From assembly GCF_036885605.1 (NCBI RefSeq), contig NZ_CP142523.1, positions 1 to 64,000 of the forward strand: a DNA stretch of 64,000 nt, read 5' to 3'. Every line of letters begins with the position of its first letter. The stretch's first letter is position 1. The notes beneath the pieces are model-generated. The model saw only the letters and a program-made list of their open reading frames with translations. It was not told where the DNA came from and ran no database searches. The stretch is from Janthinobacterium sp. TB1-E2. Its GTDB lineage: Bacteria; Pseudomonadota; Gammaproteobacteria; Burkholderiales; Burkholderiaceae_D. Positions 1 to 64,000 of this stretch are shown here, piece by piece. The translations under genes and the position numbers were made by a program.

Positions 1-1395
1 ATGGATAATTTCTGGCAGGCCTGTTCCGCGCAGTTGGAACTGGAGCTGACACCGCAACAATTCAGTGCGTGGATCAAACCGCTTATCCCTCTCGATTACG
101 AAGAGGGCAAGCTGCGCATTGCTGCGCCCAATCGCTTCAAGCTCGATTGGGTCAAGACCCAGTTCGCCAGCCGCATCACTGCCCTGGCCATTCAGTACTT
201 CGAAGCGCCGACGGAAGTGCAGTTCGTGCTCGACCCGCGCCTGGCCTTGCCGAAGAAGCCCGTTGCCGCCAGCACCCCGGCCAGCGATCCGAATGGCGGC
301 GCGCCCAGCGCGCGCGCCGCGGAGCCGCAGCCCAGCGTGCCGGAACTGAGCATCGGCGCCGCCCCGCGCCGCGAGCAGAGCCGCATCAACACCGACCTGA
401 CCTTCGACAGCTTTGTTACGGGTAAGGCCAACCAATTGGCGCGCGCCGCCGCCATCCAGGTGGCGAACAATCCGGGCGTGTCGTATAACCCGCTGTTCTT
501 CTACGGCGGCGTCGGCCTCGGTAAAACCCACTTGATCCACGCCATCGGCAACCAGGTGATGGCCGACAATCCGGGCGCAAAAATTCGCTACATCCACGCG
601 GAACAGTACGTTCGCGACGTAGTGACCGCTTACCAGCGCAAGGGTTTCGACGATTTCAAGCACTACTATCACTCGCTCGACATGCTGCTGATCGATGATA
701 TCCAGTTCTTTGGCGGCAAGAGCCGCACGCAGGAAGAGTTCTTCTATGCGTTCGAGGCATTAATTGCAGCGAAGAAACAGATCATCATCACCTCGGATAC
801 GTATCCGAAGGAAATCACGGGCATGGACGACCGCCTGATCTCGCGCTTCGACTCGGGCCTGACGGTGGCCATCGAACCGCCGGAACTGGAAATGCGCGTA
901 GCGATTCTGTTGAAAAAAGCCAAGCAGGAAGGCGTGACATTCTCCGACGACGTGGCCTTCTTTGTCGCCAAGCACTTGCGCTCGAACGTGCGCGAGCTCG
1001 AAGGCGCGCTGCGCAAGATCCTTGCGTACTCGCGATTCCATGGCAAAGACATCACCATCGATATCGTCAAGGAAGCCCTGAAGGACTTGCTGTCGGTGCA
1101 GAACCGCCAGATTTCCGTGGAAAACATCCAGAAAACCGTGGCCGACTTCTTCAATATCAAGGTTGCCGACATGTATTCGAAACGCCGCCCCGCGAATATC
1201 GCCCGGCCGCGCCAGATCGCCATGTACCTGGCCAAGGAATTGACACAGAAGAGCCTGCCGGAGATCGGCGAACTGTTCGGCGGCCGCGACCACACCACGG
1301 TGCTGCATGCCGTGCGCAAGATCGCGCTGGACCGCACCAAGAATCCGGAATGCAACCATGAATTGCATGTGCTGGAGCAAACATTAAAAGGCTAA
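1..1395 (+). CDS. dnaA: Chromosomal replication initiator protein DnaA
   Basis: Initiator that binds DnaA boxes at oriC, unwinds the origin and helps load the DnaB helicase. The 464-residue protein has the full domain order: an N-terminal domain (about 1-85), a Pro/Ala-rich variable linker (about 85-125), an AAA+ core with Walker A GGVGLGKT at 169-176 and Walker B around Asp232-Asp233, and a C-terminal helix-turn-helix DNA-binding domain carrying the [11 protein letters not shown] signature near residue 430. The window begins exactly on its ATG, so its promoter and ribosome site lie outside. It is followed by dnaN and gyrB in the order typical of bacterial origin regions. No convincing cluster of DnaA boxes is seen inside the window, so oriC is probably just upstream (inference). 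Confidence 0.98.
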
Positions 1396-1545
1396 GCGCC
1401 GCTTGAGCAAGACTGGCTCAAAACGTGCTTTACCCTTATCATCTGGGAGGGCACCGCAGCCGGTCTGTCGGGGCTCCCTATGGCAACAATTGTTAAATTA
1501 ATACGTTAAACGTCGTACTGTTCAACCTATACATTGAGGATAAAT

Positions 1546-2652
1546 ATGCAATTGGTCAAAACCACCCGAGATACCCTTCTCCGGCCACTGCAGATCGTGA
1601 GCGGTATTGTCGAGCGTCGGCACACTATGCCGATTCTGGCCAATATCCTCATCCGCAAAGACGGTGAAAATGTCTCCTTCCTGTCGACCGACACCGAAGT
1701 GCAGATCACCACGCACGCGGAAATCGGTTCCGGCGCGGATGTCACCGGCACCACCGTGGCCGCGCGCAAGCTGCTGGACATCCTGCGCGCCCTGCCCGAA
1801 TCGGGCGACGTCACGATGACCCTGCTGAACAAGCGCCTGACCGTGCAAACGGGCAAGTCGCGTTTCGCCCTGCAAACCCTGGCGGCTGAAGAGTTCCCAA
1901 CCGTGCAACAGGCGGAAAGCTACAACGCCTCCGTCACCCTGCCGCAAAAAACGCTGAAGCACCTGTTCAACATGGTGCATTTCTCGATGGCGCAGCAAGA
2001 CATCCGCTACTACCTGAACGGCTTGTTGCTGGTTCTGGATGGCAATAATGTGATCGCCGTGGCTACCGACGGCCACCGTCTGGCGTTTTGCCAGGTCGCC
2101 ACCGAGCAGACGTTTGCGCGCCAGGAAGTGATTATTCCGCGCAAGACCATCATCGAACTGCAGCGTCTGCTGGAAGAGAACGATGAGCCGGTCCAACTGG
2201 ACATCGCCGCCAACCAGGTGAAACTGACCTTTGCCGACATCGAGCTGATCTCGAAGCTGGTGGAAGGCAAGTTCCCCGACTACACGCGCGTGATTCCAAA
2301 AGGCTACAAAAACGACTTCACCATCGGCCGCGATGAATTGCTGCGCTCGCTGCAACGCGCCGCCATCATGACCAGCGACAAGTTCAAGGGCGTGCGCTGC
2401 ATCATCACCCCGGGCAGCATGAAGATCAGCTCGACCAATGCAGACCAGGAAGAAGCCGTCGAAGAACTGGAAATCGACTACGGCGGCGACTCCGTCGACA
2501 TCGGCTTCAACGTGACGTATCTGCTGGACGTGCTGAACAACCTGAAATGCGAATACGTCAACATCGCGCTCGGTGATTCGAACTCGTCCGCCCTGATCTC
2601 CATCCCCGACAATGCCGACTTCAAGTATGTCGTCATGCCGATGCGCATCTAA
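1546..2652 (+). CDS. dnaN: DNA polymerase III beta subunit (sliding clamp)
   Basis: Ring-shaped processivity clamp of the replicative polymerase. It is 368 residues from the ATG at 1546 (MQLVKTTRDTLL), the usual length for the family, and ends in the typical PMRI. The frame could open earlier at a TTG (1534), but a GAGGA ribosome site at 1535-1539 sits just before the 1546 ATG and fixes the start there. The 150-base gap after dnaA contains a small inverted repeat (TTGAGC at 1403-1408, GCTCAA at 1416-1421) without a T-run. An AT-rich stretch at about 1488-1510 could hold a dnaN promoter, but no clear -35/-10 pair can be asserted. Confidence 0.98.
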   Translation: MQLVKTTRDTLLRPLQIVSGIVERRHTMPILANILIRKDGENVSFLSTDTEVQITTHAEIGSGADVTGTTVAARKLLDILRALPESGDVTMTLLNKRLTVQTGKSRFALQTLAAEEFPTVQQAESYNASVTLPQKTLKHLFNMVHFSMAQQDIRYYLNGLLLVLDGNNVIAVATDGHRLAFCQVATEQTFARQEVIIPRKTIIELQRLLEENDEPVQLDIAANQVKLTFADIELISKLVEGKFPDYTRVIPKGYKNDFTIGRDELLRSLQRAAIMTSDKFKGVRCIITPGSMKISSTNADQEEAVEELEIDYGGDSVDIGFNVTYLLDVLNNLKCEYVNIALGDSNSSALISIPDNADFKYVVMPMRI

Positions 2653-2668
2653 AGACCACAGCAGTGAC

Positions 2669-5304
<2,636 letters not shown>

Positions 5305-5332
5305 GACATAACAGCAACGAGATGTTGCCATG

Positions 5333-5362
5333 GCGGCCCTCTTGCAGGGCCGCTTTCTTTTT
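5333..5362 (+). terminator. Intrinsic terminator after gyrB
   Basis: A perfect 8-bp stem, GCGGCCCT (5333-5340) with AGGGCCGC (5346-5353), closes a five-base loop and is followed by TTTCTTTTTC. It lies 28 bases after the gyrB stop codon. Confidence 0.9.
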
Positions 5363-5575
5363 CAACGTCCAGACCGTGCCCTTCGGGGATGCAGCGATCA
5401 CGCTCACAGTACCTGTATCCATACCGCCGCATTTCCACGCTCTCCGTCCCCACTACCCCCAAGAAACCAGTACACTAGTTCCTGAGCGCAACTAATTTTG
5501 TACGCGCGCCATGCCGCCTGCCGTTGCCGGGAGGCGTCCCTGCCGCAAGGCCTGTTGTCTGCCTGGACGAATGGA

Positions 5576-6637
5576 ATGTTCACTTCGCGCAGTCTGTCTC
5601 CTGCCTTCTATTACCTGTTCTTTTCAGGAGAACGGGAGCAGCAGCAGCGCTTTTTCAAGGAACTGCATTTCATTTCGATAGCCATCCTGACGTTTGGCCT
5701 GGCTTGCTGGCTGGTCACGTTCAGCCTGACCTTGCCGCGCGCTTCGTTCGATCATGCGCAGGCGGCGCTGGGTGTGACGGGCATGCTGGGCGGGCTGCTG
5801 CTGACCGTGTATGCGAAGTCCTTGCAGGCGATTATCGCCAGCGGCACCATCAGTGTGCTGTTCATCGCGTTCGGCTTTCGCGTGCTGATGCTGAGCACGG
5901 AAGACCCTGCTTTCTGGGTGTTGCCGCTGGGGGTGATGATCACCCTGACGACGGCGCCCATCTTCAGCGGCATCGCGTATTACCTGGGCGTATCACTGTG
6001 CGTGTGGGCCATGTTGGGGCTGGGGCAATTTCCCGTGCATGCGGGCCAGGCCGACCAGCATTGGCCCGTGCTGGCCGTCACCATCAGCGTCATCATCGGC
6101 CTGGCGCTGAATATCTATTTTCTCGTCCTGCGCATCCATAACTACCGCGCCCAGCGCGAGCTGGCGACGATGGCTTACAAGGATGGCTTGACCGGGCTCA
6201 ACAATCGCCGCATGTTCACGCAGGGCGCCCGCACCCTGCAGCGCACGGCGCGCACGCCCGCCTATTTCCTGATGATCGACATCGACGACTTCAAGCAGAT
6301 CAACGACGTGTACGGCCATGACGTGGGCGATGAAGTACTGAAAAAAATCGCCGATGTGATCGCCAAACTGTCTGGCGAGCACCTGTGCGGACGTCTTGGT
6401 GGCGAGGAGTTTGCCGTCATTTACCTGGGCGAAAAGAACGCGGCCTGCGCCTTTGCCGCGCAGCTGGTCGACAGCGTCGAGGCGGCTTTCGTGCCGGAAC
6501 GCAAGGTGTCCGTCAGCATCGGCGTCGCAGAGCTGCTCAAGGAAGCGGACTTGTCGCACAGCTACCGGCGCGCCGATGAATCCTTGTACCAAGCCAAGAA
6601 AAGCGGCAAGAACCGCTACGTGCTCAACGCTGCCTGA
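5576..6637 (+). CDS. Membrane-bound diguanylate cyclase (GGDEF)
   Basis: Makes cyclic-di-GMP from two GTP. The N-terminal half (about 1-200) has five or six hydrophobic helices and no recognisable periplasmic sensor, so the protein is probably an integral inner-membrane sensor. The C-terminal GGDEF domain starts near LATMAYKDGLTGLNNRR, has IDIDDFKQINDVYGHDVGDE, and carries an intact GGEEF active loop (CGRLGGEEFAVI). The inhibitory I-site RxxD, expected nine residues before GGEEF, reads SGEH, so product feedback is probably lost. The frame is open to a TTG at 5498, but the ATG at 5576 begins a normal membrane N-terminus; the ribosome site is weak. The 3' end overlaps the convergent gene at 6616-6984 by 22 bases. 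Confidence 0.9.
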   Translation: MFTSRSLSPAFYYLFFSGEREQQQRFFKELHFISIAILTFGLACWLVTFSLTLPRASFDHAQAALGVTGMLGGLLLTVYAKSLQAIIASGTISVLFIAFGFRVLMLSTEDPAFWVLPLGVMITLTTAPIFSGIAYYLGVSLCVWAMLGLGQFPVHAGQADQHWPVLAVTISVIIGLALNIYFLVLRIHNYRAQRELATMAYKDGLTGLNNRRMFTQGARTLQRTARTPAYFLMIDIDDFKQINDVYGHDVGDEVLKKIADVIAKLSGEHLCGRLGGEEFAVIYLGEKNAACAFAAQLVDSVEAAFVPERKVSVSIGVAELLKEADLSHSYRRADESLYQAKKSGKNRYVLNAA

Positions 6638-6984
6638 GTATTGCCGCTGGGCCTGGCGTCGAGCAGCGCCAGCAGGGCCTGCGGGGAAATCTTCCAGGGA
6701 TTGCGCTGCTCGGGGTCCACCTCGTACCAGCTGTCCTGGGCGCCGATCTTGAGGATGGTCAAAGGGATGTGCTTGCTCTCAAAGAACGCCAGCATGGGGC
6801 GGATCAAATGGCTCACCTTAGCATGGTCATCGCTATACAAGGAACAGGTATAGAAACAGCCCTTCTCACCCATGCGCAATTTCCTGGCCGCGCCGACACG
6901 CGAGTGGAGCACATACTTGTGCAAGAACTCGGTCACTGTCTCATCGTCAACGGGAATGCTGCAGAAAATAGTGATCTGGGCCAT
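6616..6984 (-). CDS. Hypothetical protein, 122 aa
   Basis: Not recognised. It is a soluble protein without signal peptide or membrane helix, beginning MAQITIFCSIPVDDETVTEF. The frame extends much further upstream, but that region is antisense to the exported protein at 7109-8119 and looks non-coding, so the ATG at 6984 is preferred. No good ribosome site is seen. Residues about 35-80 contain CFYTCSLYSDD and a hydrophobic, alternating pattern suggesting a small alpha/beta fold. The gene is convergent with the GGDEF gene (22-base overlap) and divergent from 7109-8119. No function is claimed. Confidence 0.6.
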   Translation of the reverse strand: MAQITIFCSIPVDDETVTEFLHKYVLHSRVGAARKLRMGEKGCFYTCSLYSDDHAKVSHLIRPMLAFFESKHIPLTILKIGAQDSWYEVDPEQRNPWKISPQALLALLDARPSGNTQAALST

Positions 6985-7108
6985 GGCAACGGGGGACAGT
7001 GATTCAATAGCCAAGCTTGGCAGAAAGGGATTTATTCCTGAAATGCTAAGATCGCGGCCCGCGCATGCCGGCAACCGGTCCGGCATGGCGTCTCGACAAG
7101 GATGGCCA

Positions 7109-8119
7109 TTGAACACCCCAGGAAAAATCACTCTACGCATGCTGTCGCTGTGCGCCGCGCTGTGCCTGCCGCTTTCCACCATGGCAGAAACTATTTCTGC
7201 CGAAGATGCCGCCTTCGTGGCCGCCACCGTGCCCGTGCCATCGCCGCCACTGCGCCTGAGTGCGCATCCGGAGATCCGCGCCGACGTCTTCAAGCTGCTC
7301 GGTTATGCGCGCGGCAGCTATACGCAGGGCAACACCCTGATCGCGCGCCAGGTGCTCGACAGCATGTATTCACTCGACGACATCACGCGCACCATGCTGC
7401 CCGACGGGCGCTCGGTGCTGGCCTCCATCGATGCCGGCACGCACGGTGCACGGCGCGCCGCCATGCTGTTCGATCCGCAACGCAAGCTGTTGGCGCTGGG
7501 CCTGGTCAACGGCCATTGCCAAGCCGCCACCGGTGACGCCGCCCCCGCCTGCCTGCCACCCACGCACGCCGTGCTGACGGTGTTCCTGCCACCGGGCGCG
7601 GAGGATGAGATGGCCGCGCCGCTGCTCGTGTGGGCACGGCAGTTGCCGACCATGCTGGCACAGGCTGCGCAGGAACAGCGGCAAAGCATTGCTGCCGTGG
7701 AATACATCACGACCCGCCCCGGCCAGCCCGGCTGGGAACCGCGCGACGTGCCGCCCGGCTTTTCCGCCAGCCTGCTGCACCTGCTGCTGCCGAATGCGGA
7801 ATTGAACAGCAGCTCCAGCGGCGGCAAGATCGTCACACCGGCAGGATTGGCCGGTTTGCCCATGCGCACGCCCACGGAAGCGGCCGAGGCCGGTGACGAG
7901 CCCATGCCCGATGCCGACATCACCTTGCGCAGCTATGCTGATTTCCACTGGGTGCTCAACACCTACGCCAAGCTGGCCAAGGGCGCGCAAGTGAAAGGCC
8001 ATGACGACAAGGTGGTGTTTACGGGCAACGATACGAGCGGCCGCTATACGGTGACCTTGCGCGAACCCAACAAGGACGATGGCGTCTTCATCACCGTGGC
8101 CAGCTGGCGGGAAAAATAA
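7109..8119 (+). CDS. Exported hypothetical protein, 336 aa
   Basis: Not recognised. The preferred start is the TTG at 7109, because AAGGA (7098-7102) sits six bases before it and the product then begins with a textbook signal peptide: a basic N-region (MNTPGKITLR), a hydrophobic MLSLCAALCLPL and a cleavage-type STMAET. An in-frame ATG at 7085 is the alternative. The mature protein is periplasmic, with a region after about residue 40 resembling a small structured domain (DVFKLLGYARGSYTQGNTLIARQVLDSMY) and a C-terminal beta-rich tail ending VASWREK. It stands alone, divergent from 6616-6984. Confidence 0.75.
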   Translation: MNTPGKITLRMLSLCAALCLPLSTMAETISAEDAAFVAATVPVPSPPLRLSAHPEIRADVFKLLGYARGSYTQGNTLIARQVLDSMYSLDDITRTMLPDGRSVLASIDAGTHGARRAAMLFDPQRKLLALGLVNGHCQAATGDAAPACLPPTHAVLTVFLPPGAEDEMAAPLLVWARQLPTMLAQAAQEQRQSIAAVEYITTRPGQPGWEPRDVPPGFSASLLHLLLPNAELNSSSSGGKIVTPAGLAGLPMRTPTEAAEAGDEPMPDADITLRSYADFHWVLNTYAKLAKGAQVKGHDDKVVFTGNDTSGRYTVTLREPNKDDGVFITVASWREK

Positions 8120-8281
8120 GCGCAAGAGCAGGGAAAGCATTGCCATTACGCACAAGAACATGGCATTTTGGCATTTTGCGTTATGATTTCCGGCCGTGCG
8201 GCGCGGCCCTGTCCCTGCCTTGCCCACCCTGCCCTTCAAGCCAGTCACGCTTGCGTCGCATCCTGCCCCTAAGGAATTCAT

Positions 8282-9433
8282 ATGTTCGGTTTTAACTTGC
8301 GCGTTGCCAAGATGGTGTGGACGGCTTTCCTCATCGCCTTCCTGCTGTTTCTCACCTACAAGGTTTCATCGACCCTGATCGTCGTGGTCTTTGCGATTTT
8401 CTTCAGCTACCTCGTGTATCCGCTGATCGGCCTGCTCGAACGCCATGGGCCAAAGCGCTTGCCGCGCACGGCCGCCATCGGCATCGTCTTCCTCGTGGTG
8501 ATCTTGCTGGTGGCGATACTGGGCTCCATCTTCGGCGCGCGCATCGAGGAAGAGGCGATCAAGCTCAGCGATCAATTGCCGACCCTGCTCAAGGGCAATA
8601 ACTTTGCCGAGCGCATCCCGTTGCCGGAATTCATGGAGCCGTTGCGTGCGCGCCTGCTGTCGTTCATGCAGTCGCAGCTGAGCAGCGGTACGGGACAAGC
8701 GATGCCGCTGGCGAAAGAACTGGGCTTGACCGTCATGCATGCGGCCAGCAACCTGATCTATCTGGTGCTGGTGCCCGTGCTGAGCTTTTTGCTGATCAAG
8801 GAAGGGCCGGACATGCGCGACGGCTTGCTGTCCCTGCTGAACCGTCCAAACAAGAAACTCTGGGGCGCCATCATCGATGACCTCGACATCCTGCTGTCGC
8901 GCTATGTACGCGCCCTGCTGCTGTTGTCGATCGCCACCTTTGTGTCTTACAGCATTGCCTTTTCCCTGATGGGCGTACCGTACAGCCTGCTGCTGGCCGG
9001 CGCGGCCGCCTTGCTGGAATTCATCCCGTTTGCGGGCCCGTTGGCGGCGGCCGTTATCGCCGTGGTCGTGGCCGGTTTCAGCGGCTTCGAGCACGTGTTC
9101 TGGCTGATCGGCTTTATCGCCGCCTACCGTTTGTTCCAGGATTACGTGGTCAACCCGTATTTGATGAGCGAAGGCGTGGAAGTGAGCCCGCTGATGGTGA
9201 TCGTCGGCCTGCTGGCCGGCGACCAGCTCGGTGGCGTGGTCGGCATCTTCCTGTCCGTGCCCGTGATGGCGGCCATCAAGATCGTCTTCGTGCGCGCGCG
9301 GGCAGCCTTGCAGGCGCGCCATGATGCGCTGGAGAAAGCGGAACAGGCCGCGGAGGAAGCGCGCGCCCAGGCCCTGGCCGAGGCGGCGATGCTGCAGGAA
9401 CAGGGCAGAAAGGTAGCCCTGGAACAACAATAA
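8282..9433 (+). CDS. AI-2E family transporter (PerM-like permease)
   Basis: Polytopic inner-membrane protein of the AI-2E/UPF0118 exporter family. Members have been linked to autoinducer-2 export, Na+/H+ antiport or unknown substrates, so the substrate here is open. The 383-residue length and about eight hydrophobic segments match the family, including the paired N-terminal helices (FLIAFLLFLTYKVSSTLIVVV) and the C-terminal EFIPFAGPLAAAVIAVVVAG / FQDYVVNPYLMSEGVEVSPLMVI block typical of it. An Ala/Glu-rich coiled tail follows (about 345-383). AAGGAATTC before the ATG supplies the ribosome site. The gene ends just before repeat copy A and is convergent with the chemoreceptor at 9564-11294. Confidence 0.9.
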   Translation: MFGFNLRVAKMVWTAFLIAFLLFLTYKVSSTLIVVVFAIFFSYLVYPLIGLLERHGPKRLPRTAAIGIVFLVVILLVAILGSIFGARIEEEAIKLSDQLPTLLKGNNFAERIPLPEFMEPLRARLLSFMQSQLSSGTGQAMPLAKELGLTVMHAASNLIYLVLVPVLSFLLIKEGPDMRDGLLSLLNRPNKKLWGAIIDDLDILLSRYVRALLLLSIATFVSYSIAFSLMGVPYSLLLAGAAALLEFIPFAGPLAAAVIAVVVAGFSGFEHVFWLIGFIAAYRLFQDYVVNPYLMSEGVEVSPLMVIVGLLAGDQLGGVVGIFLSVPVMAAIKIVFVRARAALQARHDALEKAEQAAEEARAQALAEAAMLQEQGRKVALEQQ

Positions 9434-9445
9434 TCTAGAATCAAC

Positions 9446-9562
9446 AACGCCTAAAAAACCGTAGCGAGCGGCAGCAAGTTGTGGCCGAGACGCGCAACTG
9501 TGCTAGAGCACAGTGAGCATCGCAGGCCGCAAATTGCGACGCGCAGTAGGTTTTTAGGTGTT
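9446..9562 (-). repeat. Dispersed palindromic repeat, copy A
   Basis: Read on the minus strand it matches the family pattern: AACACCTAAAAACC, TACTGCGCG, a centre GATGCTCAC with a GTGC/GCAC hairpin, then CCGCTCGCTACG and GGTTTTTTAGGCGTT. The two ends are inverted repeats of each other. It fills the gap between two convergent genes, ending two bases before the chemoreceptor stop codon. Related copies lie at 24530, 31459, 39883 and 57745. Confidence 0.9.
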
Positions 9563-9563
9563 G

Positions 9564-11294
9564 TTAGAACTCTTCCCACTCTCCGCTATTGTCCGCTGCA
9601 GGCTTGGCCGGACGCGGTTTTGCGGCAGCGACAGGTGCTGCCGCGGCGCGGGTTGGCGCCAGGCGCAGCGCCGGGCGTTTCAAGGCCGTGCTGGCGGCGG
9701 CCACGACAGGCTTGCGCAAGGCAGGCTTGGCGGCAGGACCACTATGGTTGGCATCGAGCTTGAAGATGCTGACCATTTCGGCCAGCGCCGCCGCCTGTTC
9801 CTGCATGGCTTCCGAGGCAGCTGCCGCTTCTTCCACCAGGGCCGCATTCTGTTGCGTCACGGTATCCATTTCTGCCACGGCCTGGTTGATCTGGCCGATG
9901 CCCAGTTCCTGCTCGCGGCCGGCGGCGCTGATTTCGCCCATGATGTCCGTCACGCGGCGGATGCTGGCCACGATCTCGTCCATCGTCGTGCCCGTCTGGC
10001 TGACCAGTTCGCTGCCGGCGCCTACGTTCTGTACCGACGCTTCGATCAGCAGCTTGATGTCCTTGGCGGCGCTGGCCGAGCGGTGCGCCAGGTTGCGCAC
10101 TTCGGTGGCGACAACGGCAAAGCCGCGGCCTTGCTCGCCGGCACGCGCCGCTTCCACGGCTGCATTCAAGGCCAGGATGTTCGTCTGAAAGGCGATGCCG
10201 TCGATCACGCCGATGATGTCGGCGATCTTTTTCGACGATTCGCTGATGGTACCCATGGTATCGACCACTTGCGCCACCAATGCGCCGCCTTTTACCGCCA
10301 CATCCGATGCCGACACGGCCAGCTGGTTCGCCTGGCGCGCATTGTCGGAATTCTGCTTGACGGTCGAGGTCAGCTCTTCCAGCGACGAGGCCGTTTCTTC
10401 CAGGCTCGACGCTTGCTGCTCCGTGCGGCTGGACAGGTCCAGGTTGCCCGAAGCGATTTCATTGCTGGCCGTGGCGATGGCGCCGCTGCCGTCGCGCACG
10501 CCGCGCACAGTGGTCGACAGGCGTTCCTGCATCTTCTGCAAGCCCGTCAGCAAGGCGCCCATCTCGTCGTTGCGCGTGATGACGATGTCGTTGGCCAGAT
10601 TGCCGTCGGAAATGGCGCCGAAATGGCGCAGGGCCTGGTCCAGCGGGCCGAAGATGGCGCGCAGCAGCAAGATGCTGGAAATAATCGTCAGTAAGGCGCC
10701 CACCAGCACGCCGCCGATGGCCATGGCCAACTGGGTGCGATAGCTGGACTGGCTTTCCGCATACATGCGGGCAGCCGAAGTGGCCTGATACTGCGTCAAT
10801 GTTTCAGCGGCCTGGTCCAGGGTGCGGTACAGCGGCGTCAGTCCCGTCATCATCAAACCGTCCGCTTGTGCGACGTTGCCTTCACGCAAAGCCTTGCTCA
10901 TGACCAGCAAGCCGTTGCTCATGTAATCGCTGCGCTTCTTGTCCATGTCGTCGGACAGGCGCTTTTCATCCGCGCTTTGCGGCAAGGCCAAATACACCTT
11001 CCAGGACTTGTTCGACGCTTCCATGAATTGTTCGGCACGGGCCAGGATATCCTTGGCGTCGGCTGCATCGGGATGCACCATCACGCGGTCCATTGTGAAC
11101 CGGGCGCGGCCCAGCAGAATCTGCGATTCGCCGATCGCTTGCGTCGATGCCAGCTGATTGCTGTAGACCTCGTTGAGGCTGTTGTTGGCCGATTTCAGGC
11201 TGATGATACTCATGACGCCGAGCACGGCGATCAGCAAGCCCAGCACACTCATGGTGGCAATCAGGCGCATCTTTATTGTTATGTTCGACAGCAT
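9564..11294 (-). CDS. Methyl-accepting chemotaxis protein (4-helix-bundle sensor)
   Basis: Transmembrane chemoreceptor controlling the CheA/CheW kinase. The 576 residues show TM1 (about 8-30), a helical periplasmic sensor of the four-helix-bundle type (about 31-188), TM2 (about 190-212), a HAMP domain, then a long signalling coiled coil with the conserved hairpin tip [21 protein letters not shown]. The Ala/Pro-rich tail ends in EWEEF, an acidic/aromatic pentapeptide like those that tether CheR/CheB in other receptors. AAGGAA lies seven bases before the ATG at 11294. No che genes are nearby, so it must feed a chemotaxis cluster elsewhere. The stop codon touches repeat copy A. Confidence 0.95.
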   Translation of the reverse strand: MLSNITIKMRLIATMSVLGLLIAVLGVMSIISLKSANNSLNEVYSNQLASTQAIGESQILLGRARFTMDRVMVHPDAADAKDILARAEQFMEASNKSWKVYLALPQSADEKRLSDDMDKKRSDYMSNGLLVMSKALREGNVAQADGLMMTGLTPLYRTLDQAAETLTQYQATSAARMYAESQSSYRTQLAMAIGGVLVGALLTIISSILLLRAIFGPLDQALRHFGAISDGNLANDIVITRNDEMGALLTGLQKMQERLSTTVRGVRDGSGAIATASNEIASGNLDLSSRTEQQASSLEETASSLEELTSTVKQNSDNARQANQLAVSASDVAVKGGALVAQVVDTMGTISESSKKIADIIGVIDGIAFQTNILALNAAVEAARAGEQGRGFAVVATEVRNLAHRSASAAKDIKLLIEASVQNVGAGSELVSQTGTTMDEIVASIRRVTDIMGEISAAGREQELGIGQINQAVAEMDTVTQQNAALVEEAAAASEAMQEQAAALAEMVSIFKLDANHSGPAAKPALRKPVVAAASTALKRPALRLAPTRAAAAPVAAAKPRPAKPAADNSGEWEEF

Positions 11295-11695
11295 GCAATT
11301 TTCCTTGGTAGGGGCGCAACCATGCCTGCGCCCGCCAAACGGGATAGCAGCAAACGCCTGATGGGCGGGTCACGTGAATTGTTCAGGACAGATGGATACG
11401 GCGTGTGCGGCGGCAGGGGGGAAGGCGGCCCGCGCATATCGTCAGGAGTGCAAGACAGGGCAACGAGGTCGAGGTTTCCTGTACTTTTATTTCCTGACTG
11501 CAAGATACAGGGAAAGATTACTAGTAGCAACATCCAGCATGGATTTTCACGCTTTGTAACAAGTAGATGATGTTTTTTGCGCAGAACTGGCATTCCGCAA
11601 TCGTGCGCGGTCGCGTGGGAATGCCAGTTATGTTAATAGACGGTTTCTGCAATCGAGCATGGTCAGCATTTGCCAGCCACCGTCCGGCGTCGCCT
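11295..11695. other. 401-base gap without a recognised gene
   Basis: This stretch lies upstream of the chemoreceptor (start 11294, minus strand) and downstream of the MORN-like gene (stop 11696, minus strand). It should therefore hold the chemoreceptor promoter and any terminator for neither gene's start. Short open frames exist on both strands but none has a plausible ribosome site or protein-like composition. The only clear structure is the inverted repeat at 11585-11629. Confidence 0.5.
11585..11629. repeat. 12-bp perfect inverted repeat, intergenic
   Basis: AACTGGCATTCC (11585-11596) and GGAATGCCAGTT (11618-11629) are exact complements separated by 21 GC-rich bases. No T-run follows on either strand, so an operator or RNA hairpin is as likely as a terminator. 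It is about 290 bases upstream of the chemoreceptor start. Confidence 0.6.
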
Positions 11696-12610
11696 TTACG
11701 GCCCCTGTTTCACGTCATCGACATACAGGCCGCCACCGCCAGGTTCCACCCACTGGCCCTGCTTCTTGCCGTTGACATAGTTGCCCTGCCATTGCACCAC
11801 GCCGTCGATGCGCCGTTCGCTGGGGCCGTTCAAGCGGTCTTTCACAAACGTGTCGTAGCCGGTGAAACTGTGCATGTCCACTTCGCGCCATTCGTCCACG
11901 CCCGGGCTCACTTCCCAGCGGCCTGTGCGCTGGCCACGCTGCATCATGCCCGTCGTCGTTTCATCGCCGCTTTCATACGTCCACGGCCCTTCGGCCTTGT
12001 CATCGACAAAGGCGCCAAACGAGCGGATGGTGTTCGGCTCCTCGTAGTGCCACTGCCCCGTGCGCTTGCCCTGTGCATACTGGCCACGGGCATACACGCT
12101 GCCCACGCAGCAACTCACGTTGTACTCGATGAATAGCCCATCCTGGCTGGCGGCAAAGCGCTGCGGCTGCGTTTCCCATGTGATCCACTTGATGTGATAG
12201 CTGGGTGCGCGGTTCCCTTTCCAGCCCTTGCCCAGCAGATACGTGACCGTGAGGAAATGGCCATCCTTTTCCACGAAGGTTTTTTTATAGGCAAACGCCG
12301 GCGCATCGGCCGGCTTGCCGGGCAATAAATCGCCATCGATATTGAAATAGCCGACCAGCTTGCCATGGCCATGCTCGATGGCGTCGAACTCGGCCACGCC
12401 CGTGGGTGCGTAGGCTATGCTGTCGTCGATCTGCGGCACATGGGCCAGCGCCGTGCGCACCTGCGCCTCGTCCATGGTTTTCGCGCCGCGCTCGACGGTG
12501 CTGGCGGTGGCCGTCGGTTTACCCTCGTAGAACCGCGCCGCCTGCGCTGACGCCAAACCTCCCAGCGCCAGCAGCGCCACCATCGTGCTCATCCAAAATG
12601 TTTGCCGCAT
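11696..12610 (-). CDS. Exported MORN-repeat-like protein
   Basis: A 304-residue protein with a signal peptide (MRQTFWMSTMVALLALGGLASAQAA). The C-terminal half has four or more units of MORN-like form, such as GQYAQGKRTGQWHYEE, GAFVDDKAEGPWTYES, GMMQRGQRTGRWEV and GNYVNGKKQGQWVE. Such repeats form beta hairpins and are often scaffolding or membrane-associated. The N-terminal half (about 30-150) is unrecognised. The ATG at 12610 is preferred over the GTG at 12616 because TGGAG lies five bases before it. It probably acts in the periplasm; the role is unknown. It is downstream of the EamA transporter on the same strand, 41 bases away, and could be cotranscribed. Confidence 0.75.
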   Translation of the reverse strand: MRQTFWMSTMVALLALGGLASAQAARFYEGKPTATASTVERGAKTMDEAQVRTALAHVPQIDDSIAYAPTGVAEFDAIEHGHGKLVGYFNIDGDLLPGKPADAPAFAYKKTFVEKDGHFLTVTYLLGKGWKGNRAPSYHIKWITWETQPQRFAASQDGLFIEYNVSCCVGSVYARGQYAQGKRTGQWHYEEPNTIRSFGAFVDDKAEGPWTYESGDETTTGMMQRGQRTGRWEVSPGVDEWREVDMHSFTGYDTFVKDRLNGPSERRIDGVVQWQGNYVNGKKQGQWVEPGGGGLYVDDVKQGP

Positions 12611-12651
12611 GCCCACTCCACTGCCTGAAAACCGCCATTATGCATGGCCGT

Positions 12652-13566
12652 TCAGGCAAGACCGGACGCGCGAGGACGCCGGCCGAACAGGGGGCGCTGT
12701 ACCGTCTGCGCCAGCAGCACGCCCAGCAGCGAGATGCCGCCGCCGACCAAGTGGTACACATGCATGCTTTCATGCAACCAGACGATGGCCAGCAAGGCCG
12801 TCAGCAGGGGCAGCAGGTTGACGTAGATGCTGCAGCGGTTCGGTCCCAGCAGTTTGACGCCTTCGATCCACAGATAGGACAGCACGATGGACGAACCGAT
12901 GCCCGCATAGCCGATCAAGGGCAAGGTGGTGGCGTCCAGCCTGGCGCTGCCGGGTGGCAAGAGCAGGAAGAACGGCAGCATGCACGCCAGGGCTGCCAGC
13001 GCCTGGCAATAAATGGCTTGCCACGCGGGAACGGACAACCGCCAGCGGCGCAGCAGCACGCCGTACAGGGCGAAGCTCAGGGAAGCGAGCAGCATCAGCG
13101 CATCGCCCGCATGCACGCCTTGGTGCAGCAAGGCCAGCACGTCGCCACGCCCCACCAGGTACAGCAAGCCGCCAAACGACAGCACGCCGCCGGCCGCCAT
13201 GCCGACCGTCAGGCGCTCGCCCAGCAGCAGCACGCTGAGCAGGGCCGTCATCAGAGGCGCCAGCGCCGTAACGATGGCCATATTCGTCGCCGTGGTGCTT
13301 TCCGCGGCGCGGTAGGACAAACTCTGGAACAGGGCCATCGACATCAGGCCGCACAGGGCCAGCTGCCACCAGTGGCGGCGGATGGCGGCGCGGTTGCGCC
13401 ACAGGGGGCGGACGATAAACGGTGTCATCACGAGCAAAACCAGCACCAGGCGGTAAAAAGTGATGGCCGTGGGAGCGATGCTGGACGCGGCCAGCTTGGA
13501 CACGACGACGTTGCCGGCCCACAGCAACATGGCCAAAAACGGATACAGATAGGCGCGTACAGGCAT
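12652..13566 (-). CDS. EamA/DMT-superfamily transporter
   Basis: Inner-membrane metabolite or drug exporter with two EamA repeats of about five helices each (about 5-140 and 150-290), 304 residues, as usual for the 10-TM DMT group. The repeat signatures are visible: LLWAGNVVVSKLAASSIAPTAITFYR in the first and SFALYGVLLRRW ... YLWIEGVKLLGPNRCSIYVNLLPLLTALLAIVWL in the second. The substrate cannot be told from sequence. It is divergent from the AraC-type regulator at 13668, with 101 bases between the starts, which suggests local control of the exporter by that regulator (inference). Confidence 0.92.
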   Translation of the reverse strand: MPVRAYLYPFLAMLLWAGNVVVSKLAASSIAPTAITFYRLVLVLLVMTPFIVRPLWRNRAAIRRHWWQLALCGLMSMALFQSLSYRAAESTTATNMAIVTALAPLMTALLSVLLLGERLTVGMAAGGVLSFGGLLYLVGRGDVLALLHQGVHAGDALMLLASLSFALYGVLLRRWRLSVPAWQAIYCQALAALACMLPFFLLLPPGSARLDATTLPLIGYAGIGSSIVLSYLWIEGVKLLGPNRCSIYVNLLPLLTALLAIVWLHESMHVYHLVGGGISLLGVLLAQTVQRPLFGRRPRASGLA

Positions 13567-13667
13567 GCGAAACTCCGGGAATAGTTACGGGAAACCATCA
13601 TGCCGCAGGCGCGTCGCGCCTTCTCGCGCTAAGATGTCCGAACCTATCGCAAAACTGACCTTATTTG

Positions 13668-14456
13668 ATGGATTGTTCCTCTCCGGCCTTTCAGGAATTG
13701 CTGCCCGTCACGGCGCGTGCCATGGCGCTGGCCGTCGACTATGCGCACGGCCACGTGATTTCCGCGCACCGCCACACGCATGCGCAATTGCTGTACGCCA
13801 TCGAGGGCGTGATGACCATCGAAGCGCAAGGCGGGCGCTGGGTAGTGCCGCCCACGCGCGGCGTGTGGCTGCAGCCCGGCATCGCGCACAAGGTGCGCAT
13901 GAGCGGCGCCGTCAAGATGCGCACGGTGTTCGTGAACTGCGCCAATTCGCCATTGCTGCCTGGTCACAGCTGCGTGCTCGACATCAGTCCTTTGCTGCGG
14001 CAATTGATCGTGGCGGCCGTCGACATCGCGCCCGATTTCACGGAAGGCAGCCGCGACTGGCATCTGCTGCAATTGCTGTTGCATGAGCTCGACAGCCTGC
14101 CCGTGCTGCCCCTGTATCTGCCGCTGCCCATGGATGCGCGCCTGCGCGGCATTTGCGCACGGCTGATGGAACAACCGGGTGAACAGCAGACGGTGGCGCA
14201 CTGGGCGCAGGAACTGGCGATCACCGAGCGCAGCCTGCACCGGCTGTTCCAGAAACAGACGGGCATGCGCTTTGGCCAGTGGCGCCAGCAGGCGCGATTG
14301 CTGCGGGCACTCGAGCAATTGGCGCAAGGCGTCAAGGTCATCGACGTGGCCATGGACAACGGCTACACGAGTCAAAGCGCGTTCACGGCCATGTTTAAAA
14401 AACATTTCGGCACCACGCCCACCGCGTTTTACCAGGCTAAAGTCATTGCGGCGTAA
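13668..14456 (+). CDS. AraC-family transcriptional regulator
   Basis: 262 residues from the ATG at 13668. The N-terminal cupin-like sensing domain (about 15-110) contains HRHTHAQLLYAIEGVMTIEA and the following PPTRGVWLQPGIAHKV. The C-terminal double helix-turn-helix (about 160-260) has AITERSLHRLFQKQTGMRFGQWRQQ and DVAMDNGYTSQSAFTAMFKKHFGTTP. A TTG directly before the ATG is the only alternative start; no ribosome site is evident. The divergent EamA exporter is its likely target. A related regulator of the same layout lies at 32090-32932. Confidence 0.92.
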   Translation: MDCSSPAFQELLPVTARAMALAVDYAHGHVISAHRHTHAQLLYAIEGVMTIEAQGGRWVVPPTRGVWLQPGIAHKVRMSGAVKMRTVFVNCANSPLLPGHSCVLDISPLLRQLIVAAVDIAPDFTEGSRDWHLLQLLLHELDSLPVLPLYLPLPMDARLRGICARLMEQPGEQQTVAHWAQELAITERSLHRLFQKQTGMRFGQWRQQARLLRALEQLAQGVKVIDVAMDNGYTSQSAFTAMFKKHFGTTPTAFYQAKVIAA

Positions 14457-14574
14457 AAAAAATGCTGCTATGCATCAATAATCATGGGCGATTGGGAGCA
14501 GGCTTGTTATCATCGCAAGCCTTATCGCACCGCGCCCATCCTGGCAACGGTGTTGACCTCATCTCCACACCACC

Positions 14575-15174
14575 ATGACACAGAATTTCTTCCAGACATT
14601 TATCCTGCTCTTGCTCGTCACCGACCCGTTCGGCAACGTTTCCCTGTTCGTCAATGCCCTGAAACGGGTGCCCATCGAGCGGCGCTGGAAAGTCGTGGTG
14701 CGCGAGTGCATGATCGCCTTCGGCATCTTGCTGTTATTCATGTTCTTCGGCCGCCATTTCCTGAACGCCTTGCAATTGTCGGAAGTGGCGCTGCGCATCG
14801 GCGGCGGCGTGATTTTGTTCCTGATCGCCATGCGCATGGTGTTTCCGCAGCCAAACGCGGGCAATAGCGACCACGAGATGGGCGGCGAACCGTTCATCGT
14901 GCCGCTGGCCATCCCCGCGCTGGCCGGCCCGTCGGCGCTGGCCACCGTGCTGCTGTTTTCCTCGCATGAAATGAATGAAGTGATCGCCCACGTGGCGGGG
15001 CTGACGGCCGTGGCCGTCGTCTGGCTAGCCGTCTTCCTGTGCGCCGAACGCTTGCAGCGGGCGCTCGGTCCAAGGGTCATGACGGCATTCGAGCGTCTGA
15101 TGGGCTTGATCCTGACGGCCATGGCCATTGAGATGCTGCTGGCCGGCATACGCGCATTCCTGAAATCCGTTTAA
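14575..15174 (+). CDS. MarC family integral membrane protein
   Basis: 199 residues with six hydrophobic segments, the size and pattern of MarC/UPF0056 proteins. The family signature is present: a polar DPFGNVSLFVNAL motif near the N-terminus and PLAIPALAGPSALATVLLFS in the middle. Despite the historical name (multiple antibiotic resistance), the transport role of this family is unproven. The gene lies 118 bases after the AraC regulator and 31 bases before the DinB-fold gene on the same strand, so it could be cotranscribed with the latter. Confidence 0.9.
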   Translation: MTQNFFQTFILLLLVTDPFGNVSLFVNALKRVPIERRWKVVVRECMIAFGILLLFMFFGRHFLNALQLSEVALRIGGGVILFLIAMRMVFPQPNAGNSDHEMGGEPFIVPLAIPALAGPSALATVLLFSSHEMNEVIAHVAGLTAVAVVWLAVFLCAERLQRALGPRVMTAFERLMGLILTAMAIEMLLAGIRAFLKSV

Positions 15175-15205
15175 CATCAGCATTCATCCACTGAAGGAGT
15201 CCAGC

Positions 15206-15751
15206 ATGAGCCGTTGCGCCCACATTTGCCTGATGGCCGATTACAACCAGTGGATGAATGCCAAGGTCTATGCGGCGGCGGCCAGCCTGCCGGCGGAAGA
15301 GCTGCAGCGCGAGCGGGGTGCCTTTTTTGGCTCCCTGCTGGCCACCCTGAATCACGTGATGGTGGGCGACACCCTGTGGCTGCAGCGCTATGCGAAGCAC
15401 CCGGCCAGCTTCCCCCTGCTCGACCCCATCCGCGCCATCACGCCGCCCGCGTCGCTCACGCACCCGCTGTTCGCGGCCGAGGATTTTGCCGCCATGCACG
15501 CGCACCGGCAATGGCTGGATGAGCTCATCATCGACTGGGCCGCCTCCATCCGCGAAGAAGACCTGGACCACTTGCTCGACTACCGCAACAGCAAGGGGCC
15601 GAACCGGCGCGAGTTTTTCAGCCTGCTCATGCATTTCTTTAATCACCAGACCCATCACCGGGGCCAGGCCAGCACCCTGCTGTCGCAAGCGGGCGTGGAC
15701 ATTGGCGACACGGATTTACTGTTTCGCATCCCCAACCATCTTGCCGACTGA
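15206..15751 (+). CDS. DinB-family (DUF664-like) metal-binding protein
   Basis: 181-residue four-helix-bundle protein. Conserved histidines suited to a metal triad are seen: LNHVMVGDTLWL near residue 50 and HFFNHQTHHRGQAS near residue 145. Members of the fold include DNA-damage-inducible DinB (Bacillus) and thiol-S-transferases, so the activity is not predictable. GAAGGAG precedes the ATG by six bases. The last 36 bases overlap, tail to tail, the end of the MFS gene on the other strand. Confidence 0.85.
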   Translation: MSRCAHICLMADYNQWMNAKVYAAAASLPAEELQRERGAFFGSLLATLNHVMVGDTLWLQRYAKHPASFPLLDPIRAITPPASLTHPLFAAEDFAAMHAHRQWLDELIIDWAASIREEDLDHLLDYRNSKGPNRREFFSLLMHFFNHQTHHRGQASTLLSQAGVDIGDTDLLFRIPNHLAD

Positions 15752-16906
15752 AGGCGCGCGGTACAACCACGCTTTCCCGGCAATCGCCGCCAGCGCCAAG
15801 GCACCGAGCAGCGCGCCGCAGCCCAGCGCCCCCGGCATGCCGTAGGACTCGATGGCGATGCCGCCTGCCATTGCGCCCACCGTTACGCCCAGGTTGATGG
15901 CGGCGATATACACGCCGATGGCGAACGCCGGCGCCTCGCGCGCTTCGCTGCTGAGCCACACTTGCGTGACGATCAGCCCGCTCGTATGCGCCGCGCCCCA
16001 GAACAGCAGCAAGACGGACAGCGCCAGCCAGCTGATACCCGTGCCCGCATACTGGTACAGCAGCCAGTACGCCAGCCCCAGCAGCACGGGCTGCAGCAGC
16101 ACCGTGCGCAACACGTGCATGCCCAGCTGGCGCCCCGCGAACAGATTGCCCGCCACGCCACCGATACCAAACACCACCAGCGCCAGCCCCGTCTGGCGCG
16201 CCGACAAGCCCGCTTCCTGCTGCAGATACGCGGCCGCATACGCATACACGGCAAACATGGCGGCAAACACGAGCACGGCGGCGGCAATGGTCAGCCACAG
16301 GGCCGGTTTGCGCAGCACGGCCAGCTGGCGTCCATATGCCATTGGCGCTTCCTGCGGCGTGTCGGGCAGGAACAAATATAGCCCCAGCGCTGCCAGCGCA
16401 TTGACGAGGGCGCAGGCAAGGAACGATGCCTCGTAGCCATACTGTGCGGCAATCCAGGTGGTGAGCGGGATGCCCAGCACCATGCCCATGCTGGTGCCCG
16501 TGAATGCGTGCGCGCCGGCCCGCGCCGCCTGTTGCGGCGGGTACAGGGCGGCGGCCGCCACCATGGCCAGCGAGAAATACACAGGATGAAACAGGGCCGG
16601 CACGATGCGCAGCGCCAGCAGCAGCTCGAAGCGGGGCGCATACGCCGACACCACGCTGGCCAGCGCAAACACGAGCAGGGAAACGATCAGCACGCGCTTG
16701 CGGCGCCAGCGCGTAGCCAGCAGCACGAGAAAGGGGCCGCCCACGGCGATCACGAGGGCGAACAGGCTTACCAAGGAACCCGCCTGCGCGGCCGTCACGC
16801 CGTAGCGCTGCATGATCATCGGCAAGATGCCGACCACGCCAAACTCGATGCAGTACACGCCGAACAGACCCAGCGCGAGGAAGACGATCGGGTGCGGCCG
16901 TGTCAT
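15716..16906 (-). CDS. MFS transporter (DHA1-type)
   Basis: 396-residue, 12-helix major-facilitator protein starting MTRPHPIVFLALGLFGVYCIEF. It carries an A-motif-like loop between helices 2 and 3 (LVLLATRWRRKRVLI) and the alternation of GS-rich helices typical of drug or sugar-efflux DHA1 members. The ATG overlaps the stop codon of the upstream serine hydrolase gene (TCAT on the plus strand at 16903-16906), so the two are translationally coupled. Its 3' end overlaps the DinB gene. A role in exporting the product or substrate of the hydrolase is possible but only inferred. Confidence 0.9.
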   Translation of the reverse strand: MTRPHPIVFLALGLFGVYCIEFGVVGILPMIMQRYGVTAAQAGSLVSLFALVIAVGGPFLVLLATRWRRKRVLIVSLLVFALASVVSAYAPRFELLLALRIVPALFHPVYFSLAMVAAAALYPPQQAARAGAHAFTGTSMGMVLGIPLTTWIAAQYGYEASFLACALVNALAALGLYLFLPDTPQEAPMAYGRQLAVLRKPALWLTIAAAVLVFAAMFAVYAYAAAYLQQEAGLSARQTGLALVVFGIGGVAGNLFAGRQLGMHVLRTVLLQPVLLGLAYWLLYQYAGTGISWLALSVLLLFWGAAHTSGLIVTQVWLSSEAREAPAFAIGVYIAAINLGVTVGAMAGGIAIESYGMPGALGCGALLGALALAAIAGKAWLYRAPSVGKMVGDAKQ

Positions 16907-18084
16907 GGCGCCTCCATCACGCCATACACCGCCTGGCACAGTTCCGTCACGAACGGTCCCGCCATGCCTTCCAGTGCCGTATTCGTAAACGCCACCACGG
17001 ACAATTCCTGCGCCGGATCGACAAACCACGAATGGCCATATGTGCCGCCCATGCGCCAGCTGCCGACGGACTCCGGCGTGGCAGCGGCAAGCGGGTCCGT
17101 CAACACGGTAAAGCCGAGGCCAAAGCTGCGGCCCGGCCAGAACGGCAAGTCGAACGCCTCAGTCTGGCTGGTGCCCATCTGCTGCGCCAGATCGGCTGGC
17201 AGCAAGGGCGCGCCACCCAGGCGCAGGGTTTCCAGCAAACGCATGAAATCGGGCGCCGAGCCGACCATGCCCGCGCCGCCCGATGGATACGCCTGCGCGT
17301 CGCGGGCGCGCGCCGGTGACAGGGTAAAACCTGCCATGCCATCGAGAAACGGCAGATGGTCTTCACCCTCGTCGCGCAAGCGGCGCGGCAGGGATTCTCC
17401 CGCTGCCCGGTCCGCGTACGCGACGGCCAGACGCGCCGGGTCGGCAGCCACAAAACCCGTGTCGCGCATGGCCAGCGGCACCGTCACCAGATATTCCACG
17501 GCGTGCGCCAGCGGCATACCGGCCGCCTGCTCGATGACGGCGCCCAGCACATCGGTGGCAATCGAATACGCCCAGCGCCCGCCCGGTGCATATGCGAGCG
17601 GCACGGTGGCCAGGCGGCGCAGGTTGTCCTCCAGGGAAATGCGGGACGCATCCATGCCGTCGGACACCCCGGCCTGCGCATACGCACCGCCCGGCGGCTG
17701 GAAGAAGCCATAGTCCAGGCCGGCCGTGTGCGTGAGCAGATGCCGCACGGTGATGGGCGCCACCATCCCGTCCGGCTGGCGCGGCGCAAAATACGGCAGC
17801 CAGCGTGTCACCAGGTCGTCCAGGCCCAGCCGGCCCTGCCCCACCAGCGCCAGCGCGGCCGTCGAGACGATGGGTTTGCTGACGGACGCCAGGCGGAACA
17901 GGGCGTCCTCAACCATGGGCGTACCCGCCTCGCGGTCCAGGTGGCCGGCCGCGCGGCGGTACACGTCCTTGCCGCGCTGGCGCACCAGCACGACGGCGCC
18001 CACCAGGCGCTGCTGCTGCAAGACTGCGTCCAGCAAGGGATCGATACGGGCGGACAGGGCCGCGGGAGAGAAGTTGTACATCAT
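16903..18084 (-). CDS. Serine hydrolase / class C beta-lactamase-like protein
   Basis: 393 residues of the penicillin-binding-protein/beta-lactamase fold. The nucleophile motif is SVSK (Ser67, Lys70) inside LFRLASVSKPIVS; the second motif reads YSI around Tyr173 instead of YxN, and a GHSW motif near residue 345 stands in for KTG. No signal peptide is seen, so this is more likely a cytoplasmic EstB-type esterase or beta-lactamase-like hydrolase than a resistance enzyme. The ATG at 18084 has AAAGG upstream. It forms an operon with the MFS gene and is divergent from a LysR regulator. Confidence 0.88.
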   Translation of the reverse strand: MMYNFSPAALSARIDPLLDAVLQQQRLVGAVVLVRQRGKDVYRRAAGHLDREAGTPMVEDALFRLASVSKPIVSTAALALVGQGRLGLDDLVTRWLPYFAPRQPDGMVAPITVRHLLTHTAGLDYGFFQPPGGAYAQAGVSDGMDASRISLEDNLRRLATVPLAYAPGGRWAYSIATDVLGAVIEQAAGMPLAHAVEYLVTVPLAMRDTGFVAADPARLAVAYADRAAGESLPRRLRDEGEDHLPFLDGMAGFTLSPARARDAQAYPSGGAGMVGSAPDFMRLLETLRLGGAPLLPADLAQQMGTSQTEAFDLPFWPGRSFGLGFTVLTDPLAAATPESVGSWRMGGTYGHSWFVDPAQELSVVAFTNTALEGMAGPFVTELCQAVYGVMEAP

Positions 18085-18196
18085 GGCGTAGCCTTTCAAA
18101 TGATCAGGCTGCCAAGGTAAGGCAGGCGCGATCAAAGAAAAACAGGCTATAGTTTCTGTCTGTGCGGACGTTGGCATCCGCAATCAAAGGTAAAAA

Positions 18197-19087
18197 ATGG
18201 ATAACCTGGCGGGATTCACGGCCTTCGTACAGGCGGCCGAAACGCGCAGTTTTGTCGCGGCGGGCCGCGTGCTCGGTATTTCCGCCTCGGCCGTGGGCAA
18301 GAGCATCGCGCGGCTGGAAGAGCGCCTCGGCGTGCGCCTGTTTCACCGCAGCACGCGCAGCATCGCGCTCACCAGCGAGGGCACGGTGTTCCTGGAACGC
18401 TGCCGGCGCATCCTCGGCGAGATCGAAGCGGCCGAACTGGAGTTATCGAACAGCAAGAGCGCGCCGCAAGGCCGGCTGCGCGTCAGCTTGCCGCAGGTGG
18501 GCAGCCTGCTCAATCCCGTGCTGGCCGCGTTCGCGCGCGCCTATCCGCTGGTGGAGCTCGATCTCGACTTCAGCGACCGCCGGGTCGACGTGATCGAGGA
18601 AGGCTACGACGCCGTCGTGCGCGCGGGAGAGAGCGCCGACAGCCGTTTGATGAGCCGCCAGCTGGGCCAGTTCCAGCTGCAGCTGGTGGCCGCGCCCGCC
18701 TATCTGGCGCAGCACGGCATGCCGCTGCTTCCCGCCGACCTCGTACATCACGTTTGTTTGCTGTACAAATTTCCCAGCAGCGGCAAGGTCGAGGCCTGGC
18801 CCCTGCCCGAGTGGCCTGCCCTGCATGCGGCCGGCTTGCCGTCTCTGCTCCACTGCAACAATGTCGACACCTTGCTGCACTTTGCCGAAAGCGGCCTGGG
18901 CATCGCCGCCCTGCCCGACTTTGCCGTGCGCGCCGCGCTGGCCGCAGGCCGCTTGCAGCCGGTGCTGGACGCGCACCGCCAGCACGACGGCGCCTTTCGC
19001 ATCCTGTGGCCCAGCAGCCGCCATCTGACGCCGAAACTGCGCGCCTTCATCGATTTCCTTGCCACCCACGTATTTCCGGAAAGCTGA
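18197..19087 (+). CDS. LysR-family transcriptional regulator
   Basis: 296 residues: an N-terminal winged helix-turn-helix (FTAFVQAAETRSFVAAGRVLGISASAVGKSIARLE...) and a C-terminal periplasmic-binding-like effector domain (about 90-290), the CrgA-like subgroup by general appearance. AAAGG lies about six bases before the ATG. It is divergent from the hydrolase-MFS operon, with 112 bases between start codons, the standard arrangement for a LysR regulator and its target (inference). The inducer is unknown. Confidence 0.93.
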   Translation: MDNLAGFTAFVQAAETRSFVAAGRVLGISASAVGKSIARLEERLGVRLFHRSTRSIALTSEGTVFLERCRRILGEIEAAELELSNSKSAPQGRLRVSLPQVGSLLNPVLAAFARAYPLVELDLDFSDRRVDVIEEGYDAVVRAGESADSRLMSRQLGQFQLQLVAAPAYLAQHGMPLLPADLVHHVCLLYKFPSSGKVEAWPLPEWPALHAAGLPSLLHCNNVDTLLHFAESGLGIAALPDFAVRAALAAGRLQPVLDAHRQHDGAFRILWPSSRHLTPKLRAFIDFLATHVFPES

Positions 19088-19214
19088 GCCCGCATCCGGC
19101 GCCGCGCTCGTTGTTTCCACACGACAACTTAGTCAAGTTGCTACCAGTTTTTCAGCTTTTCACGGACTTGATACAAGTTTTTGTATTGCAGTGCGGAATT
19201 TTGAGGAACAATTA

Positions 19215-19256
19215 CAGGCTAGCCGCCGCTACGTATAAACCCGTAGCGCTGGCCTG
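19215..19256 (+). promoter_or_regulatory. Stable hairpin in the chemoreceptor leader
   Basis: CAGGCTAG (19215-19222) pairs with CTGGCCTG (19249-19256) with one G-U pair, and CGCTACG (19227-19233) pairs exactly with CGTAGCG (19242-19248). This gives a two-part stem ending 39 bases before the ATG of the receptor at 19296. No T-run follows, so an RNA leader structure is more likely than a terminator. The upstream AT-rich stretch (19130-19205) also has CAACTT/AAGTTG and ACTTG/CAAGT small palindromes. Confidence 0.5.
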
Positions 19257-19295
19257 TCCGATGTTTTCCCTCACTTCCGCAATACGAAAGCAATC

Positions 19296-21002
19296 ATGTC
19301 ACTCACACAATTCAAAATCGGCACCCGGCTCGGGATCGGGTTTGCTGTCGTCCTCGGCCTGCTGGTGGCCGTCTTGCTCGTCGGCTTGTATTCCATGGGA
19401 CAACTGAGCGCGCGCACGCACGACATCGTGGCCGACAAGAACGTCAAAATGGCGGCCGCCAATACCATGAGCGACAACGTGCGTAACATTACCCTGGCGA
19501 TCACGAGCATTGTGGTGGCGCCGACGGAAGCGCTGGTGCAGGCGGAACTGGCAAAGATTGGCGAGTCGCGCAAGAAATACGGCGCCGCCAAGGAAACCTT
19601 GCAAAAGAAAATCTCGACGGACAAGGAAACGGCGCTGATGGCCGAACTCGATGCGGCCCTGAAATCGGGCGCGCCGCTGAACAACAAGGTCATCGAACTG
19701 CGCAATGCGGGCCAGACAGACGAAGCGATCGCCTTCCTGACGCAGCAGGCGGCACCGAGCCTGAAACGCGTGCTGGGCGCGCTCGACAGCCTGGTCGCGT
19801 ATGAAGGCGAGCAGGCGGCGCAGGCGGCAACGGAAGCCGAAACGCTGAGCAACAGCGCGCGCGCCTCCATGATTACCTTGGGCAGCGTGGCCGTGCTGCT
19901 GGGCGCTTTTGTTGCGTGGATCATCACGCGCTCGATTACCCAGCCCATCAATGCGGCCGTCAGCGTGGCCGAAACCGTGGCCTCGGGCGACTTGTCGTCG
20001 CACATCGTCGTCAATTCCAGCGATGAAACGGGCCGCCTGCTGGGCGCCCTGAAAGCCATGAACACCAGCCTGCTGGGCGTGGTGGCGCAAGTGCGCAACG
20101 GCACGGATGCGATCTCCACGGCATCGAGCGAAATTGCCGCCGGTAACCTCGACTTGTCGTCACGCACGGAAGAACAAGCTAGCTCGCTGGAAGAAACGGC
20201 GTCGGCCATGGAAGAGCTGACCTCGACCGTGAAGCAGAACGCGGACAATGCGCGCCAGGCGAACCAGCTGGCGAAAAGCGCATCGGAAGTGGCCGTGCGC
20301 GGCGGCAGCATCGTTTCGCAAGTGGTCGACACCATGGGCACGATCAACGCCTCGTCGCGCAAGATCGTCGACATCATCGGCGTCATCGACGGCATCGCCT
20401 TCCAGACCAACATCCTGGCCTTGAACGCGGCCGTCGAAGCGGCGCGCGCGGGCGAACAGGGACGCGGTTTTGCCGTCGTGGCCTCGGAAGTGCGCAACCT
20501 GGCGCAGCGCTCGGCCGGCGCGGCGAAAGAAATCAAGGAATTGATCGCCGCCTCCGTCGCCAACGTGGACACGGGTTCGCGCCTCGTCAATGAAGCGGGC
20601 CAGACCATGGGCGACATCGTCGACAGCATCGTGCGCGTGACCGACATCATGGGCGAAATCACGTCCGCCACGCACGAGCAGACCATCGGCATCGAACAGA
20701 TCAACATGGCCATCGCGCAAATGGATGAAGTGACGCAGCAAAACGCGGCCCTCGTGGAAGAAGCGGCAGCCGCCTCGCAAAGCATGCAGGACCAGGCGGG
20801 CGAACTGGCCCACGTGGTCGGCTTCTTTAAAACCGGCAACCATGTCGCCAGCGCACCCAAGCTGGCGCCTGTGCGTAAGGCACCGGCCGCGGCCGCCATC
20901 GCGCGCCCCGCGGCCAAGCCAGCGCCAGCGCGCAAGGCCGTCGCAGCCGCGCCGGCACGCCGCAGCAATGCGGCTGCAGAGAGCGAATGGGAAGAGTTTT
21001 AA
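19296..21002 (+). CDS. Methyl-accepting chemotaxis protein
   Basis: 568-residue chemoreceptor: TM1 (about 12-34), four-helix-bundle periplasmic sensor (about 35-190), TM2 (about 192-212), HAMP, and a signalling domain with [21 protein letters not shown] and [25 protein letters not shown] helices. An Ala/Pro/Lys-rich linker ends in SEWEEF, so like the receptor at 9564 it carries a C-terminal EWEEF pentapeptide that may recruit CheR or CheB. It is a single-gene unit with a leader hairpin and a strong terminator. The ligand is unknown. Confidence 0.95.
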
Positions 21003-21042
21003 TGCACGAGTTTTAACCCTCAGCAACATCGCAACGGGGGAA

Positions 21043-21075
21043 AGCCAGGCAGGAAGTTGCTGCCTGGCTTTTTTT
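21043..21075 (+). terminator. Intrinsic terminator after the chemoreceptor
   Basis: A perfect 10-bp stem, AGCCAGGCAG (21043-21052) with CTGCCTGGCT (21060-21069), is followed by six T residues. It is 40 bases after the stop codon. Confidence 0.95.
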
Positions 21076-21190
21076 CGTCTGCCAATACCACTTTTTTTTG
21101 CCGCAAAGCCCGCGCAATAGACAAAAGTGCAAAACGTGCAGCGCGCATACGCTTTACAATCCTCGCTCGCTTTACAAAATATTGGTCATC

Positions 21191-24100
21191 ATGAATCAGG
21201 CAGAACAGCAGCGCCTCCTGGCTATCCTGGAGTATTGGCACAAGATCGAATTTTTTATCCCGTTTGACCTGAATCAAATCACGGACGTTGAAGACCAGTC
21301 CACCGTGCGTCTCCTGCACCGCGAACAGCTGGCGCAATTGCCGCCGCAGTTCGCCACGCAATGGCAAGTACCGTCCGACCGCGAGATCGACGGCTTTTCA
21401 TTGTTCCTCGGCGTGTTCGACAAGGCGGAAATCAACAAGGCTTGTCCGCCAGCCACTGGCCCGGAAAACATTGCCGAAACAGAAAAAACAGAACTGCTGG
21501 GACGCTCGTGCTTTGCCCGCCTCAATCTCAATGCGCTGGGCGAGCCGCAGTTCGATCCGGTGTCCGTGTCAACCTTGCCGTGGGCGCTGGGCCGCGCCCG
21601 CACGCCGGACTGGTCTGGCCTGAGCCTGGACGCCTTCAGCGACAGCCAGCTGGCGCTGGAAGACAGCCTGCGCAACTTCGCGGCCAGCCGCACGCCACAG
21701 CAAGTGACGGACGAGGCCGGCAATGTCTCGTCTCCCCTGTCCGGTATGGAAATCGCGGCCCTGGCCGACCTGTTGCGCGACTGGGCCGGCTTCCACCCGT
21801 CCGCCGGCCAGCCGCTGGCCGTGCTGGAATTGCGTACGCGCAAGAAACGCGCAACGGCCACGGAAACCGATGCGCTTGAATCCAGCCAGAACCGCAGCCT
21901 GGACTTTGGCGACGCGGTGGAACCGTCGATCGATATCCTCAACAGTTTTTACCTCGATGACCTGGAACAGATCATCCGTGCCTTGCGTGGCGGCAAGCTG
22001 CCCGCGACGGTCGCCGCCTATCTGACGCCGCTGGCGCAGGATGAGCGCATCGACCTGTACAGCCCGGCCGGACGCCAGGCGCTGGCCGCCATGCTCAACC
22101 CGGCCAATATGAACCGGGGACACTGGCTGGAAGACGCCAGCTACGCCATGAGCCTGATGCAGCAGTTCGCCATCCACGGCGCGCGCACGGGTTTGCACGA
22201 GCGGGGCATCTTTTCCGTCAATGGCCCACCGGGCACGGGCAAGACGACCTTGCTGCGTGAATTGTTTGCCGACAACATCGTGCGCCGCGCCAGCGTGCTG
22301 TCCTGCCTGGACCGCGCGGGCGACGCCTTCATCGGCAAGGTGGCCGTCGCCTTTGAAGGCGTGCGCGACCCGATTACCATCGCCCGCTTGCGCCCGGAAC
22401 TGACGGGCTTTGAAATGGTCGTCGCTTCATCGAATAACGCGGCCGTGGAAAACATTTCCGGCGACCTGCCAAAACCCAAGCAGCTGGGCAAGGAATGGGC
22501 GCGCACGCGCTACTTTGAAAGCGTGGCGCGCCGGGTCGTGGCGGACGGCAATGGCGCCAACCGTGCGCTGAGTGAGGCGGAAGCGCCATGGGGCTTGATG
22601 TCCTGCGCGCTGGGCAATAGCGCGAACCGCCGCCGCTTCGTCAGCAATTTTTATGACGACGACTGGGACAAGACCACGGCGCGCAAGACACCGAATGCGC
22701 AAAATATCCGCCAGTGGCTGGCCAGCCACCAGGGCGTGAGCTTCGCCCAGGCGGCGCGCGAATTCCGCGAGACGGAACACGTGGTGGAAAAGGCGCTGGC
22801 CGAGCACGCCCAGTACGCGGCCCTGTGGCAAGCCGTGGGCACGTGCACGGAAGCCGAATTCATCCACAGCAGCCAGCAGGCGCTGATTGCGGCTGAGCAA
22901 GAAATGGATGCGGCGAATGGCGCCCTGTCCGACGCGCTGGCGCAGCAAGACACCCTGCTCGCCAGCAAAAAGGAATTGCTGGAAGAAGAACGCCTGGTGG
23001 CGCTGACACAGCCCGGTTTCTTTGCCCGCCTGTTCCGCACGGCACCGGCGCGCACCTACAAGGACGCCGTCGTCGCCAACGCCGAGGCGCAGCGCCAGGC
23101 TGCGCGCGACGTGTCCGCCATCAAGCTGCTGCTGAAGGGCGAGCTGGAGCCGCGCTGCGAACGCGCGCGCAACAGCCTGCACATCGCCCTGCGCACGGCG
23201 CAATCGCGCCAGCGCGAATGGGATGACAGCACGGAACTGCTGCGCCGCGCGCGCATGCGCTTCCCCACCATCGCCGCGCCGGCGACCCTGGACGAGCTCG
23301 ATGGCGACGCGCTGCAAATTGGCGGCCTGTGGCATGAACCGGCCCTGGCGCGCCTGCGCTCGCGCCTGTTTGCCAAGGCCCTGGCCCTGCATGAAGCATG
23401 GCTGGCGGAAGTGGCAAAGAAAGGCGGACCCGGCTTTGGCGGCAACTTGCTGGCCGTGTCGAAATTGCTGAAAAACAAGCGCGCCTACGACCAGTCGCAC
23501 ATCGCCATGGTCTGGCACAGCCTGTTCATGGTGGTGCCCGTCGTGTCGACGACGTTTGCCTCGTTCGCGCGCCAGTTCCAGGGCATGGGTGCCGAATCGC
23601 TGGGCTGGCTGTTCATCGACGAGGCGGGCCAGGCCGTGCCGCAAGCGGCGCTGGGCAGCCTGTGGCGTGCCAAGCGCGCCGTCGTCGTGGGCGACCCGCT
23701 GCAGATCGAGCCCGTGTTCACGGTGCCGGGCCGCCTCGTGCAAACCTTGTCCGCCCTGTCGCCGCACACGCAGGATGGCAGTTACGCGCCAACTTCCGTT
23801 TCCGTGCAGACTCTGGCGGACAAGGCCAACCGCTATGGTGCGACTGTCGGCGCCAATAGCGCGCAGCCCCTGTGGATCGGCAGCCCCCTGCGCGTGCACC
23901 GCCGCTGCGTGGAACCGATGTTTTCGCTGGCCAATAGCATCGCCTACGAAGACAAGATGGTCTATGGGCTGGCTGAGCGCACGCCGCCGGCCGGCGCGCG
24001 CGGACTCACGCGTGGCCCCAGCTGCTGGATCGACGCCGCCGGTCCTGTCAGCTACAAGCAGGTCGTGCCCGTGCAACTCGATTTCGTGCTGGAGGTGCTG

Positions 24101-24529
24101 CTGAAACTGTACCGCCGCGACGGCAAGCTGCCCGACATGTATGTGATCACGCCATTCAAGGCCGTGCGCAACGAATTGCGTTCGCGCATCGTCGACATGG
24201 ACTGGGACCGCCGCCTCGGCTATGGCAAGGCGCCGACGGCGCGCGAATTGCGCCAGTGGAGCAGCCAGATGGTGGGCACCGTGCATACGTTCCAGGGCAA
24301 GGAGCAAAGCGTGGTGATGCTGGTTCTCGGCGCCGATGACAGCACGGCGGGTGCGGCCCAGTGGGCGGCGGCCACGCCGAACTTGCTCAATGTCGCCCTC
24401 ACGCGCGCGCAGCACCATGTGTACATCGTCGGCAACCCGCTGCTGTGGGGCCAATTGCCGCATTTCGCGCCCGCGTGTGCGCAGTTGCCGCATACGGGCA
24501 TGCATGAGTTTTTGGTGGAGATGGGGTAG
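21191..24529 (+). CDS. Large UPF1/DNA2-like superfamily 1 helicase
   Basis: 1112 residues from the ATG at 21191 (MNQAEQQRLL). The motor motifs are all present: Walker A GPPGTGKT at about 346-353, Walker B DEAGQ at 810-814, GDPLQIEPVF, TVHTFQGKEQSVVML and NVALTRAQHH near the C-terminus. This marks the SF1B UPF1/DNA2/NAM7 group. An unusual feature is the roughly 460 residues between motifs I and II, including helical, charged, coiled-coil-like segments (about 520-760). The first 340 residues are an unrecognised domain. No nuclease domain follows the helicase. It probably acts on RNA or DNA in the cytoplasm; it stands alone. The stop codon abuts repeat copy B. Confidence 0.88.
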   Translation: MNQAEQQRLLAILEYWHKIEFFIPFDLNQITDVEDQSTVRLLHREQLAQLPPQFATQWQVPSDREIDGFSLFLGVFDKAEINKACPPATGPENIAETEKTELLGRSCFARLNLNALGEPQFDPVSVSTLPWALGRARTPDWSGLSLDAFSDSQLALEDSLRNFAASRTPQQVTDEAGNVSSPLSGMEIAALADLLRDWAGFHPSAGQPLAVLELRTRKKRATATETDALESSQNRSLDFGDAVEPSIDILNSFYLDDLEQIIRALRGGKLPATVAAYLTPLAQDERIDLYSPAGRQALAAMLNPANMNRGHWLEDASYAMSLMQQFAIHGARTGLHERGIFSVNGPPGTGKTTLLRELFADNIVRRASVLSCLDRAGDAFIGKVAVAFEGVRDPITIARLRPELTGFEMVVASSNNAAVENISGDLPKPKQLGKEWARTRYFESVARRVVADGNGANRALSEAEAPWGLMSCALGNSANRRRFVSNFYDDDWDKTTARKTPNAQNIRQWLASHQGVSFAQAAREFRETEHVVEKALAEHAQYAALWQAVGTCTEAEFIHSSQQALIAAEQEMDAANGALSDALAQQDTLLASKKELLEEERLVALTQPGFFARLFRTAPARTYKDAVVANAEAQRQAARDVSAIKLLLKGELEPRCERARNSLHIALRTAQSRQREWDDSTELLRRARMRFPTIAAPATLDELDGDALQIGGLWHEPALARLRSRLFAKALALHEAWLAEVAKKGGPGFGGNLLAVSKLLKNKRAYDQSHIAMVWHSLFMVVPVVSTTFASFARQFQGMGAESLGWLFIDEAGQAVPQAALGSLWRAKRAVVVGDPLQIEPVFTVPGRLVQTLSALSPHTQDGSYAPTSVSVQTLADKANRYGATVGANSAQPLWIGSPLRVHRRCVEPMFSLANSIAYEDKMVYGLAERTPPAGARGLTRGPSCWIDAAGPVSYKQVVPVQLDFVLEVLLKLYRRDGKLPDMYVITPFKAVRNELRSRIVDMDWDRRLGYGKAPTARELRQWSSQMVGTVHTFQGKEQSVVMLVLGADDSTAGAAQWAAATPNLLNVALTRAQHHVYIVGNPLLWGQLPHFAPACAQLPHTGMHEFLVEMG

Positions 24530-24649
24530 AACACCTGATCAAACCTACTGCGCGTCGCGATTTGCCGTCTCCGATGCTCACTGTGCATTCGCACAGCTCC
24601 GCTTCTCGACAGCAACTCTCTTCCGCTCGCTACGGTTTTATCAGGCGTT
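24530..24649 (+). repeat. Dispersed palindromic repeat, copy B
   Basis: It begins AACACCTGATCAAACC, continues TACTGCGCG, has the centre GATGCTCAC with a CTGTGC/GCACAG hairpin, then CCGCTCGCTACG and ends GGTTTTATCAGGCGTT. It lies between the helicase and the convergent histidine kinase. Its right end runs into the kinase gene, supplying the last two codons and stop of that gene. Confidence 0.9.
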
Positions 24650-26050
24650 CTCAGCGGGGAAAACGAGGGTAAACGTCGTGGCGGCCGCATCCGACGCCAC
24701 GGTCGCGCTGCCACCATGCAACTGCATGATGGCCGTAACGATGGCCAAGCCCAGGCCTGTGGAAGCGGCCGAGTCGCTGCGGGCCGGGTCGGCGCGGTAG
24801 AAGCGCTCGAACAAATGGGGCAAGTGGCGCGCGGGGATGGCGGGGCCGAGGTTGCTCACGCTTAGTTCTACACCCTCGTTCGTCGCATGCGAACGCAGCA
24901 GTATCGTGCTGCCCGGCGCCGCGTGGCGTATCGCGTTCGACAGCAAATTACCGAGCGCACGGCGCAGCAGTTGCGGCTCGGCCGTCACCGTGCCGCTGCC
25001 GTGGCAAGCCAGCGCCAGCTCGCGCTCTTCGGCCAGTCCCTCAAAGAAATCGGCCAGGCGCAAAAACTCGTCCTGCACGGGCAAGACTTGCTTGACGAGC
25101 ACCATTTCATCCTGCTGCGCACGGGCCAAAAACAGCATGCTGTCGATCATGCGCGACAGCCGTTCCAGCTCTTCCACATTCGACGACACCAGCTGTTCAT
25201 ACTCGTGCGCGCTGCGCGGGCGGGCCAGCATCACCTGGCTTTGCCCCAGCAGATTGGTGACGGGCGTGCGGAATTCATGCGCCAGGTCGGCGGAAAATTG
25301 CGACAGCCGCGCATAGCCTTCCTGCAGCCGCGCCAGCATGGCGTTCAGGGCCTGGATCAGCGGCAAGAGTTCCGTCGGCGCGCCGCGCGCATCGAGCTGC
25401 TGCTCCAGCTTGCCCGGCCGCACGAGGGCCGCATGGGCGGCGATATTGCGCAGCGGCCGCAATCCCCGCAGCAGCATCAAGCTCGCCAACAGTGCCGCCA
25501 CCAGCGCGCTGACGGCCACGGAGACGACGATTTGCCAACGGTAGGCCGCAAACATGGCCGTGCGGTCGCCGTAGACCCGGGCGACGGAAATGTCCGCCAT
25601 CTGCGCCGGGTCGCCGATGCGCGCGCTGGCCGCCACGACCCTGGCCGGATAGCCGTCGCGGCTGGTCCAGCTGACGATGTCGCTGTTCGTCACGGGCGCA
25701 TCGACGGCCACGGGCACAGGATGCGCCACCGCCTCGCCGTTCGGGTTGACATCGATCAAACGCGTGCCATCGGCGCGCACGATGCGCACCAGGGAATTTT
25801 CTTGGCCGCTCATGGTGTCGCGGAAATACTGGGGCCGCTCGCGGATGATGTCGAGAGTGCCCGCATTGCCCAGCAGCTGCTGGATCTGCCGCAGTTTACC
25901 CAGCAATAATATGTCGTCGCGGCGCTCGATTTCCGCCACAAAAGAGCGGTATAAATGCATGCCCAGCCCGGCCGACACGAGCGCCACGATCAGCACGAAG
26001 ACAAGCGTGACGCGCAGGGTCAACGAGCGGCGAAGTTGCGCCAGCTTCAT
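24641..26050 (-). CDS. Sensor histidine kinase, heavy-metal/HprS-like
   Basis: 469-residue inner-membrane kinase: TM1 about 13-33, periplasmic sensor about 34-172, TM2 about 173-195, HAMP, a HisKA domain with the phosphoacceptor His258 ([12 protein letters not shown]) and a HATPase domain with [10 protein letters not shown] and GLGLAIV. The layout matches the CusS/IrlS/HprS group. It overlaps its response regulator by four bases (ATGA), so they form one operon. The divergent genes (GlcG/HbpS-like protein and hydroxyisourate hydrolase) suggest an oxidative-stress role like E. coli HprS rather than metal sensing (inference). Its last codons lie in repeat copy B. Confidence 0.92.
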
Positions 26051-26757
26051 GCGGCCGCGCCACTGTCAGGTGCGGCAGGCGCGCGCAATTCGCAGACATA
26101 GCCCATACCCCGCAAAGTGTGGATCAGCTTGGACTCGAACGGATCGTCGAGCTTGCTGCGCAGGCGGCGGATGGCCGCGTCGATGACGTTGGTGTCGCTC
26201 TCGAAATTGATGTCCCACACTTGCGAGGCGATGATGGAGCGCGACAAGACTTCGCCCTGGCGGCGCGCCAACAGATGCAGCAAGCCGAATTCCTTGGCCG
26301 TCAGGGTGATGCGCTGGCCTTGCCGGCTCACCTTGCGCTTCATCACGTCGATTTCCATGTCGCCGATGCGGATGACGTCGTCTTCACGCGGCGGCCCGCG
26401 CCGCAGCAAAGTGCGGATGCGCGCCACCAGTTCGGCAAACGCGAACGGTTTCACCAGATAATCGTCGGCGCCCAGTTCCAGCCCCTTGACCCGGTCCTGC
26501 ACTTCGTCGCGCGCCGTGAGGAAAATCACGGGCACGTCGGCGCCGCCCTCCTGCAAGCGCAGCGCGCGCAAGACTTGCCAGCCGTCCATGATGGGCAGCA
26601 TCACGTCGAGCACGATGAGATCGGGCGCCTCGCTGCTGGCCATATGCAGGCCGTCGCGGCCATTGCGCGCCAGGCTCACCGTAAAGCCGGACTCGGCCAG
26701 GCCACGCAGCAGATAGTCGCCCGTCTTCGGTTCGTCTTCGATTACCAGGATGCGCAT
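26047..26757 (-). CDS. OmpR-family response regulator, HprR/CusR-like
   Basis: 236 residues: receiver domain with acidic pocket EDE (8-10) and phosphoacceptor Asp51 ([13 protein letters not shown]), and an OmpR-type winged-helix domain (about 125-225) with [31 protein letters not shown]. The opening [16 protein letters not shown] is characteristic of the CusR/IrlR/HprR group. The ATG at 26757 is preferred over a GTG two codons earlier. It is translated together with the kinase. A 16-base near-palindrome between this gene and the divergent genes is a candidate binding site. Confidence 0.93.
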
Positions 26758-26812
26758 GGCCACTTTCTAAAAGAATATAAAACCATTTTACGCCGCGTGC
26801 AAACCGCTGCGG

Positions 26813-26828
26813 ATGATAAAAATGTCAT
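26813..26828. promoter_or_regulatory. Candidate response-regulator operator
   Basis: ATGATA (26813-26818), AAAA, TGTCAT (26823-26828) is a near-perfect inverted repeat (5 of 6 positions pair) in the 138-base divergent promoter region between the regulator and the GlcG/HbpS-like gene. TGTCAT half-sites resemble CusR-type boxes. This is assignment by position only. Confidence 0.4.
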
Positions 26829-26895
26829 GCGGCGATCATCTTCTCGTAGGGCAACACTGGCCATACTGGCGTCACTTTACTCAACGGACAGCCAC

Positions 26896-27390
26896 ATGAA
26901 AACCCTGTTATTCGGCAGTACCCTGCTGTGCCTGCTGGCCGGTCCAGCCCACGCTCAATTGCGCAAGGTCGATGACCTCTCGCTGGCGGCGGCCAACAAG
27001 CTGGCCGATGCGGCCATGGCAGCATGCCAGGCGCAAGGACGGCACATCGTCGTCACCGTGCTCGATCGTGGCGGCAATATTGTCGCTGTGCAGCGCGCCG
27101 ATGGCGTCGGGCCGCACAACACGGATGCGAGCCGGCGCAAGGCCTACACGGCCCTGTCCACCAAGAATGATACCCAGGCGCTGGCCGTGGCCGCGCGTAG
27201 CAATCCCGACATGGCCAATCTGACCACCGTGCCGGAACTGTTGCTGCTGGGCGGCGGCCTGCCCTTGCGAGCCAAGGGCGAAGTGGTCGGCGCCATCGGC
27301 GTGGCCGGTGGCGGTGGCGCCCTGCAAGACCGGGCCTGCGCCCATGCCGCCCTGGCCGCCATCCCTGAACTCGATTCCCCTCCCCTTTAA
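26896..27390 (+). CDS. Exported GlcG/HbpS family haem-binding-type protein
   Basis: 164 residues with a clear signal peptide (MKTLLFGSTLLCLLAGPAHAQ) followed by one GlcG/HbpS domain: LAAANKLADAAMAACQAQG, VVTVLDRGGNIVAVQRADG and a Gly-rich end GEVVGAIGVAGGGGALQD. HbpS in Streptomyces is an extracellular haem-sensing partner of the SenS kinase; GlcG is of uncertain function. Here the gene is divergent from a two-component system, which makes a sensory or redox role attractive but unproven. It is followed 16 bases later by the hydroxyisourate hydrolase gene on the same strand. The start is the ATG at 26896; the open frame runs far upstream but that part is antisense to the regulator gene. Confidence 0.88.
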   Translation: MKTLLFGSTLLCLLAGPAHAQLRKVDDLSLAAANKLADAAMAACQAQGRHIVVTVLDRGGNIVAVQRADGVGPHNTDASRRKAYTALSTKNDTQALAVAARSNPDMANLTTVPELLLLGGGLPLRAKGEVVGAIGVAGGGGALQDRACAHAALAAIPELDSPPL

Positions 27391-27406
27391 ACTGAAAGAT
27401 ACGACG

Positions 27407-27817
27407 ATGAGCACACTGAAACAATTCACCGCCGCCCTGGCCTTCGCCAGCCTGTCCAGCATGGCCCTGGCCGCCGCCAATCCCTTGAGCGTGCACATTC
27501 TCGACTTGCAGAGCGGACAGCCGACGGCGGGCGTAACGGTCACCCTGGAGCAAAAGAACGGTGAAGGCTGGCAACAACTGGGCAGTGCCGTGACGAATGC
27601 GCAGGGGCGCATCGCGGCCATGTATCCGGTGGATGCGCCCATGCAGGCGGGCGATTACCGCATCGTGTTCAAGACAGGCGAGCACTATGCGCGCCTGAAA
27701 CAGGAAACCTTTTTCCCGGAAATCCCCGTGCAATTCCACGTAGAAAAGACTGACCAGCACTATCACATTCCGCTGCTGCTCAGCCCTTTCGGCTTTTCCA
27801 CGTATCGGGGAAATTAA
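27407..27817 (+). CDS. hiuH: Periplasmic hydroxyisourate hydrolase (transthyretin-like)
   Basis: Hydrolyses 5-hydroxyisourate in urate breakdown; periplasmic members have unclear physiological roles. 136 residues: signal peptide (cleaved near ALA-AAN, residue 22-24), then the transthyretin-related fold with NPLSVHILDLQSGQPTAGV (catalytic-type His30) and a C-terminal HYHIPLLLSPFGFSTYRGN. The family normally ends YRGS; here the last residue is Asn. The context (downstream of a GlcG/HbpS-like gene, divergent from an HprRS-like two-component system) matches that of periplasmic HiuH in E. coli. It ends seven bases before the convergent glutathione transferase. Confidence 0.92.
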   Translation: MSTLKQFTAALAFASLSSMALAAANPLSVHILDLQSGQPTAGVTVTLEQKNGEGWQQLGSAVTNAQGRIAAMYPVDAPMQAGDYRIVFKTGEHYARLKQETFFPEIPVQFHVEKTDQHYHIPLLLSPFGFSTYRGN

Positions 27818-27824
27818 CTGTTGC

Positions 27825-28523
27825 TCAAGCCACCGTCTTCGCCGTCTGCCCGAACAGCACGCTTTTCGCATCGCCGCTGACGGTCGGCTGCACATTGATT
27901 TCCGCCGCCCGCGCATACGCGCGCACGGTGGCGGGACGGGCGGCAATGGCCGCGAACCAGCGCGCCAGATGCGGGAAATCTTCCAGCTTCTGGCGCTGGC
28001 GTTCGTGCGGCACGATCCACGGATAGATCGCCATGTCGGCGATGGAATAGCTGTCGCCGGCCACGAATGCACGGTCCGCCAAGCGCTTGTTCAGCACGCC
28101 GTATAGCCGGTTCGTTTCGTTGACATAGCGCGTGATGGCGTAGTCGATCGGTTCGGGCGCATATTGCACGAAATGGTGATTCTGTCCCGCCATGGGGCCA
28201 AGGCCGCCCATTTGCCAGAACAGCCATTGCATGACTTCGGCACGTCCCCGCACATCCATCGGCAGGAATTGCCCGCTTTTCTCGGCCAGGTATTGCAAAA
28301 TCGCGCCAGACTCGAACAGCGACAGCGGCGCGCCGCCATCTTCCGGCGCCTGGTCGACGATGGCGGGAATGCGGTTATTCGGCGCGATGGCGAGAAACTC
28401 GGGCTTGAACTGCTCGCCCTTGCCGATATGCACGGGAATGAGGTTGTAGGGGATGCCCGCTTCTTCCAGGAACATCGTCACTTTGTGCCCGTTGGGCGTG
28501 GTCCAGTAATACAGGTCGATCAT
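27825..28523 (-). CDS. Glutathione S-transferase family protein (YfcG-like)
   Basis: 232 residues with an N-terminal thioredoxin-like domain beginning MIDLYYWTTPNGHKVTMFLEE, the cis-proline region NRIPAIVDQ and the glutathione-contacting LFESGAILQYLAEKSG, and an all-helical C-terminal domain. The N-terminus closely resembles disulfide-bond oxidoreductases of the YfcG/YghU type, which use glutathione without the classical catalytic Ser/Cys. The ATG at 28523 is chosen because upstream in-frame sequence lies in the divergent promoter region. It is divergent from the lipoprotein at 28703. Confidence 0.9.
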   Translation of the reverse strand: MIDLYYWTTPNGHKVTMFLEEAGIPYNLIPVHIGKGEQFKPEFLAIAPNNRIPAIVDQAPEDGGAPLSLFESGAILQYLAEKSGQFLPMDVRGRAEVMQWLFWQMGGLGPMAGQNHHFVQYAPEPIDYAITRYVNETNRLYGVLNKRLADRAFVAGDSYSIADMAIYPWIVPHERQRQKLEDFPHLARWFAAIAARPATVRAYARAAEINVQPTVSGDAKSVLFGQTAKTVA

Positions 28524-28702
28524 CGTGGTCTTTCCAGGTAGATAAGTAGGGGCAGGCGAACTTGGCATAACTATTGTCGCGCCGCAACTGATATGCATGG
28601 ATATAATGCCACGTAAGCGAAAAACAAGGCGGCGCAAGCACCCACTAGCGCCGTCACGCAGGCATCCCGACATTCCCGAGCACAAAACAAAGAAAGCCGA
28701 CC

Positions 28703-29128
28703 ATGCGCAAACTCCTGATCGTCACGCTGTCCGTCCTGCTGTCAGGCTGTGTCCAGGACTTCGCCATCTACATGTTCGATGGGCAAGACCATTCCCTGAC
28801 CGTGCGCCGCCAGCAACGTTATTTTTGGCAAGATACCGTGGAAGTGCAGCTGATGGCGACCAATCTGCCGCAATGCCAGCGCTTGCATACCCTGTCCACG
28901 GATGCGCCAGCCGACATCACCGTCGAGCTGTTCGCGGCCGGCGATGGCCTGTGGAATATCCGCATGGGCAAGCAGTTGTGGCAGGCGGAAACGAATACCT
29001 GCAATGAGCTGACGGAAATGGAAAACGACCCGAAAGCCGACCTGGGCCAGCCGGTCGGGCAATTCGTGGTCGTCGATGACAAGCTGGAATTCGAACCGGC
29101 GCCGCCAGCGGCGGCACCAGCCCAGTAG
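28703..29128 (+). CDS. Predicted lipoprotein, 141 aa
   Basis: Not recognised beyond its export signal. The N-terminus MRKLLIVTLSVLLSGC is a type II signal with lipobox LSGC; Cys16 would be lipidated. The mature part is beta-rich (LWNIRMGKQLWQAET) with two further cysteines (CQRL, CNEL) that could form a disulfide, and a Pro/Ala tail. The residue after Cys is Val, so outer-membrane sorting is expected by the usual +2 rule. It is convergent with the chemoreceptor at 29133, four bases away. Confidence 0.75.
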   Translation: MRKLLIVTLSVLLSGCVQDFAIYMFDGQDHSLTVRRQQRYFWQDTVEVQLMATNLPQCQRLHTLSTDAPADITVELFAAGDGLWNIRMGKQLWQAETNTCNELTEMENDPKADLGQPVGQFVVVDDKLEFEPAPPAAAPAQ

Positions 29129-29132
29129 AACC

Positions 29133-30779
29133 CTAGCGCGCCGCCAGGCTGCGCAGCGGCTTTTTCGCCGCGGCGCGCGGTGCGCCAGCCGAAGTGGCCG
29201 CCAGGCGCGGCGACGTGCCCGGCTCCTGCGCCGACAGTTTGAAGCGCGCCACCAGTTGCGCCAGCACGGCCGCCTGGTCCTGCATGCTCGACGCCGCTGC
29301 CGCCGCCTCTTCCACCAGTGCCGCATTTTGCTGCGTCACGCTATCCATTTCCGTGATCGCCTGATTGACGTGGCCGATGCCCGTGCTTTGCTCGTGCGAG
29401 GCGGCCGTGATGTCGGCCATGATGTCGGTCACGCGCGAAACGGAAGCGACTACCTGATCCATGGTCGTGCCCGCCTGTGCGACGAGGGTGCTGCCGGCCG
29501 CGATGCTGTCGACGGAAGCGCCGATCAGCTCCTTGATTTCCTTCGCCGCACCGGCCGAGCGCTGCGCCAGATTACGCACTTCTGATGCCACGACGGCAAA
29601 GCCGCGACCCTGTTCGCCGGCGCGCGCCGCTTCCACGGCCGCGTTCAAGGCCAGGATATTCGTCTGGAAGGCGATGCCATCGATGACGCCGATGATGTCG
29701 ACGATCTTGCGTGACGAGGCGTTGATGGTGTCCATGGTGCCGATCACTTGCGCCACCACGGCACCGCCCTGGCGTGCCACGGCGGAAGCGGACTGCGCCA
29801 GTTCATTTGCCTGCACGGCGTTGCCCGCGTTTTGCGTCACGGTCGAGGTCAATTCCTCCATCGAGGCCGCCGTTTCTTCCAGCGAGCTGGCCTGCATTTC
29901 CGTGCGCGCCGACAAGTCCATATTGCCGCTGGCGATCTCGCTCGACGCCGTGGCGATCGTCTCGGCGCTGTGGCGGATTTCGCTGATCGCATCGACCAGG
30001 TTGGTTTGCATGGTTTTCATCGCGTACAGCACGCTGTGGCGGTCGTTCGCATGCGTGCGCACGACGCCGCTCAAATCGTTATTCGCGATCTTTTCCGCCA
30101 CGTCGGCCGCATACTCGGGATCGCCGCCCAGCGCATGGCGCAAGCTACGGTTGATCACCACGACGACGGCGGCCAGCAAGCCGCACACGAGCACCAGCAC
30201 GCCCAGCGAGGTCAGCAGCGACTGGCGGAAGGCCGCGTCGATATCGTCCATGTACACGCCCACCACCAGGGTCCAGCTCCATGGCTTGTAGGCCGCCACG
30301 CGGCTCATCTTCGGTTCGGGGGTCTTCTGGCCGGGACGGGGGAAATAATAATGAACGAAGCCCTTGCCCGTATCGCTCTTGCCGACAGCCACGATGTCAC
30401 GGTACAGATAGGTGCCGTTGGCATCTTTAAAATCCGACATGTTCTTGCCATCGGTTTGCGGCGCGGCGGGATTCATCACGACGACGGCGTCGAGGTTGAT
30501 GATGGACAAATAACCGGTCTCGCCGAAACGCATGCTCTTGATGACGGCCGTGGCCTGCTTCTGCGCTTCTTCCTTCGTCAAGGCGCCGCTGGCGGCCAGG
30601 TCGCCGAACATCTTGACGGCGCCCAGGCCCAGGTCGGCGGCATTGCTCAGGTCGGCGCTGCGCTCTTCGATGCGGATCTTGCGCACTTCCAGGGCGTTAT
30701 AGACAAAAATAACGGTGATGCACAACAGGCTGCAAATCAGGGGAATCCATAACTTCTGCTGGAACGTCAATTTCTTCAT
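29133..30779 (-). CDS. Methyl-accepting chemotaxis protein with Cache sensor
   Basis: 548 residues from the ATG at 30779, which has GGAG eight bases upstream. TM1 about 8-28 is followed by a single-Cache periplasmic sensor (about 30-185) with [22 protein letters not shown] and [17 protein letters not shown], typical of sCache_2 ligand binding. TM2 about 190-212, HAMP, and the signalling tip [21 protein letters not shown] follow. Unlike the two other receptors in the window it ends in LRSLAAR and has no EWEEF pentapeptide, so its adaptation-enzyme recruitment must differ. The ligand is probably a small organic acid or amine, by family habit only. Confidence 0.94.
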
Positions 30780-31091
30780 GCTGTGTCTCCAACTATCTAT
30801 TTGCGGCGGTGGGGCGTGGCCCGCTTCCTGCCCGGCAGGCCAGGAATGCGGCGGCGACGATGCTCTGGCGGCACCGTTCAGACGACACCAGCATACGCTC
30901 GAAATACCGGTATTTACAATGCCGGGAGGCAATGATTTTTGCTTGGTGTTGTTAATGCGTTGCGACAATTGATGAGAATTGATGCTGCATTGCAGTAAAA
31001 AAGCATGCAGATAGGGGCGGCAAGGCAGGCGGGGGTGGCGTGCCTGTGTCAAAATGCACGCCGGATATAAGATGAATCACGAAAGCACAGC
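30780..31091. other. 312-base divergent promoter region
   Basis: It lies between the Cache chemoreceptor (minus strand) and the small gene at 31092 (plus strand), so it should hold both promoters. It contains a perfect 14-base palindrome (30902-30915) and a direct duplication of AATTGATG at about 30966-30984. No further gene or clear promoter hexamers could be asserted. Confidence 0.5.
30902..30915. promoter_or_regulatory. Perfect 14-base palindrome, candidate operator
   Basis: AAATACC facing GGTATTT with no spacer. It is 123 bases upstream of the Cache chemoreceptor start and 177 upstream of the small gene on the other side. Its regulator, if any, is unknown. Confidence 0.4.
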
Positions 31092-31457
31092 ATGACCAAG
31101 AATGAAGCCATGAAACGCATCAACGACCGCCTGGGCAAACCCACCTTGACGGACAAGAACACGCATTTTGCCAGCGTCGCCAGCTATGGCACGGACGAAG
31201 GCTGGTGGCTGAAGATCCCCTTCCTGACCTTCAAGCAGGAATTGCATTTTATTCTCAACAATGAGAAAACGAAAAGTTTCCAGCACCTGAAAATCGGCGC
31301 CAACCAGATCCTCAGCCCCGGCATGAAGTTTCGCAGCACGGGCGGCGCGGCCGACGCCTTCATGTCGGCCTCGGCGCCGAAGCGCCTGGTCGACTTGCTC
31401 GACGGCGGCAGCAAGTACAATTTTACAAAACACTTTATCAACGACTATCGCTATTAG
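31092..31457 (+). CDS. Hypothetical protein, 121 aa
   Basis: Not recognised. A soluble, basic protein (MTKNEAMKRINDRLGKPTL) with aromatic-rich DEGWWLKIPFLTFKQELHFIL in the first half and a C-terminal KYNFTKHFINDYRY. It has no signal peptide. Start at the first ATG; a second in-frame ATG follows at codon 7. It is followed directly by the shortened repeat copy C. Confidence 0.65.
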   Translation: MTKNEAMKRINDRLGKPTLTDKNTHFASVASYGTDEGWWLKIPFLTFKQELHFILNNEKTKSFQHLKIGANQILSPGMKFRSTGGAADAFMSASAPKRLVDLLDGGSKYNFTKHFINDYRY

Positions 31458-31458
31458 G

Positions 31459-31501
31459 AACACCTGACCAAACCTGCTGCGCGTCGGTTTTGTCAGGCGT
31501 T
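31459..31501 (+). repeat. Dispersed palindromic repeat, internally deleted copy C
   Basis: It keeps only the ends of the family: AACACCTGACCAAACC, then TGCTGCGCGTC, then GGTTTTGTCAGGCGTT. The whole centre found in the other copies is missing. The result is a compact hairpin of about 16 bp. It sits between convergent genes, one base after the stop codon of the gene at 31092-31457. Confidence 0.88.
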
Positions 31502-31517
31502 GTGTAGCCTTGTCAGA

Positions 31518-31919
31518 TCATTTTTGGGGCGGCAGCCACGCGTGCAGCAAATGCTGGGCGATGTCGAGCGCGTCGTCGCGGCTGGTGCCGAAATGCAGGG
31601 GATAACCCCAGAACTTGCCGAACATCACGGCAAAGGCCTTGCCCGCCAGACGCTTGGCGGCGCTCGGTTCGACCAGCACCATGCCCTGGATATACGCGCG
31701 GATGGCCGCCTTGTTCTGCTTCATCCAGAGTGACGCCCGCTTGCGCTCTTCCTGCGAGTGTTCGTGCCCATCCTCGTCAAAGCCTTCCTCGCTGAGAATG
31801 ACAAACGCCTGGCGGCGCGCCAGCAGCGCGTCAAACTGGGCAAACAGCATATCGGGCTGGGCAGGCGCTGCCTCGCGGCGCATCCAGACGAGGGGAAAAG
31901 TGGATAGATCAAGCTGCAT
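31518..31919 (-). CDS. Hypothetical protein, 133 aa
   Basis: Not recognised. Starts at the ATG at 31919 with AAGGAG eight bases upstream. The sequence MQLDLSTFPLVWMRRE ... LFAQFDALLARRQAFVILSEEGFDEDGHEHSQEERKR ... FAVMFGKFWGYPLHFGTSRDDALDIAQHLL suggests a small cytoplasmic alpha/beta protein, resembling STAS- or SpoIIAA-like folds only loosely. It is divergent from the AraC regulator at 32090, which may control it. Confidence 0.7.
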   Translation of the reverse strand: MQLDLSTFPLVWMRREAAPAQPDMLFAQFDALLARRQAFVILSEEGFDEDGHEHSQEERKRASLWMKQNKAAIRAYIQGMVLVEPSAAKRLAGKAFAVMFGKFWGYPLHFGTSRDDALDIAQHLLHAWLPPQK

Positions 31920-32089
31920 GGTGATGACTCCTTCAAGGGGTTGCCGTTCCTCCTTACCTTCATCAGAACACTGGCGGCGGCGGTTGCCGTTGAAGCGGGG
32001 CTGCGGATCTCCATACAATACCGTTGGCGGTACCGCGCGTCATTGCATAAAATAGCCACAATATTATTCAATCCAGCCAGAATCCACCC

Positions 32090-32932
32090 ATGTCCCATCC
32101 ATTGCAGCCCAACATGCTCACCACCGAGCTGGGCCTTGACGCCAGCGCCTCCCTCATGGATTTCGACGTCGATGGCGTGTTGCGCCCGCTGCTGGCCGTG
32201 GGCCTGGCCAGCGTGCCCGAGGAGGCCGAGCAGGCACCGCACCAGCACCGCAAGGGGCAGTTGCTGTATGCCACGCGCGGCGTGATTCATTGCGAGGTGG
32301 ACAGCGGCGTGTGGATCGTGCCGCCCCAGTGCGCCGTGTGGATACCGGGCGGCCTGATGCATTCCGCGCAGGGCGTGGGCGAGGCCCAATGTTATTGCCT
32401 GTTTGTCGAACCGGCCATGGCGCCGGCCTTGCCCACCGTCTGCTGTACCGTGGCCGTCTCGCCCCTGCTGCGCGAACTGATCGCCAAGGCGGCCGGTTTT
32501 CCTACCCTGGCCGCGCTGCATGGCGCGCAGGAACGCCTGGTGTTCACCCTGCTCGACGAACTGGCGGCCGCGCCCGTGGAAGACTTGCATCTGCCGATGC
32601 CGCGCGATGCGCGTTTGCGCCGCCTGGCCGCCCTGCTGCTGGCGCAGCCCGCCGATAAAAGCACCCTGGCCGAGTGGGCCGGCCGCATCGGCATGAGCGA
32701 GCGCAGCATGACCCGGCAGTCACTGGAGGAATTGGGCATGAGCGTGGGCCGCTGGCGCCGGCAATTGCACGTCATCCTGGCCTTGCGACGGCTGGCGCAA
32801 GGCCACAGCGTAAAAGCGGTGGCGCTGGAACTCGGTTATGAAAATACCAGCGGTTTCGTCACCATGTTCCGCAAGGCGGCGGGCAAGCCGCCAGCGCGCT
32901 ACCTGGCGGAACGGGAATCGGGAAGAGCATAA
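32090..32932 (+). CDS. AraC-family transcriptional regulator
   Basis: 280 residues. The N-terminal cupin region holds HQHRKGQLLYATRGVIHCEV and PPQCAVWIPGGLMHSAQG; the C-terminal DNA-binding domain (about 180-275) holds IGMSERSMTRQSLEELGMSVGRWRRQ and VALELGYENTSGFVTMFRKAAGKPPARY. It is a clear paralogue in layout of the regulator at 13668. It is divergent from the unknown gene at 31518-31919 with about 170 bases between starts. Ligand unknown. Confidence 0.92.
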   Translation: MSHPLQPNMLTTELGLDASASLMDFDVDGVLRPLLAVGLASVPEEAEQAPHQHRKGQLLYATRGVIHCEVDSGVWIVPPQCAVWIPGGLMHSAQGVGEAQCYCLFVEPAMAPALPTVCCTVAVSPLLRELIAKAAGFPTLAALHGAQERLVFTLLDELAAAPVEDLHLPMPRDARLRRLAALLLAQPADKSTLAEWAGRIGMSERSMTRQSLEELGMSVGRWRRQLHVILALRRLAQGHSVKAVALELGYENTSGFVTMFRKAAGKPPARYLAERESGRA

Positions 32933-32955
32933 AAAAAGGCGGCATCTGCCGCCTT
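32931..32955 (-). terminator. Intrinsic terminator after folE
   Basis: Perfect 9-bp stem AAGGCGGCA (32936-32944) with TGCCGCCTT (32947-32955). Read on the minus strand it ends in a run of T residues (complement of the A-run at 32931-32937), so it serves folE; it overlaps the very end of the convergent AraC gene and may also act weakly in that direction. Confidence 0.9.
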
Positions 32956-32978
32956 CGTCACGCATCATCGCCGAACAA

Positions 32979-33545
32979 TCAGCTTTCGCGCGCCAGTGCC
33001 AGAAATTCCGTACGCAGCGCCAGGTTCGGCTGCATCTCGCCCAGCATGGCCGAGGTGATGGTTTCTTCGCCCGGCGTACGGATGCCGCGGCTTTCCATGC
33101 ACAGATGGCGGCAGCGTACGACCACGCCCACCGATTTCGGTTCCAGCACTTCCATCAGGGCATTGGCGATCTGCATCGTCATGCGTTCCTGCACTTGCAG
33201 GCGCTTGGAGAAACAATCGACGAGGCGCGTCAGTTTCGACAGGCCGACGATCTTGCCGTTTGGCACGTAACCGATGGTGGCCTTGCCGAAGAACGGCGCC
33301 AGATGGTGTTCGCAATGGCTGTAGACGGGAATCCCGCGCACGACGATGAGCTCGTTGTACTGTTCCGCGCCATCTTCAAACGCTTTCAGCAAGTCCACCG
33401 GATCCTGGCCATAGCCGGACGTCCAGTGCTTCCACGCCTTGGCCACGCGTGCCGGCGTTTCCAGCAAGCCAGGACGCTGCGGATCTTCACCAAAGCTGCT
33501 GATCAGCCGGCGCCAGTCGTTTTCGGAGAATTCTTCTTGAGACAT
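32979..33545 (-). CDS. folE: GTP cyclohydrolase I
   Basis: Converts GTP to 7,8-dihydroneopterin triphosphate, the first step of folate/pterin synthesis. 188 residues from the ATG at 33545, the normal length. The catalytic zinc motif is intact: CEHHLAPFFG (zinc Cys and His) and the later RCRHLCMESRGI supplying the second Cys; the C-terminal ITSAMLGEMQPNLALRTEF is characteristic. It lies 76 bases downstream of nudC on the same strand, possibly cotranscribed. An intrinsic terminator follows. Confidence 0.97.
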   Translation of the reverse strand: MSQEEFSENDWRRLISSFGEDPQRPGLLETPARVAKAWKHWTSGYGQDPVDLLKAFEDGAEQYNELIVVRGIPVYSHCEHHLAPFFGKATIGYVPNGKIVGLSKLTRLVDCFSKRLQVQERMTMQIANALMEVLEPKSVGVVVRCRHLCMESRGIRTPGEETITSAMLGEMQPNLALRTEFLALARES

Positions 33546-33588
33546 GCTACACCACCCTAAAATTTTCAATTGCCGCCAGTATATAGAA

Positions 33589-33613
33589 AATGCGGCAGGC
33601 TGCCCGAGCAGCC
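33589..33613 (-). terminator. Weak terminator-like hairpin after nudC
   Basis: GGCTGC (33598-33603) pairs with GCAGCC (33608-33613) around a four-base loop, just after the nudC stop codon on the minus strand. T residues appear only after a short spacer, so termination is probably partial, leaving readthrough into folE possible. Confidence 0.35.
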
Positions 33614-33621
33614 CCGGCTTT

Positions 33622-34485
33622 CTATGCCGTTGGCGGACGGTGGGCGCCCACCAGCAACGCGGAAATCGACACGCTCGAACTCGCCTCCGGCCACGCATCG
33701 CCGGGGCCGAACCAGCGCGCCTCGGCGATCTCGTTCTCGTCGAGGCGGATCTCGCCGTCGAGGTAATCGGCCGTAAACGCGATCATCAGCGAATGGGGAA
33801 ACGGCCAGGACTGGCTCATGAAGTACTGCAGATTGTGCACGCGCAAGCCCACCTCTTCCATCACTTCGCGGTGCACGGCTTCCTCGATCGATTCACCCGC
33901 TTCCAGGAAACCGGCCAGCGGGCTGAAACGCTGCGATGGCGAGTGCTTGTGCATGGCCAGCAACACCTGTTCGCCCTTGCGGATGAGCACCATCATGGCC
34001 GGCGAAATGCGCGGATACGCGAGCATGCCGCAGGCGGCGCAGGTGAAACAGCGTTCGCCGCGCGTGCGCTGCATGGGCGTGGCGCACACGCCGCAATGGC
34101 GGTGCGTGCGCGCCCACTCGGCCAGTTGCACGGCGCGGCTGGCCAAGCCCAGGAAAGCATCGTCGACGGCATTGAACAGCGAGCGCATGCCGTGCCAGGC
34201 CAGGCCGGCACCCGGCGGCAACTCTTCGTCGGCCCAGACCGTCTGGCAATAGCGGCCCTGCCACCAGCCCACGGGCTGTGCGCGGCTCAGATCGATATCG
34301 TACGCGGCTACCTCGGCGGCCGTGGGCAAGGTCAGCTCTGGCGTACGCAACAACAAACGCCCGCGGTGAAAGACAAACGTCAGCGTATCCGTGGCGGCCG
34401 GGGCCGGTTCGGGCGCATCGATCAGGGGGACAAAGGCATCGGGAGTCTGCAGCATTCTGAAAGGAAATTTGTAAAGGTTGCTCAT
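33622..34485 (-). CDS. nudC: NADH pyrophosphatase / NAD-RNA decapping Nudix hydrolase NudC
   Basis: Cleaves NADH to NMNH and AMP and, in E. coli, removes NAD caps from RNA. About 287 residues. A zinc ribbon with four cysteines (HCGVC ... CFTCAAC, around residues 120-145) precedes the Nudix domain, whose box reads GFLEAGESIEEAVHREVMEEVGL; the NudC-specific SQSWPFPHSLM array follows. Two tandem ATGs (34488, 34485) follow GGGAGT; the second has the better spacing and is used here. It is divergent from the siderophore receptor and upstream of folE. Confidence 0.95.
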   Translation of the reverse strand: MSNLYKFPFRMLQTPDAFVPLIDAPEPAPAATDTLTFVFHRGRLLLRTPELTLPTAAEVAAYDIDLSRAQPVGWWQGRYCQTVWADEELPPGAGLAWHGMRSLFNAVDDAFLGLASRAVQLAEWARTHRHCGVCATPMQRTRGERCFTCAACGMLAYPRISPAMMVLIRKGEQVLLAMHKHSPSQRFSPLAGFLEAGESIEEAVHREVMEEVGLRVHNLQYFMSQSWPFPHSLMIAFTADYLDGEIRLDENEIAEARWFGPGDAWPEASSSVSISALLVGAHRPPTA

Positions 34486-34597
34486 CATACTCCCGCCGGC
34501 GGACGCTTGCGCGCATAGCAGCGGCCGGGCCGCAAAGCAAGCATTCATCAGCCATGACAGTGTTTTTTTTGCGGCACGCCCAATCCGTTGCGCAAAT

Positions 34598-34616
34598 GAT
34601 ACTGATAACGATTCTC
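34598..34616. promoter_or_regulatory. Fur box upstream of the siderophore receptor
   Basis: GATACTGATAACGATTCTC matches the 19-base Fur consensus GATAATGATAATCATTATC at 15 of 19 positions. It lies about 134 bases before the receptor ATG and 112 bases before nudC. Iron repression of the receptor is expected. Confidence 0.8.
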
Positions 34617-34749
34617 ATTTACGAAATAGCGCCCAGTTATTACAATACGGCCTATTCCGTCTCCATCGCCAGCCACTTGCCCGCGTGCCCAAGCACTGCG
34701 GCGCAGAGCCAGCCAGGAACCACTACCCTGACCTTTTCGAAAGAGCAAG

Positions 34750-37083
34750 ATGGCAATCAAGAGCCGCAAACACGCCCCCACCCGTTTCAACCAGCACATC
34801 GGCGCCGCCCTGGCCGTGATGCTGCTGCCCGTTGCCGCCCAGGCGGCCGACCCTGCCGGCCAAAGCGCGCCCGCATCGCAGCAAACCCTGAACGAAATCA
34901 AGGTCGTGGGCTCCAAGGAAAATGATTTCAAGGCCGAAAAAGCCTCGTCGCCGAAATACACGGAAGAGCTGGTCAATACGCCGCAAACCATCGTCGTGAT
35001 CAAGAAGGAATTGATCGAGCAGCAAGGTGCGCTGACCCTGACGGACGCGCTGCGCAACACGCCAGGCGTGGGTACTTTTTTCCTCGGTGAAAACGGCAAC
35101 ACGAATACGGGCGACGCCGTCTACATGCGCGGTTTCGATTCGTCGGGCAGCATCTATGTCGATGGCGTGCGCGACGTGGGCTCCATCTCGCGCGACGTCT
35201 TCAACATCGAACAGATCGACGTATTGAAGGGCCCGGCGGGCACCGACAGCGGCCGCGGTTCGCCGACCGGCTCGATCAACCTGGTCAGCAAGACGGCCAC
35301 CATGGAAAACAAATTCAACTCCCTGCTGACAGTGGGCAGCGGCAAGCAGAAACGCGCCACGGCCGACTGGAACCGCGTTCTCGACAGCGATACCGGCACG
35401 GCATTGCGCCTGAACCTGATGACGCAGGACAGCGGCGATCCGGCGCGCGATGAAGTCAAGAACAAGCGCTGGGCCTTCGCGCCCACCGTCACCTTCGGCA
35501 TCGGCAAACCGACGCGCATCACGGCCAGCTACCTGCATGTGGATCAGGACAACGTACCCGACGGCGGCGTGCCGACCATCGGCTTGCCTGGCTACTCGAC
35601 GCCGGACACCATCACGAAGACAAACCCGGTCATCCGCACTTTCCTGAACGGCGCGGCCAAGGTCGATCCGAAGAATTTCTACGGCTCCACTGCGGACTAC
35701 AACAAGGTCAAGGCCGATATGGGCACCTTGCGTATCGACCATGATTTCTCGCCAACCTTGCAAATCCAGAACACCACGCGCTACGGCAAGACCAAGCAGG
35801 ACTACCTGCTGACGGCCTTCATGGGCAGCACCGTCAACCTGAAGACACCGGTCGCCACCGATCCGTCGACCTGGACCATGGCGCGCTCGTTGCGCACCGT
35901 GAAAGACCAGGAAAACACGATCCTGACCAACCAGACCGTGGTCAGCGCACAATTCGACACTGGCGTGCTGAAGCACTCCGTGGTGGCCGGCGCCGAGTTC
36001 ACCAGCGAAAAACAGACCAACTACAGCTATGTGCCCGCCAGCCTGGGCACTTTGCAGGATGCCAATCTGTACAACCCGAACCCGCGTGACACCGTCACCG
36101 GCCATAACCCCGTACGCAGCGGCGCCTTCACCGAAGGCGAAGTCAATACGCAAAGCCTGTACGTGTTCGACACCATCAAGTTCGGCGACAAGTGGCTGTT
36201 CAACGGCGGCGTGCGTTTCGACCATTTCAACACCACGTATGATGCCGTCGCTCTGCAAGGGGCCGTGACTGCGCCTGCGGTACAGCCCTTGCCCGTCGGC
36301 ACGCCGATTCCGACGCATCTGACCCTGAGCGACACCTTGGCCAACGGCAAGATCTCGGCCATGTACAAGCCAACGCCGGACAGCAGCGTGTACGCCTTGC
36401 TGGCCACGTCGAAAGCGCCGCCGGGCGTCAACTTCGCCTTGAGCGCGGGCGCCAACAGCGCGCAAAATCCAAAATATGACCCGCAGGAAACCATTACCAA
36501 GGAAATCGGTACCAAGTGGGACTTCCTGAAACAAAAACTGTCGTTCTCGGCCGCCGTCTACCAGACCACCGTCAAGAATGAAGTGGAACAAGATCCTGTG
36601 ATCCCGACCATTTATTACCAGACCGGCAAGAAACGCGTGGAAGGCCTGGAACTGGGCGTGGTGGGCGAGATCATGCCGAACTGGCTGGTCAGCGCCGGCT
36701 ACACGCGCATGAATACCAAGGTCGAGTCGGGCAAGGTCGTCACGGCCAGCGGCGTCAACAACCTCAGCTACACGCCAAAACAGGCGTTCACCAGCTGGAC
36801 CTCGTACACCCTGCCATTCGGCCTGAAGATCGGCGGCGGCGCGCGTTACGTGGGTGAAATGCTGCGCGGCACCGATGGCGCCGTCGGCACGCCGGCACGC
36901 GTCGATGCCTACTGGGTCTTCGATGCCATGGCAAGCTACACCGTCAACAAGAACCTCGACCTGCAGTTGAATGCCTACAATCTGGCCGACAAGACCTATG
37001 TGGCGGCCATCAACAAGTCCGGCTTCCGCTACACGCCAGGCCAGCCCCGTTCGTTCAGTCTGATGGCCAATATCAAGTTCTAA
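34750..37083 (+). CDS. TonB-dependent catecholate-siderophore receptor (Fiu-like)
   Basis: 777-residue outer-membrane ferric-siderophore receptor. A signal peptide (about 1-32, MLLPVAAQAA) is followed by a TonB-box region (LNEIKVVGSK), a plug domain (about 60-175; ELVNTPQTIVVIKKELIEQQG, TLTDALRNTPGV, YVDGVRDVGSISRDVFNIEQIDVLKGPAG) and a 22-strand-type beta barrel ending in the Phe-terminal NIKF. The plug wording and length resemble Fiu, a catecholate receptor of E. coli. A Fur box sits upstream and a strong terminator downstream, so it is a single iron-regulated gene. Confidence 0.93.
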   Translation: MAIKSRKHAPTRFNQHIGAALAVMLLPVAAQAADPAGQSAPASQQTLNEIKVVGSKENDFKAEKASSPKYTEELVNTPQTIVVIKKELIEQQGALTLTDALRNTPGVGTFFLGENGNTNTGDAVYMRGFDSSGSIYVDGVRDVGSISRDVFNIEQIDVLKGPAGTDSGRGSPTGSINLVSKTATMENKFNSLLTVGSGKQKRATADWNRVLDSDTGTALRLNLMTQDSGDPARDEVKNKRWAFAPTVTFGIGKPTRITASYLHVDQDNVPDGGVPTIGLPGYSTPDTITKTNPVIRTFLNGAAKVDPKNFYGSTADYNKVKADMGTLRIDHDFSPTLQIQNTTRYGKTKQDYLLTAFMGSTVNLKTPVATDPSTWTMARSLRTVKDQENTILTNQTVVSAQFDTGVLKHSVVAGAEFTSEKQTNYSYVPASLGTLQDANLYNPNPRDTVTGHNPVRSGAFTEGEVNTQSLYVFDTIKFGDKWLFNGGVRFDHFNTTYDAVALQGAVTAPAVQPLPVGTPIPTHLTLSDTLANGKISAMYKPTPDSSVYALLATSKAPPGVNFALSAGANSAQNPKYDPQETITKEIGTKWDFLKQKLSFSAAVYQTTVKNEVEQDPVIPTIYYQTGKKRVEGLELGVVGEIMPNWLVSAGYTRMNTKVESGKVVTASGVNNLSYTPKQAFTSWTSYTLPFGLKIGGGARYVGEMLRGTDGAVGTPARVDAYWVFDAMASYTVNKNLDLQLNAYNLADKTYVAAINKSGFRYTPGQPRSFSLMANIKF

Positions 37084-37112
37084 CGTCAAGAAAACAAGTA
37101 TTACGCGACATC

Positions 37113-37138
37113 AGCCCCTCTTCGGAGGGGCTTTTTTA
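37113..37138 (+). terminator. Intrinsic terminator after the siderophore receptor
   Basis: AGCCCCTC (37113-37120), a TTCG tetraloop, GAGGGGCT (37125-37132), then a T-run. Only 30 bases after the stop codon. Confidence 0.95.
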
Positions 37139-37231
37139 TTGTCCTGATAATCTTGCCTTTTTGACGCACTGCCGCCCTGCCGCGACTAGCGTATGAAAAG
37201 TCATACAGCGATGGCCCGCCGCGTCCAATAT

Positions 37232-37249
37232 TTCGCGCAAGCACGCGAA
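37232..37249. promoter_or_regulatory. Inverted repeat, candidate DctD upstream site
   Basis: TTCGCG (37232-37237) and CGCGAA (37244-37249) are perfect complements with a six-base spacer, about 76-93 bases upstream of the putative sigma-54 promoter of dctA. Enhancer-binding regulators such as DctD bind dyad sites at such distances. Assignment is by position only. Confidence 0.4.
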
Positions 37250-37275
37250 GTTGCAACATCCTAACAACAAAAAAG

Positions 37276-37301
37276 CTTCCTTAAATCAACAACTTAAGAA
37301 G
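37276..37301. promoter_or_regulatory. Second dyad upstream of dctA
   Basis: CTTCCTTAA (37276-37284) faces TTAAGAAG (37294-37301), complementary apart from one bulged base, about 24 bases before the -24 element. It may be a second activator or integration-host-factor-like site in this AT-rich stretch. Confidence 0.35.
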
Positions 37302-37323
37302 TTATGCGCCAAATGCCAATTTC

Positions 37324-37340
37324 AGGCATATCCTTTGCTA
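37324..37340 (+). promoter_or_regulatory. Candidate sigma-54 promoter of dctA
   Basis: AGGCATATCCTTTGCTA has GG (37325-37326) and GC (37337-37338) exactly 12 bases apart, with a TTTGCT -12 element, fitting the sigma-54 pattern (GG-N10-GC). Transcription would start near 37350, about 117 bases before the dctA ATG. The activator DctD is encoded at 42020. Confidence 0.65.
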
Positions 37341-37466
37341 TGTACAGGTTTTGCTGCAAATAATCGCTAGCACGCAAGGGCTTGTTTTTGAGAAATATTG
37401 ACTCCAAGCTTGAGTTGCTCGCTATCAATAATCCGCTCACAGCGGCGTTTCACCGGAGGAGTCAAA

Positions 37467-38780
37467 ATGAAAAAGAAACGGCCATTAACCCTGTACATCC
37501 TGATTGCCATGGTCCTCGGCATTATTGTCGGCTATGGATGCAACACCGCTTTCCCTGATGCCAAGCTCAGCGCTCAGATCGCTGGCAATATTTCCATCGT
37601 CACCGACGTCTTCCTGCGCCTGATCAAGATGATCATTGCGCTGCTGGTGTTCTCGACCCTGACAGTCGGTATCGCTCACATGGGCGACGGCAAGACGGCC
37701 GGCCGCATCGGCTTGAAAGCCATGTGCTGGTTCGTCGTTGCCTCGCTGGTTTCGCTGGCGCTGGGCATGGTGCTGTCGAACCTGATGCAGCTGGGTACCA
37801 ACCTGGGCTTGCCATTACCGGACGTACACGCTTCGACGAATTTGAAAACGGCCGCCTTCACCTTGAAAGATTTCTTCACGCACCTGGTGCCGAAGTCGCC
37901 GATCGAGGCCATGGCCAACAATGAAATCCTGCAAGTGCTGGTGTTCTCGATCTTCTTCGGCGGCGCACTGGCCGGCCTGGGCGAATCGGGCAAGACCCTG
38001 ACGGCCGTTGTCGACCAGCTGGCGCAAGTCATGCTGCGCATCACCGGCACCATCATGAACCTGGCCCCACTGGCCGTGTTCGCCGCGATGGCTTCCGTCA
38101 TCACCACGCACGGCCTGGGCGTGCTGGTCACGTTTGCCAAGTTCATGGGTGGCTTCTACCTGGGCCTGATGTGCCTGTGGGCACTGCTGATCGGCGCCGG
38201 CTTCGTCGTCATCGGCCCGCGCGTCTTCAAACTGGTCGGCCTGATCCGCGAACCATTCCTGCTGGCATTCTCGACGGCCAGCTCGGAAGCGGCCTATCCA
38301 AAACTGCTGACGGCGCTCGACCAGTTCGGCGTGGACCGCAAGATTTCCAGCTTCGTGCTGCCGATGGGCTACTCCTTCAACCTCGATGGCTCGATGATGT
38401 ACTGCACCTTTGCCGTGCTGTTCATCGCGCAAGCCTACGGTATCGACCTGTCGATCGGCACGCAGATCACCATGCTGCTGCTGCTGATGCTGACCTCGAA
38501 AGGCATGGCCGGCGTACCGCGCGCCTCGCTGGTGGTGATTGCCGCTACCCTGAACCAGTTCAATATCCCGGAAGCGGGCTTGCTGCTGCTGATGGGCGTC
38601 GACCAATTCCTCGACATGGGCCGTTCGGCCACCAACGCGGTCGGCAATGCCGTCGCCACGGCTGTCGTCGCCAAGTGGGAAGGTGGCCTGGCCACCGAGG
38701 AAGAAGCAGCCGCGGCCAACGCGGCCAGCCAGAACACGGAAAGCCATTGGGGCGAAGCGGATCACGCTAGCAAAGCCTGA
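37467..38780 (+). CDS. dctA: C4-dicarboxylate transporter (DAACS symporter)
   Basis: Proton- or sodium-coupled uptake of succinate, fumarate and malate across the inner membrane. 437 residues starting MKKKRPLTLYILIAMVLGIIVGY, with GGAGGAG just upstream. The symporter family hallmarks are present: a serine-rich AFSTASSEAAYPKLL re-entrant loop, the SFNLDGSMMYCTFAVLFIAQ helix, TSKGMAGVPRASLVVIAATL and LLLMGVDQFLDMGRSATNAVGNAVATAVV. A sigma-54 promoter candidate upstream and dctB-dctD four genes-lengths downstream suggest the standard Dct circuit. An intrinsic terminator follows. Confidence 0.94.
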   Translation: MKKKRPLTLYILIAMVLGIIVGYGCNTAFPDAKLSAQIAGNISIVTDVFLRLIKMIIALLVFSTLTVGIAHMGDGKTAGRIGLKAMCWFVVASLVSLALGMVLSNLMQLGTNLGLPLPDVHASTNLKTAAFTLKDFFTHLVPKSPIEAMANNEILQVLVFSIFFGGALAGLGESGKTLTAVVDQLAQVMLRITGTIMNLAPLAVFAAMASVITTHGLGVLVTFAKFMGGFYLGLMCLWALLIGAGFVVIGPRVFKLVGLIREPFLLAFSTASSEAAYPKLLTALDQFGVDRKISSFVLPMGYSFNLDGSMMYCTFAVLFIAQAYGIDLSIGTQITMLLLLMLTSKGMAGVPRASLVVIAATLNQFNIPEAGLLLLMGVDQFLDMGRSATNAVGNAVATAVVAKWEGGLATEEEAAAANAASQNTESHWGEADHASKA

Positions 38781-38787
38781 TAGCGCC

Positions 38788-38818
38788 ATGGCCCGCCACA
38801 AGCGGGCCATTTATTTGT
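38788..38818 (+). terminator. Intrinsic terminator after dctA
   Basis: Perfect 9-bp stem ATGGCCCGC (38788-38796) with GCGGGCCAT (38802-38810), followed by TTATTTGTTG; the T-run is interrupted. Seven bases after the dctA stop codon. Confidence 0.75.
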
Positions 38819-38888
38819 TGTCGATGTTGAGTAACAAGCAGTCAGGTAGTGCGATCAGTAGTCATTCCAACTTATTAGAGAGATTTTC

Positions 38889-39881
38889 ATGAAAAAAGTC
38901 CTGTTTACCCTGCTGACCCTCGGCGCAGCCTCCACCGGCGCCATGGCCCAATCGAGCGTGACCATGTATGGCGTGGCTGACGCCGGCCTGGTGTTCGACA
39001 AGGATGCGTCCGGAGACCGCCTGAACCGCGTCGCTTCCGGCGTCGCTTCGGGCTCGCGCATCGGCTTCAAGGGCAAGGAAGACCTCGGTGGTGGCCTGGC
39101 CGCTACCTTCGTGCTGGAAAGCGGTTTCAATATCGATACCGGTACCTCGGGCCAGGGCGGCCGGCTGTTCGGCCGCCAGGCGTATGTGGGCCTGACCGGC
39201 AGCGCCGGCGCCCTCACCCTGGGCCGCCAATATACGCCGTACTACCTGGCCCTGCGCGACGTGGCCGATCCGTTTGTCATCGGCCTGGCCGGCACGGCAT
39301 CGAACATTATGGCGACGAATTATCGCATCGACAACATGGTGCAATACAGCACGCCGACCTGGAGCAAGCTGTCGGCCGACCTGGCGTATGGCTTTGGCGA
39401 AGTGGCCGGCGACAATGCGAAAAACCGCAGCATGGGCGGCGCCGTGCATTACATCGACGGTCCGCTGAACGTGACCCTGACACACCACCGCCAGGAAAAT
39501 GCGCTGGCGACCCAGCAAACGCGCAACACCTTGCTGGCCACGCGCTACGACTTTGGCGTGGTGCAAGGTAACTTCGGCTACGCCGACAACCGCGCCCTCG
39601 ACGACAGCAAGAGCAATGACATCCTCGTCGGCTTCAGCGCCCCGTTCGGCGCCACCAAGCTGGTCGCGTCGTACATCCGCCACAACGACAAGAGCAATGC
39701 CAACCGTGACGCCCAGCAGTGGGCCATCGGCGCCTTCTATGCACTGTCCAAGCGCAGCGACCTGTACACCGGTTACGGCCACATCAGCAACAAGAACGGC
39801 GCTACCTACAAGGTTGGCAATGCCACCGACGATGGCACCGGCAACAGCGGTTTCAACCTCGGCATGCGCCACACGTTCTAA
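38889..39881 (+). CDS. Gram-negative (betaproteobacterial) general porin
   Basis: 330-residue trimeric outer-membrane porin. A signal peptide (MKKVLFTLLTLGAASTGAMAQ) is followed by the opening SSVTMYGVADAGLVFDKD and repeated amphipathic strands such as SRIGFKGKEDLGGGLAATFVLESGF, all typical of the betaproteobacterial porin family; the protein ends in RHTF with the terminal Phe recognised by the BAM complex. Because it lies between dctA and dctBD it may admit dicarboxylates (inference from position). A leader of 80 bases separates it from the dctA terminator. Confidence 0.95.
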   Translation: MKKVLFTLLTLGAASTGAMAQSSVTMYGVADAGLVFDKDASGDRLNRVASGVASGSRIGFKGKEDLGGGLAATFVLESGFNIDTGTSGQGGRLFGRQAYVGLTGSAGALTLGRQYTPYYLALRDVADPFVIGLAGTASNIMATNYRIDNMVQYSTPTWSKLSADLAYGFGEVAGDNAKNRSMGGAVHYIDGPLNVTLTHHRQENALATQQTRNTLLATRYDFGVVQGNFGYADNRALDDSKSNDILVGFSAPFGATKLVASYIRHNDKSNANRDAQQWAIGAFYALSKRSDLYTGYGHISNKNGATYKVGNATDDGTGNSGFNLGMRHTF

Positions 39882-39882
39882 G

Positions 39883-40002
39883 GACGTCGGCCAAAATCTA
39901 CTGCGCGGCGCGCTTTGCGGCCGGCGATGCTCACCGTACTAAAGTACGGTTGCGCTTCTCGGCCACAAATCACTGCCGCTCGCTACGATTTTGTCGGACG
40001 TT
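39883..40002 (+). repeat. Dispersed palindromic repeat, copy D
   Basis: It begins GGACGTCGGCCAAAATC, TACTGCGCGGCGCGC, has the centre GATGCTCACCGTAC with a CCGTAC/GTACGG hairpin, then CCGCTCGCTACG and ends GATTTTGTCGGACGTT. Its ends pair as AAAATC with GATTTT where other copies have AAACC with GGTTT, a compensatory change. It is the only copy not between convergent genes; it sits between the porin and dctB. Confidence 0.9.
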
Positions 40003-40028
40003 GAGATGTCCGTAAAATAGAAGTGTGG

Positions 40029-40057
40029 GCCGCCGGATGCATATCCGGCGGCTTTTT
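40029..40057 (+). terminator. Intrinsic terminator before dctB
   Basis: Perfect 10-bp stem GCCGCCGGAT (40029-40038) with ATCCGGCGGC (40043-40052), GCAT loop, followed by TTTTTCTTTTT. It probably ends the porin transcript, after repeat copy D. Confidence 0.95.
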
Positions 40058-40116
40058 CTTTTTACGCAATATTTAAATGCGATACTGTGGGTTCTTGCAA
40101 GTTGGCAGCTGATTTT

Positions 40117-42027
40117 ATGAATAGCAGTACTACCAAACCCTCCCTTTCCTGGCGCCAGCGCCTGTCGCAACGGTCGGGCCGCGAAACGCTGGCCTGGGGC
40201 GTGGTGCTGGCCGCCTGCCTGGCCACCGTCTGGCTCGTGTATTTCTGGACCGAACGCATTGCCATCGGCAAGCTGCAGGCCAGCGGCGCGCAGCGCCTTG
40301 AGGTGTATGTCAGCAGCCTGGAAAATGCGCTGGAGAAATACGACTTCCTGCCCAAGACCCTGGAGCTGAACCGCGACGTGATCCGCCTGCTGCAGCACCC
40401 GGAAGATCCGGTCCTCGTCGATACGGTCAACCATTATCTCGAGCAGATGAATGCCCAGGCGAAATCGTCGACGATTTTCATCAGCAACCTCGATGGCAAC
40501 ACGCGGGCCGCCAGCAACTGGCAGCAGCCCGACAGCTTTATTGGCGACAATATCTCGTTCCGCCCCTACGCCCAGGATGCGCTGCGCGGCACGCCGGGCC
40601 GCTTCTATGGCGTCGGCACGACACGGCTGGAACCCGGTTACTTCTTTGCCCACGGCATCTACCAGAATGGCCACATGCTGGGCCTGGCAACGGTAAAGGT
40701 GAACCTGGAAACCCTGGAAAAACGCTGGGTGCAGGGCGCCGACAAGGTCATGCTGGCCGACGAGCACGGCGTGATCTTTCTCAGTTCCATGGCGGACTGG
40801 AAGTACAAGACCCTGGCGCCGCTGTCGCCCGCCATCGTCGAAGAACTCAACCGCACGCGCCAGTATTATTCGAAGCAGCTGGCCGCCATCCCTTTCGTTT
40901 CCGACCGCCAGCTGGGCAATGGCGCCCGCGTGATCAGCGTGCGCGAGCAGGAACACGCCGACACGCCGCCGAAGATCAGCTCGAGCGTCATGACGCAGAT
41001 CAAACTCAAGTCGCCGCAAGGCTGGACTTTCATTTATTTGTCCGACCTGGCCCAGGCCAAGGCCAGCGCGCGCGCGGCGGCTGCCTTCTCGTGCGTACTG
41101 CTGGGCTTTTTCATGCTGCTGTTCTTTTACCTGCGCCAGCGCCGCGCGGCCGTGGCGCAAAAATTGCGCGCCCGCGAAGATCTGCAGCATGCCTATGACA
41201 ACCTGGAAGCCATGGTCGAGGAACGCACGTCGGAACTCAATGCCATGACGCAAAGCCTGAGCCAGGAAATCGAGGTGCGCAGCAAAGCCGAGCAAAAGCT
41301 GCACATCACGCAAAACGAACTGTTTCAAGCTGGCAAGATGGCCGTGCTGGGGCAGATGTCGGCCAGCATCACGCATGAACTGAACCAGCCACTGACGGCG
41401 CTGCGCACCATGTCCGACAATGCCGTCATCCTGCTCGAGCGGGGTCGGCTCGACGATGCGCGGCGCAATCTGGCGAAGATATCGCAAATTGCGGCCAGGA
41501 TGGGGACCATTACGGGACAATTGAAGATTTTTGCGCGCAAGTCGACAACCAGCCTGACGTCCGTGTCGATTCCCACGGCCATCAGCAACGCCCTGTTCCT
41601 CGTCGAGCGCCGGCTGCAGGTGGAAAATGTGCGTTTTACCTTGCAACTGCCGCCCGAAGACATCTTCGCCATGTGCGAAAGCAACCGCCTGGAACAGGTG
41701 CTGGTAAATCTGTACGCGAATGCGCTCGACGCCATGAATGGCAGCGACGTGCGCAGCCTGCGCGTGTCCGTCGAATGCACGCCCGAGCACGTACTGATCC
41801 ATGTGGCCGACACGGGCCCGGGCCTGTCGACGGAAGTGTATGAGCACCTGTTCGAACCGTTCTTCACGACAAAACCGCAAGGACTGGGACTGGGCCTGGG
41901 ACTGGCCATTTCCGAACAGATCACGCGCCAGTTCGGCGGCGTGCTGCGCGCCGAAAACGCCCCCGGCGGCGGCGCCATCTTCACCATCGAACTACAGATA
42001 GCAACGCAGGAGGAAAAACATGTTTGA
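40117..42027 (+). CDS. dctB: C4-dicarboxylate sensor histidine kinase DctB-like
   Basis: 636 residues from the ATG at 40117 (a GTG at 40087 is also in frame). An N-terminal TM helix (about 25-45) precedes a large periplasmic dCache-type sensor (about 46-310) and a second TM (about 325-348), then a coiled linker, a HisKA domain with His420 (SITHELNQPLTALRTM) and a HATPase with NLYANALDAM, DTGPGL and LGLGLAISEQI. This is the DctB architecture. It overlaps the next gene by eight bases; the pair forms an operon. It would sense dicarboxylates in the periplasm and control dctA. Confidence 0.92.
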   Translation: MNSSTTKPSLSWRQRLSQRSGRETLAWGVVLAACLATVWLVYFWTERIAIGKLQASGAQRLEVYVSSLENALEKYDFLPKTLELNRDVIRLLQHPEDPVLVDTVNHYLEQMNAQAKSSTIFISNLDGNTRAASNWQQPDSFIGDNISFRPYAQDALRGTPGRFYGVGTTRLEPGYFFAHGIYQNGHMLGLATVKVNLETLEKRWVQGADKVMLADEHGVIFLSSMADWKYKTLAPLSPAIVEELNRTRQYYSKQLAAIPFVSDRQLGNGARVISVREQEHADTPPKISSSVMTQIKLKSPQGWTFIYLSDLAQAKASARAAAAFSCVLLGFFMLLFFYLRQRRAAVAQKLRAREDLQHAYDNLEAMVEERTSELNAMTQSLSQEIEVRSKAEQKLHITQNELFQAGKMAVLGQMSASITHELNQPLTALRTMSDNAVILLERGRLDDARRNLAKISQIAARMGTITGQLKIFARKSTTSLTSVSIPTAISNALFLVERRLQVENVRFTLQLPPEDIFAMCESNRLEQVLVNLYANALDAMNGSDVRSLRVSVECTPEHVLIHVADTGPGLSTEVYEHLFEPFFTTKPQGLGLGLGLAISEQITRQFGGVLRAENAPGGGAIFTIELQIATQEEKHV

Positions 42028-43363
42028 CGGCTTGAAGGTCTTGCTGGTCGAAGACGACCCCACCGTACGCGAAGGCAGCGAGCAGGCATTGCAACTGGCC
42101 GGCCTGGACGTGCTGGCCTTTCACTCGGCCGAGCTGGCCTATAAACTGCTCACGCCCGATTTCCCCGGCATCGTCATCAGCGACGTGCGCCTGCCCGGCA
42201 TGAGCGGCCTGGAATTGCTGCAGGCGGTCAAGACGCTCGATGCCAACCTGCCCGTGATCCTCGTCACGGGCCATGGCGACATCACGATGGCCGTGCACGC
42301 CATGCGCACGGGCGCCTACGATTTCATCGAAAAACCGTATTCGTCCGACCAGCTGGTCGACGTCATCTTGCGCGCGCTGGAAACGCGCCGCCTGACCCTG
42401 GAAGTGCACAGCCTGCGCCGCCAGCTAGAGGACGGCGGCGGCATCGAAGCGCGCCTATTGGGCAATTCCGTGGCGATGCGCGACATACGGCGTTTGATAC
42501 TCGACGTTGCCGACGAACCAGCCGACGTACTGATCTATGGCGACACGGGCACGGGTAAGGAAATGGTGGCCCGCTGCTTGCACGACTTCAGCCACCGCCG
42601 CAAGCACAACTTCGTCGCCGTCAACTGCGGCGCGATTCCCGAAAGCATATTCGAGAGCGAAGTCTTCGGCCACGAACCGGGCGCGTTTACGGGTGCGGCC
42701 AAGCGGCAGGTAGGCAAGATCGAGCACGCGGACCAAGGCACTTTTTTCCTCGACGAAATCGAATCGCTGCCCCTGTCGCTGCAAGTGAAATTGCTGCGCG
42801 TGCTGCAGGAACGCTATATCGAGCGGCTCGGCTCGAACGTGCCCACGCCCGTCGACGTGCGCGTCATCGCGGCGGCCAAGCTGGACCTGGAAGACTTGTC
42901 GCAGCAGCAGAAATTCCGCAGCGACCTGTACTACCGCCTGAACCTGATCGTGCTGCACCTGCCGCCGCTGCGCGAACGGCGCGAGGATATTCCCATCCTG
43001 TTCGAACACTTCGTGCTGGCTGCCGCCGCCCGCTACAACCGCGCCGCGCCCGTCGTTTCCAGCGCGCAGATGCGCAATCTGATGGCCCATTCCTGGCCCG
43101 GCAATGTACGCGAACTGCGCAATATCGCCGACCGCTTCGTGCTGGGCATCGCCGGTGGCGCATCGAGCCTGCTGGCGAGCGGCCAGGCGAGCCCGCTGTC
43201 GCTGGCGGAACAGGTCAACGGGTTCGAACGCGCGCTGATCGAGCAGGAACTGCGCGCATATGCGGGCAACGTCAGCGAAGTGAGTGCGGTGCTCGGCTTG
43301 CCGAAACAGACCTTGTATCACAAGATGCAGAAGTACAACCTGGTGGCGGAAGAATTCCGCTAG
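42020..43363 (+). CDS. dctD: C4-dicarboxylate response regulator DctD-like (sigma-54 activator)
   Basis: 447 residues: receiver domain with Asp55 (VISDVRLPGMSG), AAA+ domain with Walker A GDTGTGKE (174-181) and the sigma-54-contacting GAFTGA loop (221-226), and a Fis-type helix-turn-helix at the C-terminus (VSAVLGLPKQTLYHKMQKY). AGGAGG precedes the ATG. It activates sigma-54 promoters when phosphorylated by DctB; the candidate promoter upstream of dctA is the obvious target. Confidence 0.94.
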   Translation: MFDGLKVLLVEDDPTVREGSEQALQLAGLDVLAFHSAELAYKLLTPDFPGIVISDVRLPGMSGLELLQAVKTLDANLPVILVTGHGDITMAVHAMRTGAYDFIEKPYSSDQLVDVILRALETRRLTLEVHSLRRQLEDGGGIEARLLGNSVAMRDIRRLILDVADEPADVLIYGDTGTGKEMVARCLHDFSHRRKHNFVAVNCGAIPESIFESEVFGHEPGAFTGAAKRQVGKIEHADQGTFFLDEIESLPLSLQVKLLRVLQERYIERLGSNVPTPVDVRVIAAAKLDLEDLSQQQKFRSDLYYRLNLIVLHLPPLRERREDIPILFEHFVLAAAARYNRAAPVVSSAQMRNLMAHSWPGNVRELRNIADRFVLGIAGGASSLLASGQASPLSLAEQVNGFERALIEQELRAYAGNVSEVSAVLGLPKQTLYHKMQKYNLVAEEFR

Positions 43364-43382
43364 GGAGCGGCGCGGGGGAAAC

Positions 43383-43439
43383 TTATCAAAAAGAGCAGCA
43401 ATATATTGCCGTATGGTATATATTGTTTCTTTTTGATAA
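43383..43439. promoter_or_regulatory. 57-base imperfect palindrome after dctD
   Basis: Outer arms TTATCAAAAAGA (43383-43394) and TCTTTTTGATAA (43428-43439) are exact complements; inner arms CAATATAT (43399-43406) and ATATATTG (43418-43425) are also exact. Together they can form a long, AT-rich hairpin or cruciform. It lies 19 bases after the dctD stop codon and 13 before the next start codon. It could end dctBD transcription or be an operator for the next gene. Confidence 0.6.
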
Positions 43440-43452
43440 TTTAAAATTCACA

Positions 43453-44091
43453 ATGAAAAAACCTGCCGTCCTGTTTTCCCTGTTACTCAGTGCCTCCGGT
43501 TTTGCCCAGGATGCCGTCACCACCGACGCCCCCGCAGCTGCAGCCGCCGAAGCGGCCAGCGCGCCAGCCGCACAGGCAACATCGGCCATCAGCCGCCTGC
43601 GCCTGTTCGGCCAGAATGGCGCCACGGCCTTCCTGTACCGCGACAGCAGCTGCATCCGCGGCATGTTCAGCGATGGCGTGGAAAAGGCCAGCGGCGGCAT
43701 GAGTTCCGCCTTCGGCTCCCTGATCGGCACTGTCAGCAATACCAGCCTGGGCATCCCGGAAACGGAAACGTCGCAAAACCTGTCGCGCAAGGATGGCTTT
43801 TTCTCGAAAGCCTATTTCCGCGAATATGAAGTTCCCGCCGACAAGCCCAGCAGCTTGCGCCTGGGCTTCCAAGACGTGTCCTCGTTTTACGTGGCCAACG
43901 GCGTGCGCTATGACAGCGTATCACCCAGCTGCCATGGCGACATCACCTTCACGCCGCGCGCCGGCGAAGATTACGAAGCGGCGTTCTCGTGGGAAGGCAA
44001 GCGCTGCAGCATCAGCATCAACCAGGTGATCGCCAAGGACGGCAAGACGGAACTGGTGCCCGTGCCCGTCACGCGCGCCCCAAGCTGCTAA
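43453..44091 (+). CDS. Exported hypothetical protein, 212 aa
   Basis: Not recognised. Signal peptide MKKPAVLFSLLLSASGFAQ, an Ala/Pro-rich stretch (about 22-50), then a compact domain (about 52-212) with RLRLFGQNGATAFLYRDSSC, YFREYEVPADKPSSLRLGF and PGAGEDYEAAF-like beta-rich sequence and three cysteines that could pair in the periplasm. The ATG at 43453 is preferred to an upstream in-frame TTG, which lies inside the palindrome. The gene is convergent with the phosphoesterase, five bases away. Confidence 0.75.
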   Translation: MKKPAVLFSLLLSASGFAQDAVTTDAPAAAAAEAASAPAAQATSAISRLRLFGQNGATAFLYRDSSCIRGMFSDGVEKASGGMSSAFGSLIGTVSNTSLGIPETETSQNLSRKDGFFSKAYFREYEVPADKPSSLRLGFQDVSSFYVANGVRYDSVSPSCHGDITFTPRAGEDYEAAFSWEGKRCSISINQVIAKDGKTELVPVPVTRAPSC

Positions 44092-44096
44092 AGAGC

Positions 44097-44840
44097 TCAG
44101 GCGGCGCCCACGCGGCCCGTGCGCAAGGGCGTGGCCCAGTCGGGCCGGCCGTTGGCCAGCGCCAGCCGGGCCGCCTTTTCCCAGTCATATTCCACGGCGT
44201 ATAACTGCGCCGTCCAGCGGCCATCGGTCCCCTGTTCGGCGATCGCATAGCGCGCGTGCGGCGTGCCGTTTTCCATCACGTGCGGATAACCATGGTCGTC
44301 GTCATAGGCTTGCAAACCGACACTGCCCGGGTTGACGATCAGCCGCCCGTCGGCCAGGCGTACCTGGCGCGGCATGTGCGTGTGGCCGCACAGGATCAGC
44401 GCGGCGTCCGTCTCGCCGGCCCGTTCGGCCACTTCCATCGGCGTGGCGGCGCGGCTGCCTTGCGGCGTGACGCTGTCGAGAAAATACACAAGGTCGCTGG
44501 CGGGCGTGCCATGCACGAGCAACACATCGTGCCGCAGGCGCAAGGTGGCGGGCAGCGCCGCAATCCAATCCAGTTGCTCCGGCAACAGTTGCGTGCGCGC
44601 ATAGGCGTCCGACACACCCATGCGGGCCGGATCGCCCAGCAGCTGGCGTTCGTGGTTGCCGCGGATGGTCGGCAAGCCGAGCCCCATCAGGCGCGCCGCC
44701 GTGGCGCGCGGCTGCAGATGGCCCGAGACGATATCGCCGAGGTTGACGGTCACGTCCACGCCACGCAGGGCGATATCGGCCAGCACGGCATCAAGCGCGT
44801 CGAGGTTGCCGTGGATATCGGATATGGCGGCGATTCTCAT
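44097..44840 (-). CDS. Metallophosphoesterase (calcineurin-like)
   Basis: 247 residues with the dinuclear-metal motifs in order: SDIHGN (near 7-12), GDIV (about 35), GNHE (about 60), a histidine in VHGTP (about 108) and GHTH (about 148). The small single-domain form resembles YfcE/MJ0936 phosphodiesterases; substrate unknown. AGGAGG precedes the ATG at 44840. Its start codon overlaps the stop codon of the upstream acetyltransferase (ATGA), so the two are translationally coupled. Confidence 0.9.
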   Translation of the reverse strand: MRIAAISDIHGNLDALDAVLADIALRGVDVTVNLGDIVSGHLQPRATAARLMGLGLPTIRGNHERQLLGDPARMGVSDAYARTQLLPEQLDWIAALPATLRLRHDVLLVHGTPASDLVYFLDSVTPQGSRAATPMEVAERAGETDAALILCGHTHMPRQVRLADGRLIVNPGSVGLQAYDDDHGYPHVMENGTPHARYAIAEQGTDGRWTAQLYAVEYDWEKAARLALANGRPDWATPLRTGRVGAA

Positions 44841-45403
44841 GTTCCCTCCTGTGCACACCATTCTGCGCGCGTCAGACGATACAGGCAATGCGTGCGCAAT
44901 GCGTGTCCTGGCGCCAGGGCCGGATGCTCGAACGTGTCCGCATCGCGGCGCATGCCCAGGCGCGCCATCAGCGTGCTTGAGCGCAAGTTGGGCAACGCCG
45001 TGAACGCGACGATTTCCGGCAATTGCAAGCGTTCAAAACCTGCCTGCAGGGCGGCCCGTGCCGCTTCCTGTGCATAACCTTGCCCCCAGTAATCGAACGC
45101 CAGGCGCCAGCCGATTTCCACGCACGGCGAACATGGCAGTTGCACAGCGGGAATATGCAAGCCCGTCATGCCGATGAAGGCATCGTTTTCTCGCAAGGCC
45201 ACGGCCCACAAGCCCCAGCCTCGCTCGGCGATCAGGCCGCTGCAGCGCTTCGCCATGGTGTCGCTGGCGTCGCGCGACAGGGCCGCGGGGAAATAGGCCA
45301 TCACGCGGGGATCGGCATTCAGCGCCGCGAACGGCGCGAAGTCGCTGTCGCGCCATTGCCGCAGTACCAGCCGCGGCGTCACCAGTTCCATGATTTCCTG
45401 CAT
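44837..45403 (-). CDS. GNAT N-acetyltransferase (RimJ/RimL-like)
   Basis: Transfers acetyl from acetyl-CoA to an amine, unknown substrate. 188 residues with the ELVTPRLVLRQWRDSDFAPFAAL opening and the acetyl-CoA region EIGWRLAFDYWGQGYAQEAARAAL typical of the RimJ/RimL (Acetyltransf_3) branch. The ATG at 45403 is preferred over 45412 because AAGGG is nine bases before it and touches the upstream one. It forms an operon with the phosphoesterase. Confidence 0.88.
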   Translation of the reverse strand: MQEIMELVTPRLVLRQWRDSDFAPFAALNADPRVMAYFPAALSRDASDTMAKRCSGLIAERGWGLWAVALRENDAFIGMTGLHIPAVQLPCSPCVEIGWRLAFDYWGQGYAQEAARAALQAGFERLQLPEIVAFTALPNLRSSTLMARLGMRRDADTFEHPALAPGHALRTHCLYRLTRAEWCAQEGT

Positions 45404-45580
45404 CGTTGACATCCCTTCATTACCAGTTTTTACAGTTGCTTGACCGGCGGTAGGACAAGTCCGACGGACAGTTGCGCCGTGCGGCTACGTGATCTAAATG
45501 TAACAGTTGCTACCATTTCCTTATTGCACTGTTGCCCAAAACGTCGCGACAGTTTTCACTTTATCTTGAGGAGTTGCCCC

Positions 45581-46429
45581 ATGTCTGCCATGTCCGTGTT
45601 CACCCGCCTGTCCCCACCACGCCCGCACCACCTTGCCTTGCGCGGCGCCATGATGCTGGGCGTGCTGGGTATTGCCACGGCGGCTGCCACGGCGCGGGCT
45701 GAACCGTCGCCCACCCTGGACCGCGCCAGCATTTCCGTGGGTGCGTTTTCCGCCGATCCGCGCATCAATATCGGCGCCGACACGCAATTTGGCCGCATCG
45801 ACGCGCCCGAATCGAAGCCAAGCCATACCACCATCCCGCGCGTCAAGGCGGACTTGCTGATCGGCGACCGCCATGGCCTGGCCTTCGATTACTACCGCTA
45901 CGACAAATCCTACACGCCAAGCCTGACAGGCGAAACCATCATCAATGGCCAGCCCGTCACGGGCACGGCCACGGCGAATGCCGATCTGAAGCTGGACCTG
46001 GCCAAGCTGGCCTATAAATGGTGGCTGGGCAGCGGCAACGATACCTTCGGCATCGGCCTGGGCGCCGCCTACTACCACGCCAACCTGAAAGGCACGGCCA
46101 CCGGCGTCGTCAATGGTGAAACGGCCACGGCGCGCGATTCCATCAGTGAGCACGCGTTTGCGCCGCTGCTGGAAGTGGGTTGGCGCCACGCCTTCACGCC
46201 GGACTTGCGCATGTATGCGGAAGCGTCGGGCATCAAGAAAAACGGCGGGCGCATCAATGGCCACATCTACGGCGGCAATGTCGGCGTGGAATGGTTCCCG
46301 TTCAAAAATATCGGTTTCGTGGCCGATTACGGCATCTCGAAAATCAAGCTGCACCGCGACAGCGAACGCGATGCCGACCTGAACATCCGTCTGACGGGAC
46401 CGTCGGCATATGTGAAAGTACGCTTCTAA
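45581..46429 (+). CDS. Outer-membrane beta-barrel protein, 282 aa
   Basis: A signal peptide (about 1-40, ending ATARAEP) is followed by alternating polar/nonpolar strands, for example LDLAKLAYKWWL, FGIGLGAAYYHANL, NIGFVADYGISKIKL and a C-terminal SAYVKVRF with terminal Phe. Such size fits a 10- to 12-stranded barrel. GAGGAG precedes the ATG at 45581. Function unknown. It is a single gene, convergent with the acetyltransferase at 46436. Confidence 0.82.
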   Translation: MSAMSVFTRLSPPRPHHLALRGAMMLGVLGIATAAATARAEPSPTLDRASISVGAFSADPRINIGADTQFGRIDAPESKPSHTTIPRVKADLLIGDRHGLAFDYYRYDKSYTPSLTGETIINGQPVTGTATANADLKLDLAKLAYKWWLGSGNDTFGIGLGAAYYHANLKGTATGVVNGETATARDSISEHAFAPLLEVGWRHAFTPDLRMYAEASGIKKNGGRINGHIYGGNVGVEWFPFKNIGFVADYGISKIKLHRDSERDADLNIRLTGPSAYVKVRF

Positions 46430-46435
46430 TCCAGC

Positions 46436-46942
46436 TCAGGCCGCCGGTTTCAGCAACGTCAGCTGGAACTGCGGCAAGTCCGGATCGTCCCACGCCTCGG
46501 CCCTGGCAAACGGCAGGCGCGCAAACGCCTGCCGCCAGAACGCGCAGGCATCCGCATCGGCGTGGAACGTCGCCACCATCCACGTCTGCGTGCTGTCCAG
46601 CAGCACTCTCCGCACCACTTCCAGCGCCAGCCCCCGGCGCCGGTACTTCTTCAAAATAAAAAAGTCGCTGAACTCCTGCACCGGCAACTCGCCCGCCATG
46701 CCGGGCTCCGTGATGAAAAAGCCCGCCAGCGCCCCATCGACCTCGATCCAGACGGCCGTATGTCCGGGCGCATGCACATACTCGGCCAGCCCGGCATCGC
46801 ACACATCGTAACGGCCGCCGGCCAGCACATCTTCACCGCTCCAGGCGGTATTGTCGTAGCAGTACAGCTGGAACAGCCGCGCCAGCGTCCCTTCTTCGCC
46901 GGGCGCAACGGCGCGCAATGTCATGTTCTGTATTACCGTCAT
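46436..46942 (-). CDS. GNAT family N-acetyltransferase
   Basis: About 168 residues with the GNAT core: VWIEVDGALAGFFITEP and the acetyl-CoA loop in FSDFFILKKYRRRGLALEVVRRVL (QxxGxG/A form RRRGLA). The substrate is not predictable. An ATG seven codons upstream (46963) is also possible; neither has a strong ribosome site. It lies six bases from the convergent barrel gene. Confidence 0.85.
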   Translation of the reverse strand: MTVIQNMTLRAVAPGEEGTLARLFQLYCYDNTAWSGEDVLAGGRYDVCDAGLAEYVHAPGHTAVWIEVDGALAGFFITEPGMAGELPVQEFSDFFILKKYRRRGLALEVVRRVLLDSTQTWMVATFHADADACAFWRQAFARLPFARAEAWDDPDLPQFQLTLLKPAA

Positions 46943-47197
46943 GGTCCCGTCTTTCCGCCGCATGGCGTCATTGAGATGGCGAGTGTAGCACCACGTCGCT
47001 CATCGCTTCCTCCTGCATTCCAGCCCTGCATTTCCACCCTTGGTCGCAAAAAAATTAATTTCCTTCCAGTTGGTTATATATTATTGTTTTTAAGTAACAT
47101 CCGCCATCGCGGCTGAAAAACAAGGGTGATCCCCTTCCACAGACCGGCAGGCATGCATCTGCCGGCTTTCATACCCAAGCTCTGGAGAGTGCTGCAC

Positions 47198-48109
47198 ATG
47201 CTATCGATCAAACAGCTGAACAAAACGTATGCCAATGGCGTCAAGGCCATCAACAATGTCAGCCTGGAAATCCCCAACGGGATGTTCGGCTTGCTGGGAC
47301 CGAATGGCGCGGGCAAGTCCTCGCTGATGCGCACCATTGCGACATTGCAAGATCCCGATAGCGGCAGCATCCATTTCGATGGCGTCGATGTGCTGCAGGA
47401 CAAGGCCGGCCTGCGCCGCCAGCTCGGTTATCTGCCGCAGGATTTCGGCGTATATCCGAAGGTCAGCGCGGAAACCTTGCTCAACCACTTTGCAGTGCTC
47501 AAAGGTTTGACGGAAAAGGGCCCGCGCAAGGAAGCCGTGGAAGCCTTGCTGCAGCAAACCAATCTGTGGGAAGCGCGCAAGCGCAACCTGGGCACGTATT
47601 CGGGCGGCATGCGCCAGCGCTTCGGCATCGCCCAGGCGCTGCTGGGCGCGCCGCGCCTGGTGATCGTCGATGAACCGACGGCCGGCCTGGATCCGGACGA
47701 GCGCAACCGCTTCCTGAACCTGCTGGCGAAGATCGGCGAGCAGGTGGTCGTCATCCTGTCGACGCACATCGTCGACGATGTGACGGACCTGTGCCCGCGC
47801 ATGGCGATGATCGTCAAGGGACAGGTGCTGGTGCAGGGCGAGCCGCAGGCGGCCATCGATACGCTGCTGGGCAAGGTCTGGCGCCGCAGCATCAGCATGG
47901 ACGAGCTGGCGCAGTACCAGCAAACCTTGCACGTGCTGTCGACGCGCCTGGTGGGCGGCAAGCCGCAAATCAATGTGTTTGCCGACAGCCAGCCCGACAG
48001 CGGCTTCACGCAGATCGCCCCGGACCTGGAAGACGTGTACTTCCTGCACGTGCGCAACGCCGCCCGCAACGGCGCCGCCGCGCCGGCCGCAGCCGCAGCC
48101 GCAGCGTAA
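47198..48109 (+). CDS. ABC transporter ATP-binding protein
   Basis: 303 residues with Walker A GPNGAGKS at 34-41, signature TYSGGMRQR, Walker B RLVIVDEPTAGLDP and a switch His in STHIVDD. The CcmA/DrrA-like form pairs with ABC-2 type permeases. A low-complexity Ala-rich C-terminus follows. GGAGAG lies eight bases before the ATG. The stop is nine bases before the ABC-permease/M1-peptidase fusion gene, so the two form an operon and almost certainly one transporter. Confidence 0.92.
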   Translation: MLSIKQLNKTYANGVKAINNVSLEIPNGMFGLLGPNGAGKSSLMRTIATLQDPDSGSIHFDGVDVLQDKAGLRRQLGYLPQDFGVYPKVSAETLLNHFAVLKGLTEKGPRKEAVEALLQQTNLWEARKRNLGTYSGGMRQRFGIAQALLGAPRLVIVDEPTAGLDPDERNRFLNLLAKIGEQVVVILSTHIVDDVTDLCPRMAMIVKGQVLVQGEPQAAIDTLLGKVWRRSISMDELAQYQQTLHVLSTRLVGGKPQINVFADSQPDSGFTQIAPDLEDVYFLHVRNAARNGAAAPAAAAAAA

Positions 48110-48118
48110 GGGGCCGCC

Positions 48119-51100
48119 ATGTGGAAGGAATTTTTCAAGTTTGACCTCGGCTATCAGCTGAAACAGCCGCTGCTGTGGATATTTGCCGTCATCCTCGCCT
48201 TGATGGCGTTTGGCGCCAGCAGCAGCGATTCGATCCAGGTCGGCGGCGCCATCGGCAACATCAACCGCAATGCGCCCACCGTGGTGGCGCAGTTGCTGAC
48301 GATGTTCAGCCTGCTGTCTATGCTGCTCATCACCATCTTCATCGCCGGCGCCGTGCTGCGCGACAGCGAAGTGGGCATGGCCGACATGCTGTTCGCCACG
48401 CCCATGCGCAAGTGGGATTACCTGTTCGGCCGCTTCGCCGCCGGCTTCGTCGCCTGCCTGGTGATCTTTGCCGCCATCGCCCTGGCCATCATGCTCGGCC
48501 CCCTCATGCCCTGGGTCGACCCGCAGCGCGTGGGCGCGTTCTCGCTGCATGCGTACGCGTGGAGCTTCGGCGTGATGGTAATCCCGAACCTGCTCTTCAT
48601 CGGCGCCCTGCTGATGCTGCTGGCGGCCACGACGCGCTCGATGTTGCTTGTCTACGTGGGCGTGCTGGGCTTTTTCGTGCTGTGGGGCATGGCCGGCGCC
48701 TTTACGCGCGACATCAACAACGAATGGATCGCCGTCCTGCTCGACCCGTTCGGCATGCGCGCGTTCGGCCGCATGACGCGCTACTTCACGTCCGCCGAAG
48801 CGAACGCGGGCCTGCCGCCGTTTTCCGGCTTCCTGCTGGCCAACCGCTTGCTGTGGCTGGCCATCACGGTGGTGCTGTTCGCCGCCACCGTGATCCTGTT
48901 CAAGCCGCAGCGCACGGGCACGGGCAAGCGCCTGTTCGGCAAGCACAAGGCAGAGGCCACCGCGCCGGCCGTGGCGGCGCCGCTGCACCTGCCGCGCAGC
49001 GTCCCCACCTTTACGGGCGCGACAGCCTGGCGCCAGTGGTGGCAAATCCTGCGCTTCGACGCCGTCGGCGTGTTCAAGAGCGTGCCCTTCCTCGTCATGC
49101 TGCTGTTCGCCGTAATCAACCTGATCGCCGGAGCGAATATCGGCAAGAACATGTACGGCACGGCCGTGTATCCGATGACGCATTTGATGCTGCAAAATAT
49201 CAACAACAGCTTCAGCTTCATGCTGATCATCATCGTCACCTTTTACGCAGGCGAACTGATCTTCAAGGAGCGGCAAGCCAGGATCGCCGACGTCAGCGAT
49301 GCCATGCCCGTGCCCAGCTGGGTCCCTCTGCTGGCCAAATGCACGGCCCTGGTCGGCGTCATCGCCGGTTACCTGCTGGTGGGCGTCATCGCGGCCATCG
49401 GTTTCCAGCTCTACAAGGGCGGCGCGCCCGTGGAACTGGGGCTGTACCTGAAAGGCACCCTGCTGGGGGCCCTCTTCTTCGTGCTGATGGCCTTGTGCGC
49501 CCTCACCCTGCAAGTGCTGTCAAATAACAAGTTCATCGGCTACCTGCTGGTGATCCTGCTGATGGTGGCGCAAATGGTGCTGGGCATGCTGCACTTCGAA
49601 CACAATCTGTACGCGTTCGGCGGCACGCCGGCCATCAAGTATTCGGACATGAACGGCTATGGCCACTTCCTGGCCGGCTGGTCCTGGTTCGCGCTGTACT
49701 GGAGCCTGTTCACGGTGGCCCTCGTCATGCTGGCGCAGGCATTCTGGGTGCGCGGCCTGTCCGCCGACTGGCGTGCGCGCGTGCGCCTGGCCCGCCAACG
49801 CCTGAGCGGCAAAGCTGGCGCCGCGCTGGCCCTGGTGCTGCTATGCTGGGCCGGCACGGGCGGCTGGATCTTCTACAACACGAATGTGCTGAACCAGTAC
49901 GAAACGGCGAATGTCAGCATGGACAAGCAGGCGCGCTACGAAAAATTGTACAAGCAGTACAAGGACTTGCCGCAGCTGAAGATCACCGATATCCAGGCCG
50001 ACGTGGATATCTATCCCGAGCAACGCAAAGTCTTGATCAAGGGCCACTACGTGCTGCAAAACAAGACGCAGCAGCCGCTCGACACCTTGCGCATCCAACT
50101 CAATCCGGACTTGGACACGCACTGGTTGAACTTGCCTGAGCACAAGGTGGCGCTGGACGACAAGGAAGTGGGCTTCAGCATCCTCAAGCTGGCCCGTCCC
50201 GTGGCGCCTGGCGCTACCCTTCCGCTCGACTTCACGGTGGCCGTCACGCATGCGGGCTTTACCAACAGCGGCGCGCCTGACCAGGTCAACCTGAACGGCA
50301 GTTTCTTTAACAACCAGGCGTATTTCCCGCACTTCGGCTATGCCAAGGAAATGGAGCTGACGGATCGCAACGAGCGCCGCAAGCGGGGACTAGGCGAACC
50401 GCAGCGCATGGCCAAGCTGGAAGACACCTCGGCGTATGGCAATACGGTCTTTGGCGGCGAGGCGGACTGGATCCATTTCGACACGACGGTGTCCACCAGC
50501 GGCGAGCAGATCGCCCTGGCGCCCGGCTACCTGCAGAAGAGCTGGGAAAAGGATGGCCGCCGCTATTACCGCTACAAGATGGACCAGCCGATGATGCCGT
50601 TCTTCGCCTACCTGTCGGCGCGCTGGGAAGTCAAGAAAGATGCGTGGAAAGGCTTGCCGATCGAAATTTATTTCGATAAAAAGCATGGCTACAATACGCA
50701 GCGCATGATTACCTCCGTGCAAAAGTCGCTCGACTATTACACCACCGAGTTCACGCCCTACCAGCACAAGCAGGTGCGCATCCTGGAATTCCCCGGCTAC
50801 CAGAGCTTCGCGCAGTCGTTTGCCAATACGATCCCGTATTCGGAAGGCATCGGCTTCATCGCCGACCTGCGCGACAAGGATGACATCGATTATGTGTTCT
50901 ACGTCACGGCGCATGAAATGGCGCACCAGTGGTGGGGCCATCAAGTGATCGGCGCCAACGTGCAGGGCGCCACCATGCTGATGGAGTCCTTGGCGCAATA
51001 CTCGGCCCTGATGGTGATGGAAAAGGAATACGGGCGCGACAAGATGCGCCGCTTCCTGCGCTATGAACTGGACCGCTACCTGAGCGGACGCGGCGGTGAA

Positions 51101-51700
51101 GCCATCGAGGAACTGCCGCTGGCGCGCGTGGAGGGACAGCAATATATCCACTACAACAAGGGCAGCCTGGTGTTCTACCGCCTGCGCGATGAAATCGGCG
51201 AGGAAGCGCTGAACCGTGCGCTGAAACGCTATCTGCAGGACAAGGGCTACCAGCAGGCGCCGTTCACCACGTCGTCGGAACTGCTGGCCTACATCCGCGC
51301 CGAAGCGCCGCAGGACAAGCAGGCGCTGATCACGGACCTGTTCGAGAAAATCGTCTTCTACGACAACCGCGTCACGCAAGCGAGCGCCGTGCAGCGCAAG
51401 GACGGTCAGTGGGATGTCACCATGCAATTGCACTTGGCCAAACTGGAGTCCGACGGCAAGGGCAAGGAAAGCCCACGCGCCTACGACGAGCCGGTGGAAA
51501 TCGCCATCTTCGCGCGCCCGGCGGGCGGCAAGGAAAAAGATGAAAAAGTCCTGTTCACCGACAAGCGCGTGTTGTCGGGCAGCGACCCCGTGGTGACGAT
51601 GACGGTGAAGGACAAACCGTTTGAAGTGGGCGTCGATCCGTACAACAAGATGATCGACAGGGTTCCGCGCGACAATCGCAAGGAAGTCAGCGTGAATTAA
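48119..51700 (+). CDS. ABC-2-type permease fused to M1 aminopeptidase
   Basis: 1193 residues in one frame. Residues about 1-590 contain roughly twelve hydrophobic helices in two ABC-2-like halves (such as LLWIFAVILALMAFGA and LYWSLFTVALVMLAQAFW). Residues about 600-1190 are an M1 zinc metallopeptidase domain: zinc motif HEMAH at 932-936, then a third ligand Glu956 (spacing of 19 residues rather than the usual 18), with ANTIPYSEGIGF in place of the usual GAMEN. The peptidase probably faces the periplasm. The companion ATPase precedes it. The architecture is rare but seen in some other bacteria; substrate and role unknown. Confidence 0.88.
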   Translation: MWKEFFKFDLGYQLKQPLLWIFAVILALMAFGASSSDSIQVGGAIGNINRNAPTVVAQLLTMFSLLSMLLITIFIAGAVLRDSEVGMADMLFATPMRKWDYLFGRFAAGFVACLVIFAAIALAIMLGPLMPWVDPQRVGAFSLHAYAWSFGVMVIPNLLFIGALLMLLAATTRSMLLVYVGVLGFFVLWGMAGAFTRDINNEWIAVLLDPFGMRAFGRMTRYFTSAEANAGLPPFSGFLLANRLLWLAITVVLFAATVILFKPQRTGTGKRLFGKHKAEATAPAVAAPLHLPRSVPTFTGATAWRQWWQILRFDAVGVFKSVPFLVMLLFAVINLIAGANIGKNMYGTAVYPMTHLMLQNINNSFSFMLIIIVTFYAGELIFKERQARIADVSDAMPVPSWVPLLAKCTALVGVIAGYLLVGVIAAIGFQLYKGGAPVELGLYLKGTLLGALFFVLMALCALTLQVLSNNKFIGYLLVILLMVAQMVLGMLHFEHNLYAFGGTPAIKYSDMNGYGHFLAGWSWFALYWSLFTVALVMLAQAFWVRGLSADWRARVRLARQRLSGKAGAALALVLLCWAGTGGWIFYNTNVLNQYETANVSMDKQARYEKLYKQYKDLPQLKITDIQADVDIYPEQRKVLIKGHYVLQNKTQQPLDTLRIQLNPDLDTHWLNLPEHKVALDDKEVGFSILKLARPVAPGATLPLDFTVAVTHAGFTNSGAPDQVNLNGSFFNNQAYFPHFGYAKEMELTDRNERRKRGLGEPQRMAKLEDTSAYGNTVFGGEADWIHFDTTVSTSGEQIALAPGYLQKSWEKDGRRYYRYKMDQPMMPFFAYLSARWEVKKDAWKGLPIEIYFDKKHGYNTQRMITSVQKSLDYYTTEFTPYQHKQVRILEFPGYQSFAQSFANTIPYSEGIGFIADLRDKDDIDYVFYVTAHEMAHQWWGHQVIGANVQGATMLMESLAQYSALMVMEKEYGRDKMRRFLRYELDRYLSGRGGEAIEELPLARVEGQQYIHYNKGSLVFYRLRDEIGEEALNRALKRYLQDKGYQQAPFTTSSELLAYIRAEAPQDKQALITDLFEKIVFYDNRVTQASAVQRKDGQWDVTMQLHLAKLESDGKGKESPRAYDEPVEIAIFARPAGGKEKDEKVLFTDKRVLSGSDPVVTMTVKDKPFEVGVDPYNKMIDRVPRDNRKEVSVN

Positions 51701-51705
51701 TCGAT

Positions 51706-51743
51706 GGGGGTCTGACGGGGACGCCGATTCCCCGCCAGCCCCC
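51706..51743. terminator. Strong hairpin between convergent genes
   Basis: GGGGG (51706-51710), CTG (51712-51714) and CGGGGA (51716-51721) pair with TCCCCG (51729-51734), CAG (51736-51738) and CCCCC (51739-51743). It lies between the fusion gene (stop 51700) and the SDR (stop 51755), so it probably ends both transcripts, although no T-run is seen. Confidence 0.5.
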
Positions 51744-51754
51744 CAATCACGCCA

Positions 51755-52534
51755 TCAACGGTACACCAATCCCCCGTCGATCAGCGGCGCCTGGCCCGTC
51801 ATGTAATCGGCATCGGGCCCCGCCAGGAAGGAGACGAGCCCTGCCACGTCGTCCGGCGTCTCGGCGCGCCCCAGCGCGATGCCGTCCACATATTTTTTAT
51901 ACGTCGCGCCCAGCTCGGCGCCCGTCACTTCAGCCATGCGCTTGTCGATCTCGGTCCACATGTCCGTGCCGACGACGCCAGGGCAATACGCGTTGACGGT
52001 GATGCCGTCGGCCGCCAGTTCCTTGGCCGCCGCCTGCGTCAGCGCGCGCACGGCAAACTTGGTGGCCGAGTACACGCCCAGCAAGGCAAAACCGTCATGA
52101 CCGGCGATGGAGCAGGCATTGATGATCTTGCCTTTCTGCTTGCGCTTCTTGAAGGTCTTGGCGGCCGCCTGGATGCCCCAGAGCGTCCCTTGCACATTGA
52201 TGCGCATGATGCGGTCGACCTCTTCCGGCGTCACGTCGAGCAGCGGCTGCACTTGTGCGATACCGGCGTTGTTGACGATGATGTCGAAGCCGCCCAGCTC
52301 CTGCTCGGCAAACGCCACCGCTTCGGTGACCTGAGCGAGCTGCGACACGTCGGCAATGAAAGTGACGGCGCGGCGTCCCAGCGCGCGCACTTCGGCGGCG
52401 GCCGTGTCCAGCTTTTCCTGGTTCAGATCCACCAGCGCGATATCGGCGCCATCCTTGGCCAGGCGCAAGGCGATAGCCTTGCCGATACCTTGCGCGGCCC
52501 CCGTGACGAGCGCGACTTTTCCGGAAATACCCAT
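51755..52534 (-). CDS. SDR oxidoreductase, acetoin/diacetyl reductase type
   Basis: 259-residue short-chain dehydrogenase. NAD(P)-binding TGAAQGIG (11-18), NNAG, a catalytic Ser in ACSIAGHDG and YxxxK as YSATK, and the C-terminal GGLVYR. The whole sequence resembles (S)-acetoin-forming diacetyl reductases (BudC type), which reduce diacetyl to acetoin or acetoin to butanediol; substrate is inferred from resemblance. AAAGGA precedes the ATG by seven bases. It stands alone on this strand. Confidence 0.85.
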
Positions 52535-52767
52535 GCTGCGTTCCTTTCAGAGTAGTGAGAAGAGACGCTTCAGCCTACCTGAATTTCGTCTTTTTCCACG
52601 TATTGAAACGTGCGCGCCCGGAAAAAGCGCACAGGTCAAGAAAGGAGGAAAAAACGCACCGGCACACGCTATACGAGCGCTGCCGTACTGGCCAATGGCG
52701 GCATCTGGCGTAACATGGCCGGCATCGCCGGCGAGCGCGCTGGCACCACGTTCAAGAGGAAGTCCCC

Positions 52768-53184
52768 ATGCCGCATCGCCATCTGCCCATCCGCGCCAGC
52801 CTGCTGCTGGCGGCCCTCGTTTTCACCATGCCCGCCTGGAGCGCCGACCCGGTCCACAAGGAAACAGTGGAACTGACGGCAGGAAAAACCGTGCACAGCG
52901 TGAAAGGCAAGATCAAGGGCTACGCCACGGCCGAATATACGGTGACAGGCAAGGCCGGCCAGACTCTCAGTGTCACGCTCAAGACCAACCAACCGTCGAA
53001 TTACTTCAACATCCGCCAGCCAGGCCAGGATGAAGCCCTGTTCATCGGTTCATCCGGCGGCAACAGTTACCAGGCAAAACTGCCGGCCGATGGCGAGTAC
53101 ACGGTACAGGTTTACCTGATGCGCAACGCGGCGCGCAGGAATGCGGTGGCGGCATACACGCTCGATATCGGCTTGCGCGATTAA
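52768..53184 (+). CDS. Exported protein resembling a g-type lysozyme inhibitor (PliG)
   Basis: 138 residues with a signal peptide (ending PAWSAD). The mature part (about 35-138) reads VKGKIKGYATAEYTVTGKAGQTLSV ... LPADGEYTVQVYLMRNAARRNAVAAYTLDI. E. coli PliG has the same pattern (GEIKGYDYDTYTF ... LPASGKYELRVLQTRNDARKNKTKKYNVDI), with the RNxARxN tract in the same place. Such periplasmic inhibitors block host goose-type lysozymes. This is by eye only; similar proteins are often annotated as hypothetical. Its 3' end overlaps the DUF1203 gene by four bases. Confidence 0.65.
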   Translation: MPHRHLPIRASLLLAALVFTMPAWSADPVHKETVELTAGKTVHSVKGKIKGYATAEYTVTGKAGQTLSVTLKTNQPSNYFNIRQPGQDEALFIGSSGGNSYQAKLPADGEYTVQVYLMRNAARRNAVAAYTLDIGLRD

Positions 53185-53663
53185 ACAAGGGAGCTGCCAA
53201 CACGGTCGATACGGCCCGCGTAACAGCCCCGCATGGCATTATGAACATGAATATAACTGACGTCCGCATTGGCAAATAATTGTGCAATGAGGGCTTCCAC
53301 GGCAGTGCCGTCCACCACGTCGGCATCGAGCATCATGCCATCGGCAGCATAGGCGCGCAGCGACAACAGGCGCCGCCGCATCGATTCCGGCACCTGGTTG
53401 ACGGCATCGTACGCTTGCGTGGCGCCCTCGCGGACAAAAATGGCGTGGCAAGCCCGGTAAGGCGTCATGGCGGGCTGGCACACATGATTCAATAACAGCA
53501 CGGTCTCGCCCAGTTCGGCGTCCATCAGCGTTACACGGTCAGGAAATCCGGGGTGTTGGTCGACCACCTGGCGCCGCATGCCGAGCGCCGTTAACTCGGC
53601 ATCGGACAAGGAAAAATAGGGCAGAAAAGGTTCGGGCGACAGCCCCGTAATACGAAAATCCAT
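53181..53663 (-). CDS. DUF1203 domain protein
   Basis: 160 residues of the DUF1203 type: the opening MDFRITGLSPEPFLPYFSLSDAELTALGMRRQVVDQHPGFPDRV and the end HVHNAMRGCYAGRIDRVG fit that family. No biochemical role is known. It has no signal peptide. GGAGA precedes the ATG at 53663. It overlaps the PliG-like gene tail to tail and is upstream of the ssb terminator. Confidence 0.8.
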   Translation of the reverse strand: MDFRITGLSPEPFLPYFSLSDAELTALGMRRQVVDQHPGFPDRVTLMDAELGETVLLLNHVCQPAMTPYRACHAIFVREGATQAYDAVNQVPESMRRRLLSLRAYAADGMMLDADVVDGTAVEALIAQLFANADVSYIHVHNAMRGCYAGRIDRVGSSLV

Positions 53664-53780
53664 ACTGTTCTCCGGCGTCGTCAAAACCACCATCAGACCA
53701 GCATCGGGACGGCGCCGCCATCCACTTCTTGCTATGGAATGTGAGAATGCGCCCCGGATCGCCTACTACCCCGTGCGCAT

Positions 53781-53812
53781 AAAAAAAGCCTGCTTCACGG
53801 AGGAAGCAGGCT
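53781..53812 (-). terminator. Intrinsic terminator after ssb
   Basis: AGCCTGCTTC (53787-53796) and GAAGCAGGCT (53803-53812) form a perfect 10-bp stem; read on the minus strand the T-run is the complement of A residues 53781-53787. It lies 43 bases past the ssb stop codon. Confidence 0.95.
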
Positions 53813-53854
53813 CTTTATCGGCAGTGTCTGACGGCAGGCCTCAGAACAGCGTGC

Positions 53855-54370
53855 TTAAAATGGGATGTCGTCATCCATATCCGAGAAGTTCGGCGCTGGC
53901 TTCGGTGCCGGGCGTGGCGCCGGTGCCGGAGCTGGACGCGGGGCTGGCGCCTGGCGCGGGGCCGGGGCGTCGTAGCCGCCGCCACCGCCACCACCGTAGC
54001 TGTCATCGCCACCGCCGGCGTCGCCGCCCATGCCGGAACGGCCGCCCAGCATTTGCATCTGTTCCGCGATGATGTCGGTTGCGTACTTCTCGACGCCGTC
54101 CTTGTCCGTGTATTTACGGGTTTGCAGACGGCCTTCGACGTAGACGGACGAGCCTTTTTTCAGGTATTGGCCGACGATTTCCGCCAGACGGCCGAAGAAC
54201 GAGATACGGTGCCACTCTGTCAATTCTTTTTGTTCGCCCGTGTTGCGGTCCTTCGATTTGTACGAAGTGGCCACGGCGATGTTGGCGATCGCGTCGCCGC
54301 TAGGCATGTAGCGGATTTCCGGGTCACGGCCCAGATTGCCGACGATGATGACTTTGTTGACTGATGCCAT
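53855..54370 (-). CDS. ssb: Single-stranded DNA-binding protein
   Basis: Binds single-stranded DNA in replication, recombination and repair. 171 residues: an N-terminal OB fold (about 1-110; [36 protein letters not shown]), a Gly-rich and Pro/Ala-rich flexible linker (about 112-160), and the conserved acidic tip DMDDDIPF that contacts partner proteins. It is divergent from uvrA, with a LexA box in between, as in E. coli. Confidence 0.97.
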
Positions 54371-54417
54371 GAATAACTCCTGATGAACTGCAGCGGGAGC
54401 CGGTGTCCCGCGCGTTA

Positions 54418-54433
54418 GTTTAGTGTACTAAAC
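54418..54433. promoter_or_regulatory. Palindrome upstream of ssb
   Basis: GTTTAGT and ACTAAAC are exact complements separated by GT, 48 bases upstream of the ssb start codon. This may be part of the ssb promoter or an operator. Confidence 0.4.
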
Positions 54434-54540
54434 GAGGATTATAAGCGACCACGCGGCGCAAAGCACCCGCTTTCTGGCGGACGCCCTCTCCCGTGCGGCG
54501 GCACGTTTTTTTCACGGCAGGTGAAAACAAGAAACTTGAA

Positions 54541-54560
54541 TACTGGTATTATATACAGTA
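54541..54560. promoter_or_regulatory. LexA (SOS) box between ssb and uvrA
   Basis: TACTGGTATTATATACAGTA has the CTG-N10-CAG signature and matches the E. coli consensus TACTGTATATATATACAGTA at 16 of 20 positions. It lies 192 bases upstream of uvrA and 171 upstream of ssb, in the same divergent arrangement as in E. coli. Damage induction of one or both genes is expected. Confidence 0.85.
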
Positions 54561-54751
54561 TTCAAACGTCAGTACGCATCTGCATCAAACTTTGTCAGGG
54601 CACGTTCGCCCGGCGGCGCAATCCGCCCATGGACGCCTCAGGCATGCAGAGCAAAACCCGGCTATAGTTACAGGTTGACCCGTTGTGGCTCCTCATCCGC
54701 ACCCAGGCACAATGCGCCGGCCGCACCACTCACTGAAAGCAAGGCAATCAC

Positions 54752-57601
<2,850 letters not shown>

Positions 57602-57626
57602 CGACGGCAGCGCAATAAAAAACGGC

Positions 57627-57663
57627 GCGGATTGCTCATGCAATCCGCCCCGTTTCTCTTTTT
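57627..57663 (+). terminator. Intrinsic terminator after uvrA
   Basis: GCGGATTGC (57627-57635), TCAT loop, GCAATCCGC (57640-57648), then CCCGTTTCTCTTTTTG. Twenty-six bases after the uvrA stop codon. Confidence 0.85.
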
Positions 57664-57700
57664 GATAGCACCCCAGTCATTGCCGGCGTGTCATTTATCT

Positions 57701-57728
57701 CACGCCAGTCTTTGCTGGCGTGTTTCTC
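57701..57728 (+). terminator. Second hairpin after uvrA
   Basis: CACGCCAG (57701-57708) and CTGGCGTG (57715-57722) with a six-base loop, followed by TTTCTCCC. A tandem back-up terminator for uvrA is the simplest reading. Confidence 0.6.
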
Positions 57729-57744
57729 CCCCACTACAACTCTC

Positions 57745-57860
57745 AACACCTGACAAGCTACTGCGCGGCGCGCTTTGCGGCCTGCGATGCTCACCGTGCT
57801 TCAGCACGGTTGCGCTTCTTAGCCACAAATCACTGCCGCTCGCTACGCTTGTCAGATGCC
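57745..57860 (+). repeat. Dispersed palindromic repeat, copy E
   Basis: It begins AACACCTGACAAGC, TACTGCGCGGCGCGC, has the centre GATGCTCACCGTGC with a CCGTGC/GCACGG hairpin, then CCGCTCGCTACG and GCTTGTCAGATG. The arms pair AAGC with GCTT, again a compensatory change. It is between convergent uvrA and pckG, 18 bases before the pckG stop codon. It is highly similar to copy D through the central part. Confidence 0.9.
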
Positions 57861-57877
57861 GCTTTACGCTAACTTAG

Positions 57878-59749
57878 TTATGCACTCAGCCGCTTTTCCA
57901 GCGCAGCCTTGTTATCTGCCAATTCCTGCGGCAGATGATACGCGAGTTTTTCAAACAACTGCGTATGCAATTTCAACTCTTCCACCCACGCGGCCTTGTC
58001 GATCGAGGTGATGGTGTCGAACTGTTCTTGCGTGAATGGCAGGCCATCCCAGTTCAGGTCGCCATACTGCGGTGTCGTGCCGAACAGGTTTTCCACACCG
58101 CCCGCCTTGCCTTCGATACGCTCCAACATCCATTTGAGCACGCGCATGTTGTCGCCAAAGCCAGGCCAGACGAACTTGCCAGCGTCATCCGTACGGAACC
58201 AGTTGACGCAGTAGATTTTCGGCAGGGCAGCCGGGTTGACCTTGCCCACCTTGACGCCCATGTCCAGCCAGTGCTGGAAGTAATCGCTCATGTTATAGCC
58301 GATAAACGGCAACATGGCAAATGGATCGCGGCGCACGACGCCCATCTGGCCCACAGCCGCCGCCGTCGTTTCCGAGCCCATGGTGGCTGCCATGTAGACG
58401 CCTTCGACCCAGTTGCGCGCTTCGGTAACGAGTGGCACGGTGGTCGAGCGGCGGCCGCCGAAGATGAAGGCCGAGATCGGCACGCCGGCCGGATCGTCCC
58501 AGGCCGAGTCGATCACGGGGTTTTGCGTTGCCGCCACCGTGAAGCGGGCGTTCGGGTGCGCCGCCTTGGTACCGGACGCCGGCGTCCAGTCCTTGCCCTG
58601 CCAGTCGATCAAATGGCTAGGTGCTTCCTTGGTCAAGCCTTCCCACCAAACATCGCCGTCGTCCGTCAACGCCACGTTGGTGAAAATCGTGTTGTCGCGC
58701 ATGGATGCCATGCAGTTGTAATTGGTTTTTTCATTGGTGCCTGGCGCCACGCCGAAGTAGCCCGCTTCCGGGTTGATCGCATACAAACGGCCATCGGCAC
58801 CTGGCTTGATCCAGGCGATATCGTCGCCGATGGTGGTCACTTTCCAGCCGTTAAAACTCGCCGGCGGGATCAGCATGGCGAAGTTGGTCTTGCCGCAAGC
58901 CGATGGGAACGCTGCCGCGACATAATGCTTCTTGCCTTCCGGCGATTCCACGCCGAGGATCAGCATGTGTTCGGCCAGCCAGCCCGGATTGTTGTCCGAT
59001 GCTTGGGCTTCCTGGTAGCCCATGTTCGAGGCGATACGCAGGGCGAAACATTTCTTGCCCAGCAAGGCGTTGCCGCCGTAGCCGGAACCGAAGGACCAGA
59101 TTTCACGGGTTTCCGGGAAATGCACGATGTACTTGGTGCTGTTGCACGGCCATTTCACGTCGGCCTGGCCCGCAGCCAGCGGTGCGCCCACGCTATGCAC
59201 GCACGGCACGAATGCGCCATCGGTACCCAGCACGTCGTACACGGCACGGCCCATGCGGGTCATGATCTTCATGTTGACGGCGACATACGGCGAATCGGAC
59301 AGTTCCACGCCGATGTGCGCGATTGGCGAGCCCAGCGGGCCCATCGAGAATGGCACGACATACATGGTGCGGCCGCGCATGCAGCCATCGAACAGGCCGT
59401 TCAGGGTGTGGCGCATTTCGCCAGGCTCGGTCCAGTTATTCGTCGGGCCGGCCGCTTCTTTCGTTGCCGAGCAAATATACGTGCGGTCTTCGACGCGGGC
59501 CACGTCGCTCGGGTCGGAGCAGGCCAGGTAGGAATTCGGGCGCTTTTCGGCATTGAGTTTTTTCATGGTGCCGCTGGCAACCATTTCGGCGCACAGGCGC
59601 TCGTACTCTTCTTGCGAACCATCGCACCAGTAAATGCGGTCTGGCTTGGTCAGCGCGGCAATGTCTGCCACCCAGTTGATCAGTTTCTGTTGTTTAATAT
59701 AAGCTGGGACGTTGAGTGCGGCGACGCCACCCATGACGGGCTGATTCAT
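57878..59749 (-). CDS. pckG: Phosphoenolpyruvate carboxykinase (GTP)
   Basis: Interconverts oxaloacetate plus GTP with phosphoenolpyruvate, the first committed step of gluconeogenesis. 623 residues, the usual size of the GTP-dependent class. The P-loop is [12 protein letters not shown] and the metal/active-site motif [33 protein letters not shown] and the GTP-class end [15 protein letters not shown] are also typical. GGAGGT before the ATG at 59749 fixes the start. It is divergent from the 2-hydroxyacid dehydrogenase. This fits growth on C4 acids together with dctA. Confidence 0.97.
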
Positions 59750-60106
59750 ATTACCTCCAATACCAATAAAAGAAATTCTGGTCGTTCCGGCAAGACAGGC
59801 AGCATCGTTGAGAGGTGGCTGCGGCTCACTGCGGGCGGCGTGTTCACGCGGGCAGGGCTCTGGTGTCGTGTCCACCGCGGCGCTCGCGCCGGCGGCATTT
59901 ACCTGGATCATGCTCCCGGGCTGCAGGAACAGTTTGCGCTATCACTATAATCAGGAAGCTTCAAAAGTGCCGGCGATTGTACACCCGTGTAACAGCTATT
60001 CTCGCAAAAATGTAGGAGAATAGCCTGACTAATGTAGTAGGCTATTCAGCATTTCCCATATCCTGTTATTTCCCTACCAAATCCTCACTAAAATCGGCCA
60101 TCCACC
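59750..60106. other. 357-base divergent promoter region
   Basis: It lies between pckG (minus) and the 2-hydroxyacid dehydrogenase (plus). It contains the inverted repeat at 60018-60047 and a small TACAC/GTGTA dyad (about 59975-59988). No gene is visible here; the pckG-side open frame through this stretch lacks a ribosome site. Confidence 0.55.
60018..60047. promoter_or_regulatory. 9-bp inverted repeat, candidate operator
   Basis: GAATAGCCT (60018-60026) and AGGCTATTC (60039-60047) are exact complements with a 12-base loop, 60-89 bases before the dehydrogenase start codon. No T-run follows; an operator is plausible. Confidence 0.45.
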
Positions 60107-61120
60107 ATGAAAATTGCCATACTCGATGATTACCAGGATGCCGTGCGCGGCCTCGATTGCTTCCAGTTGCTTGCCGGCCACGAGGTCAAAGTGTTCAGCA
60201 ATACGGCGCGGGGCCTGGGCCAGCTGGCGATCCGCCTGGCCTCGTTCGACGCGCTGGTACTGATCCGGGAACGCAGCAGTTTCAACCGGGCCTTGCTGTC
60301 GAAACTGCCGAATCTGAAACTGATTTCGCAAACGGGCAAGGTCAGCGGCCACATCGATGTGGCGGCCGCCACCGAGCTGGGCATCGCCATCGCGGAAGGC
60401 ATCGGCTCGCCTACGGCGCCGGCCGAGCTGACATGGGCGTTGATCATGGCGGCGCAGCGCAAGATCGTGCCGTACGCGCAACATTTACAAGAAGGACTGT
60501 GGCAGACGTCGTCGCTGGAACCGGCACGCAACACGCTCGGTACGGTATTGAAAGGGCGCACCCTGGCGATCTGGGGCTACGGCAAGATCGGGCAATTGAT
60601 CGCCGGCTACGGCCGCGCTTTCGGTATGAGCATCCTCGTGTGGGGCAGCGAAGCGAGCCGCGTGGCGGCAGTGGCGGCCGGCGATACGGCGGCAGAGTCG
60701 CGCGAGGCCTTCTTCGAGCAGGCCGACGTGCTGAGCTTGCACTTGCGCCTGTCCGACAAGACGCGCGGCCTGGTAACGAGCGAGGACCTGGCGCGCATGA
60801 AGCCGGCTTCGCTGTTCGTCAACACCAGCCGTGCCGAGCTGGTGGCCGATGGCGCGCTGGAAGCGGCGCTTCAGATGGGGCGCCCGGGCGCCGCCGCGCT
60901 GGACGTGTTTACGGACGAGCCGCTGCCGCCAGGCTCGCCATTGCTGCTGCTACCGAACGTGCTGGCCACGCCGCACCTGGGCTACGTCGAGCGTGACAGC
61001 TATGAACTGTATTTTCGCTACGCCTTGCAAAACATCGTCGATTTTACGCAGGGCCAATGCACGCGCCTGCTCAATCCCGAGGTGTTGCAACATGCGCGGC
61101 AAAGCCCTCAGGAACGCTGA
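60107..61120 (+). CDS. D-2-hydroxyacid dehydrogenase family protein
   Basis: 337-residue NAD-dependent dehydrogenase. The Rossmann motif is WGYGKIGQLIAGYGRAFGM; the catalytic set has Arg in NTSRAELV, Glu in DVFTDEPLPP and His in TPHLGYVERDSYELYF. The last motif, with YVE instead of GHxT, is the variant found in a phosphoglycerate-dehydrogenase-like branch of unknown substrate. The ATG at 60107 starts MKIAILDDYQDAV. Its 3' end overlaps the next, convergent gene by 13 bases. Confidence 0.9.
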   Translation: MKIAILDDYQDAVRGLDCFQLLAGHEVKVFSNTARGLGQLAIRLASFDALVLIRERSSFNRALLSKLPNLKLISQTGKVSGHIDVAAATELGIAIAEGIGSPTAPAELTWALIMAAQRKIVPYAQHLQEGLWQTSSLEPARNTLGTVLKGRTLAIWGYGKIGQLIAGYGRAFGMSILVWGSEASRVAAVAAGDTAAESREAFFEQADVLSLHLRLSDKTRGLVTSEDLARMKPASLFVNTSRAELVADGALEAALQMGRPGAAALDVFTDEPLPPGSPLLLLPNVLATPHLGYVERDSYELYFRYALQNIVDFTQGQCTRLLNPEVLQHARQSPQER

Positions 61121-61881
61121 AAACCCTTCAGCAAGTCCGGCTCGCCCGTGATGCCGATGGCGGGCGCGGGCAGCACGTGCCGGCCCCGCCACAGGCCGGC
61201 CCAGCCGGGCGGCCAGGCGATGTCCGGCCCACTGTACGGCGCCACGCCAGCGCGCACGGCCACGACCGGCACGGGCGGCATGTCTTGCAGGGGCTCGCCT
61301 GCGGTGCGCTGCATATCCAGGCTGTACATGTAATTGGGCAATAAAGCGTCGCAGACGCGGCCAAACCAGTCGCTATGGTCGTCGTCGCGGCCCAGCGCCT
61401 GCGCCAGCCCCTGCGGGTCGAAGCGGGCCAGGGCATCGATCAGCTCGCCAGTGGTGGCGCCCGGGGAATCGCCCCAGCCCATCACGGGGTTGACGTTGTA
61501 ATCGGCGCCCGAGCCATACCAGCCTTCGCGCCAGGGCCGCTGCATCCAGTCGCGCGGCCCCGTAAACAAATGCCAGCGCCAGTGCAAGCCGGACGGCTTG
61601 GGCCAGGCATACAGATACAGCTTTTGATAGCCGGCCTGGTGCAGCTCGCGCACCATGGCCATCAGACGCGCGTGCGGCATGCGGTCCGGCGGCGCGCGGC
61701 GAAACAGGATCGCTTCGCCATCGGCAAACTGCACGTCATCGGTCGACAGGTTCAGGTCCAGGGTCCGCGCTTCGCTGCCGAAACGGGCGGCGATCCAGCC
61801 CGTCAGCAAATTGACGGACGTGATCACCCCGTAACCGCGGTGGCGGTGAAAAATGACGGTGCCGGGAGCGAGCGCTTTCAT
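61108..61881 (-). CDS. Hypothetical protein, 257 aa
   Basis: Not recognised. The N-terminal 50 residues (MKALAPGTVIFHRHRGYGVITSVNLLTGWIAARFG) look like a small beta-barrel of KOW or CarD type: a stretch that often starts with a HxGxG turn. The rest has LYLYAWPKPSGLHWRWHLFTG and GSGADYNVNPVMGWG and is otherwise unassigned. No signal peptide. The ATG at 61881 is preferred to an upstream TTG. Confidence 0.7.
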   Translation of the reverse strand: MKALAPGTVIFHRHRGYGVITSVNLLTGWIAARFGSEARTLDLNLSTDDVQFADGEAILFRRAPPDRMPHARLMAMVRELHQAGYQKLYLYAWPKPSGLHWRWHLFTGPRDWMQRPWREGWYGSGADYNVNPVMGWGDSPGATTGELIDALARFDPQGLAQALGRDDDHSDWFGRVCDALLPNYMYSLDMQRTAGEPLQDMPPVPVVAVRAGVAPYSGPDIAWPPGWAGLWRGRHVLPAPAIGITGEPDLLKGFQRS

Positions 61882-62057
61882 ACGGAGTCGGGGGGCAGGC
61901 AAACAAAGAAACCAGTGTACTCACAGATGGCCAATTTTTCCAGATGCGGCGCAAGCGCAGGCGGCAAGCACGCTGCCCCATCCGCAGCGCCATTCACGCA
62001 AGGGCATCAATCCACGATATCATGCGCGTCATTCTCCACTGACATCGTGACCACATC

Positions 62058-62543
62058 ATGACATTGCGCATACTCGCCACCGGCGGCACTTTCGACAAGC
62101 ACTACAACGAATTGAACGGTACCCTGGGCTTTTCCGACAGTCATTTGCCGGCAGCGATCGCCCGCGCGCGCATGACGGCGCCCGTGGCGCTGGAGCAATT
62201 GCCACTGCTCGACTCGCTCGACATGCAGGATGCGGACCGCCAGCGCGTGCTCGCTTCGTGCCGCGCGGCGCACGAGAAAGCCATCGTCATCATCCACGGC
62301 ACCGACACCATGCGCGAAACGGCGCAAGTGCTGGGCGCGGCGAACCTGCAGCAAACGGTGATTTTGACGGGCGCCATGATTCCCTACGAGATCGACAACT
62401 CCGATGCCCTGTTCAACCTGGGCTTTGCCTGCGGCGTGGCGCAAACCTTGCCAGCCGGCGTGTATGTGGCCATGAACGGCCAGATCTTCGCCTGGGACAA
62501 TGTGCAAAAGAACCGCGCCGCCGGCGTGTTCCAGCCTTTGTAA
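62058..62543 (+). CDS. Half-length asparaginase-domain protein, 161 aa
   Basis: Matches only the N-terminal, nucleophile-bearing domain of L-asparaginases. Both threonine motifs of the active site are present: TGGTFDK (near 8-14) and HGTDTMRETA (near 80-89), plus LTGAMIPYE. The C-terminal domain of full-length (about 330-residue) enzymes is absent, and the frame closes normally rather than by an obvious frameshift, so this is probably a distinct short form. Whether it is active is unknown. A strong terminator follows. Confidence 0.8.
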   Translation: MTLRILATGGTFDKHYNELNGTLGFSDSHLPAAIARARMTAPVALEQLPLLDSLDMQDADRQRVLASCRAAHEKAIVIIHGTDTMRETAQVLGAANLQQTVILTGAMIPYEIDNSDALFNLGFACGVAQTLPAGVYVAMNGQIFAWDNVQKNRAAGVFQPL

Positions 62544-62613
62544 GCCGATGGCGGGACAGGGCGCACAAGCAGAACGGCCAACGCTCTGACTGACACTCTG
62601 TCACAATTCGACC

Positions 62614-62637
62614 AGCCCGCTTTCAGCGGGCTTTTTT
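62614..62637 (+). terminator. Intrinsic terminator after the asparaginase-like gene
   Basis: AGCCCGCT (62614-62621) and AGCGGGCT (62625-62632) with a TTC loop and a run of five T. It is about 70 bases past the stop codon. Confidence 0.93.
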
Positions 62638-62760
62638 ACGTTTTTTTACTTTGCATAAATTCCGCAATACAACATTTTTCGTCTAATTATTGCTGGCAAA
62701 ACATCGAATTGCCAATACAATAATTTTATGTTGCAAAAAAACGCCATTGATAATTTTTAA

Positions 62761-62795
62761 AAATGTAGATATTTATAAATATAAAATCTACATTT
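62761..62795. promoter_or_regulatory. AT-rich 10-bp inverted repeat
   Basis: AAATGTAGAT (62761-62770) and ATCTACATTT (62786-62795) are exact complements around a 15-base AT-only loop. It sits within the AT-rich region about 270 bases before the receptor start. Confidence 0.5.
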
Positions 62796-62973
62796 AACAT
62801 TTAAATCAAATATTCTTCAGTATCTCGAATTTATTGCCAAATCCGACACGGTTGAGGTGCATTTTTTCTTGCTGAGACGACATAATGTTTGCCTCGACAA
62901 GTCAAAAGTGCATTTATAACAATATTGCACCAAGTAGTCTTCCACCTCCCACCGACGTGGTTCCGCCTACCGT

Positions 62974-63022
62974 ACACGAGCACCGCAGACCATCTACCCG
63001 ATGGCTATATCGGTGCTCGTGT
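62974..63022 (+). promoter_or_regulatory. Long hairpin in the TonB-receptor leader
   Basis: ACACGAGCACCG (62974-62985) and CGGTGCTCGTGT (63011-63022) are exact complements; inside them CCATC (62990-62994) pairs with GATGG (63000-63004). The hairpin ends 42 bases before the ATG at 63065. No T-run follows, so a leader regulatory structure is plausible. Confidence 0.6.
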
Positions 63023-63064
63023 GCCGCTTGTCGTTATTAAAACTACTACGGAGTAATTGTTACA

Positions 63065-64000
63065 ATGGCATTCAAAGAAAAAATTGGCGTACGCAGCGTA
63101 CGCCTGGCCCTGACCGTCCTGGCAGGCAGCGTCTTGTTCTCCGGCCAATCCATGGCGGACGAAGCAATTCAAAAAGTTGAAATTACCGGTTCGAGTATCA
63201 AGCGTATCGCTGTCGAAGGCGCACTGCCTGTACAGCGCCTGTCGCAAGAAGCGATCGCCAAATCGGGCGCCACTTCGGTAGCCGACCTGATCCAGGCCCT
63301 GCCAGCCATGCAAGGCTTCACCATCGGCGCAGTTGCTGCCGGTTCCGACTCGGGCGGCAATACCAGTGCATCGCTGCACGGTATCGGCGAGTCCTACACC
63401 CTGGTACTGCTGAACGGCCGCCGCATCGCGCCACAAGGCTCCGGCACCACGGTCAACCTGAACGCCATCCCAATGAGCGCCGTTGAGCGTGTCGAGATCC
63501 TGACCGACGGCGCTTCGGCCCTGTACGGCTCGGACGCCATCGCCGGCGTACTGAACTTCATCCTGAAGAAAAACCAGCAAGGCGCTACTCTGGAAGCCAC
63601 CTATGGCGGTCCGGAAGACAAAGGCGGCAACGCCTGGAATACCAGCGTCACCTACGGTTTCGGCGACCTGGACGAAGACCGCTTCAACGTGCTGCTGTCG
63701 TACCGCCACGATGAGCAATCGAAACTGCGCGCCACCGACCGCGATTTCGCCGCCACCTCGTATGTGCCATTCAGCCGCAACGGCAACAACTATGTATGGG
63801 ACCGCACCAGCACCTCGGCTTCGCCAGCAGGCGCCACTGTTGCCTACAATAGCGGTGCTAAATCGACAGCCTTTACGCCTTACCTGGCGATGAATGGCAA
63901 GTGCCCTGAAGACTCCTACAAGACGACCAGCAATGCACGCGCTTGTGGCTTCGACACGGGCTCCACCGTGGAAGTCGTACCGCAATCGAAACGTGACAGC
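63065..64000 (+). CDS. TonB-dependent receptor, N-terminal part (cut by window end)
   Basis: 312 codons are present. It starts MAFKEKIGVRSVRLALTVLAGSVLFSGQSMA, a signal peptide, followed by a TonB-box-like region (IQKVEITGSSIKR) and a plug domain (about 50-190; SGATSVADLIQALPAMQGF, YTLVLLNGRRIAPQGSGTTVNLNAIPMSAVERVEILTDGASALYGSDAIAGVLNFILK). The beta barrel begins after this and runs past the window. The type resembles plug domains of oligomer- or carbohydrate-associated TonB receptors more than siderophore ones. The long AT-rich leader and hairpin precede it. GGAG lies about ten bases before the ATG. Confidence 0.85.
   Translation, partial: MAFKEKIGVRSVRLALTVLAGSVLFSGQSMADEAIQKVEITGSSIKRIAVEGALPVQRLSQEAIAKSGATSVADLIQALPAMQGFTIGAVAAGSDSGGNTSASLHGIGESYTLVLLNGRRIAPQGSGTTVNLNAIPMSAVERVEILTDGASALYGSDAIAGVLNFILKKNQQGATLEATYGGPEDKGGNAWNTSVTYGFGDLDEDRFNVLLSYRHDEQSKLRATDRDFAATSYVPFSRNGNNYVWDRTSTSASPAGATVAYNSGAKSTAFTPYLAMNGKCPEDSYKTTSNARACGFDTGSTVEVVPQSKRDS

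What the first reader, a model, noticed from the sequence alone, without database searches (positions are those of the whole stretch)
9446..57860. Family of five dispersed palindromic elements with compensatory arm changes
Copies at 9446-9562 (minus), 24530-24649, 31459-31501, 39883-40002 and 57745-57860 share a pattern: end AACACCTGA-xx-AAACC, TACTGCGCG, centre GATGCTCAC with a small GC hairpin, CCGCTCGCTACG and the complementary end GGTTT-TCAGGCGTT. Arm variants are compensatory: AAACC/GGTTT, AAAATC/GATTTT, AAGC/GCTT, AAAAACC/GGTTTTTT; the central hairpin varies the same way (GTGC/GCAC versus GTAC/GTAC). So folding, not only sequence, appears to be kept. Four of five lie between convergent gene ends, which suggests bidirectional terminator or decay-protection roles, or insertion of a non-autonomous mobile element there. 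Not a known named family to my recognition.
Basis: partly seen in the sequence, partly recalled or inferred. Interest (0 to 1): 0.78.

Follow-up and report, generated by a model that had tools for sequence, protein, structure and literature searches.

The report
Mobile hairpin repeats at gene ends
The window carries copies of a small repeated DNA hairpin that spreads through bacterial genomes and often settles right behind the stop codons of genes; its middle is conserved across many bacteria while its two arms differ from copy to copy yet still match each other.

Summary
In detail: four full copies (116-120 bp) and one 43-bp internally deleted copy. The genome (genus Janthinobacterium) holds 47 copies with a core; 34 of 37 genus genomes searched hold at least one. 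A conserved 90-nt core is enclosed by arms that vary between copies but match within a copy (-16.4 versus -8.6 kcal/mol swapped, 0 of 2000 permutations).
Whole elements, arms included, are missing at many orthologous sites, so they disperse. The left arm starts directly behind the upstream stop codon at 73 of 80 sites with a stop called 12-160 nt away, 29.9 expected. In a related genus 32 of 49 copies have exact 4-bp flanking duplications, 1.0 expected; elsewhere that signal is weak.
Best reading: a MITE-like family inserting at gene 3' ends, with related cores in 22 of 159 genera of the order. No mobilising enzyme was found. Both-sided changes exceed independence, but G-U intermediates are not favoured and cores exchange independently of arms, so selection for RNA folding is only partly supported. 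RNA function is untested.

The parts
9446..9562 (-). full element; core 9460-9549; begins 1 nt behind the stop codon (TAA) of the chemotaxis-receptor gene 9564-11294 (-)
   Evidence: whole element absent at the orthologous site in L119, L122 and L125, where that gene's stop codon stands at the same place
24530..24649 (+). full element; core 24545-24634; directly behind the TAG stop of the helicase gene 21098-24529 (+); the convergent histidine kinase ORF 24641-26050 (-) overlaps its right end
31459..31501 (+). internally deleted copy: both arms and CTGCTGCGCGTCG remain, core lost; 1 nt behind the TAG of ORF 31092-31457
   Evidence: the orthologous site in L218 holds a full copy
39883..40002 (+). 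full element; core 39898-39987; 1 nt behind the TAA stop of the porin gene 38889-39881 (+); next gene is same-strand
57745..57860 (+). full element; core 57758-57847; in the intergenic space after uvrA (ends 57601) and before the convergent PEPCK gene 57878-59911 (-)
   Evidence: among 30 orthologous loci (own included): 2 full, 10 shortened hairpins, 18 without any palindrome

Best explanation
These are copies of a MITE-like, non-autonomous mobile element of about 120-130 bp that folds into one long hairpin. Shown: dispersal, presence/absence polymorphism, absence of both arms at empty sites, location right behind stop codons with fixed orientation, 4-bp duplications in one related genus, shortened forms. 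Inferred: an enzyme acting in trans cuts the target with a 4-5 bp stagger at or beside the stop codon (in the related genus g66, just behind transcription terminators) and the element is joined in, its left arm facing the gene; gene conversion between copies then exchanges cores while the site-specific arms stay. In the mRNA it forms a hairpin that begins almost at the stop codon, so a REP-like effect on ribosome release, mRNA decay or termination is likely as a by-product. The mobilising enzyme is unknown.
For: 47 copies in the own genome and a wide range of copy number in the genus (0 to at least 67). Empty orthologous sites lacking the whole element with the stop codon in place. In one search, 30 orthologous loci covering 9 of 12 queried sites: 12 without an element, 15 with a full one, 3 shortened or altered (sorted partly by eye). 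Stop adjacency: of 152 elements, 89 have a coding stop 12-22 nt left of the core against 7 mirrored on the right. One copy per site, 120 sites: 73 at the stop, 10 with the stop inside the arm, 37 other or none called; of the 80 with a stop called 12-160 nt away, 73 are at it against 29.9 expected if every same-strand TAA/TAG/TGA up to the next gene (or 60 nt) were equally good. Other genera: 13 of 23 elements, plus 3 with the stop inside the arm, against 2 on the right. Identical 4-mers exactly flanking 32 of 49 g66 copies, expected 1.0, at the best of 324 offset pairs; allowing 27 offsets, 35 of 49 against 6.8, 0 of 300 shuffles. At 130 other sites 3-mer repeats 61 against 43.0, 0 of 300 shuffles; in L072 (GTAAG), L160 (TGAA), L221 (TAAA) and L225 (TTAA) the repeat holds the called stop codon. 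Short derivatives look joined at 2-4 nt of microhomology (by eye).
Against: No mobilising enzyme was found. None of the 3 Y1-transposase genes of the genome has an element within 1.5 kb (one search found one isolated 9-mer and one 7-mer only), and that family occurs in 40 of 40 genus genomes including G027, where no copy was found. 23 of 23 exact right-half motifs of the own genome belong to known full copies. Duplications are clear only in g66, whose copies sit behind terminators rather than stop codons (stop called near only a minority of 49). For the other 130 sites 4-mers are not significant (16 against 11.3, 24 of 300 shuffles), 5-mers 7 against 3.2 (8 of 300), and some of the listed repeats lie inside the arms or hold a stop triplet where no gene stop was called. 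Arms that differ between copies are odd for a transposon whose ends must be recognised.
Confidence: 0.7

Rival explanations
1. A REP/REPIN-type repeat moved by a RAYT (Y1 transposase), with REP-like action on mRNA decay or on ribosomes at the stop codon.
For: REPs lie close behind stop codons: an earlier study cited there put 260 of 496 E. coli REPs within 15 nt, the paper's own count is 446 of 4,072 (passages of PMC12306157); most convergent REPs within 20 bp of ORF ends and GTAG termini often giving the stop (section 15 of PMC3733652). REPINs show compensatory changes and hairpins (passages of PMC3116915). Y1_Tnp genes exist here.
Against: No unpaired GTAG or CGTC tag at a hairpin foot: CTAC and GACG/CGTC at the feet and arm ends are mostly paired (by inspection); Y1 genes of this genome have no element beside them; no agreement of Y1 presence with copy number; flanking 4-bp duplications in g66 do not fit IS200/IS605-type chemistry (recalled).
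Confidence: 0.14
2. Host regulatory hairpins (bidirectional terminators or 3' stabilisers) kept by selection for RNA folding, copied now and then.
For: Own-partner complementarity, excess of both-sided changes at the same site, position at gene ends with fixed orientation, AAAACC..GGTTTT flanks.
Against: Absent altogether at many orthologous sites; sometimes between closely spaced same-strand genes or beside a native terminator (by eye); one-sided changes give A-C (38) more often than G-U (18).
Confidence: 0.1
3. The covariation is produced by mutation, not selection: template switching inside the hairpin and gene conversion between copies rewrite both sides at once. (Compatible with the best explanation.)
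For: Tip pairs in 117 distinct cores: CG 66/TA 43/GC 3 with 2 wobble-type intermediates and 3 other mismatches; AT 69/GC 44 with 1 intermediate and 3 other mismatches; all four tip combinations common (46, 27, 18, 16). Copies share ancestry, so these are not independent events. L072 and L235 share site and arms but not core. Inserts in the tip with a complementary copy in the other arm (L156, L190, L192, L245). Cores differing at no more than 1 position outside the tip loop have outer-arm identity of only 0.61/0.67 (33 pairs).
Against: Conserved mismatches and the bulge in the core foot are not erased; one-sided changes do persist (109 cells).
Confidence: 0.35

Closest known systems
REP / REPIN elements (GTAG and CGTC super-families, RAYT-associated)
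   Same: Short palindromes, many copies, between convergent or tandem genes, close behind stop codons, sometimes supplying the stop (PMC3733652, PMC12306157).
   Different: 120-130 bp single long hairpin, no unpaired tag, no Y1 gene next to copies in the own genome, conserved centre with variable arms, 4-bp duplications in one genus.
Bacterial MITEs (for example Correia/NEMIS, ERIC; recalled, not compared by sequence here)
   Same: About 100-150 bp, terminal inverted repeats, target duplications, no genes, internally deleted forms.
   Different: Conservation is the other way round: core blocks shared by many genera, terminal arms different between genera and even between copies.
Integron attC sites (recalled)
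   Same: Imperfect palindromes directly behind a stop codon whose arms vary but stay complementary.
   Different: Mostly dispersed singly rather than in cassette arrays; no RYYYAAC/GTTRRRY ends by eye in the alignments; conserved centre.

Membership tests
REP (GTAG or CGTC) | unpaired GTAG/CGTC tetranucleotide at one foot of the hairpin | tested here: not met
   23 aligned copies and their consensus fold: the conserved CTAC/CTACG feet are mostly paired inside longer arms (by inspection)
REP (GTAG) | RAYT gene flanked by copies | tested here: not met
   three Y1_Tnp loci of the own genome searched for core motifs within 1.5 kb: only one isolated 9-mer and one 7-mer
REP | location close behind stop codons | tested here: met
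MITE | terminal inverted repeats inserted together with the body | tested here: met
   both arms absent at empty sites
MITE | target-site duplication (related genus g66) | tested here: met
   32 of 49 against 1.0 expected; 35 of 49 against 6.8 with free offsets
MITE (window genus and others) | target-site duplication | tested here: inconclusive
   130 sites: 3-mers 61 against 43.0 (0 of 300), 4-mers 16 against 11.3 (24 of 300), 5-mers 7 against 3.2 (8 of 300)
MITE | matching ends of an autonomous IS in the same genome | tested here: inconclusive
   none seen: 23 of 23 right-half hits are known full copies; the arm search (up to 3 mismatches) is little above its control (95 against 67), and of its hits outside full copies ten were read: 4 short hairpins, 2 left-end remnants, 4 unclear or chance
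Rfam RNA family | match to a curated model | tested here: not met
   none at gathering score in the window; only weak sub-threshold hits at copy 5
Transcription terminator | transcript ends at the element | not testable with these tools
   no RNA data

The most novel reading that the evidence does not exclude
The arms are not inherited but rewritten: at insertion (or in later repair) one arm is made and the other is copied from it by snap-back synthesis, so each copy carries its own matching pair of ends around a core that is kept or exchanged. The core, not the ends, would be what the unknown enzyme recognises, and the enzyme would be drawn to stop codons.
Probability: 0.12. Interest if true: 0.85.

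Novelty: new variant of a known kind. Interest (0 to 1): 0.56.

Why it matters
It is a widespread repeat family of Burkholderiales-type bacteria, undescribed as far as my limited literature searches show, with reversed conservation (fixed centre, variable but matched ends) and a near-exact preference for stop codons. It offers natural replicates for asking how compensatory changes arise in DNA hairpins, by selection or in one copying step, and what a hairpin directly behind a stop codon does to the gene.

Tried and rejected
RAYT as mobiliser: no neighbourhood or copy-number link. Insertion of a core into pre-existing palindromes: rejected because empty sites lack the arms. Autonomous element with the two halves apart: none in the own genome by exact motif (three relatives were searched too, but their hits were not compared with their full copies). 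Arm matches outside full copies: ten read, none leads to a recognised transposon, ORFs beside them not searched. A transposon hidden in g66 loci: nine loci read for long ORFs, no transposase recognised by eye, no family search. Plasmid and phage copies: none by blastn with copy 5. Viral contigs: 9 pattern hits, none with the rest of the element by eye.

Dropped rows: one search keeps 152 of 169 elements (350 bases of flank needed); keep one copy per orthologous cluster; the 80 sites leave out in-arm stops and sites with no stop called. One search found elements in 23 of 36 loci only. One search failed to retrieve the 15 same-site copies (pattern error); one search retrieved 9 of them and dropped pairs below 85% identity. 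Without that cut, (47 cluster pairs) gave 94 both-sided changes against 13.2 expected. Searches returned nothing because of faulty patterns and were redone. Copy numbers are capped at 67 and 10 scored candidates a genome. The random-position control for terminators includes coding sequence. Gene ends were called by my own codon-usage score; some were missed (the 9446 copy was scored as having no stop).
Full report
What is there. The window is the first 64 kb (from dnaA) of a 6.31-Mb single-contig genome. Its genus is Janthinobacterium by inference: same-genus genome G029 has a contig of 6,288,464 bases, the length of the Janthinobacterium sp. LM6 chromosome, and most named pattern hits are of that genus. 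The five reported places are real. Four are full elements of 116-120 bp; the one at 31459-31501 has lost the core. Each full copy folds into one long hairpin. The genome has 47 copies by a covariance model of the 98-nt centre, plus short core-less hairpins. Of 37 genus genomes including the own, 34 have at least one copy, with counts from 0 to at least 67, the number of candidates scored; two of the three without are incomplete assemblies.

Anatomy. From outside in: a variable arm (commonest form RACRCCTGACnAAAC in this genus), the near-invariant foot CTACTGCGCG / CCGCTCGCTACG with fixed mismatches and one bulge, a middle stem that differs between subfamilies, the conserved blocks GATGCTCAC and TGCGCTTCT, and a tip hairpin. 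In 117 distinct cores most foot pairs hardly vary while the middle and tip pairs change on both sides.

Arms match within a copy. For 47 own copies the left arm binds its own right arm better than those of other copies (-16.4 against -8.6 kcal/mol, 0 of 2000 permutations; own partner best in 21 of 47, within the top 5% in 29). Two copies (5727235 and 2526317) pair poorly. Over 168 elements the aligned arm positions are 2184 Watson-Crick, 67 G-T, 143 A-C, 172 other.

It moves. At the 57745 site, 30 orthologous loci show 2 full copies, 10 short hairpins and 18 without any palindrome. The 9446 element is wholly absent in three relatives, the stop codon standing at the same place. For 12 other own sites searched in 7 relatives, 30 loci covering 9 sites were read: 12 empty, 15 full, 3 shortened or altered. 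So both arms come in with the element. The short forms look like internal deletions joined at small repeats.

Where it inserts. Of 152 elements with enough flank, 89 have a same-strand coding stop 12-22 nt left of the core, against 7 on the mirrored right side; another 16 have the stop inside the arm, 13 farther off, 34 none called. One copy per site: 73 of 120 at the stop, 10 in the arm, 37 other. If every same-strand TAA, TAG or TGA between the stop and the next gene were equally good, 29.9 of the 80 sites with a stop called 12-160 nt away would be at the stop; 73 are. Gene ends are my own codon-usage calls, so single cases may be wrong. In other genera of the order, with unrelated arms, 13 of 23 elements are again at the stop and 3 in the arm, against 2 on the right.

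A related genus with many alike copies. The order scan found the core in 40 of 399 genomes and 22 of 159 genera, own included. In one of them (G108, unnamed, genus g66) the end sequence GGGARCTTCTAAAAACC occurs 113 plus 122 times with up to 2 mismatches (reversed control 2 and 0), so about 100 or more copies. Among 49 distinct copies from three g66 genomes, 32 have identical 4-mers directly at both ends (expected 1.0; best of 324 offset pairs, which is where the inverted repeats end). 28 of 49 have a CCCG[CTG] motif 16-32 nt outside one end against 9% of random positions; by eye this is the stem of intrinsic terminators such as GCCCGCCGAATGGCGGGTTT. At the other 130 sites the signal is present for 3-mers (61 against 43.0, 0 of 300), not significant for 4-mers (24 of 300) and borderline for 5-mers (8 of 300); in L072, L160, L221 and L225 the repeat holds the called stop codon, in L135, L157, L220, L239 and L246 a stop triplet with no gene stop called.

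Is folding selected? Same-site pairs of at least 85% identity (44 pairs): both sides changed 15 times against 2.5 expected, 14 still Watson-Crick; using one pair per site, 8 against 0.8. This supports joint change. But one-sided changes give G-T 18, A-C 38, other 53 (10, 18, 21 with one pair per site), the opposite of what sense-strand RNA folding would favour; a bottom-strand hairpin, as DNA or antisense RNA, would fit better, but the one-pair count is too small to decide. At the tip, finished pairs replace each other with almost no intermediates. Cores that differ at no more than one position outside the tip loop sit in arms only 0.61/0.67 alike, though each arm pair still matches (0.75 against 0.58 swapped; 33 pairs); in g66 arms of like cores are alike (0.83/0.89; 134 pairs). 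L072 and L235 share site and arms but not the core. So core and arms are inherited separately in Janthinobacterium, most simply by gene conversion of cores between copies.

Mobiliser. Not found. Y1 transposase genes of this genome have no element beside them, and the family does not follow copy number; no split-end autonomous element was seen in the own genome.

Known or new. I read the outline with abstract, passages and section 15 of PMC3733652 and passages of PMC12306157, PMC3116915, PMC6006769 and PMC6337395. REPs share the place behind stop codons but have unpaired tags and RAYT genes. Searches naming Janthinobacterium or Massilia with palindromic repeats or MITEs, repeats downstream of stop codons, MITEs with stop codons, and the core string GATGCTCACCGTAC gave no description of this family in the listings (open-licence papers only). 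I therefore call it a new variant of a known kind: a MITE-like, REP-like palindromic repeat with a conserved centre and variable matched ends.

Noticed in passing
G108 (loci L334-L340, L384-L403), G228, G259: A related version (cores 93 or 105 nt with feet) with GGGAACTTCT ends: 235 end matches in the 3.4-Mb genome G108, with 4-bp duplications, mostly behind intrinsic terminators.
   Followed up: partly
L343 (G190), L344 (G227): Three (L343) and two (L344) copies of the element in tandem, about 125-130 bp apart.
   Followed up: no
L156, L190, L192, L245: Extra GGCTCGGCGCC(C/A)CC-type insert in the tip together with a complementary GGGGGCGCCGAGCC in the other arm, as if copied by template switching; the same-site copies L158 and L003 lack it.
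   Followed up: no
L297, site of own copy 482621: Similar arms but a different perfect hairpin in place of the core (CCCAGTCGTC..GACGACTGGG).
   Followed up: no
L010, L062, L065, L199, L224: Five strains carry an element at one site behind a terminator, with clearly different but matched arms: repeated insertion or rewriting.
   Followed up: partly
L341, L355, L374, L380 (G259): Copies with one GGGAACTTCT arm and one TTGCCGGATCAATAAA-type arm, which is itself repeated in that genome.
   Followed up: partly
L406, L411 (own genome 2874339, 588091): Left arm alone, without core or matching right arm; remnants or ends of something else.
   Followed up: partly
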